Shown: piece by piece, positions 1 through 52,489 of the stretch | Position numbering within the stretch: position 1 is the first letter of the stretch | How the letters are laid out: every line of letters starts with the position of its first letter | Origin: a virus | Length of the DNA stretch: 52,489 nt | Direction: 5' to 3' (one strand) | IMG/VR virus record: IMGVR_UViG_3300018466_000002 | Location: 1-52,489 of that record | The notes under the pieces: generated by a model | Seen by the model: only the letters and a program-made list of their open reading frames with translations | What the model was told of the DNA's origin: nothing | Databases searched by the model: none | Made by a program: the position numbers and the translations under genes

Positions 1-1
1 C

Positions 2-409
2 GACGCCGAGGAAGGCCAGAAGGTAATCGACGCGTACCGGAAGCAGACCGAATCCATCAACACCGTGAAGACGGCGACGGGCGAGATGCACGCCGTGGTG
101 GAGAATGGTCGTACGGTCTGGACAAATCTCGCCGCTGATGCAGACAAGGTCACGAACGCCAAGCTCAAGGTGCAGACCACGGCTGTGAGTCTCGGCAAGG
201 CGCTCGACGGGCTGCGGGAGAATCAGGCGCTTTTCAGCACGACAGCCGGCGGACTTGTGGGCAACGCGGCTGACATTGAAGCGGCCATGGATCGCGCCAC
301 CGCTTCCATCAAACGCCTGAATGAAGAAGCCGCGAAAGCCGCAGGGGCCGAGCCAACGGCCGACCAGGTGAGCCACGGCAACACAGTCAAGGGCAGCGGA
401 CCGAAATAG
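2..409 (+). CDS. Tape measure protein, C-terminal piece (5' end off the window)
   Basis: An open frame enters from the left edge with no start and encodes about 135 residues, Ala/Glu/Lys rich and helical like the distal end of a tape measure protein. The frame continues that of the gene leaving the right edge at 52489 if the five bases shared by the two ends (CGACG) are merged once. The tape measure spans the siphovirus tail tube lumen and sets tail length. The assignment rests on that continuity and on the tail-tip genes that follow. Confidence 0.75.
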   Translation, partial: DAEEGQKVIDAYRKQTESINTVKTATGEMHAVVENGRTVWTNLAADADKVTNAKLKVQTTAVSLGKALDGLRENQALFSTTAGGLVGNAADIEAAMDRATASIKRLNEEAAKAAGAEPTADQVSHGNTVKGSGPK

Positions 410-419
410 CGCTATGGCG

Positions 420-425
420 TACGAT
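420..425 (+). promoter_or_regulatory. -10 element TACGAT for the 433 gene (leaderless)
   Basis: TACGAT is followed by exactly 7 nt and the ATG at 433, the spacing seen at many other starts in this window. No SD site precedes that ATG. Confidence 0.55.
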
Positions 426-432
426 TGACGGC

Positions 433-1149
433 ATGGCAAGCGGCATCCTCTCCCTCTCTGGCGCCCTGAAGCTCCTCGCGCAGAACGCGAATGCGGCGAC
501 GGCCGAAGTTGAACGCACTGTCCGCGTCGTCGACTCCATCCCCGACTCTGACGCGGTGGACGGGATTCGCAAGGCGATCGACGAAACGGAGAAATCCGTG
601 CTCCGCCTCCTCGGCTTGCGTGCCGGTCAGACGATTTCGGGCGGGCGCACAACCGAGGCTGGAGCCGATGCTGATGCTGAGGAGGAAACACGGGACCGCC
701 GCAACCTGACAACGCATCTCGTGAACACCCGCTCCCTGCTCGACGAACTGCTCTCGTTCAGGGGTGACGTTCTGGCCAACGAGACATTTGACCCGAGCGG
801 ACAGAAAACCGGCTCCGTCACGTACGCAGCGGCCGTGCAATGGATGCTGGACTACATCAAGGGGTTGGAGCAGAACGAGCGCGCGTTTCGCGATCCGACA
901 CGGCACCGTCCAACTTCAGCGGGCGGGCTCGAAAACCTCGCCAACATCTTTGAGCGCTTTTTCGGCACTCGGTTCGGACGGCTTGAGGACCTTGCGCGCG
1001 AGATGATGAAGCGCACGAAGGAAGCGCAGAAGCAAACGCTCAAGAACGTGAAGACTTCCACATCCGGCACGCTCGGAAAGCCTCAACAGAAGTCGTGCGG
1101 TGGGGAGTCGTCGCTGTCTATCCTGTTGCAGTCGGGCGGGCTCAGGTGA
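433..1149 (+). CDS. Hypothetical tail-associated protein, 238 aa
   Basis: The gene follows the tape measure directly, with a 23-nt gap holding a -10-like TACGAT but no SD site. The 238-residue product is charged and largely helical, with an Asp/Glu-rich stretch near residues 75-85 and a Lys-rich C-terminal third. I recognise no domain. Its place between tape measure and tail-tip genes suggests a structural or assembly role in the tail, which is inference only. Confidence 0.75.
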   Translation: MASGILSLSGALKLLAQNANAATAEVERTVRVVDSIPDSDAVDGIRKAIDETEKSVLRLLGLRAGQTISGGRTTEAGADADAEEETRDRRNLTTHLVNTRSLLDELLSFRGDVLANETFDPSGQKTGSVTYAAAVQWMLDYIKGLEQNERAFRDPTRHRPTSAGGLENLANIFERFFGTRFGRLEDLAREMMKRTKEAQKQTLKNVKTSTSGTLGKPQQKSCGGESSLSILLQSGGLR

Positions 1150-1233
1150 GTCGGCGCACCCATCGCCGTTTCGGCGCCGCGTTCACTGCGGGCTTCCGTG
1201 GGCGACTCTTGCGGCTATGCTCACCGCCGTCCG

Positions 1234-1548
1234 TCATCCCCATGTCGTGTACGTCCACGCCTCACGATAGCCGAGCGCTTTAGCAGCACGGCACATCGCT
1301 CCGTACAGCGCGGAACAGGCATTCTCACACCCGTCAGACGCTACGCGTGAAATCACAATGCGCCCAGTCCCCTGCCATTCCTGCGCGGGGTTCCCGGCCA
1401 CAGCAACACCGCGCACGGCGCCCGCTTCGTCGGCGACTGCCGCAGCGAATAGCCCGCCTTGAATGTAGGGCAACTTGCGATGCCATTCCGACACGAACTT
1501 GCGCGCTGCCTTCACTGTGCACGGAACGATCGCCAACCTGCTCTGCAT
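1234..1548 (-). CDS. XF1762-family protein, apparently shortened
   Basis: The 104-residue product matches the phage XF1762 family, which I associate with an acetyltransferase-like fold: the N-terminal RLAIVPCTVKAARKFV segment, the W-H pair, the central GVAVAGNPA and the ASDGCENACSALYGAM helix. Family members normally run about 30-40 residues past the TYT motif, whereas this one stops at TYTTWG, so the C-terminus is probably lost. The ATG at 1548 is chosen because TACAAT lies 7 nt upstream; an in-frame ATG three codons earlier overlaps that -10. Divergent from the 1590 gene. Confidence 0.7.
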   Translation of the reverse strand: MQSRLAIVPCTVKAARKFVSEWHRKLPYIQGGLFAAAVADEAGAVRGVAVAGNPAQEWQGTGRIVISRVASDGCENACSALYGAMCRAAKALGYREAWTYTTWG

Positions 1549-1555
1549 GCGACGC

Positions 1556-1561
1556 ATTGTA
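1556..1561 (-). promoter_or_regulatory. Extended -10 TGnTACAAT, leaderless promoter
   Basis: On the minus strand TGATACAAT is followed by GCGTCGC and the ATG at 1548-1546. The core ATGCG-T-CGCAT is a perfect inverted repeat reaching into the start codon. Confidence 0.7.
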
Positions 1562-1589
1562 TCACGTTGCGTCGTGCGATGATAGCCCC

Positions 1590-2303
1590 ATGCCGCGCCT
1601 CATCGAACAGGGCGACCCCGGAACCGACCGACCCATTCTCCTCGACGGGGTGGAACTGTCCGTACTCCCCGCTGATCTCGACTCCCCGCCCGAACCGGTG
1701 AGCGACTATCTCGACCGGCTGAACGGGCGGGCGTCTGAGCACCAGCGCCGGCCCTCGTTCTACGGCGCGCCCTCGCACACCGACCGCTACCCGTTCACGT
1801 TCGCGTACGACCAGATCAGAGGGCCAGACCGGATCATCATGGAGACCATCCGCGTGCGCGGCGGCACGCATCTCCTCACCGTCTGGCGCATGGTCCCGGT
1901 CATCTGGCAGTGTCAGGCGGGCATCTCGCGGCACTACCTGCCGAGGCGTCCGGCCGCTCACCTGTACGACGGCCTGCTGATCGGCGGGGATGCTGGCGCA
2001 ACGGTCGTGAACACCGAGCACTTTCCCATTGACGCGACGTTGAACGGGGCGGCGCTGGCAGTGACGTACGCCGAGGGACCGACGCTCGCCGATCCGGGGG
2101 AGGGCGGCGTGGTGGTCGCGCGAGAGGCCGACGTGTCAGGCGAGGCAGCGGGCTACGTGGGCATCCGCGTCGGCGGCACCCTTCAGACCGGGGACGAGTT
2201 GATGCTGTGGGGATGCTGGACTCACGAGGTTAGTTTGCGCGCGCCGGGGCTCGTGATGCGCGGGCAGTCTGAGAGTCACGCTTACGTGTTCGTGGAGGTG
2301 TGA
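1590..2303 (+). CDS. Hypothetical tail protein, 237 aa
   Basis: The 237-residue, beta-rich product lies between the tape-measure end and the large hub-like protein at 2902, so a tail-tip role is likely from position. I recognise no family motif. The ATG at 1590 sits at the plus-strand side of a divergent promoter cassette (GCGATGATA 5 nt upstream). The last 22 bp overlap the 3' end of the opposing gene 2282-2860. Confidence 0.75.
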   Translation: MPRLIEQGDPGTDRPILLDGVELSVLPADLDSPPEPVSDYLDRLNGRASEHQRRPSFYGAPSHTDRYPFTFAYDQIRGPDRIIMETIRVRGGTHLLTVWRMVPVIWQCQAGISRHYLPRRPAAHLYDGLLIGGDAGATVVNTEHFPIDATLNGAALAVTYAEGPTLADPGEGGVVVAREADVSGEAAGYVGIRVGGTLQTGDELMLWGCWTHEVSLRAPGLVMRGQSESHAYVFVEV

Positions 2304-2860
2304 TACCCCGCGATGAGGGTCGATGCCCACCCTCGCAACTCGTCAGCGTTCACGAGGATCTCGTCAGCGCACTTCGCCATCAACTCCGGTTCTACGCGAT
2401 CAAGGCGCGCTGGAACGTGGCACCCGTCGAGATCACCGCACGCGCCGCAAGGTCTGTGGCGATAGAGGGTGTGACCGAACAGACGCACGGCATCATCAGC
2501 ATCAGGAAGCGGAACGCCGTGAGGAAATAGCACAGCAGTCCGCTTACCAGCGCCGACACTCCACCCCAACTCAAGGTGCGCGGAACTTCCGCACGGAAGG
2601 ACGAGCAGGCACACATCCGCAGCGCGCAGGGCGTCCATGTCTCGTCGGAATCCTTCCTCGGCCACATCATGCCGAAGCGCGGTACGGTACGCGTCAGGGC
2701 GCCACGCCTGCCACTGCGGGTCCACGTCAGACCACGCGAAGCCGCGCACGCCCGGCTCCGGTTCGCGAAAGTCGTATACGTCGTGACCTAACTCGCGCAG
2801 GAGTTCCACCACGCCGATCTGCCAAGGGTTCCGCCACGAAGAAGCTACGTAGATTCGCAT
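2282..2860 (-). CDS. Nucleoside 2-deoxyribosyltransferase-like protein, 192 aa
   Basis: The protein begins MRIYVASSWRNP, a typical start of phage deoxyribosyltransferase-like proteins, and has the later signature MDALRAADVCLLVLPCG followed by SAHLELGW, where the Glu matches the catalytic nucleophile. Such enzymes exchange bases on deoxynucleosides or hydrolyse nucleotides, a salvage or DNA-modification role. Residues near 150 hold a small C-x2-C-x4-C cluster. The start at 2860 lies 7 nt after TACAAT. It is a single-gene minus-strand insertion between plus-strand tail genes and overlaps the 1590 gene tail-to-tail by 22 bp. Confidence 0.8.
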   Translation of the reverse strand: MRIYVASSWRNPWQIGVVELLRELGHDVYDFREPEPGVRGFAWSDVDPQWQAWRPDAYRTALRHDVAEEGFRRDMDALRAADVCLLVLPCGSSAHLELGWSVGAGKRTAVLFPHGVPLPDADDAVRLFGHTLYRHRPCGACGDLDGCHVPARLDRVEPELMAKCADEILVNADELRGWASTLIAGYHTSTNT

Positions 2861-2867
2861 GCGACGC

Positions 2868-2873
2868 ATTGTA
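2868..2873 (-). promoter_or_regulatory. Extended -10 TACAAT, leaderless promoter
   Basis: Minus strand TGTTACAAT, GCGTCGC, then ATG at 2860. TACAATGCGTCGCATG is identical to the sites at 1546-1561 and 38866-38881. Confidence 0.75.
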
Positions 2874-2901
2874 ACACACGCCATCATGCGAAGATACTCC
2901 C

Positions 2902-5007
2902 GTGACGATCCTCGCCGAACTCTCCGGCAACCTCACCGTGACGGCAGACGACTCCCCGTCCGTGCTCGGTCATGTGGAGGTCACGGACGCGGGTACCTTC
3001 TGGTTTGTCCTCGACGTTGATGACCGCGCGTCCGTCGCCTTCGCCCAGCGATACCAACCTCTCGGCGTCGGCATCACCATCAACGGCGTGCCCGTTCCTG
3101 ATCGCGAGATAGGCAATGTGTTGACCATCACCGAATCGCGGGACAGCTACGGGGACCGGCTGCAGTTCCAGCTCATCGGCGAGCGGTGGTCTCCGTTTGC
3201 CCGCCGCATCCTCAGCAGCAACGCGCATGTCGTCGTCACCTTCGTGATCGGGCACGGTGCGACCGAGTTCCGCAAGCAAGTATTCGATGGCTACGTGGCC
3301 GCGCACACGTACGACGCGCAGCCGCCTGCCGCGAACGTGACGTGCCTCGACGCCGCTGCACTCCACGCCGAGAAGCGGGCGAAGACTTGGATGCTTCCGG
3401 CGAACAGCGGACGATCGCGCCTGTCGCTCGGCATGGAACTCCTCGCGCTCGTCGCCATCCCGACCGGCTACATCGACCTTGGAGGCGACGGCGGAATCGT
3501 GAACAAGCCTCTGGCCCCCGGTGATCAGCCCGTGGTCGATTTCATCCGCGACATGTGGGGCATCCTCGGCGCGGAAGTCGGATTCGAAAATGGACTCTTC
3601 TGCGCACGGCGGTATTCGTCCTCGCTGCCGCCCGTCATGGAACTGAACGCGGGGAACATCCTCGCGCCGCCAGCCGCACCCGCGCCCACCATCACCAGCC
3701 CCGACGTGCTCGCCCCCAACGTGATCGGCGTCGTGACGAGTTCCTACGTGCAGGAGGACATTGGCGGGTTGCGGACCGTGGAAACGTCCGTCGTCACCAT
3801 CGGTCCCTACGCGCCCGTGAGCGCCACCGGCACATGGCAGACGACGGTGCGCACAATCTCCGAGGTCATCACGCGCACAACGTACCTTGGCACGCTGGAC
3901 ATCCTCACCGAGCAGGAGGAGTACGGATGGTACGCTGTGAAGGCCGCGCCCGAGATGTTCCTCCCATCCGAAGACCCGCCCGGCTACGAGATCGTCCCGA
4001 GCAACTTCACCACGTTCACCTATCCGGACGGTTCCACCCGCGGCGATTCCGTCGAGCAGTACCGACGCCTGAGCAAGACGGTTGTCCGGAAGGCCGTCGA
4101 CGACGACTACAACGTGATTGCCGTCCGCGAAGAGAAGTACAGCTTCCGGTTCCAGCGCAAAGCTATCTGGATCGTGGTCGACGGCGAGAACGAGCTTTCC
4201 GCAGGCCAGACCTACCTCACCGACGAAGGGGAAGGAGTCCTCGGCGGGCGCGAAGTCATGGGCCTGCTCGAAGGCGACAGCGGCAACCGGATGGAGGGCG
4301 GGCTCGCCGCGTCCTCGCTGTACCGGCGCCCAGACGAACTGATCGAGACGACGTACGAACTGAACGCGGACGGCACGATCAAAAGCGAGACGGTCACTGA
4401 GCACTTCTACGACATCGGCCAGCCGCGGCGAAAGGCGGACGGCGCGCACGGGTACGGGTTCGACTCCTTCACGTACGCCTCGCGCGCGCAGGAGGCGAAC
4501 GACGCGCTTGCGGATCAGTGGGGCGGGCTGCGCACAACCATCCGCCGTTACCGCGTCATCAACGAAGACAAGTACGAGATGACGGAGCGGACAACGGGGA
4601 GCAATGAACCCGCGCGGACCAAGACGCAGACCCTCGTTGGCGCCCCGCCCCGCCCCGAGCGCGCTGATCCCGAGGTGACGACGCAGGAGATTCGGGAGTA
4701 CGTCGTCGACTCGGAGCGCGTAGCCCTGTCGGGCCAAGAGATCGAGCGCGTGGAGCACAATGAGTTCATCGAGACGCGAGAGCAAGCCGCCGCATTCGCC
4801 CGCATCCTTGCCCGTCGCGCATCTGCTCGCGTCCTGACCTGCTCCACGCCCATTGAGTCCATCGTCCACAAGTTCCGGATGGTGCGCGTGAACCTGCCGG
4901 GGACTTCGATCCACGGGCTGCACTTCTACGTCACGGACATCGAACGGCACGCGGCCACGTTTCAGCAGGAGATCACGGCGGAGTATTACTCGCCGGAGTT
5001 GGGGTGA
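2902..5007 (+). CDS. Large tail-tip / baseplate hub-like protein, 701 aa
   Basis: A 701-residue beta-rich protein. Its C-terminal segment (KFRMVRVNLPG, then LHFYVTDIERH and ITAEYYSPE) resembles the end of hub proteins that form a ring under the tail tube. The N-terminal 100 residues (GHVEVTDAGTFWF, GVGITINGVPVPD) also suit a structural beta domain. Position after the tape measure supports a central tail-tip role. The GTG at 2902 is used, preceded by GCGAAGATACTCCC, a sequence repeated before the 5279 gene. The 3' end overlaps the opposing gene by 22 bp. Confidence 0.75.
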   Translation: MTILAELSGNLTVTADDSPSVLGHVEVTDAGTFWFVLDVDDRASVAFAQRYQPLGVGITINGVPVPDREIGNVLTITESRDSYGDRLQFQLIGERWSPFARRILSSNAHVVVTFVIGHGATEFRKQVFDGYVAAHTYDAQPPAANVTCLDAAALHAEKRAKTWMLPANSGRSRLSLGMELLALVAIPTGYIDLGGDGGIVNKPLAPGDQPVVDFIRDMWGILGAEVGFENGLFCARRYSSSLPPVMELNAGNILAPPAAPAPTITSPDVLAPNVIGVVTSSYVQEDIGGLRTVETSVVTIGPYAPVSATGTWQTTVRTISEVITRTTYLGTLDILTEQEEYGWYAVKAAPEMFLPSEDPPGYEIVPSNFTTFTYPDGSTRGDSVEQYRRLSKTVVRKAVDDDYNVIAVREEKYSFRFQRKAIWIVVDGENELSAGQTYLTDEGEGVLGGREVMGLLEGDSGNRMEGGLAASSLYRRPDELIETTYELNADGTIKSETVTEHFYDIGQPRRKADGAHGYGFDSFTYASRAQEANDALADQWGGLRTTIRRYRVINEDKYEMTERTTGSNEPARTKTQTLVGAPPRPERADPEVTTQEIREYVVDSERVALSGQEIERVEHNEFIETREQAAAFARILARRASARVLTCSTPIESIVHKFRMVRVNLPGTSIHGLHFYVTDIERHAATFQQEITAEYYSPELG

Positions 5008-5237
5008 CGATCCGCGACGATGTTCTCCAGCTTCCCCGCGACTCTGGAGATTTGATCGTGAAGGCGCCGAAGACTGTTCGCGGTTGCGGACTCCGCAGTC
5101 GACCCGTACGCCAACTCGGAGAAAGGTCCCCACGCGTATTCAGCTAGCCATTCCGTCGTCGGCGTAACCTGCATCGTGCTGCGGTAGCGACGGATCAGCG
5201 TCGCATGCTTCTGCAGTTTGGCCATGTCTACTTGCAT
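4986..5237 (-). CDS. Hypothetical protein, 83 aa
   Basis: A short basic, helical protein (MQVDMAKLQKHATLIRRYRS at the N-terminus) that I do not recognise. The ATG at 5237 follows TACAAT by 7 nt on the minus strand. Like its neighbours at 1234 and 2282 it stands alone between two plus-strand tail genes and overlaps the upstream tail gene tail-to-tail by 22 bp, so it behaves as an independently expressed moron-like gene. Confidence 0.65.
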   Translation of the reverse strand: MQVDMAKLQKHATLIRRYRSTMQVTPTTEWLAEYAWGPFSELAYGSTAESATANSLRRLHDQISRVAGKLENIVADRHPNSGE

Positions 5238-5244
5238 GCGACGT

Positions 5245-5250
5245 ATTGTA
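5245..5250 (-). promoter_or_regulatory. Extended -10 TACAAT, leaderless promoter
   Basis: Minus strand TGTTACAAT, then ACGTCGC and the ATG at 5237; the plus-strand side holds GCGAAGATACTCCC and the GTG at 5279. Confidence 0.7.
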
Positions 5251-5278
5251 ACACATCCACCCATGCGAAGATACTCCC

Positions 5279-6784
5279 GTGCCAAACGCCACCCGCGATT
5301 ACCTCGACCATCATGCCCGCCGCACCGCCGACACCATCACGGGCCGGATCATCGAACGGCAGTCGAACGGCGTGTACGTGTACGAGGACATCGCCTCGGG
5401 CGCCAGTCGCTACGCCACGCCGAACACGAACGATGAATACGCGATCGGTTCCCGCGTGCGCATTGACCGGGTGAGCGCGGGGCGAAACGTGATCGGCGCG
5501 CAGGATGTCATCACCGGACGGGCGCCGAAAGAAGAGCGCGGGCTGAGCGGCACAACTCCGAGCGTTGACCGGAACGAGGTCGGGCGCGCGTTCATCACGA
5601 GCGTGGATCCGGACCCGCTCATTCTTACAGCGGGCGGGGCGTCGGGTGAGCAGGTCATCACCGGCGGCGGGTTCACTTCGGCTGCCGAATACTTCGCGCG
5701 CGGGGAAGCGGATGACCCGACCGTGACGGACGCGGACGAGCCGGAGGTGACGCCCACGCAGGTTGTGATGACGATCTCGGCGGATGCGGCGTCCGCGCTC
5801 GGGGAGTTCGGCGTCACTGTGAACGGTGCGGTTGCGAGTAACGCCATCCGCATCGTCGCATCCCGCCGCGTCACCGCGCTCTGGTACTGGCGCGCGGACG
5901 GTTCGGAACTGCTGAGCGTGAACAAGGCGACCGGGGCGATCATCGGGACGTGGGCGAATCCGGGGGGCGTGCCCGACTACCGGCCCCTGCTCGCGGACGC
6001 GACGTACGTGTACGCGTTCACCACTACGCACCTTCTGCGCATCGGCATCGTGTCGGGAGTGTCGGAGACGTTCGTGCTCGCGGAGGAGCCGAATTTCCTG
6101 AATTGCGCCGCAGTCGTGGCGGGCGTCCTGTACTACGGCGAGGCCGATGCGGTCTACCCCGATACGCGCCCGCGCCGACTCATTCGCTTCGATCCGTCCG
6201 ACAGTTCGACAACATACGTCCTGCTCGGCTCAGCAGATTCCGGATATCGCTACGTGGTGTCTGCGATCGGGGCCGACATCTTCGGGGTCATCACGGATGT
6301 TCAGGTTGCGCCAAACGTGGCCGTTCCTTTCGCGCTCAACACGGTGACCGAGTCCGCGACCTTCGCGGGAGTTGCAGCGGAGGTGTTGGCGGACCCGGTC
6401 GGCGTGACGGCGACTGACATCGTTTTCGTCGGCGGTGCGGTCGCGGGCTACTCCGCCTATAGGTACGACCGCCCGTCGCTGGACTTCGAAGCGAGCGCGG
6501 CCCTCGCGATAGATGCGTGGTACGGCTCATTCGCCAATCCGCATCTCCTCGTTACAGAGAACGACGAACCCGGCGCGACGCTGCACCTTGTCAACGCGGA
6601 GACGTTCGCGGTCCAGTCGGCGGCGCTGCCGGCCATCACGCAAGCCGGTGGAGTCGCCGCGAATGCCGAGGTGGCCTACGTCGTGAGCGAGAATGAGGAC
6701 GTGGTGCAGATCGTCAACCGCTCTACGCTGGCAGTGACTTCGATCACGGCTCCGGCTGCGGTGGGGGTTGTGATGCTGGCGTGA
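5279..6784 (+). CDS. Tail protein with propeller-like repeats, 501 aa
   Basis: The 501-residue product has an N-terminal region of about 80 residues with an OB-like look, a segment near 100-200 resembling an IPT/TIG or Ig-like beta sandwich (LILTAGGASGEQVITGGGF), and a long C-terminal part with recurring hydrophobic/Gly beta-strand units (ALWYWRADGSELL, YVYAFTTTHLLRIG, VLYYGEADAVYPD) that suggest a beta-propeller. Such proteins often form tail-tip appendages that touch the cell surface. The GTG start at 5279 follows the repeated GCGAAGATACTCCC. Function is inferred from fold impressions and position. Confidence 0.7.
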   Translation: MPNATRDYLDHHARRTADTITGRIIERQSNGVYVYEDIASGASRYATPNTNDEYAIGSRVRIDRVSAGRNVIGAQDVITGRAPKEERGLSGTTPSVDRNEVGRAFITSVDPDPLILTAGGASGEQVITGGGFTSAAEYFARGEADDPTVTDADEPEVTPTQVVMTISADAASALGEFGVTVNGAVASNAIRIVASRRVTALWYWRADGSELLSVNKATGAIIGTWANPGGVPDYRPLLADATYVYAFTTTHLLRIGIVSGVSETFVLAEEPNFLNCAAVVAGVLYYGEADAVYPDTRPRRLIRFDPSDSSTTYVLLGSADSGYRYVVSAIGADIFGVITDVQVAPNVAVPFALNTVTESATFAGVAAEVLADPVGVTATDIVFVGGAVAGYSAYRYDRPSLDFEASAALAIDAWYGSFANPHLLVTENDEPGATLHLVNAETFAVQSAALPAITQAGGVAANAEVAYVVSENEDVVQIVNRSTLAVTSITAPAAVGVVMLA

Positions 6785-6929
6785 GGTTGTCGAGATGCAG
6801 GCGCAACGCGTCCGGCTCGTATGTCGCCTGCTTCAGCCGAGACACCGCCACGTTGATCGCGCTGGTCGTGTCCTCGATCTCTTTCCGCAGTTCGTGCAGC
6901 AACTCCACTTCCTTTTCAAGTTCGCTCAT
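6744..6929 (-). CDS. Hypothetical coiled-coil protein, 61 aa
   Basis: Residues 1-45 (MSELEKEVELLHELRKEIED onwards) form a clear heptad-type coiled coil, followed by a Pro/Gln-rich tail. It is the last of three minus-strand genes (7171, 6926, 6744) joined by 4-nt ATGA overlaps. GGAG stands 5 nt before the start. Its 3' end overlaps the 5279 gene by 41 bp on the other strand. Confidence 0.65.
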   Translation of the reverse strand: MSELEKEVELLHELRKEIEDTTSAINVAVSRLKQATYEPDALRLHLDNLTPASQPPPQPEP

Positions 6930-7174
6930 ACGATCTCCGCACCCTTCGGAACATCCAGCGGCGCCGCCGCATGGAACACGGTGTCTGAACTCATGAGCAA
7001 CACCGGCCTGCCGCTTACCCGGACGCCGAGCAACCGTGGCACATCCTGATTCATCAACTCCGCGTCGATGTCCACGTGATGGAGCCCGTGGTTTTCATCA
7101 CGCCAGACGATGGTGAACTTGAAGCTGTCACCCGCTCCACTCAGAACTACCTGAAGTTGTCGCTTGTCCGTCAT
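6926..7174 (-). CDS. Hypothetical protein, 82 aa
   Basis: A compact beta-rich protein (QLQVVLSGAGDSFKFTIVWR) without recognised domain. ATG at 7174 overlaps the stop of the upstream gene (ATGA) and its own stop overlaps the next start in the same way, so translation is probably coupled along this three-gene minus-strand unit. I assign no function. Confidence 0.65.
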   Translation of the reverse strand: MTDKRQLQVVLSGAGDSFKFTIVWRDENHGLHHVDIDAELMNQDVPRLLGVRVSGRPVLLMSSDTVFHAAAPLDVPKGAEIV

Positions 7175-7563
7175 GCGATCCCCAGTTCCTTCGCGATCTC
7201 GGGGTGGAGCATCGCCATCTCGTATCGCGTGAAGCAATGGGCCAAGTTGCTGGCGCGATCCGGGTTCGGAATAGGGCATTCAATGCAGGACACGTACAGG
7301 TCATGCATTGAGCCTTGCTTGGGCATGATGTGCTGCTGCCGCAGGTAGTGCCCGCACTTCGGGCAGTCGGGACCGAGGATGGCGCGGGCGCGAACCAGTT
7401 CCGCCTGCATCTCGCGTGACGCGACGGTGAAGCCGACGATGGAACGCGCCGGATGCAGGCTCCCGTCACCCTTCTGCACGGCCATCCATGCGTCATTCGC
7501 GGCGTTGCATTCGGGGCAACCACAGTAACTCGGGTGAGGGAGGTCATCGTTCGTGGTAGTCAA
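7171..7563 (-). CDS. Putative zinc-binding protein with leaderless TTG start, 130 aa
   Basis: The product has Cys pairs CGCPEC near residue 12, CPKC near 68 and CIEC near 95, suggesting zinc ribbons. The only in-frame start near the promoter is TTG at 7563, 8 nt after TACAAT, so this looks like a leaderless TTG start; a later ATG would remove the first Cys pair. It heads a three-gene coupled unit reading against the tail genes. No specific function recognised. Confidence 0.6.
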   Translation of the reverse strand: MTTTNDDLPHPSYCGCPECNAANDAWMAVQKGDGSLHPARSIVGFTVASREMQAELVRARAILGPDCPKCGHYLRQQHIMPKQGSMHDLYVSCIECPIPNPDRASNLAHCFTRYEMAMLHPEIAKELGIA

Positions 7564-7571
7564 TGCAACGC

Positions 7572-7577
7572 ATTGTA
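7572..7577 (-). promoter_or_regulatory. Extended -10 TACAAT for the 7171 gene
   Basis: Minus strand TGATACAATGCGTTGCA followed by TTG; the opposite side holds GCGAAGATACGTCC and the ATG at 7606. Confidence 0.65.
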
Positions 7578-7605
7578 TCACAACGTTCCGTGCGAAGATA
7601 CGTCC

Positions 7606-9204
7606 ATGCCGCCGCACCTGCAACTGCTCACCACCATCGGCGCCGTTCCCGATCCGATCTTCATCGCCATCAGCGGCGGAGAAGAGAGCGCGATAACCAC
7701 TCTCGAAATCTGGAACGATAAATTGGATGCGTTCGTGGACACGACCACGTCCGTGAATCAGTGGCTGAAAGTCCTCACGTCTTCGATCATCGGATACGCG
7801 CCGGTTACGGGCACGCCGATCTACGGCCCGTATGTTTCGGACGGTGAGCCGATCACCGAAGAGCTATGGTCGCGCGTTCGAATTACGCACACCCTGACGG
7901 CGGCGGGTGCCTCAACGGAAGGTGCGACGGACACGCTGCCGGTCGGAACCAACTCCGAGTTCCCGCTGCCAGACCTTGCCCCGCAGACCGGCGTCCGCAT
8001 CGAGTTTCAGGTCATTGCGCCCGCAGGCCAGACCGCGAACGCGACGCGGATCAGGCCGCAGGTCGTCGGCAATCAGGCTTCCTCCCCGCTCGCCGCACTG
8101 GTCGGACTCGCCAGCGGCAGCGGCGTCGTTCCCGCTGATCGCGTGGCTGGTCTGCGCGCCATCCTGCGCGGGTCCGTGGTCACTGCCGACGACTCGGAAA
8201 CCGTCGCCGTGACCGGCGGGTTGATGGTGCACGACGGGACGGAGCGCGCGTTTGCGGCAGAGGATGTGACCTTCACCCTTGCCGATGGTGCGGCCGTCAA
8301 CCTCGGCGCCGACGAGGCGTACAACGTCACCCTTTCGCGCACGTCCGCAGGCGTGCTCACGGTGACGAAGGGACCGAAGACGGAGGCCGTACTGTTCCCC
8401 GCCGTGCCAGCCGGCAACGTGCTCGTGTCTCGGCTCACCGTCGAATCAGCGGACGGGATCGCGGTCACTGTCGCCCCGTCGTCGGTCGATCAATCCGAAG
8501 TCACGTACGCGGAGCTGTCCGTGCGCGCTGGCGCGGGGTTGACGGCGATCGTTTCCCCTGGTGATGCGATCTCCGATTCGAGCATCCGGCCGCGCGCATC
8601 GCACGCGACCTCCGTCGCGCTCACCGCGGCGAGCGTGAATCGGATTTGGTTGCTGCCCACGGGCGGAAAGAGCGCCACCGTGACGGACGTGTTGCCGACG
8701 CCCGGCGCGGCGCTGCTGGCTCGCGCGACGACGGACGGGGCGAACGTACTTTCCGTCGAAGACACGCGTCCACTCGTGCATCGTGCTGTGACCTACTGGA
8801 CCATGCGTCTCGCCTACGTGGGCGTCATCTCCGAACTCGACGAGCCGTCCGAGCTGATCGCGTGGGACGTTCTGGACGAGGAGGGCGAACTCGAAGACGT
8901 GGCGCTCGACCTGTCGGCGCTGGACGCGACGTGGACGGCAGGGACGCTGCGCGTCGACGTGCGGGCCATCGCGCCGGGCGTGGCCGTGGACAGCGCGGGC
9001 GCCTCGATCTACACGGACGATGCGCAACGGCCCGCCCTCGCATGGGACGCAGCATCCCTCCGCGTCACGAGCGCGGACCATCAGACGCGGCGGTTCGCGC
9101 GTGGTACTCGGTTCGTGCTCGACGTGCTGGACACCGTTGCGGCGCCCGCGACGGAACCCGCGCAGGAGATTCGGGTGGCGTTGAGGTTCCGGCGATACAC
9201 GTAG
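7606..9204 (+). CDS. Tail-tip or receptor-binding protein candidate, 532 aa
   Basis: The 532-residue product is built from beta-strand-rich segments with many Thr/Val/Ala and Gly, as in fibre or tip proteins. N-terminal residues 1-120 look globular (IFIAISGGEESAITTLEIW), the middle resembles repeated Ig or fibre modules and the C-terminal 120 residues form another beta domain ending LRFRRYT. It is the last large gene of the tail cluster, where adhesins usually lie. ATG at 7606 follows the repeated GCGAAGATAC segment of the divergent cassette. Confidence 0.7.
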   Translation: MPPHLQLLTTIGAVPDPIFIAISGGEESAITTLEIWNDKLDAFVDTTTSVNQWLKVLTSSIIGYAPVTGTPIYGPYVSDGEPITEELWSRVRITHTLTAAGASTEGATDTLPVGTNSEFPLPDLAPQTGVRIEFQVIAPAGQTANATRIRPQVVGNQASSPLAALVGLASGSGVVPADRVAGLRAILRGSVVTADDSETVAVTGGLMVHDGTERAFAAEDVTFTLADGAAVNLGADEAYNVTLSRTSAGVLTVTKGPKTEAVLFPAVPAGNVLVSRLTVESADGIAVTVAPSSVDQSEVTYAELSVRAGAGLTAIVSPGDAISDSSIRPRASHATSVALTAASVNRIWLLPTGGKSATVTDVLPTPGAALLARATTDGANVLSVEDTRPLVHRAVTYWTMRLAYVGVISELDEPSELIAWDVLDEEGELEDVALDLSALDATWTAGTLRVDVRAIAPGVAVDSAGASIYTDDAQRPALAWDAASLRVTSADHQTRRFARGTRFVLDVLDTVAAPATEPAQEIRVALRFRRYT

Positions 9205-9209
9205 TGTGA

Positions 9210-9215
9210 TACACT
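9210..9215 (+). promoter_or_regulatory. Extended -10 TGnTACACT
   Basis: TGATACACTGCGTTGCATAG: at the expected start position there is ATA, not ATG, so this promoter should give a short leader with GGAGG before the ATG at 9249. Confidence 0.6.
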
Positions 9216-9248
9216 GCGTTGCATAGCAGTCGCACACTGGAGGATGGC

Positions 9249-9488
9249 ATGAGCGGTGTCGTTGAGAGCTTGAGTGAACGCGTTGACGATCTTGAGAAAA
9301 CCGTGGCTAAGTTATGCGCCAGACTCGGGCATGAGAATTCTGGCGGATGGGTGCGCTGTGGCGTGACTCTGCACAGGCGGGATACCGAATCGTATGAAAA
9401 CAACCCCGTCCATGGTCGGAGGTGCGACACGTGCGGCGTGATGGAATGTTTGCAGGAGCCACCTGCGCACCTCAATGCGTTGGTCTAA
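9249..9488 (+). CDS. Hypothetical protein with coiled-coil start and Cys motif, 79 aa
   Basis: Residues 1-25 form a heptad-like helix (SLSERVDDLEKTVAKLCARL), and the rest holds a C-x2-C pair (RCDTCGVMEC) that may bind metal. ATG 9249 is preferred because GGAGG lies 5 nt upstream; an in-frame TTG at 9219 would add ten residues. It opens the block of small genes after the tail cluster. Confidence 0.6.
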   Translation: MSGVVESLSERVDDLEKTVAKLCARLGHENSGGWVRCGVTLHRRDTESYENNPVHGRRCDTCGVMECLQEPPAHLNALV

Positions 9489-9535
9489 CGTCGCGCCGCA
9501 AGCCGCATAGACGGAATGATTTCTGAGGTGTTACC

Positions 9536-10012
9536 GTGAGTCCGGAATGGCACATGCAACGCCCGTTTCGCATGACCGCACTCGACTTCGCACACGGACT
9601 CGCCGAGCCTGACGCCATGGATGAACGCCGCGACGTAGATACGCTGGGCCGACGCGACTCTGACCGCAAGCCGGGCGCGTTCTCAGACCCGCGCTTCGTT
9701 CTGCAGATCATGGCGCTGGTCATCTCCGTCACGACCGGCTTGCTCGTTTCGTGGATGGTGTCGCAGACGCGGACTACGGCGCTCGAATCGGCTGCCGCGA
9801 ACCTGAACGAGAAGGCGGCGCGGCTGGAGGCGCAGGTTGCGCCGCTCGTGTCTTCCGTTCAGGCCAACACCGTCGAGACGCGAACGCTGCAGGCCGAGGT
9901 GCAGGCGCGTGGCCGCGAGGTGCAGGACTTGAAAGAAGCGAACCGGATGCATGAAGCGCGTATCATCACGCTTGAGCGCGGGCTGGCGCGAGTCGAAGCC
10001 CGCGGAAACTGA
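9536..10012 (+). CDS. Single-pass membrane protein with coiled coil, 158 aa
   Basis: After about 55 soluble residues there is one hydrophobic segment (FVLQIMALVISVTTGLLVSW) followed by about 80 residues of Ala/Glu/Arg-rich coiled coil. This topology fits a cytoplasmic-membrane protein such as an inner spanin or an injection or lysis accessory factor; nothing decides between them. GTG at 9536 has GAGGTG just upstream. It lies directly before a holin-like gene. Confidence 0.6.
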   Translation: MSPEWHMQRPFRMTALDFAHGLAEPDAMDERRDVDTLGRRDSDRKPGAFSDPRFVLQIMALVISVTTGLLVSWMVSQTRTTALESAAANLNEKAARLEAQVAPLVSSVQANTVETRTLQAEVQARGREVQDLKEANRMHEARIITLERGLARVEARGN

Positions 10013-10065
10013 GGAGGTGTCCCATTTGCCCGCCCTGCAAGATCCTTCTTGATAACCCCGGAGTC

Positions 10066-10440
10066 ATGGCCGCATCGGCCAACCTCCTAGCCGACACGGT
10101 CGGCGCTGGCCATGCGCTCTACGCGCCCGCCCGCTACCTCGCGCACATCGCGGCGTGGGGTGCGGCCGCCATCCTCTACGGCATCACCACCGACGCGATC
10201 GGCGAGGAGCAGCAGGACGAAGCGCACGCGTGGTCCGAGCTGAACTGCCACCGCGCCGCTGAAATCCGCGCCCTGGCGAACTCCATCGCGCAGGAGCAGG
10301 CGCTCGCCCGCGACACGTGGCGCTCCCGCCTCCTGACGTGGGCCGAGGAGGACCGCCTGTTCTCCACGCGGCTGATCGGTGGGGAGTACAGCGGCGCGTG
10401 GATCGTGGATGGGGTCCAGGGGATCAGGCGGAAGCCGTAG
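10066..10440 (+). CDS. Membrane-associated hypothetical protein, 124 aa or more
   Basis: The product has one hydrophobic stretch (YLAHIAAWGAAAILYGITTD) and an amphipathic Glu/Arg-rich C-terminal half. The ATG at 10066 has only a poorly spaced GGAG. A near-perfect GGAGGTG at 10013-10019 instead sits 4-6 nt before an in-frame ATT at 10024, which would add 14 residues including CPPC. It may belong to the lysis cassette with the following holin candidate, but that is inference. Confidence 0.55.
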   Translation: MAASANLLADTVGAGHALYAPARYLAHIAAWGAAAILYGITTDAIGEEQQDEAHAWSELNCHRAAEIRALANSIAQEQALARDTWRSRLLTWAEEDRLFSTRLIGGEYSGAWIVDGVQGIRRKP

Positions 10441-10444
10441 GGGC

Positions 10445-10786
10445 ATGCCCGACCGCCGCGAAACGCCCGACCCTCCAGCCGCGGGTGCTGAGACTGGCCC
10501 CGAGCGGGCCATCGCCCCGACCACGACAACGCAGCAGGATCTCACGACGAAAGGTCAGCGGCGCGTAAATCTGATTTGGGAAATCACGCAGGCCATCATC
10601 GCCATCATCGTCACTGTCTCCACGATGGCGGTGGCGGTTCGCCGTTCGTGGAGCATCGACGAGTACCCGGTCATCCTGAGTTCCGCCTTCTTCCTCATCA
10701 TCGGGTTCTACTTCAGCCGCACCAATCACACGGCCATCGGCGGGACCGGGACGAAGCCGACCATGCCGCCGTACCAAGGCCGCTAG
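10445..10786 (+). CDS. Holin candidate, 113 aa with two membrane segments
   Basis: A polar N-terminal third is followed by two hydrophobic segments (ITQAIIAIIVTVSTMAVAV and VILSSAFFLIIGFYF) separated by a short charged loop, then a polar tail. Size and topology fit class II holins, which permeabilise the cytoplasmic membrane so the endolysin can reach the wall. The endolysin itself is about 21 kb away at 31442, so the lysis genes are split. The call rests on topology alone. Confidence 0.5.
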   Translation: MPDRRETPDPPAAGAETGPERAIAPTTTTQQDLTTKGQRRVNLIWEITQAIIAIIVTVSTMAVAVRRSWSIDEYPVILSSAFFLIIGFYFSRTNHTAIGGTGTKPTMPPYQGR

Positions 10787-11139
10787 CCGGCACCGCCGCC
10801 GCGTCGCCGCTCCTGCATTGCCAGCAGCAGCTCGTACCGTTCGTCGTTCTTCGCGTTGATCTCTTCTTGGCGCCCCTTGTCCATGAACGACATCGCCCGC
10901 GCAGTGACAACGTTGTGCGCCACCTTGGTTGCAACCGCGTTCATCTGCTCTTCGGCGTCGCGCCGGATCGTTCGGCGCAGGTTCAGGTAGCCGATTCCGA
11001 TCCCTAGCCACGTAGCCGCCAGCCCGATCATCGCGCCGGGGGTGATGCCGCCGACGCCGCTGGCCGGCGCCACGCCCTGCGCCACGAGCAGCGGCGCCGC
11101 CGTGCCGACCGTGAGCAGAACGACTGCCAGCACCTTCAT
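10783..11139 (-). CDS. Minus-strand membrane protein, 118 aa
   Basis: The N-terminus (MKVLAVVLLTVGTAAPLLVA) looks like a signal peptide or anchor and a second hydrophobic stretch follows near residues 35-52. The C-terminal half is charged and helical, and may be a coiled coil, ending in an Arg/Gly run. TACTCT lies 6 nt before the ATG at 11139, so the transcript is probably leaderless. The stop overlaps the stop of the convergent holin candidate by 4 bp. An antiholin or spanin role is possible but unsupported. Confidence 0.6.
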   Translation of the reverse strand: MKVLAVVLLTVGTAAPLLVAQGVAPASGVGGITPGAMIGLAATWLGIGIGYLNLRRTIRRDAEEQMNAVATKVAHNVVTARAMSFMDKGRQEEINAKNDERYELLLAMQERRRGGGAG

Positions 11140-11145
11140 CGAGAG

Positions 11146-11151
11146 AGAGTA
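11146..11151 (-). promoter_or_regulatory. -10 element TACTCT, leaderless promoter
   Basis: Minus strand TACTCT, six bases, then ATG at 11139. Confidence 0.5.
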
Positions 11152-11180
11152 CGATATCCCCACGAAAAGGAGTCGCACAC

Positions 11181-11678
11181 ATGGGAAACGCTTTCGCTCT
11201 CATCCTCAAGTACGGGCAGTATTTGAAGTTCCTTCCCCTCCTGGTCGCGCTCGTGCGCTTCATCCGGGAGGCTCAGCAGAAGTTCCGGGACGCGGCAACC
11301 GGCGCCGACAAGGCGGCATGGGTCCAGTCTCAATTCTCGATGCTGGTCGACCTCTGCGTGTCGGTGGGGCTGATCGGCGAGGACTTCGCGAAGACGCTGC
11401 GCGACGGCTCGCTGCAGATCATCTCCATGTTCGTGCAGGGCATCAAGGAAGTGCACGGGACGGTGCCGCCGCTGGAGGGGGACCCGACTTCCGCGCCGGC
11501 TTCCGCCACCGGCTTCCGGTATGAGAAGGTGATGGACACGGAGCCGGACCGCTCGCTCCTGAAGACCGGGGACACCATCGCGCAGCACGGCACGGATCAG
11601 CGCTGGATCGTGCGTCAGGGTGGGGTGGGGATCGGTGCGCTGCCGGCGCCGTGGCACGTCATCGAGACGATCGATTAG
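11181..11678 (+). CDS. Hypothetical protein, 165 aa
   Basis: ATG 11181 follows AAAAGGAG, one of the better SD sites here. The first 35 residues hold a hydrophobic helix (FLPLLVALVRFI) that may touch the membrane; the rest is helical and then beta-rich (GDTIAQHGTDQRWIVRQG). I do not recognise the family. It converges on the seven-gene minus-strand operon, overlapping its last gene by 20 bp. Confidence 0.65.
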   Translation: MGNAFALILKYGQYLKFLPLLVALVRFIREAQQKFRDAATGADKAAWVQSQFSMLVDLCVSVGLIGEDFAKTLRDGSLQIISMFVQGIKEVHGTVPPLEGDPTSAPASATGFRYEKVMDTEPDRSLLKTGDTIAQHGTDQRWIVRQGGVGIGALPAPWHVIETID

Positions 11679-11877
11679 GTTCGGCGGGGCGGGCGTGCAT
11701 CGCGACGTGCTCCCGCTCCCGCTGTTCCACGATGGTCAACGTCCGCGCGTAGTCGTACACGCCGCACGCCGAGCATTCCAATTCGTACCCGACGAATGCG
11801 TGAGTGAGGTCTACCGCGGACCCATCCCGCAGCAGGTTCGGGAACATGTCGGCGAGGCTCACCTTTTGTCCCTTCAC
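11659..11877 (-). CDS. Hypothetical protein, 72 aa (last gene of operon)
   Basis: Small protein with a C-x2-C pair (ELECSACGVYDY) in its middle. The GTG at 11877 overlaps the upstream stop as GTGA. It is the distal gene of a seven-gene minus-strand operon. No function recognised. Confidence 0.6.
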   Translation of the reverse strand: MKGQKVSLADMFPNLLRDGSAVDLTHAFVGYELECSACGVYDYARTLTIVEQREREHVAMHARPAEPNRSSR

Positions 11878-12089
11878 GACTCACCCGTGATGTGTTCCTC
11901 GTGCTGTGCCATCTGGTCGTACAGCGCCTTCGCTGCGGCGGCGCGTTGGCGCGTGAGCCGGTCACCGAGTTCCTTCGCGTCCACTACCTCGGCGCTACCG
12001 AGTCGCCCACCGAGCGCGCGCAGAACAAGGCGCGTGTCCGCGGGATCCAGATCAAAACTCCACGATGCCTTCAGGTTCACGCTGCTCAT
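11874..12089 (-). CDS. Hypothetical protein, 71 aa
   Basis: Helical, with SWSFDLDPADTRLVLRALGG near the N-terminus, a form common in small phage proteins of unknown role. ATG 12089 overlaps the upstream stop (ATGA) and also has a strong AAGGAGG 8 nt upstream, so it may be translated independently as well as by coupling. Confidence 0.65.
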   Translation of the reverse strand: MSSVNLKASWSFDLDPADTRLVLRALGGRLGSAEVVDAKELGDRLTRQRAAAAKALYDQMAQHEEHITGES

Positions 12090-12292
12090 CGCGCATCCCT
12101 CCTTCCGTGCTCACTCTCGATCTCGCACACACACGCCCCGCACAACGGGTGCTGACCGGTCACGCGGAACACGGGCAGACGCTCGGCCCCTTGCCGGCGC
12201 GTTTGCTTCCCGCAGTACCCGAGCAACCAAAGACTTTCCACCTTGACGGCGTGCGCCAGACCGTCTGCGATGAATCCGGATTTCGGTTTCAT
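12086..12292 (-). CDS. Hypothetical Cys-containing protein, 68 aa
   Basis: Has Cys pairs around CGACVCEIE and an earlier YCGKQ, so a small metal site is possible. Both ends overlap neighbours by 4 nt (ATGA). No family recognised. Confidence 0.6.
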   Translation of the reverse strand: MKPKSGFIADGLAHAVKVESLWLLGYCGKQTRRQGAERLPVFRVTGQHPLCGACVCEIESEHGRRDAR

Positions 12293-12528
12293 GCTTTCGT
12301 CGCCTCATATACGGCTGACCGGAATGCGCGGCGAACAGGCGTGAGGCTCATCCACCATGGCCACGCATTGATGTGAGCAACGTTGCCGGTGCCGTCGTTC
12401 CACATGTCTCCGATACGGTGCGCCGCGATGAAGCCCACGCGTGGGCTGCGGAACACCAGCACCTGTTTGCCCTCGATAGGTTTTCGTTGCGCGACATGGC
12501 GAAAGCGCATGCGATCCTTCGGCGTCAC
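12289..12528 (-). CDS. Hypothetical protein, 79 aa
   Basis: A basic protein with aromatic residues in its centre (HINAWPWWMSL). The GTG at 12528 forms a GTGA overlap with the upstream stop; an ATG five codons later (MRFRHVA) is the alternative. The overlap pattern of the whole operon favours the GTG. Confidence 0.6.
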   Translation of the reverse strand: MTPKDRMRFRHVAQRKPIEGKQVLVFRSPRVGFIAAHRIGDMWNDGTGNVAHINAWPWWMSLTPVRRAFRSAVYEATKA

Positions 12529-12662
12529 CGTTCCGCCCCCGCATCCTCTGCATCCGCGTCGTAGTCCGACCCGCGCGAACGTGCGCGGTCCATCGTTTCC
12601 TGTTCCTCCCGAGTAGGTTCGCCCTGTCGCGCTTCGTCGAGTTCCTGAAATCGGCTCTTCAT
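12525..12662 (-). CDS. Small acidic hypothetical protein, 45 aa
   Basis: A 45-codon frame (MKSRFQELDEARQGEPTREE, then an Asp/Ala-rich tail) fits between its neighbours with 4-nt overlaps at both ends, ATGA at the start and GTGA at the stop. Those overlaps are the main reason to accept it despite its size. Confidence 0.55.
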   Translation of the reverse strand: MKSRFQELDEARQGEPTREEQETMDRARSRGSDYDADAEDAGAER

Positions 12663-12772
12663 CGGCACACCGTCCAGATGATGTATCCGCCCGCGGCGTA
12701 GCTCATCAAGTAGATGGCTATCGCGAACCGCCGGAGCGCCGCCGATGCTTCTTCGTCGTTGATGTCCTTCAT
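12659..12772 (-). CDS. Small single-pass membrane protein, 37 aa
   Basis: About 15 charged residues precede one membrane segment (FAIAIYLMSYAAGGYIIWTV). The ATG at 12772 has GGAGG about 9 nt upstream and overlaps the preceding stop as ATGA. It resembles small phage membrane modulators, with no specific function evident. Confidence 0.6.
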   Translation of the reverse strand: MKDINDEEASAALRRFAIAIYLMSYAAGGYIIWTVCR

Positions 12773-12996
12773 GATTTCGCCTCCGGTTCCGTCGTGAATG
12801 TGAACGTCTGGCCGGGGCATCTCCGGCACTTCAGATCGTGCGTCCGTCCGTCGCGGCGACACTCACGCGAGACCATGGCCAGGTGCTCGCTATGCTGCAC
12901 GAGGTAGACGTTCAGCGCCATCTGCTGGAGCGGGTCCAGATCGTATGCGCCGGTCAGGACCTCCACGGCGACCACCACCGGTGTTTGCATTTCCAT
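12769..12996 (-). CDS. Hypothetical protein, 75 aa (first gene of operon)
   Basis: Helical N-terminal part (LTGAYDLDPLQQMALNVYLV) followed by a Cys cluster (SRECRRDGR, LKCRRCPG) that could bind zinc. ATG 12996 lies 6 nt after TAGCAT on the minus strand. This is the promoter-proximal gene of the seven-gene coupled operon running left to 11659. Confidence 0.6.
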   Translation of the reverse strand: MEMQTPVVVAVEVLTGAYDLDPLQQMALNVYLVQHSEHLAMVSRECRRDGRTHDLKCRRCPGQTFTFTTEPEAKS

Positions 12997-13002
12997 GGAC
13001 CC

Positions 13003-13008
13003 ATGCTA
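13003..13008 (-). promoter_or_regulatory. -10 element TAGCAT of the minus operon
   Basis: Minus strand TAGCAT, six bases, ATG at 12996. It shares two bases with the plus-strand -10 at 13007-13012, so the two promoters should compete. Confidence 0.55.
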
Positions 13009-13012
13009 CACT
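13007..13012 (+). promoter_or_regulatory. -10 element TACACT for the 13020 operon
   Basis: TACACT, seven bases, ATG at 13020; no SD site precedes that ATG. Confidence 0.65.
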
Positions 13013-13019
13013 ACGTCAC

Positions 13020-13316
13020 ATGAAAAGACAAGCGCTTCCTGTCCTTCGGGATTTCTGCTTCCGGCCCCGGCCGAAGCATGCCGATCTTGAACCGCTCCCG
13101 CATGCGATCTATCTCACGCTGAAGGATGCACGCGGGATCTTCGTGAAGGGCGGATTCACGGCTGCGGCAATCCGTTCATCCCTCGTCCGTGGCAACGTGG
13201 CCCTCGCTGCGTCCATCACGGAAGCGCACGTCCTGACCAACCTCCTGAAGCTGAAGGGACTCGGACTCGCTGAGCAGTTGGCGAGTGCGCCGGATCGGTG
13301 GCGGGTGAAGCGGTGA
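13020..13316 (+). CDS. Hypothetical protein, 98 aa
   Basis: First gene of the rightward early operon, divergent from the minus-strand operon with 23 bp between the start codons. The product is helical and basic. Two repeated Ala/Ser/Leu helices near residues 47-88 could form a small DNA-binding fold, but I see no clear HTH signature. Leaderless start after TACACT. Confidence 0.65.
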   Translation: MKRQALPVLRDFCFRPRPKHADLEPLPHAIYLTLKDARGIFVKGGFTAAAIRSSLVRGNVALAASITEAHVLTNLLKLKGLGLAEQLASAPDRWRVKR

Positions 13317-13537
13317 GCGCCCCTCGGAAGATCAACCGCACATATCGCATCCTGTCGGCAGACAACATGGCCGAACTTGAAGAGGATGTGAACGCGCATC
13401 TCGCAGACGGCTGGCGGTGCTGCGGCGGCGTGTCTCTGGCCGCAGCGACGTACGAAGTGGAGCGGAAGGGCTATTCCGAAACGGCGTACACTTTCCTTCA
13501 GGCCGTCACGCTCGCGACCGCAGAGGAGGATGCATGA
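13313..13537 (+). CDS. DUF1737-domain protein, 74 aa
   Basis: The stretch TYRILSADNMAELEEDVNAH followed by LADGWRCCGGVSL is the DUF1737 pattern: a beta strand, a helix with E-V-N spacing, then GW and GGVS. Such proteins are common small phage products of unknown role. The GTG start overlaps the previous stop as GTGA, indicating coupled translation. Confidence 0.75.
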   Translation: MSAPRKINRTYRILSADNMAELEEDVNAHLADGWRCCGGVSLAAATYEVERKGYSETAYTFLQAVTLATAEEDA

Positions 13538-14049
13538 TCTACCGCATCGTAAACCTCGCCGAAGTCGAGCAGGGCATCCGTGAGGCGGCGGAGGAGCGGG
13601 CGTTGCGCGGCATCCTCGTCTCCATGTTGTCCGCGCACGGGTCGAACGTTGCCCGCGAAGTGGTGGAGCGCGATGCGGAGATCGCGCCCAACCCCAACCG
13701 CTCGCCATCACCACCGCATCCATTGCGTCACGGCATGTTCGCGCGCTACCGGCCGGCCGTACGCAACCCGGTGAAGTGGCAACTGCTCCCGCCGTTCGAA
13801 CGCGACCGCCTCTCCCTCCTCGCCACTTCGCACCTTGCGCGCGCACTCAGTGCGGAACGTGGGCGCATGCTCGACAACTTCATCGAAGGGCGCGCAGAGG
13901 CTCTGACCTGCCACACCTGCGGTGAGAATTCCGCCGCGGTCGTTCACCAACTCTTCAGCGAGACGGATCACGAATTTGTCTGCCCGCATGGGGTGGCGTG
14001 CGCCGTGGCCACCGACTGCATCATGGACCATCCGGACCTGCCCGTGTGA
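13534..14049 (+). CDS. Hypothetical Cys-motif protein, 171 aa
   Basis: The ATG overlaps the previous stop (ATGA). The product has a helical N-terminal third, a Pro/His-rich middle and a C-terminal CHTC, CPHGVAC, C set that could hold zinc. No family recognised; its position suggests an early gene. Confidence 0.65.
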   Translation: MIYRIVNLAEVEQGIREAAEERALRGILVSMLSAHGSNVAREVVERDAEIAPNPNRSPSPPHPLRHGMFARYRPAVRNPVKWQLLPPFERDRLSLLATSHLARALSAERGRMLDNFIEGRAEALTCHTCGENSAAVVHQLFSETDHEFVCPHGVACAVATDCIMDHPDLPV

Positions 14050-14079
14050 CGCACGGTTGCGCAGTGTCACGTACCGTAG

Positions 14080-14085
14080 TACCCT
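14080..14085 (+). promoter_or_regulatory. -10 element TACCCT for the 14093 gene (leaderless)
   Basis: TACCCT, seven bases, ATG at 14093, in the 43-nt gap after the previous gene. Confidence 0.45.
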
Positions 14086-14092
14086 GTCAGTC

Positions 14093-14518
14093 ATGAGCAC
14101 CGAACCCGAGAAGGTCAAGACGTTGACATTGGTCAAGCAGTTGACCAACAACATGAAGATGATTGCCGCCCTGCCGCGCAACCAGCATCCTGAGAAGCGC
14201 TTCGCTGAACTGACGCGTGATCCCGATGAGAAGGCCAGCGACTACCGCGAGCGCGCGCTGAAGGTGATCGGCAAGTGGTGGGGGTACGCGCCGACCACCG
14301 TCCGCATGACCGAGGAGGGCCACCGCTTCGGGCAGGAGTGCCCCGAACTGCTCGACGACTTGGAACGCTACGGCGCGGTTGAATTCGAGACCGTGAACAA
14401 GCGCACGAGACTCGTCAAAGAGAGCATCGGCCGAGGCCCCAAGGCGACCGAGTACATGCGGGCCGTGTCCACCATCCGCAAGACGGCGCGACCCTCGCGC
14501 CCCGCCGCATCCACGTAG
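14093..14518 (+). CDS. Hypothetical protein, possible winged-helix fold, 141 aa
   Basis: The sequence around RMTEEGHRFGQECPELLDDL and YGAVEFETVNKR reads like the recognition helix and wing of a small winged-helix protein, though I cannot name a family. Lys/Arg-rich ends are consistent with nucleic-acid binding. It is followed by a strong intrinsic terminator, so it ends the 13020 transcription unit. Confidence 0.6.
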   Translation: MSTEPEKVKTLTLVKQLTNNMKMIAALPRNQHPEKRFAELTRDPDEKASDYRERALKVIGKWWGYAPTTVRMTEEGHRFGQECPELLDDLERYGAVEFETVNKRTRLVKESIGRGPKATEYMRAVSTIRKTARPSRPAAST

Positions 14519-14543
14519 CACCCGCATCCTGCCTCGGACCCCT

Positions 14544-14577
14544 GCGCGACCGTGAGCACACCGGTCGCGCTTTTCTT
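14544..14577 (+). terminator. Rho-independent terminator
   Basis: A perfect 9-bp stem GCGCGACCG/CGGTCGCGC (14544-14552 with 14562-14570) and 9-nt loop are followed by TTTTCTT. Confidence 0.85.
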
Positions 14578-14600
14578 TGCCTGCTCGTACCGCGCCGTGT

Positions 14601-14606
14601 TACACT
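14601..14606 (+). promoter_or_regulatory. Extended -10 TACACT driving a short SD leader
   Basis: TGTTACACTCCGTCGCACGGAGG: the predicted start lies at or beside ACGGAGG, which is the SD for the ATG at 14629. CTCCGT and ACGGAG form an inverted repeat across the -10/start junction. Confidence 0.6.
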
Positions 14607-14628
14607 CCGTCGCACGGAGGATTCACGA

Positions 14629-14991
14629 ATGGCAAGACGAACGAAAGCCCGCAATCAAGAGAACATGTTCCCGCAGAAGCGCATCCCGGCGATCGAGCGT
14701 TGGATCATCAAAGCGGATGAGAAGCGCACGATGGTGGCAACGCTCAAGGATGAACTGAAGAACGCCGAGTTCAAGCTGAAGGAGGCGATTCACGCCAACG
14801 AGGCGGACGTGGCGCGGGAGGCGACCGACGACGGCGGGACCGTGCTCAAGTACGAGCGCGGGACGTACAAGGCGGAGGCGAAGCGCGGCAAAGAGACCGT
14901 CAATTACACGCGCGGCGGCGAGGCAAAGAGCGAGACGGACGTGCCGGAAGAGTCCGACCGCGACGAAGCAGAAGACGAAGGCGGCGAGTGA
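14629..14991 (+). CDS. Hypothetical highly charged protein, 120 aa
   Basis: A Lys/Glu-rich helical protein with a likely coiled coil at residues 25-55 (KADEKRTMVATLKDELKNAE) and an acidic C-terminus. It opens the recombination/replication cluster; GGAGG stands 8 nt before the ATG. Its stop shares one base with the ERF gene start. No domain recognised. Confidence 0.7.
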   Translation: MARRTKARNQENMFPQKRIPAIERWIIKADEKRTMVATLKDELKNAEFKLKEAIHANEADVAREATDDGGTVLKYERGTYKAEAKRGKETVNYTRGGEAKSETDVPEESDRDEAEDEGGE

Positions 14992-15821
14992 TGGCGAACA
15001 CCACCCGCGCCGACTACGACGACGACTTCGATTCGGAGGCTGCCGCAGCGTTCGGCGGTTCTGCCGGCGCGCTCGAAGTCACCAGCGGGGGGCTGCCGCG
15101 CAGCCCCGCCACCGCCCCTCCGAACACGGGCGACGTGGCCGGAATGCTTCAGATGGCGCTGGAGCGGAACCTCCCGGTTGAAACGCTGGAGCGCATGGTG
15201 GCGCTCTACGAACGCGTCTCGGACCGGCAGGCCGCATCAGAGTTCGCCGCGTCCCTCGCCGAGTTTCAGAACGAGTGTCCGCCGATTACGAAGAACAGCA
15301 ATGCTGAGATTGTGACGAAATCGGGTACGAGGTTTTCGTACACCTATGCGGACCTCAGCCAGATTGCGGAGACCGTGCGCCCGTTCCTACATCCGCGCGG
15401 GTTCTCTTATTCGTGGAGCGACTGCGAGGTGAAGGAGAACAGCCTCTCTGTCGTCTGCACGCTACGCCACGTCAACGGACACTCTGCGCGTGCCGCGTTC
15501 ACCTTGCCGGTCGATAACGCGTCTGCGATGAGCGCTCAACAGAAGGTCGGTGCCGCGCTGACGTACGCCAAGCGCATGAGCCTCACGCAAGTTCTCGGCA
15601 TCTCGACTGCCGATCTGGACACGGATAGCGCGAACCCTGAGCCAATCACGGCTGCGCAGCTCAACGAACTGAAGGCGCTCGCGAAGGAGGTCAACGCGAA
15701 CGAGGAGCGCTTTCTCGGCTACCTCGGCGTGAAATCGTGGGACGAGATCCGGAAAGCCGACTTCAGCGCGGCCCGCACTGCGCTCGAATCGAAGCGGCAC
15801 GCGCCGAGGGGGAAGGCATGA
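14991..15821 (+). CDS. erf: ERF-family single-strand annealing protein, 276 aa
   Basis: ERF proteins anneal complementary single strands during phage recombination and replication. The family signature is clear: a helix ending in RQAASEFAASLAEFQNECPP, then TRFSYTYADLSQIAETVRP, a variable sheet, and SAQQKVGAALTYAKRMSLTQ before the DLDTD end of the core. About 45 disordered acidic residues precede the domain. ATG 14991 is used; a GTG one codon earlier is equally possible. The partner exonuclease (15983) and RusA (16853) follow, forming a compact recombination module. Confidence 0.9.
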   Translation: MANTTRADYDDDFDSEAAAAFGGSAGALEVTSGGLPRSPATAPPNTGDVAGMLQMALERNLPVETLERMVALYERVSDRQAASEFAASLAEFQNECPPITKNSNAEIVTKSGTRFSYTYADLSQIAETVRPFLHPRGFSYSWSDCEVKENSLSVVCTLRHVNGHSARAAFTLPVDNASAMSAQQKVGAALTYAKRMSLTQVLGISTADLDTDSANPEPITAAQLNELKALAKEVNANEERFLGYLGVKSWDEIRKADFSAARTALESKRHAPRGKA

Positions 15822-15986
15822 CGGAGCGTTGGCGTCCCTGCTTCAACGGCGCGTATTCGGTATCAAGCAAGGGGCCGCGAAGCTCGCGCCAGCGGGACGC
15901 CCCTGAAAGACATAGCTGCGCTTTACGCCATCGCCGTGAGCATGGTTAGCCGAATTGCGAATCGCCGCATTTGGAGGCACCTGTGA
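15818..15986 (+). pseudogene. Remnant of an HNH homing endonuclease
   Basis: The frame from ATG 15818 starts like a NUMOD4 element (ERWRPCFNGAYSVSSKG), then reads nonsense. A second frame beginning near 15873 gives TPLKDIAALYAIAVSMVSRI followed by ANRRIWRHL and the stop at 15984-15986, which is the HTH/NUMOD-type C-terminus of the same enzyme class. The HNH catalytic core between them is missing and the two ends are in different frames, so this is a decayed gene with internal deletion and frameshift. Both borders keep 4-nt overlaps (ATGA at 15818, GTGA at 15983). Confidence 0.75.
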
Positions 15987-16717
15987 TCGTGTTGAATGTA
16001 GAACAGGGTAGCGACGCGTGGCGCACCGCAAGGCTCGGAGTGCCGACCGCAAGTGAGTTCCATAGAATCTTGACCCCGCGTACGGGCAAGTTGAGCGCCG
16101 CGGCGGATGGGTACATGGCCGAGCTTCTCGCCGAGGAGATGCTCGGCCACGCGCTCGACGAAGGGGACTCGCAGTTCATGACGCGGGGCACGGCGATGGA
16201 GCGGGACGCCGTGCGGTTCTACGAGTTCAACCAGGACACCTCGACGGAGCGTGTAGGCTTCCTGATGGACGACGGCGGGAACGTCGGGTGCAGCCCTGAC
16301 CGTCTCGTCGGCGACAAAGGCGGGCTCGAAATTAAGTGCCCGTCCGCTGCGGTGCATGTCTCCTACATGCTCGGCGCCGACGCGGACAAGTTCCGGTGTC
16401 AGGTGCAGGGCGCGCTCTGGATCACGGGCCGCGCGTGGTGGGATTGGCTCTCGTTCAACCCCGAGCTGCCGCCCGTCATGATTCGATTCGAACGTGACGA
16501 GGAGTTCATCACGAAGTTGTCCACCGCCGTCCTGCAGTTCGTGAATTACATGGACGAGGCCCGCGAGCGGCTGATCGGGAAGGGCCACATGTCGCAGGCG
16601 GTGATTGATGCGCGCGCGACGCGGCGGGCGGATCTCAGCCTGCCGCCCGCGGCGCTGCCGTTCGGGTTCGCTGAAACGCTGAAGGAACGCGAGGCGATGC
16701 AGAAGGAGGGTGCGTGA
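15983..16717 (+). CDS. YqaJ/lambda-type exonuclease, 244 aa
   Basis: This enzyme class resects double-stranded DNA to give 3' single strands for the annealing protein. Visible motifs: EQGSDAWRTARLGVPTASEF at the N-terminus, RGTAMERDAVRFYEF, the catalytic core GCSPDRLVG followed by GLEIKCPS (D...ExK), and a Q-containing helix QVQGALWITGR. The GTG at 15983 is chosen because GGAGG lies 7 nt upstream; an earlier start is not needed for the domain. Upstream ERF and downstream RusA complete the module. Confidence 0.88.
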   Translation: MIVLNVEQGSDAWRTARLGVPTASEFHRILTPRTGKLSAAADGYMAELLAEEMLGHALDEGDSQFMTRGTAMERDAVRFYEFNQDTSTERVGFLMDDGGNVGCSPDRLVGDKGGLEIKCPSAAVHVSYMLGADADKFRCQVQGALWITGRAWWDWLSFNPELPPVMIRFERDEEFITKLSTAVLQFVNYMDEARERLIGKGHMSQAVIDARATRRADLSLPPAALPFGFAETLKEREAMQKEGA

Positions 16718-16869
16718 TGCACTCCTTCCGGTTCGAGTTCGACGCTGATGAATTGATTCACGTCGGTGATGATGAGTTGGATGATCTGCTCGACACCGCC
16801 ACGCGCGCGCTTGCCGCGCTGACCGCCGAGCGCGAAGCGCGGAGGATTGCCGTTGCCGAACCCGATTGA
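16717..16869 (+). CDS. Small acidic hypothetical protein, 50 aa
   Basis: A 50-codon frame (MHSFRFEFDADELIHVGDDE then LDDLLDTATRALAAL) shares one base with the preceding stop (TGATG) and overlaps the RusA start. GGAGG appears 8 nt before its ATG inside the exonuclease end. Acidic helix; no function recognised. Confidence 0.6.
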   Translation: MHSFRFEFDADELIHVGDDELDDLLDTATRALAALTAEREARRIAVAEPD

Positions 16870-17308
16870 GTTCACCATTCCGGGCGTCCCTGTCCCCAAG
16901 GGGCGCCCGCGCGGCCGGATGATCGGCAAGGGTCCGATGGCGCGCGTTCAAATCTACACGCCGCCCGAGACGCAAGCGGCGGAGTCGAACTTTCTCATGC
17001 GCGCGAAGAAGCACCGCCCGCCGCACATGCTCGACGGGCCGTTGCGCGTGGACATCCTTTTCGTTGTGCCGGCGCCCGCCAGCCTGCATGGCGATCGTTC
17101 GCGCAAGTGGCCCGAGGTGCGGCCCGACATCGACAACTATTCGAAGCTCGTGCTGGACGCGCTGAACGGCATCTTCTGGCACGACGACGGGCAGGTGTGC
17201 GCCTCCAGCGTCGTGAAGGTCTACGGCCATCCGCCGCGCACTGAGGTGCGGATCACGAAGCTGTCCGACGTTGACGAGGCACAACACGCGCTGTGGGAGG
17301 GACGATGA
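16853..17308 (+). CDS. rusA: RusA-type Holliday junction resolvase, 151 aa
   Basis: RusA enzymes cut four-way junctions arising in recombination-dependent replication. FTIPGVPVPKGRPRGR is the family N-terminus and RPDIDNYSKLVLDALNG followed by FWHDDGQV carries the metal-binding Asp cluster. TTG 16853 is chosen since GGAGG is 7 nt upstream; a second TTG two codons earlier is possible. It overlaps the 50-aa gene by 17 bp. Confidence 0.88.
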   Translation: MPNPIEFTIPGVPVPKGRPRGRMIGKGPMARVQIYTPPETQAAESNFLMRAKKHRPPHMLDGPLRVDILFVVPAPASLHGDRSRKWPEVRPDIDNYSKLVLDALNGIFWHDDGQVCASSVVKVYGHPPRTEVRITKLSDVDEAQHALWEGR

Positions 17309-17652
17309 AAACTACTTTCATGATCGCCATGACGGACGGCCCGCGCGAAGTCTTCGGCTTCGTCGACGGGTTCTTCGGGATCGACGAGCGCACTCCCGGC
17401 GTGTGGTGCGTCACGCACATCCGTACGGGGAACAACCTGTCTCGGATGGCGGCGCCGACGCTTGACGCTGCGAGGGAAGCTGTCGCGATCCTGAACGATC
17501 ATCCCGACATCTGGAACAACGGGCGCTTCGGTCGGGAGTACTCGGCTGTGTCGCGCTTGAAGTGGCTGCGCGAGATGCGCAAGTTCGCGCAGTCGCCGGA
17601 GGGGCGGCGCGTGAAGACGTTGCTGCCGCTGCAGATCGCGGAGGGCGAATGA
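17305..17652 (+). CDS. Hypothetical protein, 115 aa
   Basis: ATGA overlap with rusA. Globular alpha/beta protein (TTFMIAMTDGPREVFGFVDG, then VWCVTHIRTGNNLSRM) without recognised motifs. Co-transcription with recombination genes suggests an early function. Confidence 0.65.
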   Translation: MKTTFMIAMTDGPREVFGFVDGFFGIDERTPGVWCVTHIRTGNNLSRMAAPTLDAAREAVAILNDHPDIWNNGRFGREYSAVSRLKWLREMRKFAQSPEGRRVKTLLPLQIAEGE

Positions 17653-17990
17653 TCCTTGCCTTCCTCTGCGGTTTTGGCACCTGCGCCCTCCTCGTCTTCG
17701 CCTACGAGGCATGGACCTCGCGCCCCCGGCGCTTCGTGCAGCGTGGCAACTACCGGGACGCCCGCTCACCCTTCAGGATCGAATCGCGCGGCCCTGAGCC
17801 CGTCGTGGAGCGGCCGGAGACGCTGATTGCGCGGGAGGCGCGGAGGGCGATCGGCCGCGGCGAAGCACTCCCTCCGTACGAGGAGTTCGAACGCCTCCTG
17901 AATGCAGCCGTTCAACACCACGGTACGCCAGACGACATACCCGCATGGGCTGATCGTCTAGCGCACGAGGTGGGCAAGATGAACGACTAA
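17649..17990 (+). CDS. N-terminally anchored membrane protein, 113 aa
   Basis: Begins with a membrane segment (ILAFLCGFGTCALLVFAYEA) and continues with about 90 soluble, charged residues likely on the cytoplasmic side. ATGA overlap with the preceding gene. It closes this transcription unit before the promoter at 18022. Function unknown. Confidence 0.65.
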   Translation: MILAFLCGFGTCALLVFAYEAWTSRPRRFVQRGNYRDARSPFRIESRGPEPVVERPETLIAREARRAIGRGEALPPYEEFERLLNAAVQHHGTPDDIPAWADRLAHEVGKMND

Positions 17991-18021
17991 CTGCGGCTAC
18001 GCGATTCGCCACGTTCCGCGT

Positions 18022-18027
18022 TACAAT
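18022..18027 (+). promoter_or_regulatory. -10 element TACAAT before the replication genes
   Basis: TTACAATGTGGCATCGGAGC: the predicted start is near 18034-18035, giving a leader of about 13 nt with a GGAG-type site before the ATG at 18048. Confidence 0.55.
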
Positions 18028-18047
18028 GTGGCATCGGAGCGTGACAA

Positions 18048-19001
18048 ATGGAATTTGCAGTCTTCTCCCGCCGCATCCTCACGGGCACAGTTTCGGACCT
18101 CCCTCCCGCTGTTCGCATTGCATGGATCACCGTCCTTTTCGAGGCTGAAAAGCTGCGCGGAAAGGTGAAGCTGCCGGTGCGCGATCTCGCCAAGATGGCA
18201 TCCATCAGCACGCCTGAAGCTGCTGAGGCGCTTCGGGTTTTTCAGGAGCCTGACCCCTACTCAAGCACGAAGGAACACGAGGGGCGCCGCCTCCTCCCGG
18301 TTGACGGCGAAGAGGACTGGTACATCGTCGCGACGTGGGAAAAGCATGCCGAAGAACGCGCCCTTTTCTTCGCCCGCTTGCGCCAGCAACGGTCCCGTGC
18401 TCGTAACGCTGCGTCACGTCCAGTAACGGAGAGTAACGGTGCGTCACGCTCTGTCACGAAGGAACCGGAACCGGAACCAACTCCGGAACTAAGAGAGAAG
18501 AAACCAGAGAGCACATTCGCGGGCGCGCGCGAGGGGATCTCGGGACCGAAAGAGGAGCCGAAGTCCGATGCTGTGCCAGTCCCGGACTTCGACGCGGTGA
18601 AGGGGGTCGACGACAAGCTTGCGGCGTCCGCGCTGAAGGTGCCGCCACCGCATCAGGTGACCGCCGCATGGGTGAGCGACTACGGCGAGGAGTTGATCGT
18701 CGAGACGCTGGCCGATTGCGAAGACCAGTACAAGGGCAAGCACTTCAAGTATCTGGAGTCGATCCTGACGAACAGGCGAGACAATCCTGATCAGCGACCG
18801 GGCAACAGGCGAGCACGGAGGACCGATGGTGAAAACGGAAGAGGACGAGGAACAGGCCGCGCTCGAAGCGATGCAGGAGAGGCTCCGCCAGTTGCGCGAA
18901 ACCCTCTCGGAGACTTCGGCATGCGCGACGGGCGAGACGTTATCCGCGAACTTAAGGCCAAACGGGAACTGCAGGAAATGCAAAACAAGCCTTCCTCCTG
19001 A
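18048..19001 (+). CDS. DnaD/O-like replication protein, 317 aa
   Basis: The architecture fits phage replisome organisers: an N-terminal winged-helix-like domain (residues about 1-110, with KLPVRDLAKMASISTPEAAE and WYIVATWEKHAEER), a low-complexity Pro/Glu linker, and a C-terminal DnaD-like part (VTAAWVSDYGEELIVETLAD followed by KGKHFKYLESILTNR). Such proteins bind the origin and recruit the helicase loader, which is the next gene here. Its last 176 bp overlap that gene in another frame. Confidence 0.75.
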   Translation: MEFAVFSRRILTGTVSDLPPAVRIAWITVLFEAEKLRGKVKLPVRDLAKMASISTPEAAEALRVFQEPDPYSSTKEHEGRRLLPVDGEEDWYIVATWEKHAEERALFFARLRQQRSRARNAASRPVTESNGASRSVTKEPEPEPTPELREKKPESTFAGAREGISGPKEEPKSDAVPVPDFDAVKGVDDKLAASALKVPPPHQVTAAWVSDYGEELIVETLADCEDQYKGKHFKYLESILTNRRDNPDQRPGNRRARRTDGENGRGRGTGRARSDAGEAPPVARNPLGDFGMRDGRDVIRELKAKRELQEMQNKPSS

Positions 19002-19629
19002 GCGCCTGTTCGTCTGCGAAGCGTGCGAGGAAGTCGCGGCGCAGTGGAACGCACGGCAGAGGCTTGCGCGGATCGACACGAACATGAGGCGCAGCGGACT
19101 CCCGCTCGCGTACCAGAGCGGGCAGCGCACCCTCGCCGATGTTCGCAACGAAGAAGCGCTCGTGCTCGCGCGCGCGGTGCTCTCCGGCGAAGTGCGCGGG
19201 ATGTACCTGTACGGGTCCGCCGGCGAGGACAAGACGACGATTGCGTGCGCAACGCTGGCGCAGCTGATTCGAAACGGCGGCAGCGGTTTGTACGAGAACT
19301 CGCTGGACCTGATGGCGGACATTCACGCGGCCTTCGTGCCCAACTCGGGACTGTCGCGGCAGGACGTGGTGCGCGATCCGATTCAGGCTCACGCGTTCCT
19401 GCTTGACGACTTCGGGAAGGAGAAGGGCAGCGAGTTCTCCGCGGGGGTGATCTACCAGATTCTCGATGGTCGGTACAATTACCTGACCGTGGACTCGCGC
19501 CGTGTGCTCATCATCGTGTCGAACCATGCACCCGCGGATGCGTGCGCGCGGTTCGGGGATCCGACGATGGTGCAGCCGATCATGCGCAGGATCTCGGAGC
19601 TCACGGTGGCGATGGAGATGAAGTCGTGA
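18826..19629 (+). CDS. DnaC-like AAA+ helicase loader, 267 aa
   Basis: The protein would load the replicative helicase. Cys49/52/64/67 form an N-terminal zinc finger, as in many DnaC-like loaders. The ATPase core has YLYGSAGEDKTTIA (Walker A, 130-137), AFLLDDFG (Walker B) and RVLIIVSNH (sensor 1). The last Gly of the P-loop consensus GxxxxGK(T/S) is Asp135, which is unusual. The zinc finger is encoded inside the overlap with the upstream gene, so at least ~30 nt are truly read in two frames. Confidence 0.85.
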   Translation: MVKTEEDEEQAALEAMQERLRQLRETLSETSACATGETLSANLRPNGNCRKCKTSLPPERLFVCEACEEVAAQWNARQRLARIDTNMRRSGLPLAYQSGQRTLADVRNEEALVLARAVLSGEVRGMYLYGSAGEDKTTIACATLAQLIRNGGSGLYENSLDLMADIHAAFVPNSGLSRQDVVRDPIQAHAFLLDDFGKEKGSEFSAGVIYQILDGRYNYLTVDSRRVLIIVSNHAPADACARFGDPTMVQPIMRRISELTVAMEMKS

Positions 19630-19898
19630 CGAAGCGAGCGGCGAAGGTGGCGCGCCTCGTGACGCGCGGCAAGCCATGCCCGCCCGATAAGATCGAGGCG
19701 TTGGAATCACTGGTCGAGCAAGCAAAAAGCGGCGAGGTGACGAGCTTCATCTTCGTTGCGATCGGCCCAACGATTGAGAACTGGCAGGACGGATGGTTGG
19801 CGAATCGGATCGACCGCTATTCGCTCCTCGGCATGCTTTCGATGGCTTCGCGAATGGTGCAAGACCGAGAGCAGGAAGTGTCGGAAGCGGAAAGTTGA
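19626..19898 (+). CDS. Hypothetical protein, 90 aa
   Basis: GTGA overlap with the helicase loader. A short alpha/beta protein (GEVTSFIFVAIGPTIENWQ) of a kind often found beside phage replication genes; no named family recognised. Confidence 0.65.
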   Translation: MTKRAAKVARLVTRGKPCPPDKIEALESLVEQAKSGEVTSFIFVAIGPTIENWQDGWLANRIDRYSLLGMLSMASRMVQDREQEVSEAES

Positions 19899-19945
19899 AG
19901 ATTCCTCTTGCGCTACCGTGTTACATGCCGTAGCATGCGTGCATC

Positions 19946-20275
19946 TTGAAACGTCAGAGCAGCGGAATGGCGGACATCGTGGCGGAACTGATGCCGCCGG
20001 GATGCGATGACCTCGCGGCGGTCATGCGCGAGATGCGGCCGAACGGCGCTGCATGGGAAGCGCCACTCGTTGACTACTCCCCGCAGATCCTCTCTGAGGT
20101 ACGGCCAGCGAACCGCGAGAACCGCGGCGAGAACCACGAGTCGCCACAGATCGGAAGGAAAGTCGTCGCGATCCCGAAGCGATGGTCTGCGTCGTCGCCC
20201 GTGGCAAAGTTCTGCGCGCTCTGTCACCACCCATTCCATCTTCGCCGATGCAAGCGATGCACGTGCGGCGAGTAG
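19946..20275 (+). CDS. Hypothetical protein with C-terminal Cys cluster, 109 aa
   Basis: The C-terminus FCALCHHPFHLRRCKRCTCGE is a probable zinc site. The start is uncertain: TTG 19946 overlaps the stop of a four-codon frame beginning 19935, and an in-frame ATG at 19967 lacks an SD site. I give the longer form. The gene lies 47 nt after the replication cluster. Confidence 0.55.
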   Translation: MKRQSSGMADIVAELMPPGCDDLAAVMREMRPNGAAWEAPLVDYSPQILSEVRPANRENRGENHESPQIGRKVVAIPKRWSASSPVAKFCALCHHPFHLRRCKRCTCGE

Positions 20276-20297
20276 CACAAACAGAGAAGGAGATAGG

Positions 20298-20615
20298 ATG
20301 ACGAAACCGATGACGAGTTACAGACGAGTGAGCGGCGACATTGATGAGGCGATAGCGATTCATGCGTTGCTACAGCAGGACTTCGAGACGCGGCTGCCGG
20401 AACTGCGGAACGACACGAAGGCAATCGCGAAGGCTGCGGCGCGCGTCGAGAAGTGGGCGGAGATCGTCGCGGACCTGAGCACGCCCGCGCCGAAAGCGTC
20501 AACGGCGGTGCCGGCTGGCGAGGCGGCTGCTACGACCGCAATTGCGCCGGTCGACCCCGCGGCACCCAGCCGCTCCAAGCCGCGTCCCAACACCGGCACC
20601 AACCCCACGGCGTAG
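20298..20615 (+). CDS. Hypothetical helical protein, 105 aa
   Basis: GAAGGAGAT precedes the ATG. Residues 1-65 are helical (IDEAIAIHALLQQDFETRLP and on), and the rest is a Pro/Ala/Thr-rich tail likely to be disordered. No recognised domain. Confidence 0.65.
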   Translation: MTKPMTSYRRVSGDIDEAIAIHALLQQDFETRLPELRNDTKAIAKAAARVEKWAEIVADLSTPAPKASTAVPAGEAAATTAIAPVDPAAPSRSKPRPNTGTNPTA

Positions 20616-20657
20616 GCCAGACCCCGCGCCGATCTCAACGAAAGGAGGAACGCACCG

Positions 20658-20816
20658 ATGAGCAACTACGACCCGAACGCCGATCTCGACAGGCAGAAGC
20701 GGGAAGACGACGCCGACGCCGCATCGAAGCAGGCCAACCCCGGCGACGACGACACGCCGCCGACTGGCGAGAATGCCGGACGCTATCCCGGCAGCGCCGG
20801 CGACGAAGCGAAGTAG
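20658..20816 (+). CDS. Small Asp/Gly-rich hypothetical protein, 52 aa
   Basis: A strong AAAGGAGG lies about 9 nt upstream. The product is acidic, low-complexity and probably disordered (SNYDPNADLDRQKREDDADA). The terminator just downstream supports a real short gene at the end of a unit. Confidence 0.65.
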   Translation: MSNYDPNADLDRQKREDDADAASKQANPGDDDTPPTGENAGRYPGSAGDEAK

Positions 20817-20845
20817 CCCTGCAGCGCGATTGTCACGGTTTGTGG

Positions 20846-20872
20846 GCGCCGGTCGAAAGGCCGGCGCTTTTT
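20846..20872 (+). terminator. Rho-independent terminator
   Basis: A 7-bp GCGCCGG/CCGGCGC stem (20846-20852 with 20861-20867) and 8-nt loop are followed by TTTTT. Confidence 0.85.
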
Positions 20873-20910
20873 GATTCACAACCCGCCGCTGGTCGCGAAG
20901 ACCGGGTGCT

Positions 20911-20916
20911 TACTGT
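20911..20916 (+). promoter_or_regulatory. Extended -10 TACTGT for the 20934 gene
   Basis: TGCTTACTGT lies after the terminator, with AAGGAG in the short leader before the ATG at 20934. Confidence 0.5.
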
Positions 20917-20933
20917 GTGAAGGAGATCAAGAC

Positions 20934-21530
20934 ATGAAGCGTTTGATTCTGCTGTGCGTGGTAACGATGCTGGCCGTGATGACGTACGCGCAACCGGCCG
21001 TGGAGAACCCTGACGACGGCTTCAACGATGGCGGCGGCGTCTGCAAGGCGTGCCTCACGTGGTCGGTCAACACGATCTACCCAGGCGGCGGCTACAGCGG
21101 CGAGTGGGAGCACCACGCCGAGTGCGTGCCCGGCAACGAGACTTCCACGCCCGGCGACAGGTACCGGAATTGTCGAGTGGAGTCGTATCCGAGCGGTTCC
21201 AGCTCCACCGGGCAATACTGCGTGATGTCAACCGTTTGTGGCCCCACGTCCGGAGGCGGCGGCGGGGGCGGGTGGTTGCGCGGTGACGACGCGGCCGACG
21301 AGGTGGAAGGGGCAAAGATCGTACTCTTCTTCCGCGACTCCGGGCTGATGACACGCGAGGATCTCGCCGAGTTCGTGGGCGATTTGTACGACTCGGGCGC
21401 AGACGCCGGCATGCGACTCGGTTCCTACCGCGCAAAGTTCCTCAGCCTCACAGGGCGTCCGCTCGCCGAAGGGCAGGTGCCGGTGATGCCGACCGCGCGT
21501 ACGGCGCGCGACGTCATCCGGCAGGAGTAA
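20934..21530 (+). CDS. Exported Cys-rich protein, 198 aa
   Basis: A typical signal peptide (MKRLILLCVVTMLAVMTYAQ) precedes a mature part with Cys near VCKACLTW, ECVPG, NCRVE, YCVMSTVCG and a run of Gly, then a helical C-terminal domain. The Cys spacing suggests disulphides outside the cytoplasm. It has its own promoter and SD, set off by a terminator, so it may be expressed independently, for example as a superinfection or host-surface factor; that role is speculation. It overlaps the convergent gene at 21514 by 17 bp. Confidence 0.65.
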   Translation: MKRLILLCVVTMLAVMTYAQPAVENPDDGFNDGGGVCKACLTWSVNTIYPGGGYSGEWEHHAECVPGNETSTPGDRYRNCRVESYPSGSSSTGQYCVMSTVCGPTSGGGGGGGWLRGDDAADEVEGAKIVLFFRDSGLMTREDLAEFVGDLYDSGADAGMRLGSYRAKFLSLTGRPLAEGQVPVMPTARTARDVIRQE

Positions 21531-22003
21531 GGATCCGGTTCCGCAGATCACTCCAGAGCGCCTGCATCTCCTCGGGAGTCAGGCGCTCACCTTCGTCCGG
21601 AAACGGCTCGTCCTTCACCCTATACAGCAGGCGCACAGTGTCCGCGATCTCCTGATCGCCGCGTTTCGATGTTCGCGTCTGGGCAGTGATACACGCCCGC
21701 CTTTTCGAGTGAGTTCAGTTGGCCCTGCTCAAGCATCAGACAACCGGAGAACGCGCCGCCGTTCTCCTGTCCGAGAACCATCAAACCGCCGTCCGGCGCG
21801 GTGTTGGACCACATGGAGTAGTACTCCCCCAACTCCTCGTCGTGGATTGTCGCGCGCTTGCGCTCAAGCCGACGATCTTCCTTGAGCGTCACCAGCAACG
21901 CTTCGTCCGCGGCGGAGTAGATGTCGTCAGGCGAGAGTAGCGCGAGTTGGGCGGAGGTGTAGCTTCCTAGCGGCTTGCCGAAGGGAATGCTAAGTTGCTC
22001 CAC
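21514..22003 (-). pseudogene. Frameshifted minus-strand gene, about 162 aa if restored
   Basis: The frame from GTG 22003 (MEQLSIPFGKPLGSYTSAQL on to GVYHCPDANIETRRSGD) hits a stop at 21620, but a +1 shift near the codons for RRSGD continues as QEIADTVRLLYRVKDEPFPD and ends at 21514 with LRNRILTPAG. Both parts look genuine and the second has no start of its own. A one-base loss, an assembly error or programmed frameshifting would explain it. The start lies 6 nt after TATCAT. Family not recognised. Confidence 0.6.
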
Positions 22004-22009
22004 GGATGG

Positions 22010-22015
22010 ATGATA
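22010..22015 (-). promoter_or_regulatory. -10 element TATCAT (leaderless) beside tandem repeats
   Basis: Minus strand TATCAT, six bases, GTG at 22003. The 11-bp tandem repeats at 22021-22052 lie just upstream of this promoter. Confidence 0.55.
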
Positions 22016-22020
22016 CCGCC

Positions 22021-22052
22021 AAGCGTCGAGGAAGCGTCGAGGAAGCGTCGAG
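22021..22052. repeat. Three tandem 11-bp repeats (GAAGCGTCGAG)
   Basis: Unit GAAGCGTCGAG occurs as 10+11+11 bp head to tail between the Xre gene end and the -10 of the convergent minus gene, occupying the -35 region; they could be operators. Confidence 0.8.
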
Positions 22053-22058
22053 TAAAAA

Positions 22059-22265
22059 TTACCGATCAACCAGCTCGCCAAGCCGTACGCCGAGGGCGCG
22101 GGCGAGCCGGAGCACAGTCGTTAGTTTCGGATCATTCGCGCCGTTCTCGATCCGGCTCAGTTGTACCGGTGTCAGCCCAGCCGCTTCGGCAAGCCGCTCC
22201 TGAGTCCAGCGACGGGCGTCGCGCAGCTCGCGGACACGTTGTAACTCGGCAAAGTCGAACGCCAT
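22059..22265 (-). CDS. Xre-type HTH repressor, 68 aa
   Basis: The product is essentially one lambda-repressor-like HTH: ELRDARRWTQERLAEAAGL (helices 1-2), TPVQLSRIENGANDPKL (recognition helix) and TVLRLARALGVRLGELV. It lacks a cleavage or oligomerisation domain. The ATG at 22265 has AAGGG upstream; an earlier ATG at 22319 adds a basic, unlikely leader. It is the only clear transcription regulator in the window and could act on the repeats beside it or on the palindromic promoter family. Confidence 0.85.
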   Translation of the reverse strand: MAFDFAELQRVRELRDARRWTQERLAEAAGLTPVQLSRIENGANDPKLTTVLRLARALGVRLGELVDR

Positions 22266-22444
22266 GCCGCCCTTCGCTCTGCCGCAACGGCGACCGCGCG
22301 CGATCCCAGCGAAGGCCATGCGTGTATTGAACGAGCACCCGCCCGATTGCTGGTGTCGGTGGCATCAGTTCATGCGCCTCACGACCATCGTGAACTGATC
22401 CCGCCTTCCCTTTCGTCCACAGGTTGACTATCCTCGAAGTCCGA

Positions 22445-23014
22445 ATGGGCGACGCGCCGACACAGCAGGAAGTTGACCGTGAACAGGCGATGCTCCTGCT
22501 CTACTCGCAGGGCTACTCTTTCGCCGCGATGGTCGGCCCGCTGCACGCGTTCAACCTACTCAAGTGCGACGATCTCCACCGCGACCGTCAGGACGGCCGC
22601 GGCGGCAAGGTCTGCGCGACCTGCGAGAACACGATTGCGGCAACGTGGCGCCGGCACATGGCCCGAATCGGCGCGGACAAAGAGGAGATCGCGGAGGTCA
22701 AAGGCGCGTGGCTCACGGTACACATGCTCGTTGAGCAGATCTGCATCTCGCGCTTCGCGAGCGATGTCGTGACCACCGAGACGCGAACCGAGATTGTCGA
22801 CGGGCAGCCCGTGACCACCACGACAGAGCGGCGCGAACCTCGCACCAACGTCGGACTGTTGCGCCTCATGTGCGAGGTGCGTGACAAGATGGCGCGGATG
22901 GGCGGGCTAAACGTGAAGAATCCTCCCTCCTCGCGCAAGGTTTCGCGCAGACTGCTCGCAGTGACCGAGCGCACCAATGAGCCCGACGAACACGGAGACG
23001 GCCCCGCCAACTGA
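22445..23014 (+). CDS. terS: Putative terminase small subunit, 189 aa
   Basis: The gene directly precedes and overlaps by 38 bp the large terminase gene, the usual place of the small subunit that recognises phage DNA for packaging. A CDDLHRDRQ/CATCENTI segment suggests a zinc site near residues 40-65; a long helical C-terminal part follows. ATG 22445 is used; TTG at 22424 would add seven residues. The call is by position; I see no decisive sequence signature. Confidence 0.65.
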   Translation: MGDAPTQQEVDREQAMLLLYSQGYSFAAMVGPLHAFNLLKCDDLHRDRQDGRGGKVCATCENTIAATWRRHMARIGADKEEIAEVKGAWLTVHMLVEQICISRFASDVVTTETRTEIVDGQPVTTTTERREPRTNVGLLRLMCEVRDKMARMGGLNVKNPPSSRKVSRRLLAVTERTNEPDEHGDGPAN

Positions 23015-24779
23015 CGAGACGGTGAACATCGCGCTCTGGCCGCATCAGATCGAGGCCGTCTACAACTGCGATCAATACCGGTGGCTGAACGAGATCGGCG
23101 GCCGCGGCTCCGGCAAGACGTTCAAGGATCGAGTTCGCATCGTCCGGTGGGCGGAGATGTGCACGGAGCTGCCCTTCGGCATCTTCGGCGCGACCGAAGA
23201 GATGCTGCAGTCCGCGCTCACCCCCATCCGCGAGACGATCGAGGAGATGGGGATTGACCATGTGTACGGCACGCGCGTGCCTCCGGAGTGGCAAGCGCAG
23301 TGGGATTACGAGGGAATCCCTTACCCGGCGCAGCGCCTGCGCTCCACAAAGTTCTGGATATGGGAGAACGGCGCGCACTTCTTCACGGGCTCCATCGTGA
23401 ACAACGCGGTGACGCGCGCGAAGGGCATCGACTTCAACTGCATTCTGGTCGTTGAGGGAACGGAGCCGGGCGTCGACCTGAAGGCCATCATGACGCTGTA
23501 CGGTGGCCTGCGCTGTGGCTCGGCCACACGTGGGAGCGATGGCGTCTGGCGCTGCCGCGTGCCGGGCCATCTTCACCAACTCGTCTTCGAAGGCAACGTC
23601 CCGCTGAATGACCCGTCACACTGGATCTACAAGAAAAACGAACGGATGCTCGCGCAGGAGGAGGCGCGCAAGGTTCAGGGTCTCCCCCCGTTCTATCGCC
23701 TGCTCACGTCGAGCACGAAGGACAACCCCGCAACGGGCGCCGACTACGACGACGGTCTACGCGCGATGTTCGATGAGACCACCTACATCGAGCAGACGAG
23801 CGGGGAACTGAAGCGCAACGTCGCACGCCTGTCGTACCACGCCTTCTCCGATCAGAACATCCTCGACACGCTGGTCTACGACCCGCGTCGGCCGCTGCAC
23901 ATCTGGTTTGACTGGAACGCCACGCCGGCCGCTGTCGGATGGGGCCATGACCTGCAGGCGCACGAGGTGCCGGAGCACGAGCGCGCGAAGGGACGCAAAT
24001 ACTTCGGCATCATTGGAGAACTGTTCTCCGGCGAGGACCCGCTGCACACCGACCAGGTAGCGGACGCGTTGCTCGTTGACGGCAGCGCCAAGAGCGACGG
24101 CCCGTGCGTCCACTGCAACCACGAAATGAAGGTGCACATGGTGACCGGCTCAGGATGGCTCTGCAAGCCCTGCCAATGGACGGTGCCGGGAGTCAAGCCG
24201 GACCAGTATTGCTCCGGAGTCGTGAAGGCATCCCCGTTGAACCCGACCACGCAGGCCAAGTACATCCACGCCCCGGACAACTGGCGCGGACTGATGCGCC
24301 ATCGCGGCATGGTGCACGTCTACGGCGACGTGAACGACGGGCGGGGAAACGCGGCGTCCGTAGCCGGCGGATCGATCCAGATCCTTCGCGACGTGCTCGG
24401 GGATGCGCTCGGGGACCGTGTCGCGTTCCACTTCCCGCCCGTCAACCCGCGCGTGAAGCTGCGCGCGCTAGCCGTGAACCGAGGGTTTCAGGACGCCGAC
24501 CGAAAGCGCAGCGTGTTCATTCACTCGCGCTGCGAGGCGCACATCACCGACTTCCGCGAGGTGATCCCCGACCCGAAGACGGGCGAACCGCTGAAGGTCA
24601 GCAAGTCGCCATCGCAACGGAAGCAGGGGAACGACTACTGGCTGCGCACGGACATCTCCGATGCATGGGGTTACCACTGGAGCCTGCGCTACCCGTTCAT
24701 CCGGCCGGGATCGTCGGGCATGCCGCTGGGGATGGACGAGGAAGATTACGGGCCGTTCGCAACATTCGCGGAACCGTGA
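22977..24779 (+). CDS. terL: Terminase large subunit, 600 aa
   Basis: This packaging motor has an N-terminal ATPase with Walker A GGRGSGKT (41-48) and CILVVEG as the Walker B/catalytic Glu region (about 155-161; the usual Asp before Glu is Val). The C-terminal nuclease is suggested by IWFDWNATPAAVGW (near 310) and VYGDVNDG (near 450). Between them, residues about 377-399 hold CVHC...CKPC, a zinc-ribbon-like insertion not normal for the family. ATG at 22977. Confidence 0.88.
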   Translation: MSPTNTETAPPTDETVNIALWPHQIEAVYNCDQYRWLNEIGGRGSGKTFKDRVRIVRWAEMCTELPFGIFGATEEMLQSALTPIRETIEEMGIDHVYGTRVPPEWQAQWDYEGIPYPAQRLRSTKFWIWENGAHFFTGSIVNNAVTRAKGIDFNCILVVEGTEPGVDLKAIMTLYGGLRCGSATRGSDGVWRCRVPGHLHQLVFEGNVPLNDPSHWIYKKNERMLAQEEARKVQGLPPFYRLLTSSTKDNPATGADYDDGLRAMFDETTYIEQTSGELKRNVARLSYHAFSDQNILDTLVYDPRRPLHIWFDWNATPAAVGWGHDLQAHEVPEHERAKGRKYFGIIGELFSGEDPLHTDQVADALLVDGSAKSDGPCVHCNHEMKVHMVTGSGWLCKPCQWTVPGVKPDQYCSGVVKASPLNPTTQAKYIHAPDNWRGLMRHRGMVHVYGDVNDGRGNAASVAGGSIQILRDVLGDALGDRVAFHFPPVNPRVKLRALAVNRGFQDADRKRSVFIHSRCEAHITDFREVIPDPKTGEPLKVSKSPSQRKQGNDYWLRTDISDAWGYHWSLRYPFIRPGSSGMPLGMDEEDYGPFATFAEP

Positions 24780-24785
24780 TACATT
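24780..24785 (+). promoter_or_regulatory. Extended -10 TACATT, leaderless promoter
   Basis: TGATACATTGCGTTGCATG; TGA is also the terL stop codon, and the ATG at 24793 is 7 nt after the -10. Confidence 0.7.
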
Positions 24786-24792
24786 GCGTTGC

Positions 24793-24981
24793 ATGCTGAA
24801 CGCGAAAGAGCATCAGGACTTGATTGGGCAGTTCGAGAAAGAACATACGGGCCGTTTTGCCAAGGAGCCGAGGGACCTGTGGGCACGAGGTCGCGTGTAC
24901 CAAGGCGGGCATGTCAACGATCTGTTCTTGTCCTATCGGCGCGGGTACGCATACGGAAAAGCCACAGGAAGCGAGCGCTGA
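24793..24981 (+). CDS. Hypothetical protein, 62 aa
   Basis: A small charged protein (LNAKEHQDLIGQFEKEHTGR, then RVYQGGHVNDLFLSYRRGYA) of a type seen in other phages. Leaderless start 7 nt after TACATT. It lies right after terL, fired from a promoter embedded in the terL stop. Confidence 0.7.
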   Translation: MLNAKEHQDLIGQFEKEHTGRFAKEPRDLWARGRVYQGGHVNDLFLSYRRGYAYGKATGSER

Positions 24982-24984
24982 CGC

Positions 24985-25365
24985 ATGGCCACGGACAACT
25001 GGGCCGACATCCTGATAAAAGTCGCACGCGAGCGACGCGTCTCGGAGAGAAACATGGACAGCCCGGGCGTCCGGAACCGAGATACTGTACGTAGCATGGA
25101 GGGTGCGATGGATGGATACAAGTTCAAATACATGGCGGACGACGGTGAGCGGGTCGAATGCGAGTCGTGCAGATTCAAGGCGCCGCTGGCGGAAGTGGAG
25201 TCGCATTCACGCCCCGTCATGCACCTGTGCGCCTTGTGTTATGGATCAATGGCGAGCCTCGCCCTTGAGCGTCCGATCGAGTACGACGGCGCGACCCTGA
25301 GCACGATCTGCTACGTCGGCAACGCGATCCTCGCCGCTCTCGGCAAACAGGACGCGGACCAATGA
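24985..25365 (+). CDS. Zinc-finger-like hypothetical protein, 126 aa (or 89 aa)
   Basis: Two C-x2-C pairs (CESC and CALC) about 25 residues apart suggest a zinc ribbon. Two starts compete: ATG 24985, without SD, and ATG 25096, which lies 7 nt after TACTGT in the pattern used throughout this genome. The second gives MEGAMDGYKFKYMADDG and keeps the zinc part intact; I consider it the more likely main product. Confidence 0.6.
   Translation: MATDNWADILIKVARERRVSERNMDSPGVRNRDTVRSMEGAMDGYKFKYMADDGERVECESCRFKAPLAEVESHSRPVMHLCALCYGSMASLALERPIEYDGATLSTICYVGNAILAALGKQDADQ
25083..25088 (+). promoter_or_regulatory. -10 element TACTGT, internal leaderless promoter
   Basis: TACTGTACGTAGCATG inside the longer reading of the 24985 gene; the ATG at 25096 is in frame. 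Confidence 0.55.
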
Positions 25366-25372
25366 ACCGTGA

Positions 25373-25378
25373 TACGAT
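25373..25378 (+). promoter_or_regulatory. Extended -10 TACGAT, leaderless promoter
   Basis: TGATACGATGCGCGGCATG; the ATG at 25386 is 7 nt after the -10. Confidence 0.7.
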
Positions 25379-25385
25379 GCGCGGC

Positions 25386-26687
25386 ATGAAGAACGAACTG
25401 ACCTACGACCGCCTGAACTACCTGATTCAATTCGTGGCCGGCTGGTCCACGAACCTCGGCGACTTCGCGAAAGAACTGGACCGGGACATCATGGCGGGCC
25501 TGCGCGAACTGGCCGAGATCCGCGCCCGTCAGGACAAGTCCGCCGAGTGGCGCAAGATCGCCAACGAACCCGCGACGGATGACGAGATCGAGATGCACAA
25601 GCGGCATGAGGGGTGCGGTGGGGCGTGCTTGCAGTGCATGGACAAGTTCCGGCTGATCGCGCGGCTGGAGCGTGATCGCGCGGACCGCGAAAGGGATTTC
25701 GCCCATCGTCAGGAGACCCACGACATGCTTCAGCGGTCCTTCAACCGCGTGCATGCGCGGATGGAGACGGCAGAGTCAAGGGCCGTGATCCTCGAACGCA
25801 AGGTGGAAAGACGCGACAGGGACATCGTGAACTTGAAAAAGGAGATCGACCGCCTCGCGGATGTCATGCGGCAGCAACGTGCCGAAGTGGTCGAGCATGA
25901 CGCGCAGCTCGCGCACGTCAAGGCCGCGCTGGCGGCGTGTCACGAGCAGAACGCGGCGCTGCGGACTGACAACGCTCGGCTCCGCGGCATCCGGCCCGGA
26001 GCGCTCAGAACGCCGTACGGAACGAGCAACATGGGTCGGTTCGCCGGGTGGTCTTCGCCGGTCACGGTTGAGGAGTATTCCGAAAAGATGGAGATCCCCC
26101 TCGTCGTCGAACGCGACGAAGCCCTGCGCGAGAGGATCATCGCGGCAATCGGTCCCGACACGCCGACCGAAATGCGCTGGCGTGCCGGAGTTGCGCACGG
26201 CGAAGGCCTCGACAGCGTGGCGCTCGCCTTCGGTCTCAAGCGCCGCGTGCGAAAGTGCGTGCAGAAGTTCAACCGGAACGGCCACAGGATGCTCATCGCG
26301 TGCGACGAGGGACGGGGCGTGAATGTGTCCTACCACGACCAGCCGCAACCACGGGAGTGCGAGGCGTTGCGGGACATCTGCCTGCACCACGAACCGCTGT
26401 GGAGGTATGCGGATGAGGATGCGCGTTTCGCGACGCAACCGGAGGCGACGGAGTACGCGCGGGAGATCGTTGTCAACGCGAGCGGCGTGACGGGGACGGA
26501 ACCGGAGACGATCACCCTGACGATCTGGCCGCGCGGCCTATGCACGCCGGAGTTCCACGCGTTCCCGTTCTCGACTAGCGACGGCCAGACCGCGACTAGC
26601 GACGGTCAGACCTACTGCCAGTGCGGCAAGGCGCGCCGGACGATCATCACCACGACATGGAAACCGGAGACGGAGCATGGCAAATGA
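25386..26687 (+). CDS. Long coiled-coil protein with Cys motifs, 433 aa
   Basis: Residues about 1-70 are globular and contain GCGGACLQC; about 95-205 form a long coiled coil (METAESRAVILERKVERRDR and on); 205-400 are mixed alpha/beta; the end has YCQCGK. Two short Ser-Asp-Gly-Gln repeats sit near residue 405. It may be several ancestral small genes fused. Leaderless start at 25386. No function recognised. Confidence 0.6.
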   Translation: MKNELTYDRLNYLIQFVAGWSTNLGDFAKELDRDIMAGLRELAEIRARQDKSAEWRKIANEPATDDEIEMHKRHEGCGGACLQCMDKFRLIARLERDRADRERDFAHRQETHDMLQRSFNRVHARMETAESRAVILERKVERRDRDIVNLKKEIDRLADVMRQQRAEVVEHDAQLAHVKAALAACHEQNAALRTDNARLRGIRPGALRTPYGTSNMGRFAGWSSPVTVEEYSEKMEIPLVVERDEALRERIIAAIGPDTPTEMRWRAGVAHGEGLDSVALAFGLKRRVRKCVQKFNRNGHRMLIACDEGRGVNVSYHDQPQPRECEALRDICLHHEPLWRYADEDARFATQPEATEYAREIVVNASGVTGTEPETITLTIWPRGLCTPEFHAFPFSTSDGQTATSDGQTYCQCGKARRTIITTTWKPETEHGK

Positions 26688-27472
26688 GCGCACCAACGAA
26701 ACGCGAGGTGATACTCGCAATCGCGGTGGTTGTCCTGGTCGTGATGTACGTGATCTGGCGACGAACGACCCCGAGCAGTTCGGAGGGGACGAGTCCTACG
26801 ATAGCCCCTGCGCCCACGCCCGCGTCAACCCCCGGCAATACGCGCGCATCTTCCGCGTCGACGTCGGATGGAACGGCGTCGGCGTCTTTCTCCAATGCAA
26901 TCAGTGCTGGCAAATCGGGACGTGCATCGACGCAACCGCGATCACTCTTCGGGCAGACCTCGGCGCTGGATGGTGGCGCATTGATCGAGCCTCAGGCCAC
27001 AACATTTTCCGCCGTTGGATTGGAATCGAGTGACCTGCCGCCCCGTCAAGCCGCCGCCTTTACCATCAACCACGACCTGAACAAGTTCCGCCGAAACCTC
27101 GTGCTGAACGCGAATGCGAAGTTCCCTCCGCAGGTCTGGGTCAGCCCGACATTCCTCGAATCGGAGAACGTGCGCGCGTCGGGGGGCACGTTCCCCGTCC
27201 GGCTCTGGCGCGACCGCGGCGGCATCCTCACGGTCTGGCGCGAGGTGCGCGTAGGGGCGCATCAGACCGGCGCCGCGCACGTTCCCCTTGACGGCGCGTT
27301 CTTCAGCGTCGGCGACGTGCTGATCGTCGAAACGAACCTCGCGCTGATGGTGGCCGAGGACGGGCAGGGAAACACGCTCACGCCTCTCATGTCCTCCATC
27401 GACAATCGGAACAAAGATCCATACACGCAACCGGGCAGACCAAAGGCGTTTCGGGGGAGCGTGCAGCCGTGA
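26684..27472 (+). CDS. Membrane-anchored structural-type protein, 262 aa
   Basis: ATGA overlap with the preceding gene. An N-terminal membrane segment (EVILAIAVVVLVVMYVIWRR) is followed by about 75 Ser/Thr/Pro/Ala-rich residues and a C-terminal beta-rich domain (FPPQVWVSPTFLESENVRAS, GGTFPVRLWRDRG). The soluble domain looks like an exported or virion protein on a flexible stalk. Family unknown. Confidence 0.65.
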   Translation: MSAPTKREVILAIAVVVLVVMYVIWRRTTPSSSEGTSPTIAPAPTPASTPGNTRASSASTSDGTASASFSNAISAGKSGRASTQPRSLFGQTSALDGGALIEPQATTFSAVGLESSDLPPRQAAAFTINHDLNKFRRNLVLNANAKFPPQVWVSPTFLESENVRASGGTFPVRLWRDRGGILTVWREVRVGAHQTGAAHVPLDGAFFSVGDVLIVETNLALMVAEDGQGNTLTPLMSSIDNRNKDPYTQPGRPKAFRGSVQP

Positions 27473-27681
27473 GCCGGATCGAGGCGCATCGGCTGCTTGA
27501 CGCATTCATCGCGAAGACACGGGAGTGTTTCGCGGCAGGCATGACGGAAGACGAAGCCGGCGAGGCGGTGGACGATGCGCTTGGAGCGCTCGTTGAGGCG
27601 GCGACACGCGCTGCTATCGGCCAGCATGGCGAGCCGGCGCCGCCGACAGACCCGGACGCCTACCTGAAGCGCGAGGCGTAA
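27469..27681 (+). CDS. Hypothetical helical protein, 70 aa
   Basis: GTGA overlap with the preceding stop. Acidic helical protein (RIEAHRLLDAFIAKTRECFA, TEDEAGEAVDDALGAL). A terminator follows about 40 nt later, so it ends the 25386 transcription unit. Confidence 0.65.
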   Translation: MSRIEAHRLLDAFIAKTRECFAAGMTEDEAGEAVDDALGALVEAATRAAIGQHGEPAPPTDPDAYLKREA

Positions 27682-27721
27682 CAGAGGCGTGAGCGGGACT
27701 GGAAACCTCCGGTCGGCAACT

Positions 27722-27751
27722 GGCCCTGAGCAATCGGGGCCTTTTGTTTTT
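27722..27751 (+). terminator. Rho-independent terminator
   Basis: GGCCC/GGGCC stem (27722-27726 with 27737-27741), 10-nt loop, then TTTTGTTTTT. Confidence 0.8.
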
Positions 27752-27760
27752 CGGACGTGT

Positions 27761-27766
27761 TACAAT
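27761..27766 (+). promoter_or_regulatory. -10 element TACAAT, leaderless promoter
   Basis: TGTTACAATGCGTGTCATG; the ATG at 27774 is 7 nt after the -10, just past a terminator. Confidence 0.75.
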
Positions 27767-27773
27767 GCGTGTC

Positions 27774-28007
27774 ATGAAGAACGGCAAAGGGTTGACGATG
27801 GCACAAATGAGCGGCGCACCCGTGGAAGTGGTGCACGCACCGGAGAACGATGCCGTGTACGTTCTGGCGCAGCGCGAAGGCGAAACGGGAACCGCGATCC
27901 TCGTATACGCCCTCGTGTACACGTCTTACATGCCCGCCACAGGGTCGGCGCAGGCATGGGTCGCGGCCGACAGGGACAGGGTACGCACTGGAGCGCAAGA
28001 AGCCTGA
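27774..28007 (+). CDS. Hypothetical beta-rich protein, 77 aa
   Basis: Beta-strand pattern (PVEVVHAPENDAVYVLAQRE, TAILVYALVYTSYM). Start fixed by the leaderless promoter. No domain recognised. Confidence 0.7.
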   Translation: MKNGKGLTMAQMSGAPVEVVHAPENDAVYVLAQREGETGTAILVYALVYTSYMPATGSAQAWVAADRDRVRTGAQEA

Positions 28008-28042
28008 ATCCATGTCATCCTACGCGCGGAGGAACCCCGCGC

Positions 28043-28456
28043 ATGCACCGCAACCGCAACCGCCCGCGACTCACGTACGCCCTCATCCTCGCCGCGCTGA
28101 TCTACGCGGCCCTCGACTCCGCTGCCGCCACCCAAGCATCGAACGTGATCGCCGAGGTGGGCATCAGCGGGCAGGTCATCACGACCACTGACACCGCGCA
28201 GTTCCTCACCGTACCGCTCGGAGCCATGCACGCGTCGATCGCCATCATGAATGCGGACGCATGCTTCGGCCATGACATCAGCGGCGCCGCGCCCACGACG
28301 ACGAGCAGCGATCGATGGTTCTCCGGGATGAAGGTGATCTTGGCGAATGACCCGCTCATGCTGAAGCGCCTCCGGGTCATCAGTTGCAGTGCCGGGGTTC
28401 CGAGCACGGTGCAGATCTACTACTCGCGAGCGAGACGGGTAGGCGACGCGCAGTGA
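28043..28456 (+). CDS. Secreted hypothetical protein, 137 aa
   Basis: A basic start and hydrophobic core (YALILAALIYAALDSAAA) look like a signal peptide. The mature part is beta-rich with two Cys. GGAGG is about 10 nt upstream of the ATG. It directly precedes the tail-fibre gene, which also carries a signal peptide. Confidence 0.65.
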   Translation: MHRNRNRPRLTYALILAALIYAALDSAAATQASNVIAEVGISGQVITTTDTAQFLTVPLGAMHASIAIMNADACFGHDISGAAPTTTSSDRWFSGMKVILANDPLMLKRLRVISCSAGVPSTVQIYYSRARRVGDAQ

Positions 28457-28524
28457 TACTTCCCGGCCCCAAAGTATCGCAACGCAGCAGCCCGTTGTAC
28501 GCAAGTACGATAACCGGACGGTGG

Positions 28525-28530
28525 TAGGCT
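28525..28530 (+). promoter_or_regulatory. Extended -10 TAGGCT for the fibre gene
   Basis: TGGTAGGCT followed by GTGCCGT and ACAGGAGG; the start would fall on the SD-containing leader of the 28555 gene. Confidence 0.5.
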
Positions 28531-28554
28531 GTGCCGTACAGGAGGCAACACGCA

Positions 28555-30804
28555 ATGAAGTCTTTACGTCTGGCGGTCCTCACGCTCGCCCTGTCTGCGC
28601 CCGCGCTCGCGCAGACCACCGTCGTGTGCTGCAACAACGGAACGTCGTCCGACTCGCCAACCTTCACCGGCGATCCGCAGGCACCGACCGCCGCGCGCGG
28701 CGACAATGACGACAGCGTAGCTACCACCGAGTTTGTGAACGCCGCAACGTTGCCCTCCGTCGAGATTCATGGGGTCGACTGCGCAGACAATGCGACCGAC
28801 GACGCCCCCGCGCTCTCCGCCGCGATCGTAGCGATGGCTCACTCGGGACGCCGCGTACCCGCCGACTGCACGATCAACATCAACTCGACCGTGCAGGTCA
28901 CAACGTCCAACTGGCACCTTGCCGGGGACGGCAGCGGGTGGGGCACAACGAACGGCCCGTACGTGAAGATCAACGGCAACATCACGGGCTTTGCGCTCGG
29001 AGATTCGTCGACGATCGTTGAAGGCATCAGGATCGAGGGGTTGAAGTTCTTCGGCGTCGCGGGCGGGACCTCGCAGCACGCCTTCGACCTCTCGTACGTG
29101 AAGAACAGTCACTGGATTTACGCGTTCTTCAACGGCTTCACGGCTCCGGCCATCATCGCTCAGTCGGGTGGTGTCGGCAGCGGGTTCTACAACAACTTCA
29201 CCTACTGCTGGTTCACCGCCAACGTGGGGCCCACGGTCTATCACACGAAGGGCGCGGCCGGCTTGGCCTTCCGGCACAGCTTCTGGGGGAACAACACGGT
29301 TGGGGCCGGGTACAACGCCGCCGACATCGATATCAGCGGGGTCTGGAACTTCGTCTGCGACTTCTGCGACTTTGAGACGAGCGCCGTGACCCGGGAAGTC
29401 ACGGCTGCCGTTCACATGAGCGGCGTGCTGGGAGCACGATTCGAGAACAGCCACTTCGAGACCCCCAGCGGCGTGTGGTGCAACGCCTTCGCGTGGGACG
29501 TGTGCCCCTCGGCTGTCTTCGAGAACAACAGCTTCACCACGGGCGTAGCCGCAACGTCCATTTGGGGGAACGGCTGGACAAAGGCGCGCGTATCCGGAAA
29601 CCACCAAAGCCTCCCCTCGGGCAGCATCGCATTCAAGAGCACCAACGCCACGGGAGGCAACGTTGTCACGGGGAACGTCTACTCGGCCGGCGTGACGAAC
29701 GTGCTGCAGCCCACGGACATCGACATGGACACGATCGGCAGATTCCGAGCTGACTTCACCAGCGGCACGCTCCTCAGCCGGTACGCAATCCAGTCCATCA
29801 CCACGAACGGCGCGACGAGCTTTTCGGTTCTTCCCAACGGCACGAGCACTGCCTCCGGCGTCGACACCTACTCCAACTCGGATCCGACGAACGCATCAGT
29901 CATGAGGATCGGGATCGACGGCACGGCCGGCTTCGTCGACAGCGCCATCTCTGGCTCCGGTACCTTGCTGCCGCTGCGAATCCGCATGAATGGCACCACG
30001 GCCATCGGCGTTGGCACCACAGGCAACGTGGGAATCCCGACACCTTCTGCGACGGCGGGCGTACTCCTGAGCGGAAGTGCCTCCCTGAACGGCGCCGCAA
30101 CGTTCGAGGTTGCGAATACCTCCAGTTCAGACCTGAACGCGTTGGGCAGGGTGAGCGCCAAGGCGGACACGTCCTCGGCGTTCATGCAAGCCCACGGGTC
30201 GGGTCGTACGGCCACGGGTTACGGCGTCAATCTGGCCGGCTACGCCGAGGTTATCGGCGCAACTGGAAACGGTCTTTTGGTGGGTACGTCCATCGCTACA
30301 CCCGTGATCTTCGGCAGTAACCGCCAGAGCGCCATGACGATCAACACGTCGAACAACCTGCTCGTGACCAACAGCATCGCCAGCATCAACGGCATCGCAA
30401 CCGCCGGAAGCACGGGCGGAGTCGCGCCAGTCGTCGGCAGCGTCAGCCTTTCAGGGCAGTCCGCGACGGTAGCCGCAACAAACGTGGTCACAGCAGCAGC
30501 AGCCGGTATGTACCGGGTCTGTTGGATGACTCAGGTGACCACGCCGGCGACAACCTCGTCATCCGTCGTCGTTACGGTCGGATGGAACAACGGCTCAGCC
30601 AAGACTTCGACGGTGGGGTCAGTGGATGGTGCCGTGTCGGTGGCTTCGGCGACGCCGTCCAACACCCTCAACTCGACGGCGAGCGGTTGCGCCGTGGTTA
30701 CCTCCGCCGCCGCGCAGGCGATCACGTACACGGCGACCTACGCATCCTCGGGAGCGACGGCCATGCAGTACGCACTGCGGGTAGTTGCCGAGCGGTTGCA
30801 GTAG
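28555..30804 (+). CDS. Beta-helix tail fibre/spike protein with signal peptide, 749 aa
   Basis: After a clean signal peptide (MKSLRLAVLTLALSAPALAQ) comes a tail-fibre module (FTGDPQAPTAARGDNDDSVA followed by TTEFVN), then a pectate-lyase-like beta-helix at about residues 60-380 with many GxN/aromatic turns (GSGFYNNFTYCWFTANVGPT), and a long Ser/Thr/Ala-rich beta C-terminal region. Such proteins bind or degrade host polysaccharide. A secretion signal on a fibre is odd, because virion proteins normally assemble in the cytoplasm. AGGAGG lies 9 nt before the ATG. Confidence 0.8.
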   Translation: MKSLRLAVLTLALSAPALAQTTVVCCNNGTSSDSPTFTGDPQAPTAARGDNDDSVATTEFVNAATLPSVEIHGVDCADNATDDAPALSAAIVAMAHSGRRVPADCTININSTVQVTTSNWHLAGDGSGWGTTNGPYVKINGNITGFALGDSSTIVEGIRIEGLKFFGVAGGTSQHAFDLSYVKNSHWIYAFFNGFTAPAIIAQSGGVGSGFYNNFTYCWFTANVGPTVYHTKGAAGLAFRHSFWGNNTVGAGYNAADIDISGVWNFVCDFCDFETSAVTREVTAAVHMSGVLGARFENSHFETPSGVWCNAFAWDVCPSAVFENNSFTTGVAATSIWGNGWTKARVSGNHQSLPSGSIAFKSTNATGGNVVTGNVYSAGVTNVLQPTDIDMDTIGRFRADFTSGTLLSRYAIQSITTNGATSFSVLPNGTSTASGVDTYSNSDPTNASVMRIGIDGTAGFVDSAISGSGTLLPLRIRMNGTTAIGVGTTGNVGIPTPSATAGVLLSGSASLNGAATFEVANTSSSDLNALGRVSAKADTSSAFMQAHGSGRTATGYGVNLAGYAEVIGATGNGLLVGTSIATPVIFGSNRQSAMTINTSNNLLVTNSIASINGIATAGSTGGVAPVVGSVSLSGQSATVAATNVVTAAAAGMYRVCWMTQVTTPATTSSSVVVTVGWNNGSAKTSTVGSVDGAVSVASATPSNTLNSTASGCAVVTSAAAQAITYTATYASSGATAMQYALRVVAERLQ

Positions 30805-30809
30805 TGTGA

Positions 30810-30815
30810 TACACT
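30810..30815 (+). promoter_or_regulatory. Extended -10 TACACT, leaderless promoter
   Basis: TGATACACTCCGCACCATG immediately after the fibre stop; ATG at 30823 is 7 nt after the -10. Confidence 0.7.
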
Positions 30816-30822
30816 CCGCACC

Positions 30823-31062
30823 ATGAAACTGCGCCTGAAGAAAGACCTCGTCATCCCGGCCGGAACGGTCATGAGTTCGGACGGCGTGCCCGCGAAGACC
30901 GTGCGCAACCCGCTCGGGAACGTGATGCATGATCTGGAATTCGGGGCAAATGCCACCGGACGCCTGTACATCGGGCACGAGGTGGGTGATCCCGGCTTCG
31001 ATGAGTGGTTCGAGCAGGTCGTACCTGAGGGGTGGGAGCCTCCGAAACGCCACGAACCGTAA
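30823..31062 (+). CDS. Hypothetical protein, 79 aa
   Basis: A short beta/alpha protein (LRLKKDLVIPAGTVMSSDGV, LYIGHEVGDPGFDEWFEQ) resembling other small phage proteins without known role. Leaderless start; terminator 50 nt downstream. Confidence 0.7.
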   Translation: MKLRLKKDLVIPAGTVMSSDGVPAKTVRNPLGNVMHDLEFGANATGRLYIGHEVGDPGFDEWFEQVVPEGWEPPKRHEP

Positions 31063-31112
31063 ACACGGCAGCCACGAAGCTCAACCCGACCAGAGCGGGA
31101 GCGGATTCACCC

Positions 31113-31154
31113 GGAACGCCCCGGATCGTGAAAGCGGTTCGGGCGTTCCTCTTT
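31113..31154 (+). terminator. Rho-independent terminator
   Basis: GGAACGCCC (31113-31121) pairs with GGGCGTTCC (31141-31149), followed by TCTTT; inner positions also pair partly. Confidence 0.75.
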
Positions 31155-31217
31155 GGGGCGCGTCAGGTTGATCCTGATGCTGCGTCGGGTTCAAGGTGGA
31201 ATCCGTGCAGGCAGGAG

Positions 31218-31223
31218 TACAAT
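31218..31223 (+). promoter_or_regulatory. -10 element TACAAT, leaderless promoter
   Basis: TACAATCCGCTGCATG, 7-nt spacing to ATG 31231. Confidence 0.7.
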
Positions 31224-31230
31224 CCGCTGC

Positions 31231-31449
31231 ATGGCCACCATCGAAGACTTCGAGACGTACGTGGCGAGTCGCGGCTTCACCCTCCCGGACTACCATCGAG
31301 CCTTCGCCGAGGCTGCCCTCACGACCGATGGAATCCTCGCGCTGGCCGAGTTCCTGACGCAGGGCAGTGAGTCGGGACGCACCGTCCTCCTCACTCTGAT
31401 CGAAGACTTCCGGACGATGGACGCTGGTGTAGACTCCACACATGGCTGA
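31231..31449 (+). CDS. Hypothetical helical protein, 72 aa
   Basis: Compact helical protein (ATIEDFETYVASRGFTLPDY). Leaderless start. Its 3' end overlaps the endolysin start by 8 bp and contains the endolysin -10. Confidence 0.7.
   Translation: MATIEDFETYVASRGFTLPDYHRAFAEAALTTDGILALAEFLTQGSESGRTVLLTLIEDFRTMDAGVDSTHG
31430..31435 (+). promoter_or_regulatory. -10 element TAGACT, endolysin promoter (leaderless)
   Basis: TAGACT, six bases, ATG at 31442, inside the end of the upstream gene. Confidence 0.5.
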
Positions 31450-31849
31450 CTGGCGCCTCGCGATGTCCCTCATGAAGTTGCGCGAGCAGGTAGACCACCT
31501 GTTCCCGAACCGGTCCAAGGCCAGCGACGGGACGATCGGTAACGCGGCTCACGCGGCGAACAAGTCGGACCACAACCCGAACGCGGCCGGCATCGTATGC
31601 GCATGGGACGTCACGCACTCCCCGGTCACAGGATGCAACGCGGGCCATCTTGTCGAGGCGCTACGGAAGTCGCGCGATCCTCGCATCAAGTACGTGATCT
31701 TCAACCGGCGAATGTTCAGCTCGTACCCATCCGGTGGCGTAGCGCCGTGGACGTGGCGCAAGTACACGGGTGAGAATCCACACGACAAGCACGCGCACGT
31801 CTCGGTGGGCACGAACGTGGACGACGCGCGGGAATGGGTGCTCGCTTGA
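31442..31849 (+). CDS. Endolysin, M15-type zinc peptidase, 135 aa
   Basis: Phage M15/VanY-like peptidases cut peptide cross-links of the cell wall at lysis. The zinc ligands fit His44 (SDHNPN), Asp56 (AWDVTH) and His119 (DKHAHVSV), with typical intervening segments DPRIKYVIFNRRMFSSY and WTWRKYTGENPHD. It is a bare catalytic domain with no signal peptide or wall-binding module, so it needs the holin. Two lipoprotein genes follow, as lysis clusters often have. Confidence 0.88.
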   Translation: MADWRLAMSLMKLREQVDHLFPNRSKASDGTIGNAAHAANKSDHNPNAAGIVCAWDVTHSPVTGCNAGHLVEALRKSRDPRIKYVIFNRRMFSSYPSGGVAPWTWRKYTGENPHDKHAHVSVGTNVDDAREWVLA

Positions 31850-31871
31850 AAGACGACGAAGGGGTGATTCG

Positions 31872-32165
31872 ATGCGGCAACTTCTCACGGTAACTCTGGC
31901 GGTTCTCATGTCCTCGTGCACGCTCGTCGACCTGAACGAGCACCGATACTGCGAAGGCGCGTACGAGCTTTACTGCTCTCAGATCGAGATCGCGGAGGAC
32001 AACGCGGCGCCTGACGCGGATCGTGCTGAGATGCGCCGCATCAAGCGCGCGTTCCGTGAAGCGCAGTCGCGTTTCAACCACCGCGAACTGCAGGACTTCG
32101 TGATCGAAATGGAGTGTGCCGCGAAAAGTATGCCGTGGTGTGGTGACTCGGCGGTGACGCCGTGA
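31872..32165 (+). CDS. Lipoprotein, 97 aa, possible outer spanin
   Basis: The N-terminus (MRQLLTVTLAVLMSSC) has a lipobox ending in Cys16. The mature part has several further Cys and a helical middle. Small lipoproteins just after an endolysin are often outer spanins of phages of diderm hosts, but the Cys content is high for that role. Nothing in the sequence decides. Confidence 0.6.
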   Translation: MRQLLTVTLAVLMSSCTLVDLNEHRYCEGAYELYCSQIEIAEDNAAPDADRAEMRRIKRAFREAQSRFNHRELQDFVIEMECAAKSMPWCGDSAVTP

Positions 32166-32626
32166 GGCGGGTGTTCGCGCTGGTCCTGATCGTCGTCCTC
32201 CCGGGCTGCTCATGGTTCCGCAATCTGGACCACGGCGATGCGAAAGCCAACGCCGTGCAGGCCCTCGTGACCACGACGCGATCGGCAGTTCTGCTCATGA
32301 CAGCAGCGGGACTCGCGTACGACGCTGGCGCATTCGGCGCACCCGGCACTCCGCGCGCCGAGGACACATGGGGCAAGATCGCGGCCGAGTCCGTGCGGAT
32401 GAGTGAAGCGCTTTCCGCGTGGTCTGAAGCGATCAGGGTGGGCGGAGAGACGAGCGCATTTGCGACAATGGTAGGGACGGCCCTTGCCGTTATTCAGGCG
32501 CTTCTTCCCACGCGCAACGTGGGCCTGCACATGCCCGCCGGCACAGTGGCTGAGTGGCGGGCGAAGCTGGCCTGCCCGTCGTCGTCGTTCCGCATGCAGC
32601 CAGCGATGGCCGGAGGTGCCAGATGA
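32162..32626 (+). CDS. Lipoprotein, 154 aa
   Basis: Signal peptide with lipobox (FALVLIVVLPGC), then a helical mature part with hydrophobic stretches (AVLLMTAAGLAYDAGAFGA and FATMVGTALAVIQALL). GTGA overlap with the preceding lipoprotein, so the two are probably co-translated. May belong to the lysis or adsorption-exclusion functions; not resolved. Confidence 0.6.
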   Translation: MRRVFALVLIVVLPGCSWFRNLDHGDAKANAVQALVTTTRSAVLLMTAAGLAYDAGAFGAPGTPRAEDTWGKIAAESVRMSEALSAWSEAIRVGGETSAFATMVGTALAVIQALLPTRNVGLHMPAGTVAEWRAKLACPSSSFRMQPAMAGGAR

Positions 32627-32838
32627 AAACGCTCGTCACGTTCCTCGGGCTCGTGATGCCGCAACTTGCGCCCGTTCTGGCCGGCGCTCCTGAACTGGTC
32701 GGACTGTTCCGCCACGCGTTCAAAAAGGTGGGCGGCAAGGATGCCGACTTCGATGCCATTCTCGCCGCGAACCAGAAGGACATTGACCGACTGAAGAATC
32801 CGGACAGCTTCAGGACGAAGGGGCCGAGAAAGCCGTGA
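32623..32838 (+). CDS. Hypothetical protein with hydrophobic N-terminus, 71 aa
   Basis: Starts MKTLVTFLGLVMPQLAPVLA, possibly a signal peptide or amphipathic helix, followed by a charged helix. ATGA overlap upstream and GTGA overlap downstream. Function unknown. Confidence 0.6.
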   Translation: MKTLVTFLGLVMPQLAPVLAGAPELVGLFRHAFKKVGGKDADFDAILAANQKDIDRLKNPDSFRTKGPRKP

Positions 32839-33275
32839 AGCATTGGCGGTCAGCGTTGTACGTTGCGGCGTGGGTAGTAGCGCTGGCGCTGTTCTTCGCA
32901 GCCCCGTTGCTCGCCCAACCGTTCCGCGTCTGCTCCGATCCCCGCACCCACAGTTACATCTGGAGTGACGCCGCTGAGTGCAACGAAGTCACCACACTCT
33001 CCACGTACCCGTGTGACCTGATCCGGAACCTACCGCACTGCGAGCCGCCGGCCACGGCGACGTTTCGAGGGTACGCTGTTCCGTTCGATGCGCCCGTCCG
33101 TTTCGCTGGCGTCACGAGGGAGCATGGCCGGACGTACTGGACGTGGCTCAAGGCTGGCGATCCGTCGCGGCCGTGCACCGCTGCCGAGGCGTCAGAGCAG
33201 GCGAGTTACGGGCGCGCGTGTGCCGCGCGCGCAGGGGATGTTCTGTTCCTCACGGTGCCGGTGTACGTGCCGTGA
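32835..33275 (+). CDS. Exported Cys-rich protein, 146 aa
   Basis: A signal peptide (YVAAWVVALALFFAAPLLAQ) is followed by a mature part with six Cys, probably disulphide-bonded. GTGA overlap with the preceding gene. The stop codon is part of the next promoter (TGATACACT). Last gene of the exported-protein cluster. Confidence 0.65.
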   Translation: MKHWRSALYVAAWVVALALFFAAPLLAQPFRVCSDPRTHSYIWSDAAECNEVTTLSTYPCDLIRNLPHCEPPATATFRGYAVPFDAPVRFAGVTREHGRTYWTWLKAGDPSRPCTAAEASEQASYGRACAARAGDVLFLTVPVYVP

Positions 33276-33281
33276 TACACT
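33276..33281 (+). promoter_or_regulatory. Extended -10 TACACT, leaderless promoter
   Basis: TGATACACTGCGCCGCATG; ATG 33289 is 7 nt after the -10. Confidence 0.75.
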
Positions 33282-33288
33282 GCGCCGC

Positions 33289-33507
33289 ATGGCAATCTTT
33301 GAGCACGAACTCGACAACCCCGAAATGCACGATACGCTGAACAAACTCGGCGGCGTGGTTGGAAACGCGCTGCCGGAGGGATGGGGGTTCACGCTGCTCC
33401 TGTTCAGTTACGGCCCAGACGGGCAACTCTTCTACATCTCATCCGCGCAGCGTGCCGACGTGCTGAACATGATGCGCGAGTTTCTGCAAAGGGCAGGGGT
33501 GAACTGA
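33289..33507 (+). CDS. Hypothetical protein, 72 aa
   Basis: Pattern EGWGFTLLLFSYGPDGQLFY followed by a helix ending LNMMREFLQR is a common small phage protein form with no assigned function. Leaderless start. Confidence 0.7.
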   Translation: MAIFEHELDNPEMHDTLNKLGGVVGNALPEGWGFTLLLFSYGPDGQLFYISSAQRADVLNMMREFLQRAGVN

Positions 33508-33728
33508 TGGACCCGAGATCAGGACGTATCGCATCCGAGGAAGTGCTTGCGCGGATGACGCGCGAGGAGCGCAGCAAGTACAGCGTGCCCGTGGAACCGT
33601 CCGCACTCACGCCGCTTCAGACGCGGCAACTCCGCCGCACCGGCGAGGCGCGCGCGTTCAAGAATTCCAAGTGCCCGTGCGGGAGCGGCAAACGCTTCAA
33701 GTCCTGCCACATGGCGCGGAAGTCGTGA
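33507..33728 (+). CDS. SEC-C motif protein, 73 aa
   Basis: The C-terminus KCPCGSGKRFKSCHM is the SEC-C zinc-binding motif (Cys56, Cys58, Cys67, His68). The N-terminal 50 residues are helical. SEC-C tails are found on SecA and many unrelated proteins; here it is the only recognised part. Start and previous stop share one base (TGATG). Confidence 0.75.
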   Translation: MDPRSGRIASEEVLARMTREERSKYSVPVEPSALTPLQTRQLRRTGEARAFKNSKCPCGSGKRFKSCHMARKS

Positions 33729-33970
33729 AGTTCTTCGGACGCCGGACGCCCTACTCTGAGACCGGCATCATGCGCGTGCCGTGTTGCAGATGCGGCAAGC
33801 CCGCCATTCATCAGTGGCAGGTCTGCGCCAACGGGAACCGGTACGTGCCCGTCTGCCTCGATTGCGACATCGCCATCAACGCGCTCGTGCTGGAGTTCAT
33901 GAAGATCCCGCAGGCGGCGGATCTCATGCGCCGGTACGAGACGCTGCAGCGGGCGGCGGGGAAGACCTGA
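33725..33970 (+). CDS. Zinc-binding hypothetical protein, 81 aa
   Basis: CCRCGKPAIHQWQVC followed by PVCLDCDIAINALVLEFM forms a two-pair Cys motif with a helix behind it, a form common in phage proteins of unknown role. GTG start overlaps the previous stop (GTGA); an ATG at 33770 is an alternative that keeps all Cys. Confidence 0.65.
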   Translation: MKFFGRRTPYSETGIMRVPCCRCGKPAIHQWQVCANGNRYVPVCLDCDIAINALVLEFMKIPQAADLMRRYETLQRAAGKT

Positions 33971-34396
33971 ATGCGCGCCAAGCCGCGCCACTTCATCGTC
34001 GGGATGGGCGGCTACCCCGTGTCCGTCGTCGTCACGGTCGGATACCGCATCGACGAGATCGGCGCCCTGCTGCAGCGCAACCGGCTGAACATTACCGAAC
34101 GAGACATAGATGCGCTGACGAGTAACGTCAGCAACTCCCTCCGCGCGCGCACGATCTTGTTCGAAAGCGGTCACGCGCTGATCGCGCTCGCAGAGTGGGA
34201 TGGCAGCGTGCTGTGCCACGGCGATCTCGCGCACGAAGTCTTTCACGCCGTGGCGAAGGTGTTTCGCCACTCGCTCGGAATCCATCTGACCTCCGAGAGC
34301 GAAGAGGCGTGGGCGTACGCGATCGACGATCTCACGCAGTCCATCATGGCGAAACTCCAGCCACCGAAGAAGCCCGCCCCGAAACGCAACCGTTGA
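33971..34396 (+). CDS. Putative zincin-like metallopeptidase, 141 aa
   Basis: HEVFH at residues 88-92 matches the HExxH zinc/catalytic motif, and ESEEAWAYAID about 20 residues later offers a third ligand. The N-terminal half is beta-rich (FIVGMGGYPVSVVVTVGYRI). Small HExxH proteins occur in several phages without assigned substrates. Start directly abuts the preceding stop. Confidence 0.6.
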   Translation: MRAKPRHFIVGMGGYPVSVVVTVGYRIDEIGALLQRNRLNITERDIDALTSNVSNSLRARTILFESGHALIALAEWDGSVLCHGDLAHEVFHAVAKVFRHSLGIHLTSESEEAWAYAIDDLTQSIMAKLQPPKKPAPKRNR

Positions 34397-34414
34397 CTCT
34401 CCGCGCATCTGTGC

Positions 34415-34420
34415 TACACT
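34415..34420 (+). promoter_or_regulatory. -10 element TACACT, leaderless promoter
   Basis: TGCTACACTGCGCAGCATG; ATG 34428 is 7 nt after the -10. Confidence 0.7.
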
Positions 34421-34427
34421 GCGCAGC

Positions 34428-34655
34428 ATGACGAACGAAACGACGATTACGGGGACCATTGGAGAGGTAGAAACTGCCGTGCACCGCCTGCTCGCCGAGA
34501 TGGTTGCGGATCGTGCGCAGCGCATCAGTTTCAGCGCGCTTCTGGACGATTCGGCCGGCGATGGTGTGACGTTGGCGGAGGGAATCAGCTTTCTCACGAA
34601 GTACTCGCCGACGTGGGGTGGATTCGCGAATCCGAGCACGGGCGGCGCCTCATGA
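34428..34655 (+). CDS. Hypothetical protein, 75 aa
   Basis: Leaderless first gene of a five-gene coupled set (34428, 34652, 34954, 35298, 35567), each joined by ATGA or GTGA overlaps. Helical; no motif seen. Confidence 0.65.
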   Translation: MTNETTITGTIGEVETAVHRLLAEMVADRAQRISFSALLDDSAGDGVTLAEGISFLTKYSPTWGGFANPSTGGAS

Positions 34656-34957
34656 AATTCGAGATTGAGATTCCCGACGCCGAACTGCGCAACGCGATCT
34701 ATCAGAACGGCTACGGGGTACTGAAGTCGGCGAAGGTGCCGGAGATGATCCGCGCGGCGGCGTCCGATCAGATCGGGAGGGCCATCGCGGAAATGGACAT
34801 CAGCGCCGCTGTCAAGGACGAGATCGACGCGACCGTGGCCAAGATCATCCAGAACGGCGTCAACGGTCGACTGCGCGCGATTATCCGCCCCCTCATTGAG
34901 CAAGAGTGCGAGCGCCTTCGCGGGGAAGCGGCGATTGCCAAGGCGACACCAGTATGA
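34652..34957 (+). CDS. Hypothetical helical protein, 101 aa
   Basis: ATGA overlap. Amphipathic helices (PEMIRAAASDQIGRAIAEMD, AVKDEIDATVAKIIQNGV) suggest an oligomeric protein. No family recognised. Confidence 0.65.
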   Translation: MKFEIEIPDAELRNAIYQNGYGVLKSAKVPEMIRAAASDQIGRAIAEMDISAAVKDEIDATVAKIIQNGVNGRLRAIIRPLIEQECERLRGEAAIAKATPV

Positions 34958-35301
34958 CTCTCCAAGACTTCATCTTCTACGACGGCAACCGCCTGCTCCT
35001 GAAAGTCGCCGTCGACGATCTGCGCCTGCTGATCGCGTCGGGCGATGTGGTGATCGCTGGCGAGACTGATGGGGCGGTGACGGCGCCGACCTGCACCGGT
35101 TGCGGACATCCGTTCAGCGCGTGGGCGTGGGCACTCGCCATCACGGCCGCGATCGACCTGTCTCCGGACGTGTTCGAAGCTATCGCCCGATCAAAGACGC
35201 TCAAAGCGGAGAACGCGGAACTGCGCGAGCGCCTATCCAACCTGCACCACAACGCGGACAACTTCATCGCCACGATCCAACCCAAAGGCGGTGCATCATG
35301 A
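34954..35301 (+). CDS. Hypothetical protein, 115 aa
   Basis: ATGA overlap. Beta-rich start (TLQDFIFYDGNRLLLKVAVD), a TCTGC pair and a C-terminal coiled coil (LKAENAELRERLSNLHHNAD). Function unknown. Confidence 0.65.
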   Translation: MTLQDFIFYDGNRLLLKVAVDDLRLLIASGDVVIAGETDGAVTAPTCTGCGHPFSAWAWALAITAAIDLSPDVFEAIARSKTLKAENAELRERLSNLHHNADNFIATIQPKGGAS

Positions 35302-35570
35302 AAGCCGACATGTCCTTCCTCGAACGCGGCTACGTCGCGAACCTGTACCGCATCCGTGCAGCGCATCAGCGTTCGCTCGCGTCCACACGCACAGCATCGG
35401 CCACGCGTCAGGAGTTGGAAGCGGAGGCGGCATGGTGCGAGCAGCAGGCGCTCAAGCTCGACGACGCCGAGGAGACCACAACGGCCAGCGAGAAAGAGCC
35501 GATCAAGGCGAACCCGCGACTGGACATTGACGCGGTGGACAAGCCGGCGGGGAACGGGGTGCACTCGTGA
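35298..35570 (+). CDS. Hypothetical protein, 90 aa
   Basis: ATGA overlap. Helical N-terminal half (SFLERGYVANLYRIRAAHQR) with a polar, probably disordered tail. Function unknown. Confidence 0.65.
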   Translation: MKADMSFLERGYVANLYRIRAAHQRSLASTRTASATRQELEAEAAWCEQQALKLDDAEETTTASEKEPIKANPRLDIDAVDKPAGNGVHS

Positions 35571-35902
35571 GGCAGGTTGCGGACTGGCCTGACGGTACGG
35601 TGTGCGGCGCCGTCTTCAGCGACGATCTTCAGCACCGGTACCTGCTGTTCCGCATTCTTCCCGACGCGCCGAAGCTGTTCCTCGGTACGCGCCCACGCTT
35701 CCCGCTGTTCCTGATGCTGAACCCGAGCACGGCCACACACGAGCAGACTGACCCAACGGTGACGAGATGCGCGGGCTTCGCGAAGGCGTGGGGATACGGC
35801 TCGTTGACGCTGTATCATGGCCAGCGATGGCCAACGTCGTCTCCATCTTCAACCGGGGCATCGTGCCAACGTCGGACGCGGCGCGCGAACGTGCGGACCT
35901 GA
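35567..35902 (+). pseudogene. Truncated DUF1643 protein
   Basis: The first 80 residues match DUF1643: HRYLLFRILP, then PLFLMLNPSTATHEQTDPTV and CAGFAKAWGYGSLTL. Members normally continue for another 60-80 residues from that strand, but here the frame changes to an Arg/Ser-rich tail that is simply the portal gene's start read out of frame. The 3' half is missing, apparently lost where the portal gene joins. It may be a relic kept in a coupled operon. Confidence 0.65.
35813..35818 (+). promoter_or_regulatory. -10 element TATCAT before portal
   Basis: TGTATCAT lies 8 nt before the portal ATG at 35827, with TTGACG a short distance upstream. Confidence 0.4.
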
Positions 35903-37389
35903 AGCGCACCCTCCTCGAATCCTCGTACACGCGCGAAATCTACGGCCCCGGCGTGGACGAGTGGGATGTCAAGCCCGACGATCTCATGCCGGACCCCGAC
36001 GAGATGCAGTCGCGGTGGGGATTCGCGGACGACACGGTCTTTGACGACATGGCCGGGAACGTCCTCCCGTACGGCGGCTTCGTCGAAGGGCGGATGGATG
36101 TTTCGATGTCCCTCAAGCTCTCCTTTTTGGTCGGTGTGAAGGGTGACAAGGAATCCGAGGAAGCGCGGGACGAGATCGAAGCCTGCTACAACGCCATCCC
36201 CGAAAGGTTCACCGTTGAGCGCGAGATGTGCCGCGCCGCCGAGCGCGGATTCATGGGCGCCGAGAACGTCTTCGGCGTGCAGAGCATCGGGCCGGCGAAG
36301 GGACTCGTGACCATCGTTGAGATGTTCAACCGCCCGCGCAAGATGTTCGCGTTCGACTGGCGCAATCGGCCGTGGTTCAAGCCGCACGGCCGCATCGACA
36401 CGCCCACGCGCATTGACGACTACAAGGTGACTTTTTCCCGCCAAGGCTCGCTCCACACGAAATACGGCAGCGGGTACGGGCAGCGCTGCTACCCCACCGT
36501 GTTTGCCATTGACCGGATGATGAAGCAGCACATGGCCGCAGTTGAGCGCGCGTCGTGGATGCCGATCATCGTCAAGCACCCGCGCAAGTGGGACGAACGC
36601 CGCCGCCGCGCGGAATACGCCATCTTCAAATCGCAGTGGAAGAACGTCCTGCTTGTGCCTGCGGATGTGGACGAGGCCACGCCGGTACCGCTCAGTGACA
36701 GCCTCGCCACGCATGAGTACACGGGCAACGCCAGAATGGAACTGATCCGCGAACTCGTCTCCGCCCTCGCCGGCTTCATTCGAGGATCGCAGCTCAGCTC
36801 TGGCAACCAACAGGAAGGCTCTTACGCGCGCGACGTGAACGCCGATTCGGCGCAGCTCTGGAAGGCGCCCACCGACGCGGCGGCACGCGAGGCGATGTGG
36901 AACCGCGGCCTGATCGAGCCGACGATGCTCGCCAACCGTCCGAACATGGACCGCGCGAAGTGGCCGCGGTGCTCGGTCGACGCATCCTTCGGTGAGGATC
37001 TCCGCCTCTTCATGGAACTCTGCGAGCAGGGCGCGCGGAACGGGGTGCGCATTGCCACGGTGACATGGTCCGAGCGGACCGGAATCCCCATCGCGTCCGA
37101 CGATGAGCCGAACGTGCTGACCGTCCCGCAGGCGCCATCCGTTGCCCCGCTGCTTCCTGACGGCATGGCTGCGGACGAGTTCGAAGATCCGACCACGGGC
37201 GCCGTACGTCGCATGAGCGAACCGGCATCCATCCGCATCCGGTTGGAAGATGGCCGGGTTGCTTGGATGCGTCCCTCCGCGCCCGTCCTCACGGACAAGG
37301 GGATCGTGATGGCGAAGCACTGCGTCGGCGGGGGAGCGGTGAAGCTGCTCAGCGCTGGCGCGCAGAAGTTCGGGCGCGCGGCTTCGTGA
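35827..37389 (+). CDS. Portal protein, DUF935/Mu gp29-like, 520 aa
   Basis: The portal forms the DNA entry ring of the capsid. The 520-residue size, position before the gpF-like gene and central segments (MMKQHMAAVERASWMPIIVK, then KWDERRRRAEYAIFKSQWKN, LVPADVDEATPVPL) suit the DUF935-type portal. C-terminal residues 440-520 hold a beta-rich tail. ATG 35827 is chosen; an in-frame ATG 60 nt upstream gives an unlikely extension. Confidence 0.75.
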   Translation: MANVVSIFNRGIVPTSDAARERADLKRTLLESSYTREIYGPGVDEWDVKPDDLMPDPDEMQSRWGFADDTVFDDMAGNVLPYGGFVEGRMDVSMSLKLSFLVGVKGDKESEEARDEIEACYNAIPERFTVEREMCRAAERGFMGAENVFGVQSIGPAKGLVTIVEMFNRPRKMFAFDWRNRPWFKPHGRIDTPTRIDDYKVTFSRQGSLHTKYGSGYGQRCYPTVFAIDRMMKQHMAAVERASWMPIIVKHPRKWDERRRRAEYAIFKSQWKNVLLVPADVDEATPVPLSDSLATHEYTGNARMELIRELVSALAGFIRGSQLSSGNQQEGSYARDVNADSAQLWKAPTDAAAREAMWNRGLIEPTMLANRPNMDRAKWPRCSVDASFGEDLRLFMELCEQGARNGVRIATVTWSERTGIPIASDDEPNVLTVPQAPSVAPLLPDGMAADEFEDPTTGAVRRMSEPASIRIRLEDGRVAWMRPSAPVLTDKGIVMAKHCVGGGAVKLLSAGAQKFGRAAS

Positions 37390-37781
37390 TACAATACGGT
37401 GCATGCCGGCATGGCGCGCGAGTGCGATCAGAATGCCGTGAGTGCGAGCGGGCTTATCAGCGTGAATGGTCCTCGAAACATAGAAGCGCATGTAGCGCAT
37501 GCGGCACGCCACTCACGGAGCGCGGCTCGTTGCGACGAATCTGCCGCACATGTCACCCTGTGCGGGTCGCCACTCCGAAGGCGCCACCGACGCACTGCCC
37601 GGCCGGACATGAGCGTACGCCCGAGAGCTGGCGTCCATACGGCGGAAAGAAACGTTGCGTACCGTGCCAGAACGCGCGCAACCGTGCATGGAAGGATGCG
37701 CACCCCGACGCGGTCGCGGCAATGGACCGCAAAGCGCAGCGGCGCTACCTCGCGAAGAAGAGGGCCGAGCGGTCTCGGTAA
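37386..37781 (+). CDS. Multi-Cys zinc-finger protein, 131 aa
   Basis: Three Cys pairs (SECRECERA, ACSACG, ICRTCH) plus HCPAGH and CVPCQN suggest several zinc ribbons, as in proteins related to HNH or DNA-binding phage factors. GTG 37386 overlaps the portal stop as GTGA. A TACAAT -10 lies inside the gene and points at an out-of-frame ATG (37403). Confidence 0.65.
   Translation: MIQYGACRHGARVRSECRECERAYQREWSSKHRSACSACGTPLTERGSLRRICRTCHPVRVATPKAPPTHCPAGHERTPESWRPYGGKKRCVPCQNARNRAWKDAHPDAVAAMDRKAQRRYLAKKRAERSR
37390..37395 (+). promoter_or_regulatory. -10 element TACAAT with out-of-frame ATG
   Basis: TGATACAATACGGTGCATG has the full motif and 7-nt spacing, but its ATG at 37403 opens only a 12-codon frame. 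Confidence 0.5.
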
Positions 37782-37812
37782 AGGCTTGGACGCATCCGCC
37801 CGCATCGCAAAG

Positions 37813-37818
37813 TAACAT
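37813..37818 (+). promoter_or_regulatory. -10 element TAACAT, leaderless promoter
   Basis: TAACAT, six bases, GTG at 37825. Confidence 0.55.
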
Positions 37819-37824
37819 CTTCGC

Positions 37825-38865
37825 GTGACTCCTATCCTCCGCGTCACCCGCGCGACCTCGTACGAGAAACGCGCCGCCATCACCGAGGCAGCCGACTCAA
37901 CGCAGGATGAGGTGATCGCGTCCGTGCTCACGTCCGGATTCCGGATCAACTGGACCGAGGTTGAGCGGGAGTCGGATGGCGCAGGGGAACCACTCCCGCG
38001 CATCGAAGCAGCCATCCGCGCGCAACTCGACGGACCCGACTTCGCGGAGACCGTGCAGGCGCTCGACGTGAACGGGCGCATGCTCGCCGCGTTCGTCCAG
38101 CGCCAGCATGAGCGGGCATCGGGACTGATCCTTGAGCCGGTGATCGCGTTTGCGGAACCGGTGTTCACACCGGAGCGCGCTGTTGCCTACTGGACGAAGA
38201 AACTTGGGTTAGACGAGGAGACCGCAGCGCGCGTGCTCGCGAACCTGCGCCGAGGCGACCACGCCCTCTTTGGCCTGAAGGACCGCATCGCCCGCTCCGT
38301 CATGGACCGCATCGCGTCCCTGTTCAAAGAGGCCATCGCGCAGGGACTCTCACCCGCCGAGTTCCCCCGCAAGTTGCGCGAGATCCCGACGCCGAAAGGA
38401 TGGAGCGGCGGGCTTGAGCGGGTCACGGACGCGGTGATCGAAACGGAGTACCGCACGAATCTCTCCGAGGTGTACAACGAGTCGGCGCACGAGCTGGTAG
38501 TGCGGCGGGCTGACACGTTCCCCTTCCTGCAGTTCATGGCGATTCGTGACTCACGCGTGACGTGGTGGATATGCGGAGCCATGGGCACTGCTGTGAATGG
38601 ACGCGGCTACATCGTGGCCACCGATGACCCGCTGCCGATGACGGTTTGGAGGCTGCCCGCCCACTACCGCTGCCGGTCCTGCTGGAGCCCGATCTCCTAC
38701 CTTGAAGCGCAGCGACTCGGCATTCTCGCAAAGGACGGACGCACGAAGATCGCCCTCGTTGGCGGGAACCCTGCTCGCCCCTTCGGTGACCCTCCCGAGT
38801 TCGCGACGAATCCGGACACGGGGGAGACGCGCAGGGTGGAGCCTCAGGCGGGATTCGGGGCGTGA
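37825..38865 (+). CDS. Head morphogenesis protein, Mu gpF/SPP1 gp7-like, 346 aa
   Basis: The family takes part in early capsid assembly near the portal. Recognisable parts are YWTKKLGLDEETAARVLANL, the helical IARSVMDRIASLFKEAIAQG with LSPAEFPRKLRE, IETEYRTNLSEVYN, the core FMAIRDSRVTWWIC and the ending WRLPAHYRCRSCWSPISYLE. The Cys/His set resembles the metal-binding C-terminal domain. GTG start, leaderless. Confidence 0.82.
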   Translation: MTPILRVTRATSYEKRAAITEAADSTQDEVIASVLTSGFRINWTEVERESDGAGEPLPRIEAAIRAQLDGPDFAETVQALDVNGRMLAAFVQRQHERASGLILEPVIAFAEPVFTPERAVAYWTKKLGLDEETAARVLANLRRGDHALFGLKDRIARSVMDRIASLFKEAIAQGLSPAEFPRKLREIPTPKGWSGGLERVTDAVIETEYRTNLSEVYNESAHELVVRRADTFPFLQFMAIRDSRVTWWICGAMGTAVNGRGYIVATDDPLPMTVWRLPAHYRCRSCWSPISYLEAQRLGILAKDGRTKIALVGGNPARPFGDPPEFATNPDTGETRRVEPQAGFGA

Positions 38866-38871
38866 TACAAT
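38866..38871 (+). promoter_or_regulatory. Extended -10 TACAAT, leaderless promoter
   Basis: TGATACAATGCGTCGCATG, identical in its core to the minus-strand sites at 1546 and 2858; TGA is the preceding stop. Confidence 0.75.
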
Positions 38872-38878
38872 GCGTCGC

Positions 38879-39181
38879 ATGATGAATGTTCAACCAGAGC
38901 CTGAAAGCTTCGTGCTGAAGGTCACCAACGACAACATGTCCGAGAGCGGCATCCTGACGGGCGACCTTGTCGTAGCGTCTCGCCTCGGCACAGAGACGGC
39001 AGACGGGGGCGCGCTCGTAATTGTTCGTCACGGGATCGGCGCCGGCGTATCGCTCGCTCGCCTGTGGCGGTGGCCCGCCGGGCAGATGCGCGTGGAGTTG
39101 TCCCCGACTGCCTGCCTCACGATGCGCGCCGACGAAGTCACGGTTGAAGGGCGCGTGGTCGGCCTGATGCGTAGGTACTGA
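38879..39181 (+). CDS. Stand-alone LexA/S24-like domain lacking the catalytic dyad, 100 aa
   Basis: The sequence follows the S24 peptidase fold: FVLKVTNDNMSESGILTGDL, VVASR, GGALVIVRHG, SLARLWRWPAGQMRVELSP and VTVEGRVVGLMRRY. In active LexA or UmuD proteins the nucleophile lies in GDSM and a Lys in the KRL strand; here these are NDNM (Asn19) and SLARL (Ala60), so autocleavage seems impossible. There is no HTH domain. It could still dimerise with host LexA-like repressors. Leaderless promoter between two head genes. Confidence 0.75.
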   Translation: MMNVQPEPESFVLKVTNDNMSESGILTGDLVVASRLGTETADGGALVIVRHGIGAGVSLARLWRWPAGQMRVELSPTACLTMRADEVTVEGRVVGLMRRY

Positions 39182-39183
39182 CA

Positions 39184-39193
39184 TCCCCCCCCC
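39184..39193. repeat. Homopolymer C run
   Basis: A run of about nine to ten C after the S24-like gene stop; its length may be uncertain in assembly. Confidence 0.7.
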
Positions 39194-39218
39194 GTTTGCA
39201 ACTCCCTCCCGAACCGGC

Positions 39219-39224
39219 GATACT
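39219..39224 (+). promoter_or_regulatory. -10 element GATACT, leaderless
   Basis: GATACT, six bases, ATG at 39231. Confidence 0.4.
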
Positions 39225-39230
39225 CGCCGC

Positions 39231-39530
39231 ATGGACGCACAGGCGCTTGAGCAACTGCGCATTGACAACCGTGCCGCAATCGCGGCCGCGCGCGATCATC
39301 ACGCCGCGCAGGCAGCGAAGTTAGCCGCGGCGCTAGAAGACATTGACCGGCGAGACGCGCTGCGGCGCGAACGCATGCGCCACCCAGCGATGGTGGGCCG
39401 CTACCCGCGCCGATGGACTCGGGACGAGGTGAGCGAGAAGTACAACGCAGAGCAGGTTCACCATCCGAATCTGATCTTCATTCCTGCGGACGTGGCGGAT
39501 CTCGAAGTGACGGAGCTGCGCACTGCATGA
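39231..39530 (+). CDS. Hypothetical protein, 99 aa
   Basis: Ala/Asp/Arg-rich helix in the first half (DNRAAIAAARDHHAAQAAKL), then a short beta part. Its stop overlaps the protease start (ATGA). Likely a head-assembly accessory by position. Confidence 0.65.
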   Translation: MDAQALEQLRIDNRAAIAAARDHHAAQAAKLAAALEDIDRRDALRRERMRHPAMVGRYPRRWTRDEVSEKYNAEQVHHPNLIFIPADVADLEVTELRTA

Positions 39531-40699
39531 GCAAGACGATCCGCATCCCCGTCTACACCTTCGGGAAGTACCGCGCGCAGGACGGGACGGAGGAAGAGTT
39601 CACGGACGAATCCATGCGCGAAATGGCGCGCAACACGAACTTCGTCATCAAGGCGAAGCCGTTCATTCCGACGTTCGGATATGTCGGGTATGACCACCCC
39701 GTCTTCGGCAAGGTGAAGGACACCGACGCGCACGGCCACATCAAAGCGGCGGTTTACGAGGATGGCGTTTTCAGTTACGACGTTCTGCCGATCCCTGACC
39801 GCGAGGGGCGCATACGCCTGCTCGAAGATGCGAAGGCAGGGCGGCGTGTGCACGTATCCGGCGAGCACTCCCGCAACTTCAGCTTCGTGGACGGCAAAGG
39901 GAAGACCGTCAATGTAGGGCGGTGCGGCGTCGGACTCGCAGCGCTCGGGAGCGAGCGGCCGGCTCTCAAAAACCCAAACATCGTTCCCCTATCCGAACTG
40001 GAATTTCCCGACACCGTCGCACCCGCCGATGCCTTCGCCGCGCGTGAGACCCTGCGTAACGCCGGCATGGTTGCGCAGACTTTCTCCGAAGGCGTGCTAG
40101 TCTTTTCCGAAGTTCAACTTAGTACCGACGTTGACGATGAGCCGAAGGAGCAGAACATGACGCCCGAAGACAAAGCCGAATTCGAACGCCTGCTGGCCGC
40201 ACAGCGCACCGCGCTCACCACCGAATTCGCGACGCAGCTCGCCGCCGTGAAGGCGGAGAACGACCAGAAAATCACGGCCATGTCCGAGGGCGCGGAGAAG
40301 CGGCGGAAGATCCTCGACCGCGTTGCAGTCATCGTCGCCGAGAAGAAACTCGGCAAGATCGCCGCGGCAGCGCTGGAGGAAGCGGCACTCAACCCGACCA
40401 CGGACGGCATCCTCGCTTTCGGCGAGAAAATGTCCGCGGTTGTTCTGCCGGGCGGCAGCAAGGAAAAGCAGGGCGAGGGCGAGAAGAAGGGCGAGTCGAC
40501 CTGCGAGCCGGAGGCGCTCGCGAAACTCCGCCCGCTCCACTTCAGCGACATGACCGGCGAAAACGAAGCGCTGGTGTTCGCCGGAATTTCGGCGTTCGCC
40601 GAGTTCAGGCCGGACGCCTTCAAGGGCATCGAGAGCAACGAGGACGCGCAACTGCAGCGCCTTCGCCAGTATGTCCGGCAGCGCGACCTCGGCGCGTAG
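39527..40699 (+). CDS. Capsid maturation protease with C-terminal scaffold, 390 aa
   Basis: This head protein should process the capsid during maturation. Residues 1-210 resemble phage head proteases of the Mu gpI kind (FIPTFGYVGYDHPVFGKVKD, HVSGEHSRNFSFVDGKG), with candidate catalytic residues not fixed by eye. From residue 211 on it is a charged helical scaffold region (MTPEDKAEFERLLAAQRTAL) and a C-terminal segment ending YVRQRDLGA. An internal SD and ATG at 40157 would make the scaffold alone. Confidence 0.75.
   Translation: MSKTIRIPVYTFGKYRAQDGTEEEFTDESMREMARNTNFVIKAKPFIPTFGYVGYDHPVFGKVKDTDAHGHIKAAVYEDGVFSYDVLPIPDREGRIRLLEDAKAGRRVHVSGEHSRNFSFVDGKGKTVNVGRCGVGLAALGSERPALKNPNIVPLSELEFPDTVAPADAFAARETLRNAGMVAQTFSEGVLVFSEVQLSTDVDDEPKEQNMTPEDKAEFERLLAAQRTALTTEFATQLAAVKAENDQKITAMSEGAEKRRKILDRVAVIVAEKKLGKIAAAALEEAALNPTTDGILAFGEKMSAVVLPGGSKEKQGEGEKKGESTCEPEALAKLRPLHFSDMTGENEALVFAGISAFAEFRPDAFKGIESNEDAQLQRLRQYVRQRDLGA
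40157..40699 (+). CDS. Nested scaffold protein (internal start)
   Basis: AAGGAG at 40145-40150 stands 6 nt before an in-frame ATG at 40157 inside the protease gene. The 180-residue product would be the helical scaffold only, as in lambda C/Nu3 and similar nested head genes. The SD spacing and the domain border support it; there is no proof of use. Confidence 0.5.
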   Translation: MTPEDKAEFERLLAAQRTALTTEFATQLAAVKAENDQKITAMSEGAEKRRKILDRVAVIVAEKKLGKIAAAALEEAALNPTTDGILAFGEKMSAVVLPGGSKEKQGEGEKKGESTCEPEALAKLRPLHFSDMTGENEALVFAGISAFAEFRPDAFKGIESNEDAQLQRLRQYVRQRDLGA

Positions 40700-40729
40700 C
40701 GCTCACGTTCAGAGAACAGGAGAAACGTC

Positions 40730-41581
40730 ATGCCGTTCTTTCACGAAGGCGACAACCCCCAGCCGCGCACGCCGCATGCAGACTGCTACGCCTACACCTT
40801 CGGCGTTGACCTCGCGAGCGGGCGCACCACGCCATGCACCGCGCAGGGCCAGCGCGCGGAGTACACCTACGAATCGACCGTCGCGGCGAGTCCGAACGAG
40901 GACAAGTTCGCGGTGGGCGTGCTGAGCCCCATCCACAGCGGGGGTACGGCGGTGCCGGTTCTCGCCGGCGGGCCGGTGTACGTCGGCCATGACGTTGTGG
41001 TGGGGATTGTCAACTTCACAAACAACGACGGCGACGTAGTCAGCCTCCCTGTGGCGATCGATGTCGACGACGCCGACGACGGGGACTGGATCGTCGCCCG
41101 CGCCACGCGCGGCACGCACACCACGGCTGCGGACACGGACATCAACCGCCCGTCGCTGGCCTTGCTGTTCTACTCCATTCCGCAGCAGTTCAAGGGCGGG
41201 GCGCAGGCGCGAACCCAGCTCACCTTCCCGGTCAATCTGGCGAACATCGCCGCTACGGGCGATGTCATCACGGACTACCTCGCCGGGTACGCCTACACGA
41301 TCATCGATCACGAGTTCGTCGTGAACGTGCCGGCCACGACGGCCGGCGCGGCCATCAGCCTGTCGCTGGAGATCAACGCCACCGCCGTTACCGGCGGCGC
41401 CGTCGCGCTCACCAGCGCGAACGCCACCCCGCAAGGCAAGGTGATCGCCGGCACGGCCATCACGGGGAACAACGTCGCGGACGCGAATGACACGCTCACC
41501 GTGCGCGCGACTGTCACGACCGCCTTCACCGAAGGCAGCGGAACCATCGTCATCACCATCGAGCAGACGCCGACCGCGTAG
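40730..41581 (+). CDS. Head decoration-type protein, 283 aa
   Basis: AGGAG precedes the ATG. A beta-rich protein with Gly-Thr-rich turns (GGTAVPVLAGGPVYVGHDVV) that resembles capsid cement/decoration proteins, followed by an Ig-like C-terminal part (ISLSLEINATAVTGGAVALT). It lies between scaffold and capsid genes, the usual place of a decoration protein. Confidence 0.65.
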   Translation: MPFFHEGDNPQPRTPHADCYAYTFGVDLASGRTTPCTAQGQRAEYTYESTVAASPNEDKFAVGVLSPIHSGGTAVPVLAGGPVYVGHDVVVGIVNFTNNDGDVVSLPVAIDVDDADDGDWIVARATRGTHTTAADTDINRPSLALLFYSIPQQFKGGAQARTQLTFPVNLANIAATGDVITDYLAGYAYTIIDHEFVVNVPATTAGAAISLSLEINATAVTGGAVALTSANATPQGKVIAGTAITGNNVADANDTLTVRATVTTAFTEGSGTIVITIEQTPTA

Positions 41582-41611
41582 AGCGGGACCGAGTAGCGAG
41601 GGAGAACAATC

Positions 41612-42595
41612 ATGCCTGACCAGGGATACGTAAACGGCGCAGCGCAACCGGCGCCGATGCTCTCGCGATTCGCCATCACGGCCACCACGCCGCCCGAAAA
41701 CTTCATGGCGAACCTCATCCTGCCGGACGCGCAGACCGATACGTTTCTCGGGAAAGCGCCCGTGCGCGGGAACGAGGAGCTGGAAGTCGACGACGATGAT
41801 CTGATCGGGAATAAGACGGATTTCCCGCAGGTGATGTGGAGCGAGGGCGAAACGGCATGGGAGCTCGGCATGCACGGACGCCGGGCGACCATCGGTGCGC
41901 TGTCGATCGAGCGCGCGCGTCAGGCGCAACGCGCGGCCGGCAGCGGCGGCGATCCGATGTACGACCTCGAAACCCGCGTCACTGGAATCCTCGTCGCGCA
42001 GAACCTCCGCCGAACCGAGCTGCTGAAGTGGCGCGTGATTCTCGACGAGACGATCTACCCGGCCGAAAACGTGCTCGATCCCATTGAGATCGACACCACG
42101 TCAATCCTCCGCGAAACGCTCATCACCGCCTCTGAGATCGTCGAGGCGCAGGGGCAGGGCGCGGCCAACCTGATCCTGTTCGGGCGCGGTGCACTGCGCG
42201 GTGCTGACCGGAACGCCAACCTTCTGGACCTCCTGCCGGAAACGTCGCCGCAGGTGCTCACCCGCGGCCTGATCCGCACCCTGACTCAGCTCCCCGAGGA
42301 GAGCACGCGGGTGGAGTTCGCCAGCTCCGTGTACCGCAGTACGCCGGGCGGGCCGCTCATCCCGATGATGGATAACCACATTTGGGTGGGACGCGTGAAG
42401 GCCGCTCCGGACGGCAAGGCCGCTTTCGGCTGGACCTACTGGATGAACTGCATGGAGAACGGCAAGCGGGTCTACATGAACCGCCTCCTGCTCGGCAATC
42501 AGGAGACGCGCTCCATCGGCCTGAAGAACTACTACCTGCCGTCTCCCGAGGATACGAGCCTCGGCGTTCTGATCCCCACCACGTTCAGCGCGTAG
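41612..42595 (+). CDS. Major capsid protein, 327 aa
   Basis: Size and position fit an HK97-fold capsid protein. Supporting features are the N-arm (LSRFAITATTPPENFMANLI), the helical spine (ALSIERARQAQRAAGSGGDP, LETRVTGILVAQNLRRTELL) and the sheet near GAANLILFGRGALRG and NHIWVGRVKAAPDG. A GGGAG lies before the ATG. Confidence 0.8.
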   Translation: MPDQGYVNGAAQPAPMLSRFAITATTPPENFMANLILPDAQTDTFLGKAPVRGNEELEVDDDDLIGNKTDFPQVMWSEGETAWELGMHGRRATIGALSIERARQAQRAAGSGGDPMYDLETRVTGILVAQNLRRTELLKWRVILDETIYPAENVLDPIEIDTTSILRETLITASEIVEAQGQGAANLILFGRGALRGADRNANLLDLLPETSPQVLTRGLIRTLTQLPEESTRVEFASSVYRSTPGGPLIPMMDNHIWVGRVKAAPDGKAAFGWTYWMNCMENGKRVYMNRLLLGNQETRSIGLKNYYLPSPEDTSLGVLIPTTFSA

Positions 42596-42616
42596 AACTT
42601 CGCCAACCAACCCTCC

Positions 42617-42649
42617 CGCCTCCGTGCTACCATGTGTAACACGGAGGCG
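42617..42649 (+). promoter_or_regulatory. 10-bp inverted repeat enclosing a -10 and masking an SD
   Basis: CGCCTCCGTG (42617-42626) and CACGGAGGCG (42640-42649) are perfectly complementary. The loop holds TACCAT (42628-42633) and the right arm holds GGAGG for the ATG at 42657. Read-through mRNA would hide the SD; mRNA starting within the loop would not. Confidence 0.65.
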
Positions 42650-42656
42650 TTGTCAT

Positions 42657-42914
42657 ATGGGTCGGTCAGGAAAGAGCGGCGATTTGGTGTACGTGGACAT
42701 CTCGTCCATGGGGCAGTTCGGTTTCACGCGGTATCGCGTCACGCTTCGCGGCGAGAGGTTGGGCGAAGTGTTCTCGTTCAGGTCTGACACGGAAGCCTCA
42801 TCGGTCGTGTGGGCCGGTCAGGCGACGGACGGCACCCTGCGCGGATGGGTGCTGCCGTTCCGGACGCGTGCAGAAGCGGGGCAGGCGCTGTTGCCGAGGA
42901 AGGGGCGGTCGTGA
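42657..42914 (+). CDS. Hypothetical protein, 85 aa
   Basis: Beta-rich protein (LVYVDISSMGQFGFTRYRVT, WVLPFRTRAEAGQALLP). It heads a set of three small coupled genes between capsid and connector genes. Start from the SD-masking element at 42617-42649. Confidence 0.7.
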   Translation: MGRSGKSGDLVYVDISSMGQFGFTRYRVTLRGERLGEVFSFRSDTEASSVVWAGQATDGTLRGWVLPFRTRAEAGQALLPRKGRS

Positions 42915-43138
42915 GCATCGGGCCACGCGAAAACGCTACGCGCCTCTTGGGCGTGTTCACTGAGGCAATGGAGGCGCTCGGCGAGTGGGCTGACAATCCG
43001 AACGGCTACGACGGCGAAGACGGCATTGAGTTGTGGCTGAATCAGGTGCCAGCGTTGATGCGGGTGCGGGAAGCGATGAAGACGTACGCGCTCAACGAAC
43101 GCCAGATCGTCCTACGCAGGACGGTGCGCCGTGATTGA
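42911..43138 (+). CDS. Hypothetical protein, 75 aa
   Basis: GTGA overlap with the preceding stop. Helical protein (TRLLGVFTEAMEALGEWADN). Function unknown. Confidence 0.65.
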   Translation: MSIGPRENATRLLGVFTEAMEALGEWADNPNGYDGEDGIELWLNQVPALMRVREAMKTYALNERQIVLRRTVRRD

Positions 43139-43319
43139 GTTCCTTTGCCCGAACTGCGAGGGTCGCGGGTGCGCGGCGTGTCTCGGCGATGCGGTTGCTG
43201 CGGACTCGGGCCGCCCGCACACGCGCGAAGAACGCCTCGCCATCGAAGCGCAGATGCCGTCCACGGTCCGCCACAAGCACGGCGCCTACGCTGGCCTGTT
43301 CTGCCCGCAGTGCGTATGA
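43131..43319 (+). CDS. Small zinc-finger protein, 62 aa
   Basis: CPNCEGRGCAAC and the terminal CPQC form a zinc-ribbon pattern. GTG start overlaps the preceding gene by 8 bp; its stop lies inside the -10 of the next gene. Confidence 0.65.
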   Translation: MIEFLCPNCEGRGCAACLGDAVAADSGRPHTREERLAIEAQMPSTVRHKHGAYAGLFCPQCV

Positions 43320-43320
43320 T
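43315..43320 (+). promoter_or_regulatory. -10 element TATGAT, leaderless promoter
   Basis: TATGAT, six bases, GTG at 43327; the TGA stop of the 43131 gene is within this hexamer. Confidence 0.5.
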
Positions 43321-43326
43321 TCACTC

Positions 43327-43824
43327 GTGCCGTACACCACATGGGAGGAAGTCGCCGAAGCCGTGCAGGGTGAGCAGCGGTTGAAGGACATGCTGCTCCC
43401 TCGCGTGGAGACCGCAGAGGAACACCCCTACTTCGATCAGCAGCTCGCCATCGCGTCCCGCCGTGCTGATGTCGCGCTGGAGGTTGCCGGGTTTACCACC
43501 CCGCTTGCATCCGTCACCGACCCCCTTCTGAAGAACGCCATCATCGGCTATCTGATCGGCATCCTGACTCAGTCGAGCTCCAGCCGCGAGCCTTTCGAGC
43601 AAGCCCTCTTTGCGGCAGCCGAGGCCTACTTTGCGAAGATGGAGAAGGGCGGCGTCACGGTCCTCGGCGTCGTGGAGGATGAGGACTCGACCGAAGCCGC
43701 GCTCACCATGGGCGGGAACTTTGAACGCGAGTCCGTCTTTGACTTCACGCAGGCGGACGCGGAAATCCTCGGCGTGTTCGCATCGCTCGGGCGCGGATCA
43801 TTCCGTGGTAGCTGGCGACGGTAG
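43327..43824 (+). CDS. Head-tail connector, DUF1320/Mu gp36-like, 165 aa
   Basis: Pattern of the gp36 family: short N-terminal helix, then DQQLAIASRRADVALEVAGF, LLKNAIIGYLIGILTQ and a C-terminal EAYFAKMEKG. These proteins join head and tail after packaging. Position between capsid and gpG-like genes supports it. Confidence 0.7.
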   Translation: MPYTTWEEVAEAVQGEQRLKDMLLPRVETAEEHPYFDQQLAIASRRADVALEVAGFTTPLASVTDPLLKNAIIGYLIGILTQSSSSREPFEQALFAAAEAYFAKMEKGGVTVLGVVEDEDSTEAALTMGGNFERESVFDFTQADAEILGVFASLGRGSFRGSWRR

Positions 43825-43829
43825 TGTGA

Positions 43830-43835
43830 TACGAT
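43830..43835 (+). promoter_or_regulatory. Extended -10 TACGAT, leaderless promoter
   Basis: TGATACGATGCGCCGCATG; ATG 43843 is 7 nt after the -10. Confidence 0.7.
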
Positions 43836-43842
43836 GCGCCGC

Positions 43843-44124
43843 ATGAATTGCAACGCGCGCATTGGCCCTCTCTCGTGTGTTGGCGAATACGGGCACCCGT
43901 CGTACTGGTCTCCGCTGGCGCCGAATGGTCGCGACTACGCAGCGGGCATCCCGACCACGCACGTCACGCGAATCGGTTGGACGTTCGTGACGTGGAACGA
44001 CACGGCAGCCCTTCTGTTGACGGCCCTGCATGCCGAGATGGCCCGCACGATTCTCGGCGCCGATCTCACCGGCGGCGAGCAGCGCGGATCTTTGGCGCAA
44101 GCGAAGAACGGGTCGGGGTGGTGA
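43843..44124 (+). CDS. Hypothetical protein, 93 aa
   Basis: Leaderless start. A globular protein with two early Cys (NCNARIGPLSC) and a helical C-terminal half; no family seen. Confidence 0.65.
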   Translation: MNCNARIGPLSCVGEYGHPSYWSPLAPNGRDYAAGIPTTHVTRIGWTFVTWNDTAALLLTALHAEMARTILGADLTGGEQRGSLAQAKNGSGW

Positions 44125-44483
44125 CTGCCATGAAGAAACGCATCGACCTCCACGCCGAAATGGAAGCCGCCGTACTCGCCGCATGCGATGGGACGGTCAG
44201 CACCGTTGACATGCTTGAGCAGATCGCATGGAGCGCCATCCCGTTCGAGACACTAGTAGCCGCTGCGAAGCAGACCGTGAAGGATCTGAAGGAGTCCGGT
44301 CGTTTCGTGAAGAAGCGCGGCAAGTTCGTGCAGTCCGACGCGGGTACCGAGGAGAAGCAGCCGCCTCCGGCGTGGCACAACCCGACCGGATGCGACTCGT
44401 GCGAGAAGAAACCGGCCCCAACCGAAGCCGACATCTTCTCGCGCACGGACACGTCACGGCCGAAGCCGAGGGGGCGGAAGTGA
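44121..44483 (+). CDS. Hypothetical protein, possible winged helix, 120 aa
   Basis: GTG 44121 gives a GTGA overlap; ATG 44130 (MKKRIDLH) is an alternative. Residues 10-65 could form a winged helix (TLVAAAKQTVKDLKESGRFV, KKRGKFV). A C-x2-C pair follows near residue 93. Function unknown. Confidence 0.6.
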   Translation: MTAMKKRIDLHAEMEAAVLAACDGTVSTVDMLEQIAWSAIPFETLVAAAKQTVKDLKESGRFVKKRGKFVQSDAGTEEKQPPPAWHNPTGCDSCEKKPAPTEADIFSRTDTSRPKPRGRK

Positions 44484-44599
44484 GGATTCCCACGGCGAGA
44501 CATTGCGACTGTCACCATTGCCACACGCAATGCGCGTGCGCCGAGTGTGTTGCGGCCAAACGCCGCTGCCGGACCTGTCAACTAGGCGGACCGGTGTAG
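44480..44599 (+). CDS. Cys/His-rich mini zinc protein, 39 aa
   Basis: The 39-residue product (RIPTARHCDCHHCHTQCACA, then ECVAAKRRCRTCQ) has eight Cys in about 25 residues, enough for two small zinc sites. GTGA overlap with the preceding gene supports translation. Confidence 0.6.
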   Translation: MRIPTARHCDCHHCHTQCACAECVAAKRRCRTCQLGGPV

Positions 44600-44602
44600 C
44601 AT
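44597..44602 (+). promoter_or_regulatory. -10 element TAGCAT, leaderless promoter
   Basis: TGTAGCAT, six bases, GTG at 44609. Confidence 0.55.
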
Positions 44603-44608
44603 CTCCGC

Positions 44609-45142
44609 GTGGCCACGTTCACGCTGCAATACCAACTCGGCGAAGTCTCCCATCTGCTCACGATGGTTGAGACGCGCGCCGACGATCCCTCGGACCTGAT
44701 GGCGGATCACCTCCTGCTGCTGATCCGGTCGACGCAACTCAACTTTGAGGAGCAGGGGCGCCCAGTTCCATTCGCTGAACTCGCACCCTCAACAGAACGG
44801 CGCCGGTTCGCCAAGGGCATGAAGGGCAAGGGAGCCAAAGCGCTCGGCTCTCTCGCCGTGCTCGGGTCCACTCAGATCCTGCGCGACACCGGCCTACTCA
44901 TGCAGTCGCTCGGAGCGGGAGCGAGCGGACCATTCGAAGCGGCGGACGGATTCGGCGAGTCGGACAAGTTCACGGCGGTGCTCGGGACGAACAGGCCGGG
45001 CGCCGATGCGCTGCAAGTGGGATACGCGCCGAACAATCTCCCCTCCCGCGAGTACGTGCTCTTTCAGGAGCAGGACGAGACGGACCTTCTGCGAATGACC
45101 GAGGATTGGATGATGGGGACGGGGCCGTACGCGGAAGTGTGA
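44609..45142 (+). CDS. Virion morphogenesis protein, Mu gpG/tail-completion-like, 177 aa
   Basis: The sequence QILRDTGLLMQSLGAG is the common DTG-x-L segment of gpG-like proteins. N-terminal helices and a C-terminal NNLPSREYVLF part also fit. They act at the head-tail interface. GTG start, leaderless. Its stop codon is part of the promoter that drives the structured RNA. Confidence 0.7.
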   Translation: MATFTLQYQLGEVSHLLTMVETRADDPSDLMADHLLLLIRSTQLNFEEQGRPVPFAELAPSTERRRFAKGMKGKGAKALGSLAVLGSTQILRDTGLLMQSLGAGASGPFEAADGFGESDKFTAVLGTNRPGADALQVGYAPNNLPSREYVLFQEQDETDLLRMTEDWMMGTGPYAEV

Positions 45143-45148
45143 TACAAT
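45143..45148 (+). promoter_or_regulatory. Extended -10 TACAAT driving the structured RNA
   Basis: TGATACAATGCGCGACACG: the motif is complete, but ACG stands at the start position and no coding frame follows. GTGATA and TATCAC flank the site as an inverted repeat. Confidence 0.65.
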
Positions 45149-45784
45149 GCGCGACACGTTATCACAGCGAGGGTGCGGAACACGTAACCTGCCCGTGCAG
45201 CCCGTGACCACAACACCCTGTCACCATGCCAAGGCGCGTATACACATTAGTGCGACGCCGAACCGGAAAGGGGCCGGTAGCCAGCGCGGAGCGAGTCGGT
45301 TGCGCAGTGAGGCACAGAACCTGCCGAGCAGTCCGAGGGAAACGCGAAGGACGGGCCAGCAACGGGCACTGCTGGCCGAGCAGTTCGTAACGAAATGACC
45401 CGCCGTACACGGACGAGAGAGTTGGACGCGGCGGGTCAGGGTGAACGGTTCCGCGAGGGGCCGTTCACTGGTTTCTGTGAACCCTGACCGGCTATCGGGC
45501 AACCGAAACGCCGAGCGTGATAGTGAGGCCACGCTGGAAAGGGAGTCGGCGCCTCCATCGCGAGCCGACTCCCTCTTTGACAACTGATTCGGGAACGTGC
45601 GGCGACAGCGCACGCGGCGCCCGGTGATGAGCAGCCGGCGGTTTTGTGAAGACGTTTTCCGTCGTCAAGCCCTCAAACCTCAGGCCACCGAAAGCGGGGA
45701 GACGCTGCGAAAATAATCCCCACTGACACGGGCGGACTCGTTCCGCCCCGTACGCGCCCGGATCAGTTGTGAGGAGAGTGTTCT

Positions 45785-45873
45785 GGACGAGCCTCCGGTT
45801 GAGGTGGCGGGCACGCGACCCGCGCAAAGACAAAGCGGCAAGATGTACGGCGGTTCGACTCCGCCCCTCGTCC
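45785..45873 (+). other. tRNA-like domain within the structured RNA
   Basis: GGACGAG (45785-45791) pairs with CTCGTCC (45867-45873). Between them are a 5-bp stem with 7-nt loop (GCGGG/CCCGC, 45807-45823; loop CACGCGA lacks U33) and a perfect T-arm GGCGG-TTCGACT-CCGCC at 45849-45865. No normal D-arm, so not a standard tRNA. Confidence 0.5.
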
Positions 45874-45874
45874 C

Positions 45875-45896
45875 CGTTCGTTGAAAACAGGTTCAG
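45875..45896 (+). repeat. Imperfect repeat of the 24-nt stem arm, copy 1
   Basis: CGTTCGTTGAAAACAGGTTC resembles 46062-46083 with one substitution and one missing G, and could compete for the same 3' arm. Confidence 0.7.
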
Positions 45897-45909
45897 ACCA
45901 GCGGAGGTC

Positions 45910-45933
45910 GCGGGTTCGAATCCCGCCCCGTCG
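45910..45933 (+). other. Second canonical T-arm with acceptor-like 3' strand
   Basis: GCGGG-TTCGAAT-CCCGC is a textbook T stem-loop, followed by CCCGTCG where an acceptor 3' strand would lie; no exact 5' partner is nearby. Confidence 0.55.
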
Positions 45934-45962
45934 TGCGAGGCCCACATGCCGGGCTAATCCTC

Positions 45963-45986
45963 GACGAGGTAGCGCAGGGGTAGCGC
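45963..45986 (+). other. 5' tRNA half (acceptor strand, T8-A9, D-arm)
   Basis: GACGAGG, TA, then GCGC-AGGGGTA-GCGC. The first seven bases pair perfectly with CCTCGTC at 45866-45872, which follows the upstream T-arm, i.e. in permuted order. Confidence 0.5.
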
Positions 45987-46061
45987 GCCGAACCACGGCC
46001 CGCAAGGGAGCGTGGAGTGCACCGGACGGCGGAGTGGGCATGTCGCTCCGTCCGTTCCGCT

Positions 46062-46085
46062 CGTTCGTTCAAAACAGGGTTCAGG
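46062..46085 (+). repeat. 24-nt stem arm, copy 2
   Basis: Pairs with 46175-46198 over all 24 positions (22 Watson-Crick, 2 U-G). Confidence 0.8.
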
Positions 46086-46201
46086 TAAGCGCGCCGGTGA
46101 AGGCGGCAGTGCGGTCCGCAGTCGGCTCCGGTGAGGACGACACGGACTGGAAACCGTCAGAAGCCGGATGAACCCCTGAACCCTGTTTTGAGCGAGCGCG
46201 G

Positions 46202-46207
46202 TACACT
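46202..46207 (+). promoter_or_regulatory. -10 element TACACT before the 46217 gene
   Basis: TACACT 9 nt before GTG 46217, directly after the terminal RNA stem. Confidence 0.45.
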
Positions 46208-46216
46208 TCTCCCCGC

Positions 46217-46918
46217 GTGACCATCCCCGTAACCTTCTCGGCACCGCCTGACGAAACGTTCCCTGAGCTCAACGGGTACGTGCCGTCACTTGAGGACTCC
46301 ATCCGCAAGGGCGTGTGGCTCATGCTCCGAGCGGATGACGTGAACAGGAAGGCGCACAGCAACGATCCGGAAGATGCGGCGGCGGGCGTGAACATCTATC
46401 AGGGGCGGCCCGCCTACGATCCCGACCGCCTCTCCATCAAGCGTCTCCCGTGTCAGGTCGTGGACATCGCGCCGGCAGGAAGCGACTTCCGGTATCTGAC
46501 CGCGAACGCGGGCGAGCGGATCATCATCGTCGGCGTCTCCTTGCTCAACGCTGCAAGCACCGCCCTGCTCCCCGAGGATGCATCGGTGACGACGGAGGCC
46601 ATGCTGTCCAGAGTGCGATCTATCCTGATGCGTGGCACGTTGTGGAAGTCGGACATGTCGACGAACAAAGGACGGGTGATTGATCCCTTCTTTGCGCCGC
46701 GCAACGAGGACGGCACGTACGCCGCTCCGCCGCCTTCCGCATACCTGAACATGGAGGGGCCGGACATCAGGCCATCGTCCCCGCGCTACATTCAGAATCG
46801 CTACGTGCGAACGGCGAAGGAGGCGGAGGATCTGCACCCCGTCCGCGATTTCGCTGTATCCTTCGGTTGGCGCGCGGCTTACAGGATCATCGTCGGAGAC
46901 CGCGACACGCCACGTTAA
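46217..46918 (+). CDS. Tail terminator / minor tail protein candidate, 233 aa
   Basis: A mixed alpha/beta protein of 233 residues lying between connector genes and the tail tube, where tail terminator proteins are found. No decisive motif seen (RIIIVGVSLLNAASTALLPE, SFGWRAAYRIIVGDRD). GTG start. Confidence 0.6.
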   Translation: MTIPVTFSAPPDETFPELNGYVPSLEDSIRKGVWLMLRADDVNRKAHSNDPEDAAAGVNIYQGRPAYDPDRLSIKRLPCQVVDIAPAGSDFRYLTANAGERIIIVGVSLLNAASTALLPEDASVTTEAMLSRVRSILMRGTLWKSDMSTNKGRVIDPFFAPRNEDGTYAAPPPSAYLNMEGPDIRPSSPRYIQNRYVRTAKEAEDLHPVRDFAVSFGWRAAYRIIVGDRDTPR

Positions 46919-46930
46919 GCAAGGAGCGAC

Positions 46931-47239
46931 ATGGACCCTTTCACTTACGAGCGAGTCAAAGAGCACACCGGCAAGGTGCAGTTTCGCGTGAACGGGCCAT
47001 CGGCGGGGAGCGTCGCCGGGCGCCGCGTTGTCCGCGGTGAAGTGCTGGCCTTCGCGAAGCCGGAGATGACGAGCGGACTTGTCGCTACTGGCAACTTCGC
47101 CCACGTGCCGGCCGATACGCCGATCGGTCCGCCCGCAGCGACCGAGCCGCCGGAACCCGGTTCGGTAGTCCTGCCCGCGCCGCCCGCACCCGGTCCCGAT
47201 GACGGGATCACGCCGCTCTTCAGCGACGAGGAGGTCTGA
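46931..47239 (+). CDS. Hypothetical protein with Pro-rich tail, 102 aa
   Basis: AAGGAG precedes the ATG. A small beta domain (KVQFRVNGPSAGSVAGRRVV) followed by a Pro/Ala-rich linker. Lies directly before the tube gene; role unknown. Confidence 0.65.
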   Translation: MDPFTYERVKEHTGKVQFRVNGPSAGSVAGRRVVRGEVLAFAKPEMTSGLVATGNFAHVPADTPIGPPAATEPPEPGSVVLPAPPAPGPDDGITPLFSDEEV

Positions 47240-47242
47240 GTC

Positions 47243-48778
47243 ATGTCCGGACGCAACGGAATCTTCGGGTACGGTCTGGAGCGCAGCAAGGGCGTTCCCG
47301 ATCGCACCACAGTCTTCCCCGCCTTCGATTCCGAGTCGCTGAAGATGGAGCGGCCGGAAGAGACGAACCCGAATATCGATCCGGGTGGTTCTGAGACGAA
47401 GGGCGAGAAGCTGCGGGCGACCGGCTCCGGCTCGGTCAGTGGCGCGGCAGACTCCGAGTCGTGGCTGACGATGCGCGCTCACCATCACGGCTACTACGAG
47501 GTGACCGAGGTCGTTGAGGACGAGGTCTACCTGTGGGAGATGCGCACGTACGACTCTTCCACAGATACGCCCGTCGATCACTATCTGGATTCGATCTGGT
47601 TCCGCATCTGGCGCGATGAGCAGACGCGCCCCGGCGAGTACACCGGCGAGTTCGCGAAGGTCTCGGACTTCGAACTGAGCGTGGACGCGCACAAGTTCGT
47701 GATGTTCAAGCACGACATGCTGTTCCTGCGCGACACGCGCATGGGCAAGCCCGTGGAAGTCGCGGTGAACGCGGCGTACACGGGCGACTGGGAGCGGCGC
47801 GGCCATCGGCGGAAGGGCGACCAGTACGGCGCCGACATCTACTACGAGGTGTCCACGGCCGGTGCTCTCGGCGTGGCGAAGCTCCAGTGGGGCGCGCGGA
47901 CGCAGGTCACGCTCACCAGCGTCGGCACCACCGCCACCGCTACTTCCACCGTCCCGCACGATCTCGCGACCGGCGATCTCGTGACCATCACGGGCGCCGA
48001 TCCCGCCGGCTACAACGTCGTCGACACCGCCGTGACGGTGACGGGTCCGCTCACCTTCACCTACACCATAGTCAGCGTGTCCGGCGCCCCCGGAACAGGC
48101 ACCATCATCGCCACCGTCCTCGGCACTGTCGAACACCTGATCGCCGACGACTGGATGACCGTCCTGCGTCCGAACGGTCAGCGCAAAGGCACGCGCCGCG
48201 AGCCCGTGCAGATTCGACCCGTCATGCAGGCGGGCGACGTGTTCACCCTCGGCGACGGCTGGCGCGTGCCTGCGCTCGCCCCGCGTCCCGTTCCCGTCAC
48301 CACCGACCGTCAGCGCCTCTCCGGCTCCGATCTGGAGCTGACCATCGAAATCGACGGCGTCCCGAAGACGGAGTTGATCGCGACTTCGTTCTCGCTGAAG
48401 TTCGGGCGCCCGCGCGAGGCGAAAGAAGGACTCGGTTCCAAGTACCTGCAGGACATCGGCGAGCCGAACGAGTCCCGCCTGTGGTGGGAGATCACGTTCC
48501 CCCGCACCTACGTGGACGCCGACTTCGAACAGGCCCTCATCTCCGAGACCCCGGCGAGCGCGCACCTGATCCTCTACGGCACGCCCATCGGCGACACGGG
48601 CGAGGAGGATTTCGCCGAGTTCACGCTGCCGAACATGAGTTTCACGACCGCGGGCACCACGATCACGAGCGCGGGCGATCTCGTCGAGACGATCACGATG
48701 CGCGCCTTCTCAATCGACGGAAGCCCGCTCTGCACGGAGCGCTACCAAAACACGGTTGCATCCATCGAACCGACGTAG
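47243..48778 (+). CDS. Major tail tube protein with inserted beta domain, 511 aa
   Basis: The size is large for a tube protein, explained by an inserted domain at about residues 220-290 (TQVTLTSVGTTATATSTVPH, DLATGDLVTITGADPAGYN), a form seen in many phage structural proteins. N- and C-terminal parts (GSGSVSGAADSESWLTMRAH; MSFTTAGTTITSAGDLVETI) fit a tube fold. GAGGAGG stands upstream of the ATG and a strong hairpin follows. Confidence 0.7.
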   Translation: MSGRNGIFGYGLERSKGVPDRTTVFPAFDSESLKMERPEETNPNIDPGGSETKGEKLRATGSGSVSGAADSESWLTMRAHHHGYYEVTEVVEDEVYLWEMRTYDSSTDTPVDHYLDSIWFRIWRDEQTRPGEYTGEFAKVSDFELSVDAHKFVMFKHDMLFLRDTRMGKPVEVAVNAAYTGDWERRGHRRKGDQYGADIYYEVSTAGALGVAKLQWGARTQVTLTSVGTTATATSTVPHDLATGDLVTITGADPAGYNVVDTAVTVTGPLTFTYTIVSVSGAPGTGTIIATVLGTVEHLIADDWMTVLRPNGQRKGTRREPVQIRPVMQAGDVFTLGDGWRVPALAPRPVPVTTDRQRLSGSDLELTIEIDGVPKTELIATSFSLKFGRPREAKEGLGSKYLQDIGEPNESRLWWEITFPRTYVDADFEQALISETPASAHLILYGTPIGDTGEEDFAEFTLPNMSFTTAGTTITSAGDLVETITMRAFSIDGSPLCTERYQNTVASIEPT

Positions 48779-48816
48779 TACCGTTCTCTCGCCTAGCCGT
48801 CTTCCTCTCCATCACG

Positions 48817-48850
48817 CAACGGCCCGCCGACTCGACCCGGCGGGCCGTTG
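48817..48850 (+). terminator. Strong hairpin, probable terminator
   Basis: A perfect 12-bp stem CAACGGCCCGCC/GGCGGGCCGTTG with a 10-nt loop follows the tube gene; the T-tract after it is weak. Confidence 0.65.
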
Positions 48851-48860
48851 TCGTCTGTGT

Positions 48861-48866
48861 TACAAT
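48861..48866 (+). promoter_or_regulatory. -10 element TACAAT before the 48876 gene
   Basis: TGTTACAATGCGTTGCACATG; 9 nt to the ATG at 48876. Confidence 0.55.
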
Positions 48867-48875
48867 GCGTTGCAC

Positions 48876-49220
48876 ATGAGCACACGCACACTCACCTACC
48901 TCGCCGTCCCCTACTCGCATGCCGATCCCGCGATCCGCGCAGCGAGGTTCAAGGCCGCGAACGCTGCGGCCGGTCTCTTGATGCAGGGCGGGGCTATCGT
49001 CTTCTCTCCCATCTCGCACACGCACCCGATCGCCGAAGAATGCGACCTCCCGAAAGGGTGGGAGTTCTGGCACGCGTTCGACCGCGCGTATCTGGCCTGC
49101 TCCAAGCGCGTTGTCGTCTTGTGCATCGAAGGTTGGCGCGAGAGCGTGGGTGTGAGTGCGGAAATCAAGATTGCCGAGGAGATGGGGGTGCCCGTCGAGT
49201 TCATGAGTGCGAACCCGTGA
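48876..49220 (+). CDS. DUF1937 protein, 114 aa
   Basis: Clear family signature: YLAVPYSHADPAIRAARFKA at the start, VFSPISHTHPIAEE, WEFWHAFDRAYLACSKRVVV and GVSAEIKIAEEMGVPV. The family has a nucleoside-deoxyribosyltransferase-like fold and unknown substrate. It lies with the methyltransferase between tube and tape-measure genes, where tail chaperones usually are. Confidence 0.82.
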   Translation: MSTRTLTYLAVPYSHADPAIRAARFKAANAAAGLLMQGGAIVFSPISHTHPIAEECDLPKGWEFWHAFDRAYLACSKRVVVLCIEGWRESVGVSAEIKIAEEMGVPVEFMSANP

Positions 49221-49831
49221 CGCACGATCCTCAGCCGTTCCTGTTCGCAGACTGCGAGCGCTCTCGCGCGTGGTTCCGCGCCATGGGCGTGCACTTCTCA
49301 AGCGCCACCGACGAATGGGCGACTCCTGCCGATGTCTTCGCGGCACTGCATGCGGAGTTTGGCTTCACGTTGGACGCCTGCGCGTCGGCGAAGAACGCGA
49401 AGTGCGAGCGCTTCTTCACGGCCGAGGACAACGGTCTAGCGCAGGAGTGGACAGGCCGCGTGTGGTGCAACCCGCCCTACGGCCGCGACATCACCGGCCG
49501 ATGGGTCGCGAAGGGATTCGCGAGCGCGAGCGCTTCCGCTGAGATGGTGGTGATGCTCATTCCTTCACGCACAGACGTGGCGTGGTGGCATGACTACGTG
49601 ATGAAAGCGCAGGAAGTCCGGTTCATTCGGGGCCGGTTGCGCTTCGGATCCGCTACGTCGGGCGCTCCCGTTCCCGAGCGCGATCGTCGTGTTCCGCGCC
49701 AACCCGTAGCGCACCCCTCCCGCGCTACACTGCCCCCGTGGCAGACCGGCAGGCCGTCCTCGAAATCCTCACTCGCCTCGTCGGCATGGACAAAGCCGCC
49801 GAGATCGCGGCCAAGTTCAACCTTGAACTGA
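49217..49831 (+). pseudogene. Phage Dam-type adenine methyltransferase with 3' frameshift
   Basis: DNA N6-adenine methyltransferase by SSATDEWATPADVFAALHAE, FTLDACASAKNAKCERFFT and the catalytic NPPYGRDITGRW. Up to GSATSGAP (about 49669) the frame is normal. One extra base near 49670 then shifts it; reading from 49671 in the other frame restores FPSAIVVFRANP and the stop at 49707-49709, just before the tape-measure promoter. The present frame instead runs on to 49831 inside the tape-measure gene. The catalytic site is intact, so activity may persist. GTGA overlap with DUF1937. Confidence 0.75.
49726..49731 (+). promoter_or_regulatory. -10 element TACACT, tape-measure promoter (leaderless)
   Basis: TACACT, six bases, GTG at 49738. 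Confidence 0.55.
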
Positions 49832-52489
49832 AGGAGGGCGGGGAGGAGGCGGCGAAGATGGCCGCTTCCGTCAACACGGCTGCCGTCGCTACCGAAAAGC
49901 TGGACACGGCGCAGGGGCAGGCTGCCGGATCAGCGGCCAAGGAAGCGGGGGCGCTGGAGGGGGTTGCGGTTGCGGCTGCCGATGCGGGCGCGCAGGGCGC
50001 TCAGGCGGGCGCCAAGACGGAGGCCGCGCTGGAGGGTGCAGCGGCAGCGGCACGGGAAGAAAACGCCGCCTTGGCGATTCTGGGGCCTACTGCAGCCCAA
50101 TCTGGCGCGCAGGCAGCGGGCGCAGTCGAACGGCTGACCGCTGCCGAGCAGGAAGCGGCCACCCGCGCCAAGCAACTTCGGGACGATATCGCCCGGATCG
50201 GGACCGATGCGAAGCTGAGCGGGGACCGGTGGGCGGCGGCGTTCGACGCGGCCAGCGCGGCCACCCGCAACTCTGGCCTGTCGCTGGAGGTCCAACGCAC
50301 CGCCCTGACGGCAATTCTTACCGAAGCGCAAGACGTGACAAGCGCTTTCATCAAACAGGGTGCCGAGGGGACGGAGGGGGCAAACGCCACCGGCAAGGCG
50401 CTGCTGACCGTGAAGGCCCGAATCGCCGACGTGAACGGGGAGATCTCCGAGGAGATCAACCGACTGCGCGCGGCCGGAGCGGCCGGCACGGACGCGTTCA
50501 ACGAGACAGGCGCTGCGGCCAGCCGCTTCGAAGTGATCGCCGCAGGCGCCAACGCCCGCGTGATCGCGTCGCAGAAGACGCTGAACGAGGAGTTTCGCAT
50601 CACTCCTCGCCAACTCGGGATGACCGGGCAGGCGGTGGAGCTGCTGAAGATCGAACTCCTCGACATGGCGGACCGAGGCGTCGCGGCCACAACCGAGCAG
50701 ATCGCCGTCGTGAACCGGCTCGAATCCGAGTACCTGCAGCTCACAGCAACCGCGAACAAGTTGACGAACGCTGTGAAGGACAACGCGGTACGGCTGAAGG
50801 AGACCGGAACCCAAGTGCAGGGCGTGGCGTCCGGATTCCAGCAACTACTCTCCATCTTCGGGCCTGCCGGCGCACGGATCGGCATGCTCGTCGGGAACCT
50901 CGGCCAGGCGGCCGGCGCGGCGGAGAACCTGAAAGACGCCGTTGCGGGGATGGACCTGAACAAGCTCGGAGGAAACGCGGGCAAGGCGGGCGTGCAGGTC
51001 GCGGCCGTCGCCGCAGCGTTCACCGCTGGCGCATACGCGGGCAGCAAGTTCTCGATGCAGAACAAAGAGAACGCCGACGCGCTGGACGTGTTCGAACGCT
51101 CGGCGCGAAATCTGATCGCGGTCCCCGTCGCCGACTACATTGACGGCGCCAACCTCTCGCTGCAACGCTGGTTCGCGGATCCCTCCCTCGAAGGTCTGCT
51201 CAAGTTCATGAGCGGGTACCAACTGCTCGCGCAGGACACGGGCACCGCGACGCGGTTGCAGAGCGCAGCCATCCGCGATGGATTGCCGGCGTTGCAGGCG
51301 CAGGAGATCGCGGCGAAGGCTGGCGCCGAGGGCTGGGCCTTCTACGAGCAGAGCATCAAAGGCGGCGCGGCCGGGCACGAGTTGTGGGCGCGCGCCCTGC
51401 GCGAGTCGGAAGGCGACGCGGACCGTTTCCTGGAATTCGTACGCGCGCATGCGAAGGAGATGGAAGAGGCCACGCGCCTGCAGGGCGTCGCAACAGAGGC
51501 GCGCAAGAAGGAGACGGCAGCGACTCTCGACCTTGCCGCCGCCCTCTCCGATCTGAACAACACGCTGCCGCAGGGGAAGGGCAACGCCGAAGTTCTGAAC
51601 GCGCTCGCGGACGCCATCGAAAAGGCTGCAGGTGACGTGAAGAATCTCACGCAAGCCGAGCGCGAACGCCTCGCCACGATCACGGAACTGATCCGCAAGG
51701 GCAATGACCTCACCGAGACGGAGCGGCGCAAGGCTCAAGCGCTGCTCGATTCGGCGCGGGCCAGCAAAGAGGCGGGCGTCTCCACTAAGGCGCTCGCCGA
51801 CGCACAGGCCGAATACAACCGCGTCCAGTCGCAGGGCCGCGATGTCATCACGTCCAACGCGGTAGCCGTGGCGCAGGCCATTTCCGATCTTGAGAAGTTT
51901 GAGATCGCGAACGACGGCACCACGTCCTCGATCACGCGACTCGTTACTGAGCTGGGAAAGTACATCGCGCTCGGCCCAGCCTACAGCTCGGAGACCGGGG
52001 TTCTTGCATCCGCACTGGAGTCCGTACTGGACAAGACGACGCGGCTTGAGCCGGCGCAACGCGCGAACATCGAGGCGTACCGGGAACTTGCGGCGAGGTC
52101 GGGCGAGCTGACCATCGCGGAGAAGGCATACGCCGAGGAACTCGCCCGCACAATCGTGAACGGTAACAAGCACCGCGTCATGATTCAGGAACGCGCGGCG
52201 GCAGAGTCCCAACTCGCCGCCACCCTCGCTGCCATCGCCGAACAGGAACGCCAATCGAACGTGGAGCGCGAGGCCACCGCGAACAGCCTCCGCACGGAGA
52301 TCGAACTGATTCGCGAGGCACGCGAGGAGATCGAGCGCAGGACCGGCGCGACAGAGGATCAGACGCAGGCGAACAAGTATCAGGGGGCGAGCGCGGACTA
52401 CCTGCGCATGAGGGAAGAACAGTTGCAGCGTGAGTTGGAAAACAGCCTCACGTCATGGTCCGCCAACTCCGACGCGAAACGCCGCGACG
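49738..52489 (+). CDS. Tape measure protein (runs off the right end)
   Basis: At least 917 residues, Ala/Glu/Gln-rich and mainly coiled coil, with one hydrophobic region near residues 415-440 (VQVAAVAAAFTAGAYAGSKF). This is typical of siphovirus tape measure proteins, which set tail length. With the left-end piece the total would be about 1050 residues. GTG start, leaderless. A tape measure of this size suggests a tail on the order of 150 nm by the usual ~0.15 nm per residue rule. Confidence 0.85.
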   Translation, partial: MADRQAVLEILTRLVGMDKAAEIAAKFNLELKEGGEEAAKMAASVNTAAVATEKLDTAQGQAAGSAAKEAGALEGVAVAAADAGAQGAQAGAKTEAALEGAAAAAREENAALAILGPTAAQSGAQAAGAVERLTAAEQEAATRAKQLRDDIARIGTDAKLSGDRWAAAFDAASAATRNSGLSLEVQRTALTAILTEAQDVTSAFIKQGAEGTEGANATGKALLTVKARIADVNGEISEEINRLRAAGAAGTDAFNETGAAASRFEVIAAGANARVIASQKTLNEEFRITPRQLGMTGQAVELLKIELLDMADRGVAATTEQIAVVNRLESEYLQLTATANKLTNAVKDNAVRLKETGTQVQGVASGFQQLLSIFGPAGARIGMLVGNLGQAAGAAENLKDAVAGMDLNKLGGNAGKAGVQVAAVAAAFTAGAYAGSKFSMQNKENADALDVFERSARNLIAVPVADYIDGANLSLQRWFADPSLEGLLKFMSGYQLLAQDTGTATRLQSAAIRDGLPALQAQEIAAKAGAEGWAFYEQSIKGGAAGHELWARALRESEGDADRFLEFVRAHAKEMEEATRLQGVATEARKKETAATLDLAAALSDLNNTLPQGKGNAEVLNALADAIEKAAGDVKNLTQAERERLATITELIRKGNDLTETERRKAQALLDSARASKEAGVSTKALADAQAEYNRVQSQGRDVITSNAVAVAQAISDLEKFEIANDGTTSSITRLVTELGKYIALGPAYSSETGVLASALESVLDKTTRLEPAQRANIEAYRELAARSGELTIAEKAYAEELARTIVNGNKHRVMIQERAAAESQLAATLAAIAEQERQSNVEREATANSLRTEIELIREAREEIERRTGATEDQTQANKYQGASADYLRMREEQLQRELENSLTSWSANSDAKRRD

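Follow-up and report, generated by a model that had tools for sequence, protein, structure and literature searches.

Near-uniform predicted extended -10 promoters placed against start codons in a 52-kb viral record, with predicted leaderless mRNAs

About 23 copies of a single promoter-like motif, hereafter class A, were found in the record of an uncultured phage analysed here (the window, which is the whole stretch of 52,489 bases; 64% G+C). Judged from their sequence, these sites are quite probably real promoters of the host main sigma factor, of the extended -10 type without a -35 element, giving leaderless mRNAs mainly from accessory genes. The principle is known in some bacteria and their phages; so dense and uniform a set in one phage is unusual.

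Recognizable genes in the window included those for terminase, portal, minor head, major head and neck proteins, a DnaC loader, ERF, YqaJ, RusA, and an XRE repressor-like protein. The open reading frame (ORF) from 49738 leaves the contig end and is in frame at position 1 once a 5-base overlap (CGACG) is collapsed, and the joined ORF has 1,051 codons before one stop. Given the shared CGACG ends and this continuous long ORF (1-409, 49738-52489), the record may be a complete genome, and a circular or terminally redundant genome would fit the sequence. Searches of IMG/VR with the terminase, capsid, and portal found no close relatives. Most proteins were without a match in INPHARED, where only distant DnaC, deoxyribosyltransferase, DUF1937, and methyltransferase matches from mixed hosts were obtained. 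An Rfam search of the whole window at the gathering threshold returned nothing. In a DNA N6-adenine methyltransferase homologue (49217-49709), the C-terminal part usual for such proteins seems to continue in a different frame past about 49660; a small indel, either real or from assembly, may have disrupted the gene. An inverted repeat at 22365-22400 (ATCAGTTCA...TGAACTGAT), flanked by the XRE gene and the gene occupying the small-terminase position, is a possible operator or terminator.

The class A signal was defined by its distance to the start codon. When the distance from TAnnnT to the next ATG was counted on both strands, only 7 nt formed a peak (17 vs. 3.3 expected), and neighbouring spacings were at chance level. 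With TGn ahead of the hexamer (TGnTAnnnT), 13 occurrences lay exactly 7 nt before ATG on the two strands, against 0.2 expected and at most 2 in any of 100 shuffled controls. The sequence-only reading had proposed -10 boxes at a fixed distance from starts, which is borne out by this count, and its eleven example coordinates, from 2868 to 49726, were all correct as positions of -10 hexamers. Among 86 genes, TAnnnT preceded a plausible in-frame start at 6 nt in 10 cases and at 7 nt in 14, whereas the remaining spacings averaged 1.8 (Poisson P 2e-5 for 6 nt and 8e-9 for 7 nt). GTG at 6 nt, taken alone, was only weakly enriched (9 vs. 5 in shuffles). When as many as 3 mismatches were allowed, TGNTACANTGCGNNGCATG matched 22 sites vs. 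1.24 expected. A matrix trained on the 13 TGnTAnnnT-7-ATG sites, with the start codon left out, gave 20 sites at 14 bits or more vs. 0.35 expected from shuffles, and this is the count obtained without hand-picking. The weakest of the matrix sites (19035, 14.1 bits) and a few matches just below the threshold (40061 and 25439) lie within genes and are likely chance matches. The working set comprised 23 sites, a count that is partly selected because four sites, with starts at 14093, 25096, 31231, and 42641, were added by eye, several of the additions being made where ATG followed.

The consensus of class A is TGTGATACAATGCGTYGC followed by AYG, with no -35 element; the only -35-like hexamer was TTGACT at 34393, ahead of the site at 34412-34430. 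TGn preceded the -10 in 20 of the 23 sites. Invariant or nearly invariant positions were T-13, A-12, C-11, T-8, C-6, G-5, C-1, and A+1; CG at -6/-5 was present in 21 and 22 of the 23 sites, and 17 sites had G at -2. C-1 and A+1 were shared by all 23 sites, even by the six in which +1 is not the first base of ATG: ATT (7564), ATA (9223), ACG (14614, 42641, and 45156), and ACA (48874). The +1 position was outside the matrix, and its A, retained even without ATG, points to a rule of transcription start rather than to a translation signal. When class A was pooled with class B (described below), 35 of 36 sites had C at -1; among the other gene starts, 26 of 53 had it (P 4e-7). In this comparison, the matrix itself favoured C-1 for class A, and the gene starts were our own calls, made with a bonus for TAnnnT at 6-8 nt.

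At 15 of the 23 sites, an ORF of at least 62 codons begins on the +1 A. Two of these are on the reverse strand ahead of genes with assignable products. The site at 1546-1564 (-), TGATACAATGCGTCGC followed by ATG, precedes a Mom-like gene (1234-1548 (-); PHROG 1384, E 2.7e-14), and that at 2858-2876 (-) precedes a nucleoside deoxyribosyltransferase gene (2282-2860 (-); PHROG 12607, E 1.7e-49). Alignment with the latter family begins at residue 2 of the predicted leaderless product, which supports the start codon at 2860 (-), and the annotated starts of homologues lie 1-4 residues away. A third reverse-strand site (5235-5253 (-)) precedes the gene 4986-5237 (-). On the forward strand, class A sites lie directly before the genes 13020-13316 (site 13004-13022), 24793-24981 (24777-24795), 25386-26687 (25370-25388), 27774-28007 (27758-27776, directly past a terminator-like hairpin), 30823-31062 (30807-30825), 33289-33507 (33273-33291), 34428-34655 (34412-34430), and 43843-44124 (43827-43845). 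Three class A-like sites do so as well, at 14077-14095 (TACCCT, 7 nt; gene 14093-14518), 25080-25098 (AGATACTGT; gene 25096-25365), and 31215-31233 (gene 31231-31449). The site at 38863-38881 precedes the gene 38879-39181, whose product matches S24 weakly (E 1.2e-4, short of the curated cut-off). The usual serine position of this S24-like protein seems to be Asn (NDNM), and it may be an inactive repressor-like domain.

The remaining eight sites were followed by other arrangements. A start codon lies just past the +1 A at two of them: at 7562-7580 (-), TTG at +2 (within ATTG) opens a 130-codon ORF (7171-7563 (-)), and at 48858-48876, ATG at +3 opens a DUF1937 gene (48876-49220; E 6e-23). Three sites have short leaders with GGAGG: 9207-9225 (+1 at 9223, then ATG 9248), 14598-14616 (predicted transcript start ACGGAGG at 14614; ATG 14629), and the class A-like site 42625-42643 (ACGGAGG at 42641; ATG 42657). 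At 19919-19937 and at 37387-37405, the latter after the portal stop, the ATG on +1 (19935 and 37403) opens only 4 and 12 codons, respectively. A zinc-finger-like ORF (37389-37779) lies in a frame different from that of the class A ATG at the latter site, as would result from a different start or an indel. The site at 45140-45158 precedes about 1 kb without a predicted gene (45147-46216). This stretch folds somewhat better than shuffled sequence (z -2.4) and has two tRNA T-arm-like hairpins; a YrlA match in Rfam (31.8 bits against a cut-off of 69) was given no weight, since sub-cut-off matches were also obtained in E. coli and other controls. The presence of the class A motif before GGAGG leaders and a gene-free stretch indicates that it is not a ribosome signal.

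Several of the units follow closely on an upstream gene. At five class A sites, the TGA of that gene lies within TGATAC, with a 13-nt gap each (that of the terminase gene at 24777-24795, and of the preceding gene at 33273-33291), and at three sites TAG stands immediately before TGTGATAC, with an 18-nt gap each; these sites bear out the overlap of the -10 with the previous stop codon that had been noticed from the sequence. Terminator-like hairpins lie ahead of some units (27722, 31120, and 48816). Most other genes of the phage look Shine-Dalgarno (SD)-led, and since SD-led operons are retained, the phage is not leaderless throughout.

A second, looser group, class B, contained 13 starts, 7 of them GTG, with a -10-like box 6 nt ahead. 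C was present at -1 in 12 of the 13, compared with 26 of 53 other starts (P 0.005, with the gene calls used above). This group is less certain than class A, GTG at 6 nt numbering only 9 against 5 in shuffles; its boxes are heterogeneous and some, such as GAAGAT, fit the consensus poorly. Several structural genes are fronted by class B, among them those for the minor head protein (37825-38865; TAACAT and GTG, 37813-37827) and the tail completion/neck protein (44609-45142; TAGCAT and GTG, 44597-44611). The long ORF from 49738, continuing at 1-409 and tape-measure-like by length and position only, has TACACT and GTG (49726-49740). Further boxes precede ATG at 11137-11151 (-) (TACTCT; gene 10783-11139 (-)), 12994-13008 (-) (TAGCAT; gene 12769-12996 (-)), 31430-31444 (TAGACT; gene 31442-31849), and 39219-39233 (-10-like GATACT; gene 39231-39530), and GTG at 22001-22015 (-) (TATCAT; gene 21620-22003 (-)) and 43315-43329 (TATGAT; gene 43327-43824).

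The other four class B sites are each paired with a class A site on the opposite strand, the two starts being exactly 42 bp apart (1548/1590, 2860/2902, 5237/5279, and 7564/7606). Their class B members are 1575-1592 (TGC-GATGAT, 6 nt, ATG; gene 1590-2303), 2887-2904 (TGC-GAAGAT, 6 nt, GTG; gene 2902-5007), 5264-5281 (GTG; gene 5279-6784), and 7591-7608 (ATG; gene 7606-9204). The ends of these modules are similar and the middle is variable. The same 42-bp distance separates 11139 and 11181, a pair that differs from the modules in sequence and has an SD-led gene on the plus strand. Reading the class A -10 backwards as the class B -35 of the modules (TTGTAA, 15-nt spacing) gave a poor fit. Divergent promoters arising from DNA-sequence symmetry are a known type. 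The opposite -10s that overlap at 13003-13012, where the class A site before 13020 meets the class B box of the start at 12996, resemble that type, whereas in the four 42-bp modules the two -10s are separate and unequal.

Leaderless promoters throughout the genome, as claimed by the sequence-only reading, are thus well supported by the sequence. Its estimate of about 25 leaderless starts is corrected to about 15 in class A and up to 13 in class B, and does not extend to the three class A sites with SD leaders, the one before the gene-free stretch, and the two opening tiny ORFs. The sites had also been called a regulon; this is supported for class A in the sense of a sharply conserved common promoter only, not in that of a common regulator.

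In the reading we favour, class A would be read by RNA polymerase carrying the host main sigma factor (sigma-A), recognizing the extended -10 (TGnTACAnT) in the absence of a -35. Transcription, like the timing of these units, we infer from the sequence; it would start on the A after C, eight bases past the -10. As ATG begins with this A at most sites, the mRNA would be leaderless, and it would be translated by ribosomes accepting a 5'-terminal AUG. Translation of leaderless mRNA at such an AUG by 70S ribosomes has been reviewed (PMC9031893). The units would mostly be single small accessory genes lying between structural genes (the Mom-like modifier, nucleoside deoxyribosyltransferases, the S24-like protein), in the manner of morons. 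In the four divergent pairs, 42 bp would leave two polymerases hardly any room to bind together at the back-to-back promoters. Some observations speak against this reading: the conservation of CG at -6/-5 exceeds what an ordinary sigma-70 -10 needs, two class A sites open only the 4- and 12-codon ORFs, and the class B boxes are heterogeneous.

Parts of this arrangement have counterparts in known systems. Morons are single genes that lie among the structural genes of a phage and have a promoter and a terminator to themselves. The units described here are likewise small single genes between structural genes, many with a predicted promoter of their own and a few with terminator-like hairpins; they differ from morons in that one near-identical promoter, often containing the upstream stop codon, is common to them. 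Transcripts of the Thermus phage P23-45 are often leaderless. Its middle and late genes have extended -10 promoters, which are less affected by gp39, a blocker of -10/-35 promoters (PMC7403470). Extended -10 promoters ahead of phage genes, predicted in the present phage, are common to both, but the first 50 kb of P23-45 has no TGnTAnnnT-7-ATG peak. In D. radiodurans, a TANNNT -10, mostly TACACT, located 6-7 bp before ORFs was shown to be the promoter of leaderless genes, and expression was disturbed when the box was placed too close (PMC12340547). In Deinococcus-Thermus, a -10 lies next to the ORF in about a third of genes (PMC12340547; PMC3160421). TANNNT 6-7 nt before the start codon is above chance in the phage as well, although the main class of the phage is at 7 nt with TGn and a conserved nCGynGC, and D. 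deserti plasmid DNA has its peak at 6 nt and is devoid of the class A pattern.

Class A could instead be the normal leaderless style of the host, from Deinococcota, Actinomycetota, Verrucomicrobiota, or another lineage, which we regard as possible but somewhat unlikely. In Deinococcus-Thermus and Actinobacteria, -10s of the leaderless type are frequent (PMC3160421). TGnTAnnnT-ATG at 7 nt was in excess in one Verrucomicrobiota genome (16 vs. 4), TGNTACANTNCGNNGCATG had 18 matches in 288 Verrucomicrobiota genomes and 0 in the reversed control, and phiC31 gave a hint of 7 nt (5 vs. 2). Against this, TGNTACANT-N7-ATG occurred 11 times in the 52 kb of the phage, 0 times in the tested Deinococcus, Thermus, Gemmatirosa, Granulicella, and Rhodococcus replicons, and no more than 9 times in any of 39 Verrucomicrobiota and 40 Pseudomonadota genomes, the chromosomes compared being from groups other than Actinomycetota and Deinococcota. 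A phage density above that of every replicon and genome sampled argues for a promoter set at the level of the phage, not simply a host style. Deinococcus and Thermus plasmid DNA peaked at 6 nt, not 7. In the 39 Verrucomicrobiota genomes, the 7-nt count barely exceeded the 10-nt control (102 vs. 82), which weakened the case for Verrucomicrobiota as the host by motif, and one scan of a genome collection for the host by motif gave 12 scattered single matches, near the roughly 7 estimated by chance. The sequence-only reading had taken the dense leaderless promoters as a hint of a host favouring leaderless mRNA; such a host is possible, while the absence of the pattern from the Deinococcus, Thermus, and Rhodococcus replicons and the density of the phage do not favour it.

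The unlikely alternative that class A also serves as an operator was considered, in which a regulator encoded by the phage, such as the XRE protein (22062-22319), would bind the partly palindromic TGCGTYGCA (-8 to +1) and control all units, comparable to the stoperators of some mycobacteriophages. The conserved CG at -6/-5 and G at -2 are in line with this, an HTH_3 repressor-type protein is present (E 1.7e-17), and ATGCGNCGCAT was found 10 times vs. 0.3 expected (palindromic sites counted on both strands). However, the palindrome is weak, with C at -3 in only 8 of 23 sites; 20 of the 31 TGCGnnGCA counted, some of them reverse readings of class A, had no preceding TAC -10 on the same strand; and no class A site was seen before the XRE gene itself. 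A stronger form, dedicated control, in which one factor on -8 to +1 switches about twenty leaderless units, appears doubtful; in that form, the 42-bp modules would toggle between an accessory and a structural gene, because both promoters could not be occupied at once.

It is improbable that class A is a spread repeat, that is, mobile promoter cassettes kept by recent copying and not by selection. The two recurrent junctions after structural genes (GTGA/TAC at 5 sites and TAG/TGTGATAC at 3) and the four near-identical divergent modules with 42-bp spacing would suit such copying, but in the aligned sites the likeness is confined to promoter positions, the flanks and module middles differ, and the downstream genes match different families. 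Least probable is recognition of class A by a diverged sigma factor or RNA polymerase that the phage itself encodes; this would account for the conservation from -16 to +1 and agrees with the long, uniform motif and with the occurrence of the full pattern once per contig in viral contigs (twice in one), whereas no sigma factor or RNA polymerase gene was found in the proteins scanned, among which many were without a family match so that diverged factors could be missed, and TGn and the -10 fit an ordinary sigma-A extended -10.

The density of class A suggests that selection has favoured either mRNAs lacking a 5' leader or a single common controller. If the reading as host sigma-A promoters of leaderless accessory genes is right, the phage would offer about 35 predicted start sites, a small natural collection that follows an unusually sharp rule, and studies of leaderless expression could use the uniform class A promoter and the 42-bp modules as simple parts. 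The set would also test the reach of leaderless translation and of -35-free promoters in the accessory gene programme of a phage.

What the first reader, a model, noticed from the sequence alone, without database searches (positions are those of the whole stretch)
45156..46198. About 1 kb of ornate structured RNA inside the virion gene cluster
No plausible protein gene is seen, yet the interval is full of perfect helices, including a 24-bp closing stem with two U-G pairs and a 13-bp helix joining segments 163 nt apart with a U-G pair. GNRA-capped hairpins and a likely pseudoknot add to this. U-G pairs and GNRA loops point to RNA, not DNA palindromes. It has its own phage promoter and ends where the next promoter begins. 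GOLLD and ROOL are large phage-borne RNAs of this style, often near tRNAs; this may be one of them or a new class.
Basis: partly seen in the sequence, partly recalled or inferred. Interest (0 to 1): 0.93.

Follow-up and report, generated by a model that had tools for sequence, protein, structure and literature searches.

The report
Phage RNA with reordered tRNA mimic
A 1-kb non-coding stretch among the particle genes of an unclassified phage has its own promoter and holds a tRNA look-alike whose parts are in swapped order, the hallmark of bacterial Y RNAs that partner with the Ro60 protein, although no Ro60 gene is seen on this contig.

Summary
The interval (45143-46216) is non-coding. It starts at a promoter motif the phage uses repeatedly, contains the helices reported, and is not GOLLD, ROOL or OLE. 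This is the layout of bacterial Y RNAs (YrlA). A model built from 17 other viral modules, window excluded, finds it as the only significant match in the window (57 bits, E=1e-12); a model of modules beside phage Ro60 genes gives 57 bits, E=2e-16. Six isolated phages with Ro-like genes carry such modules nearby. Best reading: a Y-RNA-like tRNA-mimic scaffold RNA. It is not filed as YrlA: it scores below the Rfam cut-off (as do all Ro-linked phage copies I tested) and the contig has no detectable Ro60. Nothing outside the module has a relative, so the rest of the 1 kb stays unproven. In passing: DUF7873, an uncharacterised phage protein, is followed within 800 nt by a permuted tRNA-like module in 78 of 80 loci, and 42 of 51 distinct strict modules carry an encoded CCA. 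I found no description of that pair.

The parts
45137..45148 (+). Promoter motif GTGTGATACAAT (extended -10 type), overlapping the stop codon of the upstream neck gene
   Evidence: 7 matches to the motif (up to 1 mismatch) in the window against 0.5 expected, 0/100 shuffles; same motif upstream of the ORFs at 30823 and 43848
45155..46198 (+). Inferred non-coding transcript; neither end has been measured
   Evidence: between the promoter motif and the -10-like site of the next gene; ORFs inside score non-coding
45396..45438 (+). Hairpin with an 11-bp perfect stem (one G-U)
   Evidence: within the only stretch of unusual folding energy, 45361-45600
45431..45492 (+). Nested hairpin GCGGGTCAGGGT..ACCCTGACCGGC enclosing a 13-bp hairpin
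45580..45770 (+). Domain closed by a 14-bp long-range helix (45580-45593 with 45757-45770, one G-U, 163 nt between)
45849..45872 (+). Second T-arm (GGCGG TTCGACT CCGCC) followed by CCTCGTC, which is perfectly complementary to GACGAGG at 45963-45969; possible degenerate second module or alternative partner
   Evidence: 7 of 7 pairs; model R3 weak match 45840-45894, 15.2 bits, E=0.02
45875..45896 (+). Repeat CGTTCGTTGAAAACAGGTTCAG, a near copy of the 5' arm at 46062
   Evidence: sequence itself; no exact viral match to the shared motif
45890..45994 (+). Permuted tRNA-like module: GGUU/AACC and CGG/CCG basal helices, variable loop AGGUC, T-arm, acceptor hairpin, UA, D-arm
   Evidence: R1 57.3 bits E=1.2e-12, R2 57.0 bits E=2e-16, R3 50.3 bits E=1.3e-11, the best match of each in the window by far; Rfam YrlA 31.8 bits, E=1.3e-4
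45910..45926 (+). T-arm GCGGG TTCGAAT CCCGC
45927..45969 (+). Acceptor-like hairpin: CCCGTCG (45927-45933) pairs with CGACG(A)GG (45962-45969), one bulged A; no CCA after the 3' strand
   Evidence: such complementarity occurs in 0.8% of random tRNA pairs
45970..45986 (+). U8-A9 and canonical D-arm GCGC AGGGGTA GCGC
45999..46008 (+). GNRA hairpin CCC GCAA GGG
46062..46198 (+). Long arm with a 24-bp basal stem (46062-46085 with 46175-46198, two G-U)
   Evidence: pairing probability near 1

Best explanation
The interval encodes a phage Y-RNA-like scaffold RNA. It is transcribed from its own promoter. Its module at 45890-45994 folds like the elbow and acceptor half of a tRNA although the pieces are in permuted order (T-arm first, D-arm last, joined through a closed acceptor hairpin), so it has no anticodon loop and no free CCA end and should not decode or be charged. 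Inferred: as in YrlA, this tRNA mimic is the effector-binding end, seen by tRNA-binding proteins such as TruB, Dus enzymes and the exonuclease PNPase, while the long helical arms hold a Ro60-type ring protein supplied by the host or by phage DNA missing from this contig. The RNA would then tether or gate a ring protein and a nuclease to act on damaged RNA during infection. Shown: non-coding, promoter motif, permuted module, and its recurrence in phages next to Ro60-like genes. Inferred: transcription as one ~1-kb RNA, the protein partners and the function.
For: The tRNA parts are all of tRNA length but permuted. Three covariance models made without the window find it as their clear best match there, and the Ro-linked model scores higher (57.0 bits) than the DUF7873-linked one (50.3). 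In IMG/VR contigs L027 (two loci) and L095 the module is followed about 1 kb downstream by a TROVE/Ro60 protein gene, and in L108 by a DUF2828/DUF7788 protein of the same PHROG. Six isolated phages with Ro-like genes (Trax, BRock, Atuin, JustBecause, CcrColossus, Usaquen) carry modules of 41-72 bits near that gene. The best phage BLAST match of the window RNA, a T-arm in Gordonia phage Trax at 57369, lies about 200 nt upstream of Trax's Ro-like gene at 57598. YrlA's architecture and Rsr-PNPase role are described in PMC8394870.
Against: No Ro60, DUF2828 or DUF7873 gene is detectable on the 52-kb contig. Rfam YrlA scores 31.8 against a cut-off of 69. The acceptor stem has a bulge and the anticodon-stem remnant is 3 bp. 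In thermodynamic folding of the whole interval the D-arm is mostly not formed. YrlA RNAs are 90-150 nt, not 1 kb, and nothing outside the module has relatives.
Confidence: 0.6

Rival explanations
1. A large structured phage RNA that works without Ro60. The permuted tRNA mimic recruits host tRNA-binding or tRNA-modifying proteins, and the other ~900 nt form an independent scaffold or assembly, as GOLLD and ROOL do.
For: No Ro60-type gene on the contig; the RNA is much longer than YrlA and has its own strong arms; the location in the head-tail cluster differs from the Ro-linked loci seen.
Against: The only shared part is the Y-RNA-type module, and it matches Ro-linked modules slightly better than the others. 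The contig may be incomplete, so absence of Ro60 is weak evidence.
Confidence: 0.22
2. Remains of a tandem tRNA array: the T-arm of one dead tRNA followed by the D-arm of the next, with no function.
For: Tandem tRNAs also score on the permuted models. A second T-arm lies 60 nt upstream and the acceptor stem is imperfect.
Against: No tRNA is found in the window and there is no D-arm or anticodon arm before the T-arm, nor a T-arm after the D-arm. The acceptor halves are complementary in the permuted sense, which random tRNA pairs show in only 0.4-0.8% of cases. A promoter motif sits at the start of the interval.
Confidence: 0.1
3. A relative of the DUF7873-linked RNA, a permuted tRNA-like RNA with an encoded CCA end that may mature into a two-piece acceptor-bearing molecule like permuted tmRNA.
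For: Same permuted fold; R3 gives 50.3 bits.
Against: No DUF7873 in the window and no CCA after the acceptor strand, which 42 of 51 of those RNAs have. The window also lacks the conserved 5' segment seen in an alignment of nine of them (by inspection).
Confidence: 0.04
4. A structured leader or cis-regulatory region for the gene at 46217.
For: It lies directly upstream on the same strand.
Against: That gene has its own -10-like site and appears leaderless, and 1 kb would be extreme for a leader.
Confidence: 0.04

Closest known systems
YrlA bacterial Y RNA (Rfam RF02553)
   Same: T-arm, closed acceptor hairpin and D-arm in that permuted order with tRNA-like sizes; significant local match (31.8 bits, E=1.3e-4)
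   Different: below the family cut-off of 69 bits; no Ro60/rsr gene on the contig; interval ~1 kb instead of 90-150 nt; acceptor bulge and long acceptor loop
Y-RNA-like modules beside Ro-like genes in phages (Trax, BRock, Atuin, JustBecause, CcrColossus, Usaquen; IMG/VR L027, L095, L108)
   Same: same module (covariance model R2, 57.0 bits in the window); YrlA scores of about 25-50 bits there, also below the cut-off
   Different: the Ro-like gene is nearby there and absent here; no similarity outside the module
DUF7873-linked permuted tRNA-like RNA (found here)
   Same: same permuted fold (R3, 50.3 bits)
   Different: window has no DUF7873 and no encoded CCA; sequence outside the module is unrelated
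GOLLD / ROOL / OLE
   Same: large structured phage or bacterial RNA with no known protein product
   Different: no sequence-structure match even at E up to 10
Permuted (two-piece) tmRNA
   Same: permuted order of acceptor strands
   Different: canonical base-paired D-arm, no CCA, no credible tag ORF; tmRNA model 18.6 bits against a cut-off of 47

Membership tests
YrlA (RF02553) | permuted tRNA-like module: T-arm, acceptor hairpin, D-arm | tested here: met
YrlA (RF02553) | score at or above the Rfam gathering cut-off (69 bits) | tested here: not met
   31.8 bits; Ro-linked phage copies also fail, about 25-50 bits
YrlA (RF02553) | Ro60/Rsr (TROVE) gene nearby | tested here: not met
   none on the 52-kb contig; the contig may be incomplete
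YrlA (RF02553) | Ro-binding basal stem formed by the RNA ends | tested here: inconclusive
   the model matches only positions 23-88 of 114; GGUU/AACC and the 24-bp arm are candidates without comparative support
YrlA (RF02553) | 90-150 nt long | not testable with these tools
   transcript ends unknown; the non-coding interval is 1.07 kb
YrlA (RF02553) | binds Ro60 and PNPase | not testable with these tools
   needs biochemistry
GOLLD / ROOL / OLE | match to the Rfam covariance model | tested here: not met
tmRNA (standard or permuted) | tmRNA model score, tag ORF, unpaired D-loop | tested here: not met
   18.6 bits of 47 needed; ARAGORN none by default and only poor hits at a relaxed threshold; D-arm is base-paired
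tRNA | anticodon arm and contiguous cloverleaf | tested here: not met
   0 tRNAs
DUF7873-linked permuted RNA | DUF7873 gene directly upstream | tested here: not met
DUF7873-linked permuted RNA | encoded N-CCA after the acceptor 3' strand | tested here: not met
   window has TGCG after CCCGTCG; 42 of 51 family members have N-CCA

The most novel reading that the evidence does not exclude
The whole ~1-kb transcript is the first seen member of a new family of large phage RNAs that carry a permuted tRNA mimic and work without Ro60, for example as an RNA scaffold that captures host tRNA-binding proteins while virions are made.
Probability: 0.22. Interest if true: 0.8.

Novelty: new variant of a known kind. 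Interest (0 to 1): 0.66.

Why it matters
Phage Ro60 and Y RNAs are known, but what they do for a phage is not. A Y-RNA-type tRNA mimic in a 1-kb non-coding stretch, without a Ro60 gene in sight and inside the head-tail cluster, suggests that the tRNA-mimic part may be used beyond Ro60. Following it led to a stronger general result: an uncharacterised protein family, DUF7873, is paired with a permuted tRNA-like module in 78 of 80 viral loci, most with an encoded CCA end. That makes a testable protein-RNA pair in isolated phages of Rhizobium, Klebsiella, Arthrobacter and Gordonia.

Tried and rejected
GOLLD, ROOL, OLE and every other Rfam family at the curated cut-off: no match. Close relatives of this phage: three viral scans with its proteins, phage-database tblastn with four proteins and a genome scan found none, apart from one distant terminase match, so covariation could not be tested for the interval itself. 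Exact-pattern scans for the module with the window's own T-arm and for the repeat GTTCGTTNAAAACAGG found nothing; a scan with the GCGC D-arm found no second permuted module. Permuted group I intron: considered because permuted halves suggested it, but evalue-mode Rfam searches of the interval and of eight related loci gave no group I match. Permuted tmRNA: rejected (see membership). Fold of the downstream 233-aa protein: model too poor to use (pLDDT 35). DUF7873 fold: confident model, no solved relative.

Full report
Observation. The gap between the neck-protein gene (44609-45142, PHROG 26) and the 233-aa gene at 46217 is 1,074 bases. All longer ORFs in it score negative on the phage's own codon usage, while 18 real genes score positive. 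Counted blindly, the density of long stems is high but not unique (4 against a mean of 1.07 in other tiles, two of which also reach 4), and the folding energy is unusual only over 45361-45600. The motif GTGTGATACAAT at 45137 is one of seven matches in the window where 0.5 are expected. So: non-coding, with a promoter motif, and structured in parts.

What it is. Rfam has no match at curated cut-offs and nothing for GOLLD or ROOL even at E up to 10, but the permissive search gives YrlA, the bacterial Y RNA, at 45902-45993 (31.8 bits, E=1.3e-4). Reading the sequence shows why. From 45902: CGG, a 5-nt variable loop AGGTC, T-arm GCGGG-TTCGAAT-CCCGC, acceptor strand CCCGTCG, a 28-nt loop, acceptor strand CGACG(A)GG, the two linker bases TA, D-arm GCGC-AGGGGTA-GCGC, G, CCG. 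That is a tRNA body with every element at its proper length but in permuted order. Outside it, GGUU (45890-45893) can pair with AACC (45991-45994).

Relatives. After removing ordinary tandem tRNAs with ARAGORN and requiring acceptor complementarity, about 17 contigs remained whose halves are permuted. A generic search for such modules in 1.0 Mb of these loci gave 53 hits and none in reversed sequence; some of the 53 are tandem tRNAs. Model R1, from 17 modules without the window, matches the window at 45900-45992 with 57.3 bits, E=1.2e-12; nothing else there is significant. The T-arm, acceptor and D-arm pairs in that alignment were selected for, but the anticodon-stem helix was not, and it still pairs in 73% of cells with changes on both sides at all five pairs. 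Tandem tRNAs can also score on R1, so the bit score alone does not exclude a dead tRNA array; the absence of any other tRNA part and the permuted acceptor complementarity (0.4-0.8% in random tRNA pairs) do most of that work.

Partners. Two kinds of gene sit next to these modules. In L027 (two loci) and L095 a TROVE/Ro60 protein gene follows, and in L108 a DUF2828/DUF7788 protein; all belong to PHROG 850, RNA-binding protein. Isolated phages show the same: Trax, BRock, Atuin, JustBecause, CcrColossus and Usaquen carry one to three modules near their Ro-like gene; a seventh, the crAss-like phage PhiCrAssBcn19, gave none. In these the Rfam YrlA score is about 25-50 bits, so the window's 31.8 is typical for a phage Y RNA even though it fails the curated cut-off. 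The best BLAST match of the window RNA in the phage collection is such a T-arm, about 200 nt upstream of the Ro-like gene of Trax. The second partner is DUF7873, a family without known function: of 80 DUF7873 loci from IMG/VR, 61 have a strict permuted module within 800 nt downstream on the same strand and 78 have one by model or strict search, leaving out one that overlaps ordinary tRNAs; 42 of 51 distinct strict modules carry N-CCA right after the acceptor strand. I found no paper that names DUF7873.

Where the window falls. It has neither partner gene and no CCA. A model from Ro-linked modules scores 57.0 bits (E=2e-16), one from DUF7873-linked modules 50.3 bits. So it is closer to the Ro-linked, Y-RNA type, by a small margin. 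Nothing else in the 1 kb has a relative, so I cannot show that the rest belongs to the same RNA.

How it most likely works (inferred). By analogy with YrlA, whose basal stem tethers the Ro60-type ring protein and whose tRNA-like end is modified by TruB and DusA and binds PNPase (PMC8394870), the module is the effector end and the long arms are the protein-binding end. The partner would be a host Ro60 or a gene outside this contig. Steps shown: non-coding interval, promoter motif, module, recurrence beside Ro60 genes. Steps not shown: transcription, length of the RNA, partners, function.

Verdict. New variant of a known kind: works like a Y RNA; not filed as YrlA because the curated score and the neighbouring Ro60 gene were tested and not met.

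Noticed in passing
L137-L216 and named phages L222, L223, L225-L227, L229: DUF7873 (PF25283) genes are followed within 800 nt by a permuted tRNA-like module in 78 of 80 viral loci; 42 of 51 distinct strict modules have an encoded N-CCA after the acceptor strand, suggesting a processed acceptor end. Where I read the annotation of isolated phages, the module is not annotated as RNA.
   Followed up: partly
L137 family, about 175 nt upstream of the module: Conserved 5' segment ATCCCATAGGGGATAGACTNAGA in DUF7873-linked RNAs, with covarying outer helices in the related loci L110, L064 and L058 and a G+C-rich hairpin at the 3' end; a defined RNA of roughly 350-450 nt.
   Followed up: partly
L030 2723-2961 and L199 3298-3595: Two permuted tRNA-like modules in tandem; the first in L030 has a leucine-type D-arm and a UACG-capped stem in place of the anticodon loop.
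   Followed up: no
L004 5852-6605: A GOLLD RNA (207 bits) lies about 220 nt upstream of a permuted tRNA-like module and ordinary tRNAs.
   Followed up: no
window 2857-2901 and 5234-5278: Two large ORFs (701 and 501 aa) share a nearly identical 45-nt upstream sequence GCATGCGACGYATTGTAACACA..GCGAAGATACTCCC before a GTG start.
   Followed up: no
window 44593-44609 and 46202-46217: Genes at 44609 and 46217 have a -10-like TANNNT box about 10 nt before a GTG start, as in leaderless transcripts.
   Followed up: no
DUF7873 model m8f219ea838f0: Confidently predicted fold (pLDDT 88.5) without a significant match among solved structures.
   Followed up: partly

Follow-up and report, generated by a model that had tools for sequence, protein, structure and literature searches.

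A candidate Y-RNA-type tRNA mimic with a second T-arm in the late structural region of a phage genome

Our analysis suggests that a phage carries a noncoding RNA in a part of its genome where no likely gene was found. We consider it reasonably likely that this 1.07-kb stretch encodes an RNA with a module of the Y-RNA (YrlA) type, in which a T-arm, an acceptor-like stem-loop and a D-arm follow one another (Table 1). The candidate RNA is probably a divergent Y-RNA-type tRNA mimic, unusual in having a second T-arm; a tRNA gene split into halves is the less likely reading. The window analysed is a whole 52-kb IMG/VR record (IMGVR_UViG_3300018466_000002; 52,489 nt), classed as linear, and the arms sit within its late structural region. 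The initial annotation had described T-arm 1, CCTCGTC, GACGAGG, TA and the D-arm as tRNA halves in reversed order, and the sequence bears out the position of each; the second T-arm and the competing strand GGACGAG that it also mentioned are present. The order T-arm, acceptor, D-arm truly corresponds to a circularly permuted tRNA, and the pieces are not those of a normal tRNA. Such an order needs no cut gene, because the YrlA module has its T-arm first in a continuous chain. The tRNA-like domain of YrlA is described as a T-arm, an acceptor stem-loop and a D-arm (PMC11472068; PMC8394870), and the Y RNA in the crystal superposes on tRNA through a circular permutation (PMC11472068). YrlA binds Rsr/Ro through its basal stem and PNPase through its tRNA-like domain, and TruB and DusA modify it (PMC8394870). 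Y RNAs of phages have already been published, with mycobacteriophages named and a Ro/Y pair proposed for a Listeria phage (PMC12282133), and TROVE proteins are reported in a subset of jumbo phages (PMC7824862). Our searches of open-licence papers gave no report of a form with two T-arms.

Table 1. Coordinates of the arms, strands, repeats and neighbouring genes of the locus
Feature	Position	Strand	Basis
Neck1/tail-completion gene, 5' neighbour of the 1.07-kb stretch	44609-45142		
1.07-kb stretch without a likely gene	45143-46216	+	downstream genes closely packed
GGACGAG, local competitor for the 3' strand of T-arm 1 (45867-45873)	45785-45791	+	
T-arm 1, GGCGG-TTCGACT-CCGCC	45849-45865	+	sequence
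CCTCGTC, acceptor 3' strand of the initial annotation, directly after T-arm 1	45866-45872	+	
Repeat A, between T-arm 1 and module; near copy of repeat B	45872-45891	+	
Y-RNA-like (YrlA) permuted tRNA-mimic module (candidate)	45902-45993	+	RF02553 match
AGGTC, canonical tRNA variable loop 5' of T-arm 2	45905-45909	+	unit comparison
T-arm 2, GCGGG-TTCGAAT-CCCGC	45910-45926	+	sequence, arm-pattern count
Acceptor-like stem-loop, 45927-45933 with 45962-45969; A45967 bulged, inner hairpin in loop	45927-45969	+	
GACGAGG, acceptor strand before T8-A9; pairs 7/7 with 45866-45872	45963-45969	+	
T8-A9 (TA)	45970-45971	+	
D-arm GCGC-AGGGGTA-GCGC, perfect	45972-45986	+	sequence, arm-pattern count
Repeat B, 5' hairpin arm; 92% complementary to partner 46175-46198	46062-46085	+	probability 0.996-0.999
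Repeat C, 3' arm of the B hairpin; 80% complementary to A	46175-46198	+	
Structural-region gene, 3' neighbour of the 1.07-kb stretch	46217-46918		

The two perfect T-arms and the one D-arm lie within 140 bases and are the sole matches of their kind on the + strand of the window. On the - strand the T-arm pattern matches twice and the D-arm pattern not at all, and shuffled windows give per-strand means of 0.4 T-arms and 0.15 D-arms. The permuted order is not a product of chance, and the acceptor helices of both T-arms exceed chance expectation. For T-arm 1, shuffling of the 104 nt that separate it from the D-arm gave a helix of equal strength in 11 of 5000 trials and a flush one in 1 of 5000; for T-arm 2, with a spacing of 43 nt and a one-base bulge in the helix, the corresponding counts were 113 and 14 of 5000. 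The duplex energies are -11.8 kcal/mol (T-arm 1) and -8.7 kcal/mol (T-arm 2). Among 884 non-cognate acceptor combinations of real tRNAs, 9 reach 7/7 pairs, 1% are as stable as the T-arm 1 helix and 13% as stable as that of T-arm 2. An open frame on the - strand (45492-45947) encodes a GAGFEPATS-like peptide, which is the antisense of a T-arm; such peptides are a familiar kind of erroneous annotation on tRNA-like DNA.

In a permissive Rfam search of the stretch the top bit score was that of RF02553 (YrlA) on the module, with 31.8 bits and an E-value of 9.4e-5 against a curated gathering score of 69; at gathering scores the whole 52-kb window has no Rfam match. Neither the module nor a further 12 viral records, some of which have Ro genes, reached the score of 69, and matches at E 10 or below occur in 13 of 14 control genomes. 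Pairs of adjacent tRNA genes score alike (32.0 bits in GX15bay; 34.9 and 34.2 bits in the viral record G001). Since such pairs give the same order of arms and an equal score, the YrlA score alone proves nothing, and we dropped it as proof of a Y RNA. The same facts lend some weight to the unlikely reading that the locus holds degenerate tRNA genes, that is, one or two 3' tRNA halves standing ahead of the 5' half of a following tRNA, which have lost their anticodon arms and would not function as a unit. The D-arm form TAGCGCAGNGGTAGCGC is found in phage tRNA genes, and the presence of two T-arms against one D-arm also suits this reading. Against it, ARAGORN finds no complete tRNA in the window, every arm is perfect, which decay would not favour, and the 3' flanks of both T-arms pair with the 5' flank of the D-arm better than shuffles do. 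When a pattern with the same D-arm form was scanned, all 18 matches overlapped ordinary tRNA genes found by ARAGORN; their acceptors form 0-5 of the 7 pairs, and their duplex energies range from 1.3 to -8.0 kcal/mol. The locus is set apart from adjacent tRNAs by the absence of tRNAs and by the pairing of the strands that follow the T-arm and precede the D-arm.

The preferred reading, a Y-RNA-type mimic, was compared with units in other phages. BLAST with 45895-46000 as query pointed to phages that carry a YrlA-like unit next to an annotated Ro-like gene, the units scoring 37.9 bits in Kingsolomon and 44.1 bits in Trax. The T-arm/D-arm pattern occurs at four loci in viral contigs, of which one (L028) is a tRNA pair and three are non-tRNA units. 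Of 21 retrieved RF02553 matches, 15 have no ARAGORN tRNA overlap; 13 of these and one unit of the Caulobacter phage CcrPW that was read by eye make up a set of 14, from which L051:388-495 (odd T-loop) and L058 were left out. In the 14 units the gap is 19-48 nt and the acceptor pairs 7/7 in ten, with 1, 4, 5 and 6 of 7 in the remaining four; its energy is -8.7 kcal/mol or lower in 11. Several phage units have GGTC at the variable-loop position. The acceptor loop of our module is longer than in most of the units compared. The units of Trax, Kingsolomon and CcrPW resemble the module in layout and spacing, but they adjoin a Ro-like gene, whereas the module lies among structural genes. The TROVE profile confirmed the gene of Trax, found a 477-codon frame in CcrPW and missed the annotated Ro-like gene of Kingsolomon. 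The CcrPW frame is annotated merely as hypothetical; beside it, at 115900-117700 (L011 1140-2110 / L053), about five Y-RNA-like units form an array in which GGTGGCGTAG and GTTCCCC recur, flanking several units, and one unit seemingly has a T-arm without a D-arm. The nearest layout is that of G004 (IMGVR_UViG_3300037247_001602; L029 / L052), with a 46-nt gap and a 7/7 acceptor. One of its two tandem units shares a GCGGGTTCGAATCCCGC T-arm and the 46-nt acceptor loop; unlike our locus, the record has two ungapped 7/7 acceptors, a D-arm in each unit and vWA and MoxR-type genes as neighbours. ARAGORN finds no tRNA in L029 of this record, where the tandem permuted units lie next to a gene with a vWA domain and to a MoxR gene that belongs to the MoxR-vWA-beta-propeller type. 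In two large viral records (G001, 392-kb; G002, 252-kb) Y-RNA-like units are dispersed among tRNA arrays, and several of them have an upstream GACTACAT-like motif in common. With the bacterial YrlA (RF02553; crystal structure 6CU1) the module shares the order T-arm, acceptor stem-loop, D-arm in a single chain, its acceptor having one bulge; it differs in its score (31.8 vs 69 bits), in that no Ro gene or clear Ro stem is seen, and in the extra T-arm 61 nt upstream.

Which T-arm partners the D-arm? T-arm 2 is the likelier partner and we place it well ahead of T-arm 1, although the choice is not settled; we prefer it because its spacing, canonical variable loop and folding energy fit. Across seven sequence contexts the T-arm 2 acceptor has a mean pair probability of 0.38-0.89. 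For the competitor strand GGACGAG the value is at most 0.002. Both 45895-46000 and 45866-46000 reach their energy minimum with the T-arm 2 module folded; in 45874-46000 the module is 2.2 kcal/mol less stable than the minimum-energy fold. For 45785-46000 the energies are -90.3 (free fold), -84.0 (T-arm 2 forced) and -79.0 kcal/mol (T-arm 1 forced). The probability of the D-arm is only 0.02 in the longest contexts, under energy models that leave tRNA tertiary contacts out. A fork CGG/CCG (45902-45904/45988-45990) looked plausible by eye and was rejected at a predicted probability of 0.0. The initial annotation had paired T-arm 1 with the D-arm; its ungapped helix does beat chance, but the choice of T-arm 1 is probably wrong on spacing, variable loop and energy. 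We regard as quite improbable the alternative in which CCTCGTC/GACGAGG is the working acceptor and T-arm 2 lies in a 90-nt insert, whether in a long-loop Y RNA or in a permuted tRNA that is circularised and cut. T-arm 1 stays a candidate because its ungapped 7/7 helix, which has exact tRNA geometry, is rarer in shuffles than that of T-arm 2; GCCG at 45987-45990, complementary by inspection to CGGC at 45836-45839, could add further pairs. Its gap of 104 nt, however, compares with 19-48 nt in the 14 units, its helix has a pair probability of 0.000-0.001 in the contexts that include T-arm 1, its forced fold is 5 kcal/mol worse than that of T-arm 2, and it has a 9-nt variable loop and no anticodon arm visible at the expected position. 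The form first proposed, a tRNA gene in permuted order or a tmRNA in two pieces, is not supported: ARAGORN in its non-permuted mode reports neither tRNA nor tmRNA in the window, and no anticodon arm is seen by eye. The two-piece (permuted) tmRNA is scarcely credible, since the partial match to RF00023 (18.6 bits, gathering 47) is carried by T-arm sequence, no permuted-tmRNA family is found in the stretch even at E 10, and a tmRNA lacks the full D-stem that is present at this locus.

Around the Y-RNA-type module we looked for a Ro partner, a Ro-binding stem and a promoter. The TROVE profile at E 10 finds nothing in the contig, a linear record that may be a fragment, and the same profile misses the gene of Kingsolomon; Pfam at E 0.001 places TROVE, vWA or MoxR domains in 0 of 38 window ORFs. 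No convincing Ro-binding stem is seen, the 5' flank pairing with itself in the unconstrained fold, and a short stem GGTTC/GAACC has a probability of 0.001-0.21. No sigma-70-like promoter was found. Repeats A and C flank the module, and the pairing of B with C is stronger than that of A with C. B and C form a strong 24-bp inverted repeat around 89 nt, directly ahead of the 46217 gene; further inverted repeats in the stretch lie at 45580-45602 / 45748-45770 and 45431-45442 / 45481-45492. The region 45772-46210 folds better than its shuffles (z -3.84), an excess much of which is probably carried by the B/C hairpin, and 45874-46070 folds no better (z -0.31). Relatives of the window were not detected by a phage DNA search at E 1e-5, by viral-contig scans with three window proteins, by a terminase scan of genome contigs or by tblastn of the portal against phages; the terminase has one distant match (25.7% identity). 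In tblastn, 22 window ORFs gave 0 matches to L007, L008, L011 and L026-L029, the gene at 46217-46918 matched none of 6 whole records, and close-copy patterns occur in neither viral nor genome contigs. Recombination genes (ERF, YqaJ, RusA) and a portal of the Mu type are also present in the window (14988-24779 and 35767-37389), in a genome with almost no detectable relatives.

What would such an RNA do for the phage? We propose that it would be transcribed together with the late structural genes and, using T-arm 2, would fold as a single continuous chain into a counterpart of the tRNA elbow and acceptor, with no free 3' end. Host proteins that bind the tRNA elbow, such as tRNA-modifying enzymes or PNPase, may recognise the module, as may a Ro protein of either host or phage. 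Its role might be that of a tether or a decoy; acting as a Y RNA, it would link a Ro protein to such an effector. Because no Ro gene, clear Ro stem, or TROVE, vWA or MoxR domain was found, a decoy role or reliance on a Ro protein of the host is as much open as a phage Ro encoded on a missing part. T-arm 1 would most simply be a remnant or paralogue of an adjacent unit. That the two T-arms compete for the one D-arm and acceptor strand, giving a late-expressed, two-state mimic that works without a phage Ro, for example as a decoy for tRNA-binding enzymes of the host, is a long shot. The Rfam YrlA model by itself cannot separate RNAs of this kind from adjacent tRNA genes. If the Y-RNA-type reading is true, phage stretches in which a T-arm precedes a D-arm merit a check for Y RNA before they are labelled permuted tRNAs, and tRNA-mimicking Y RNAs would extend to a phage without recognisable relatives and possibly without a Ro gene.
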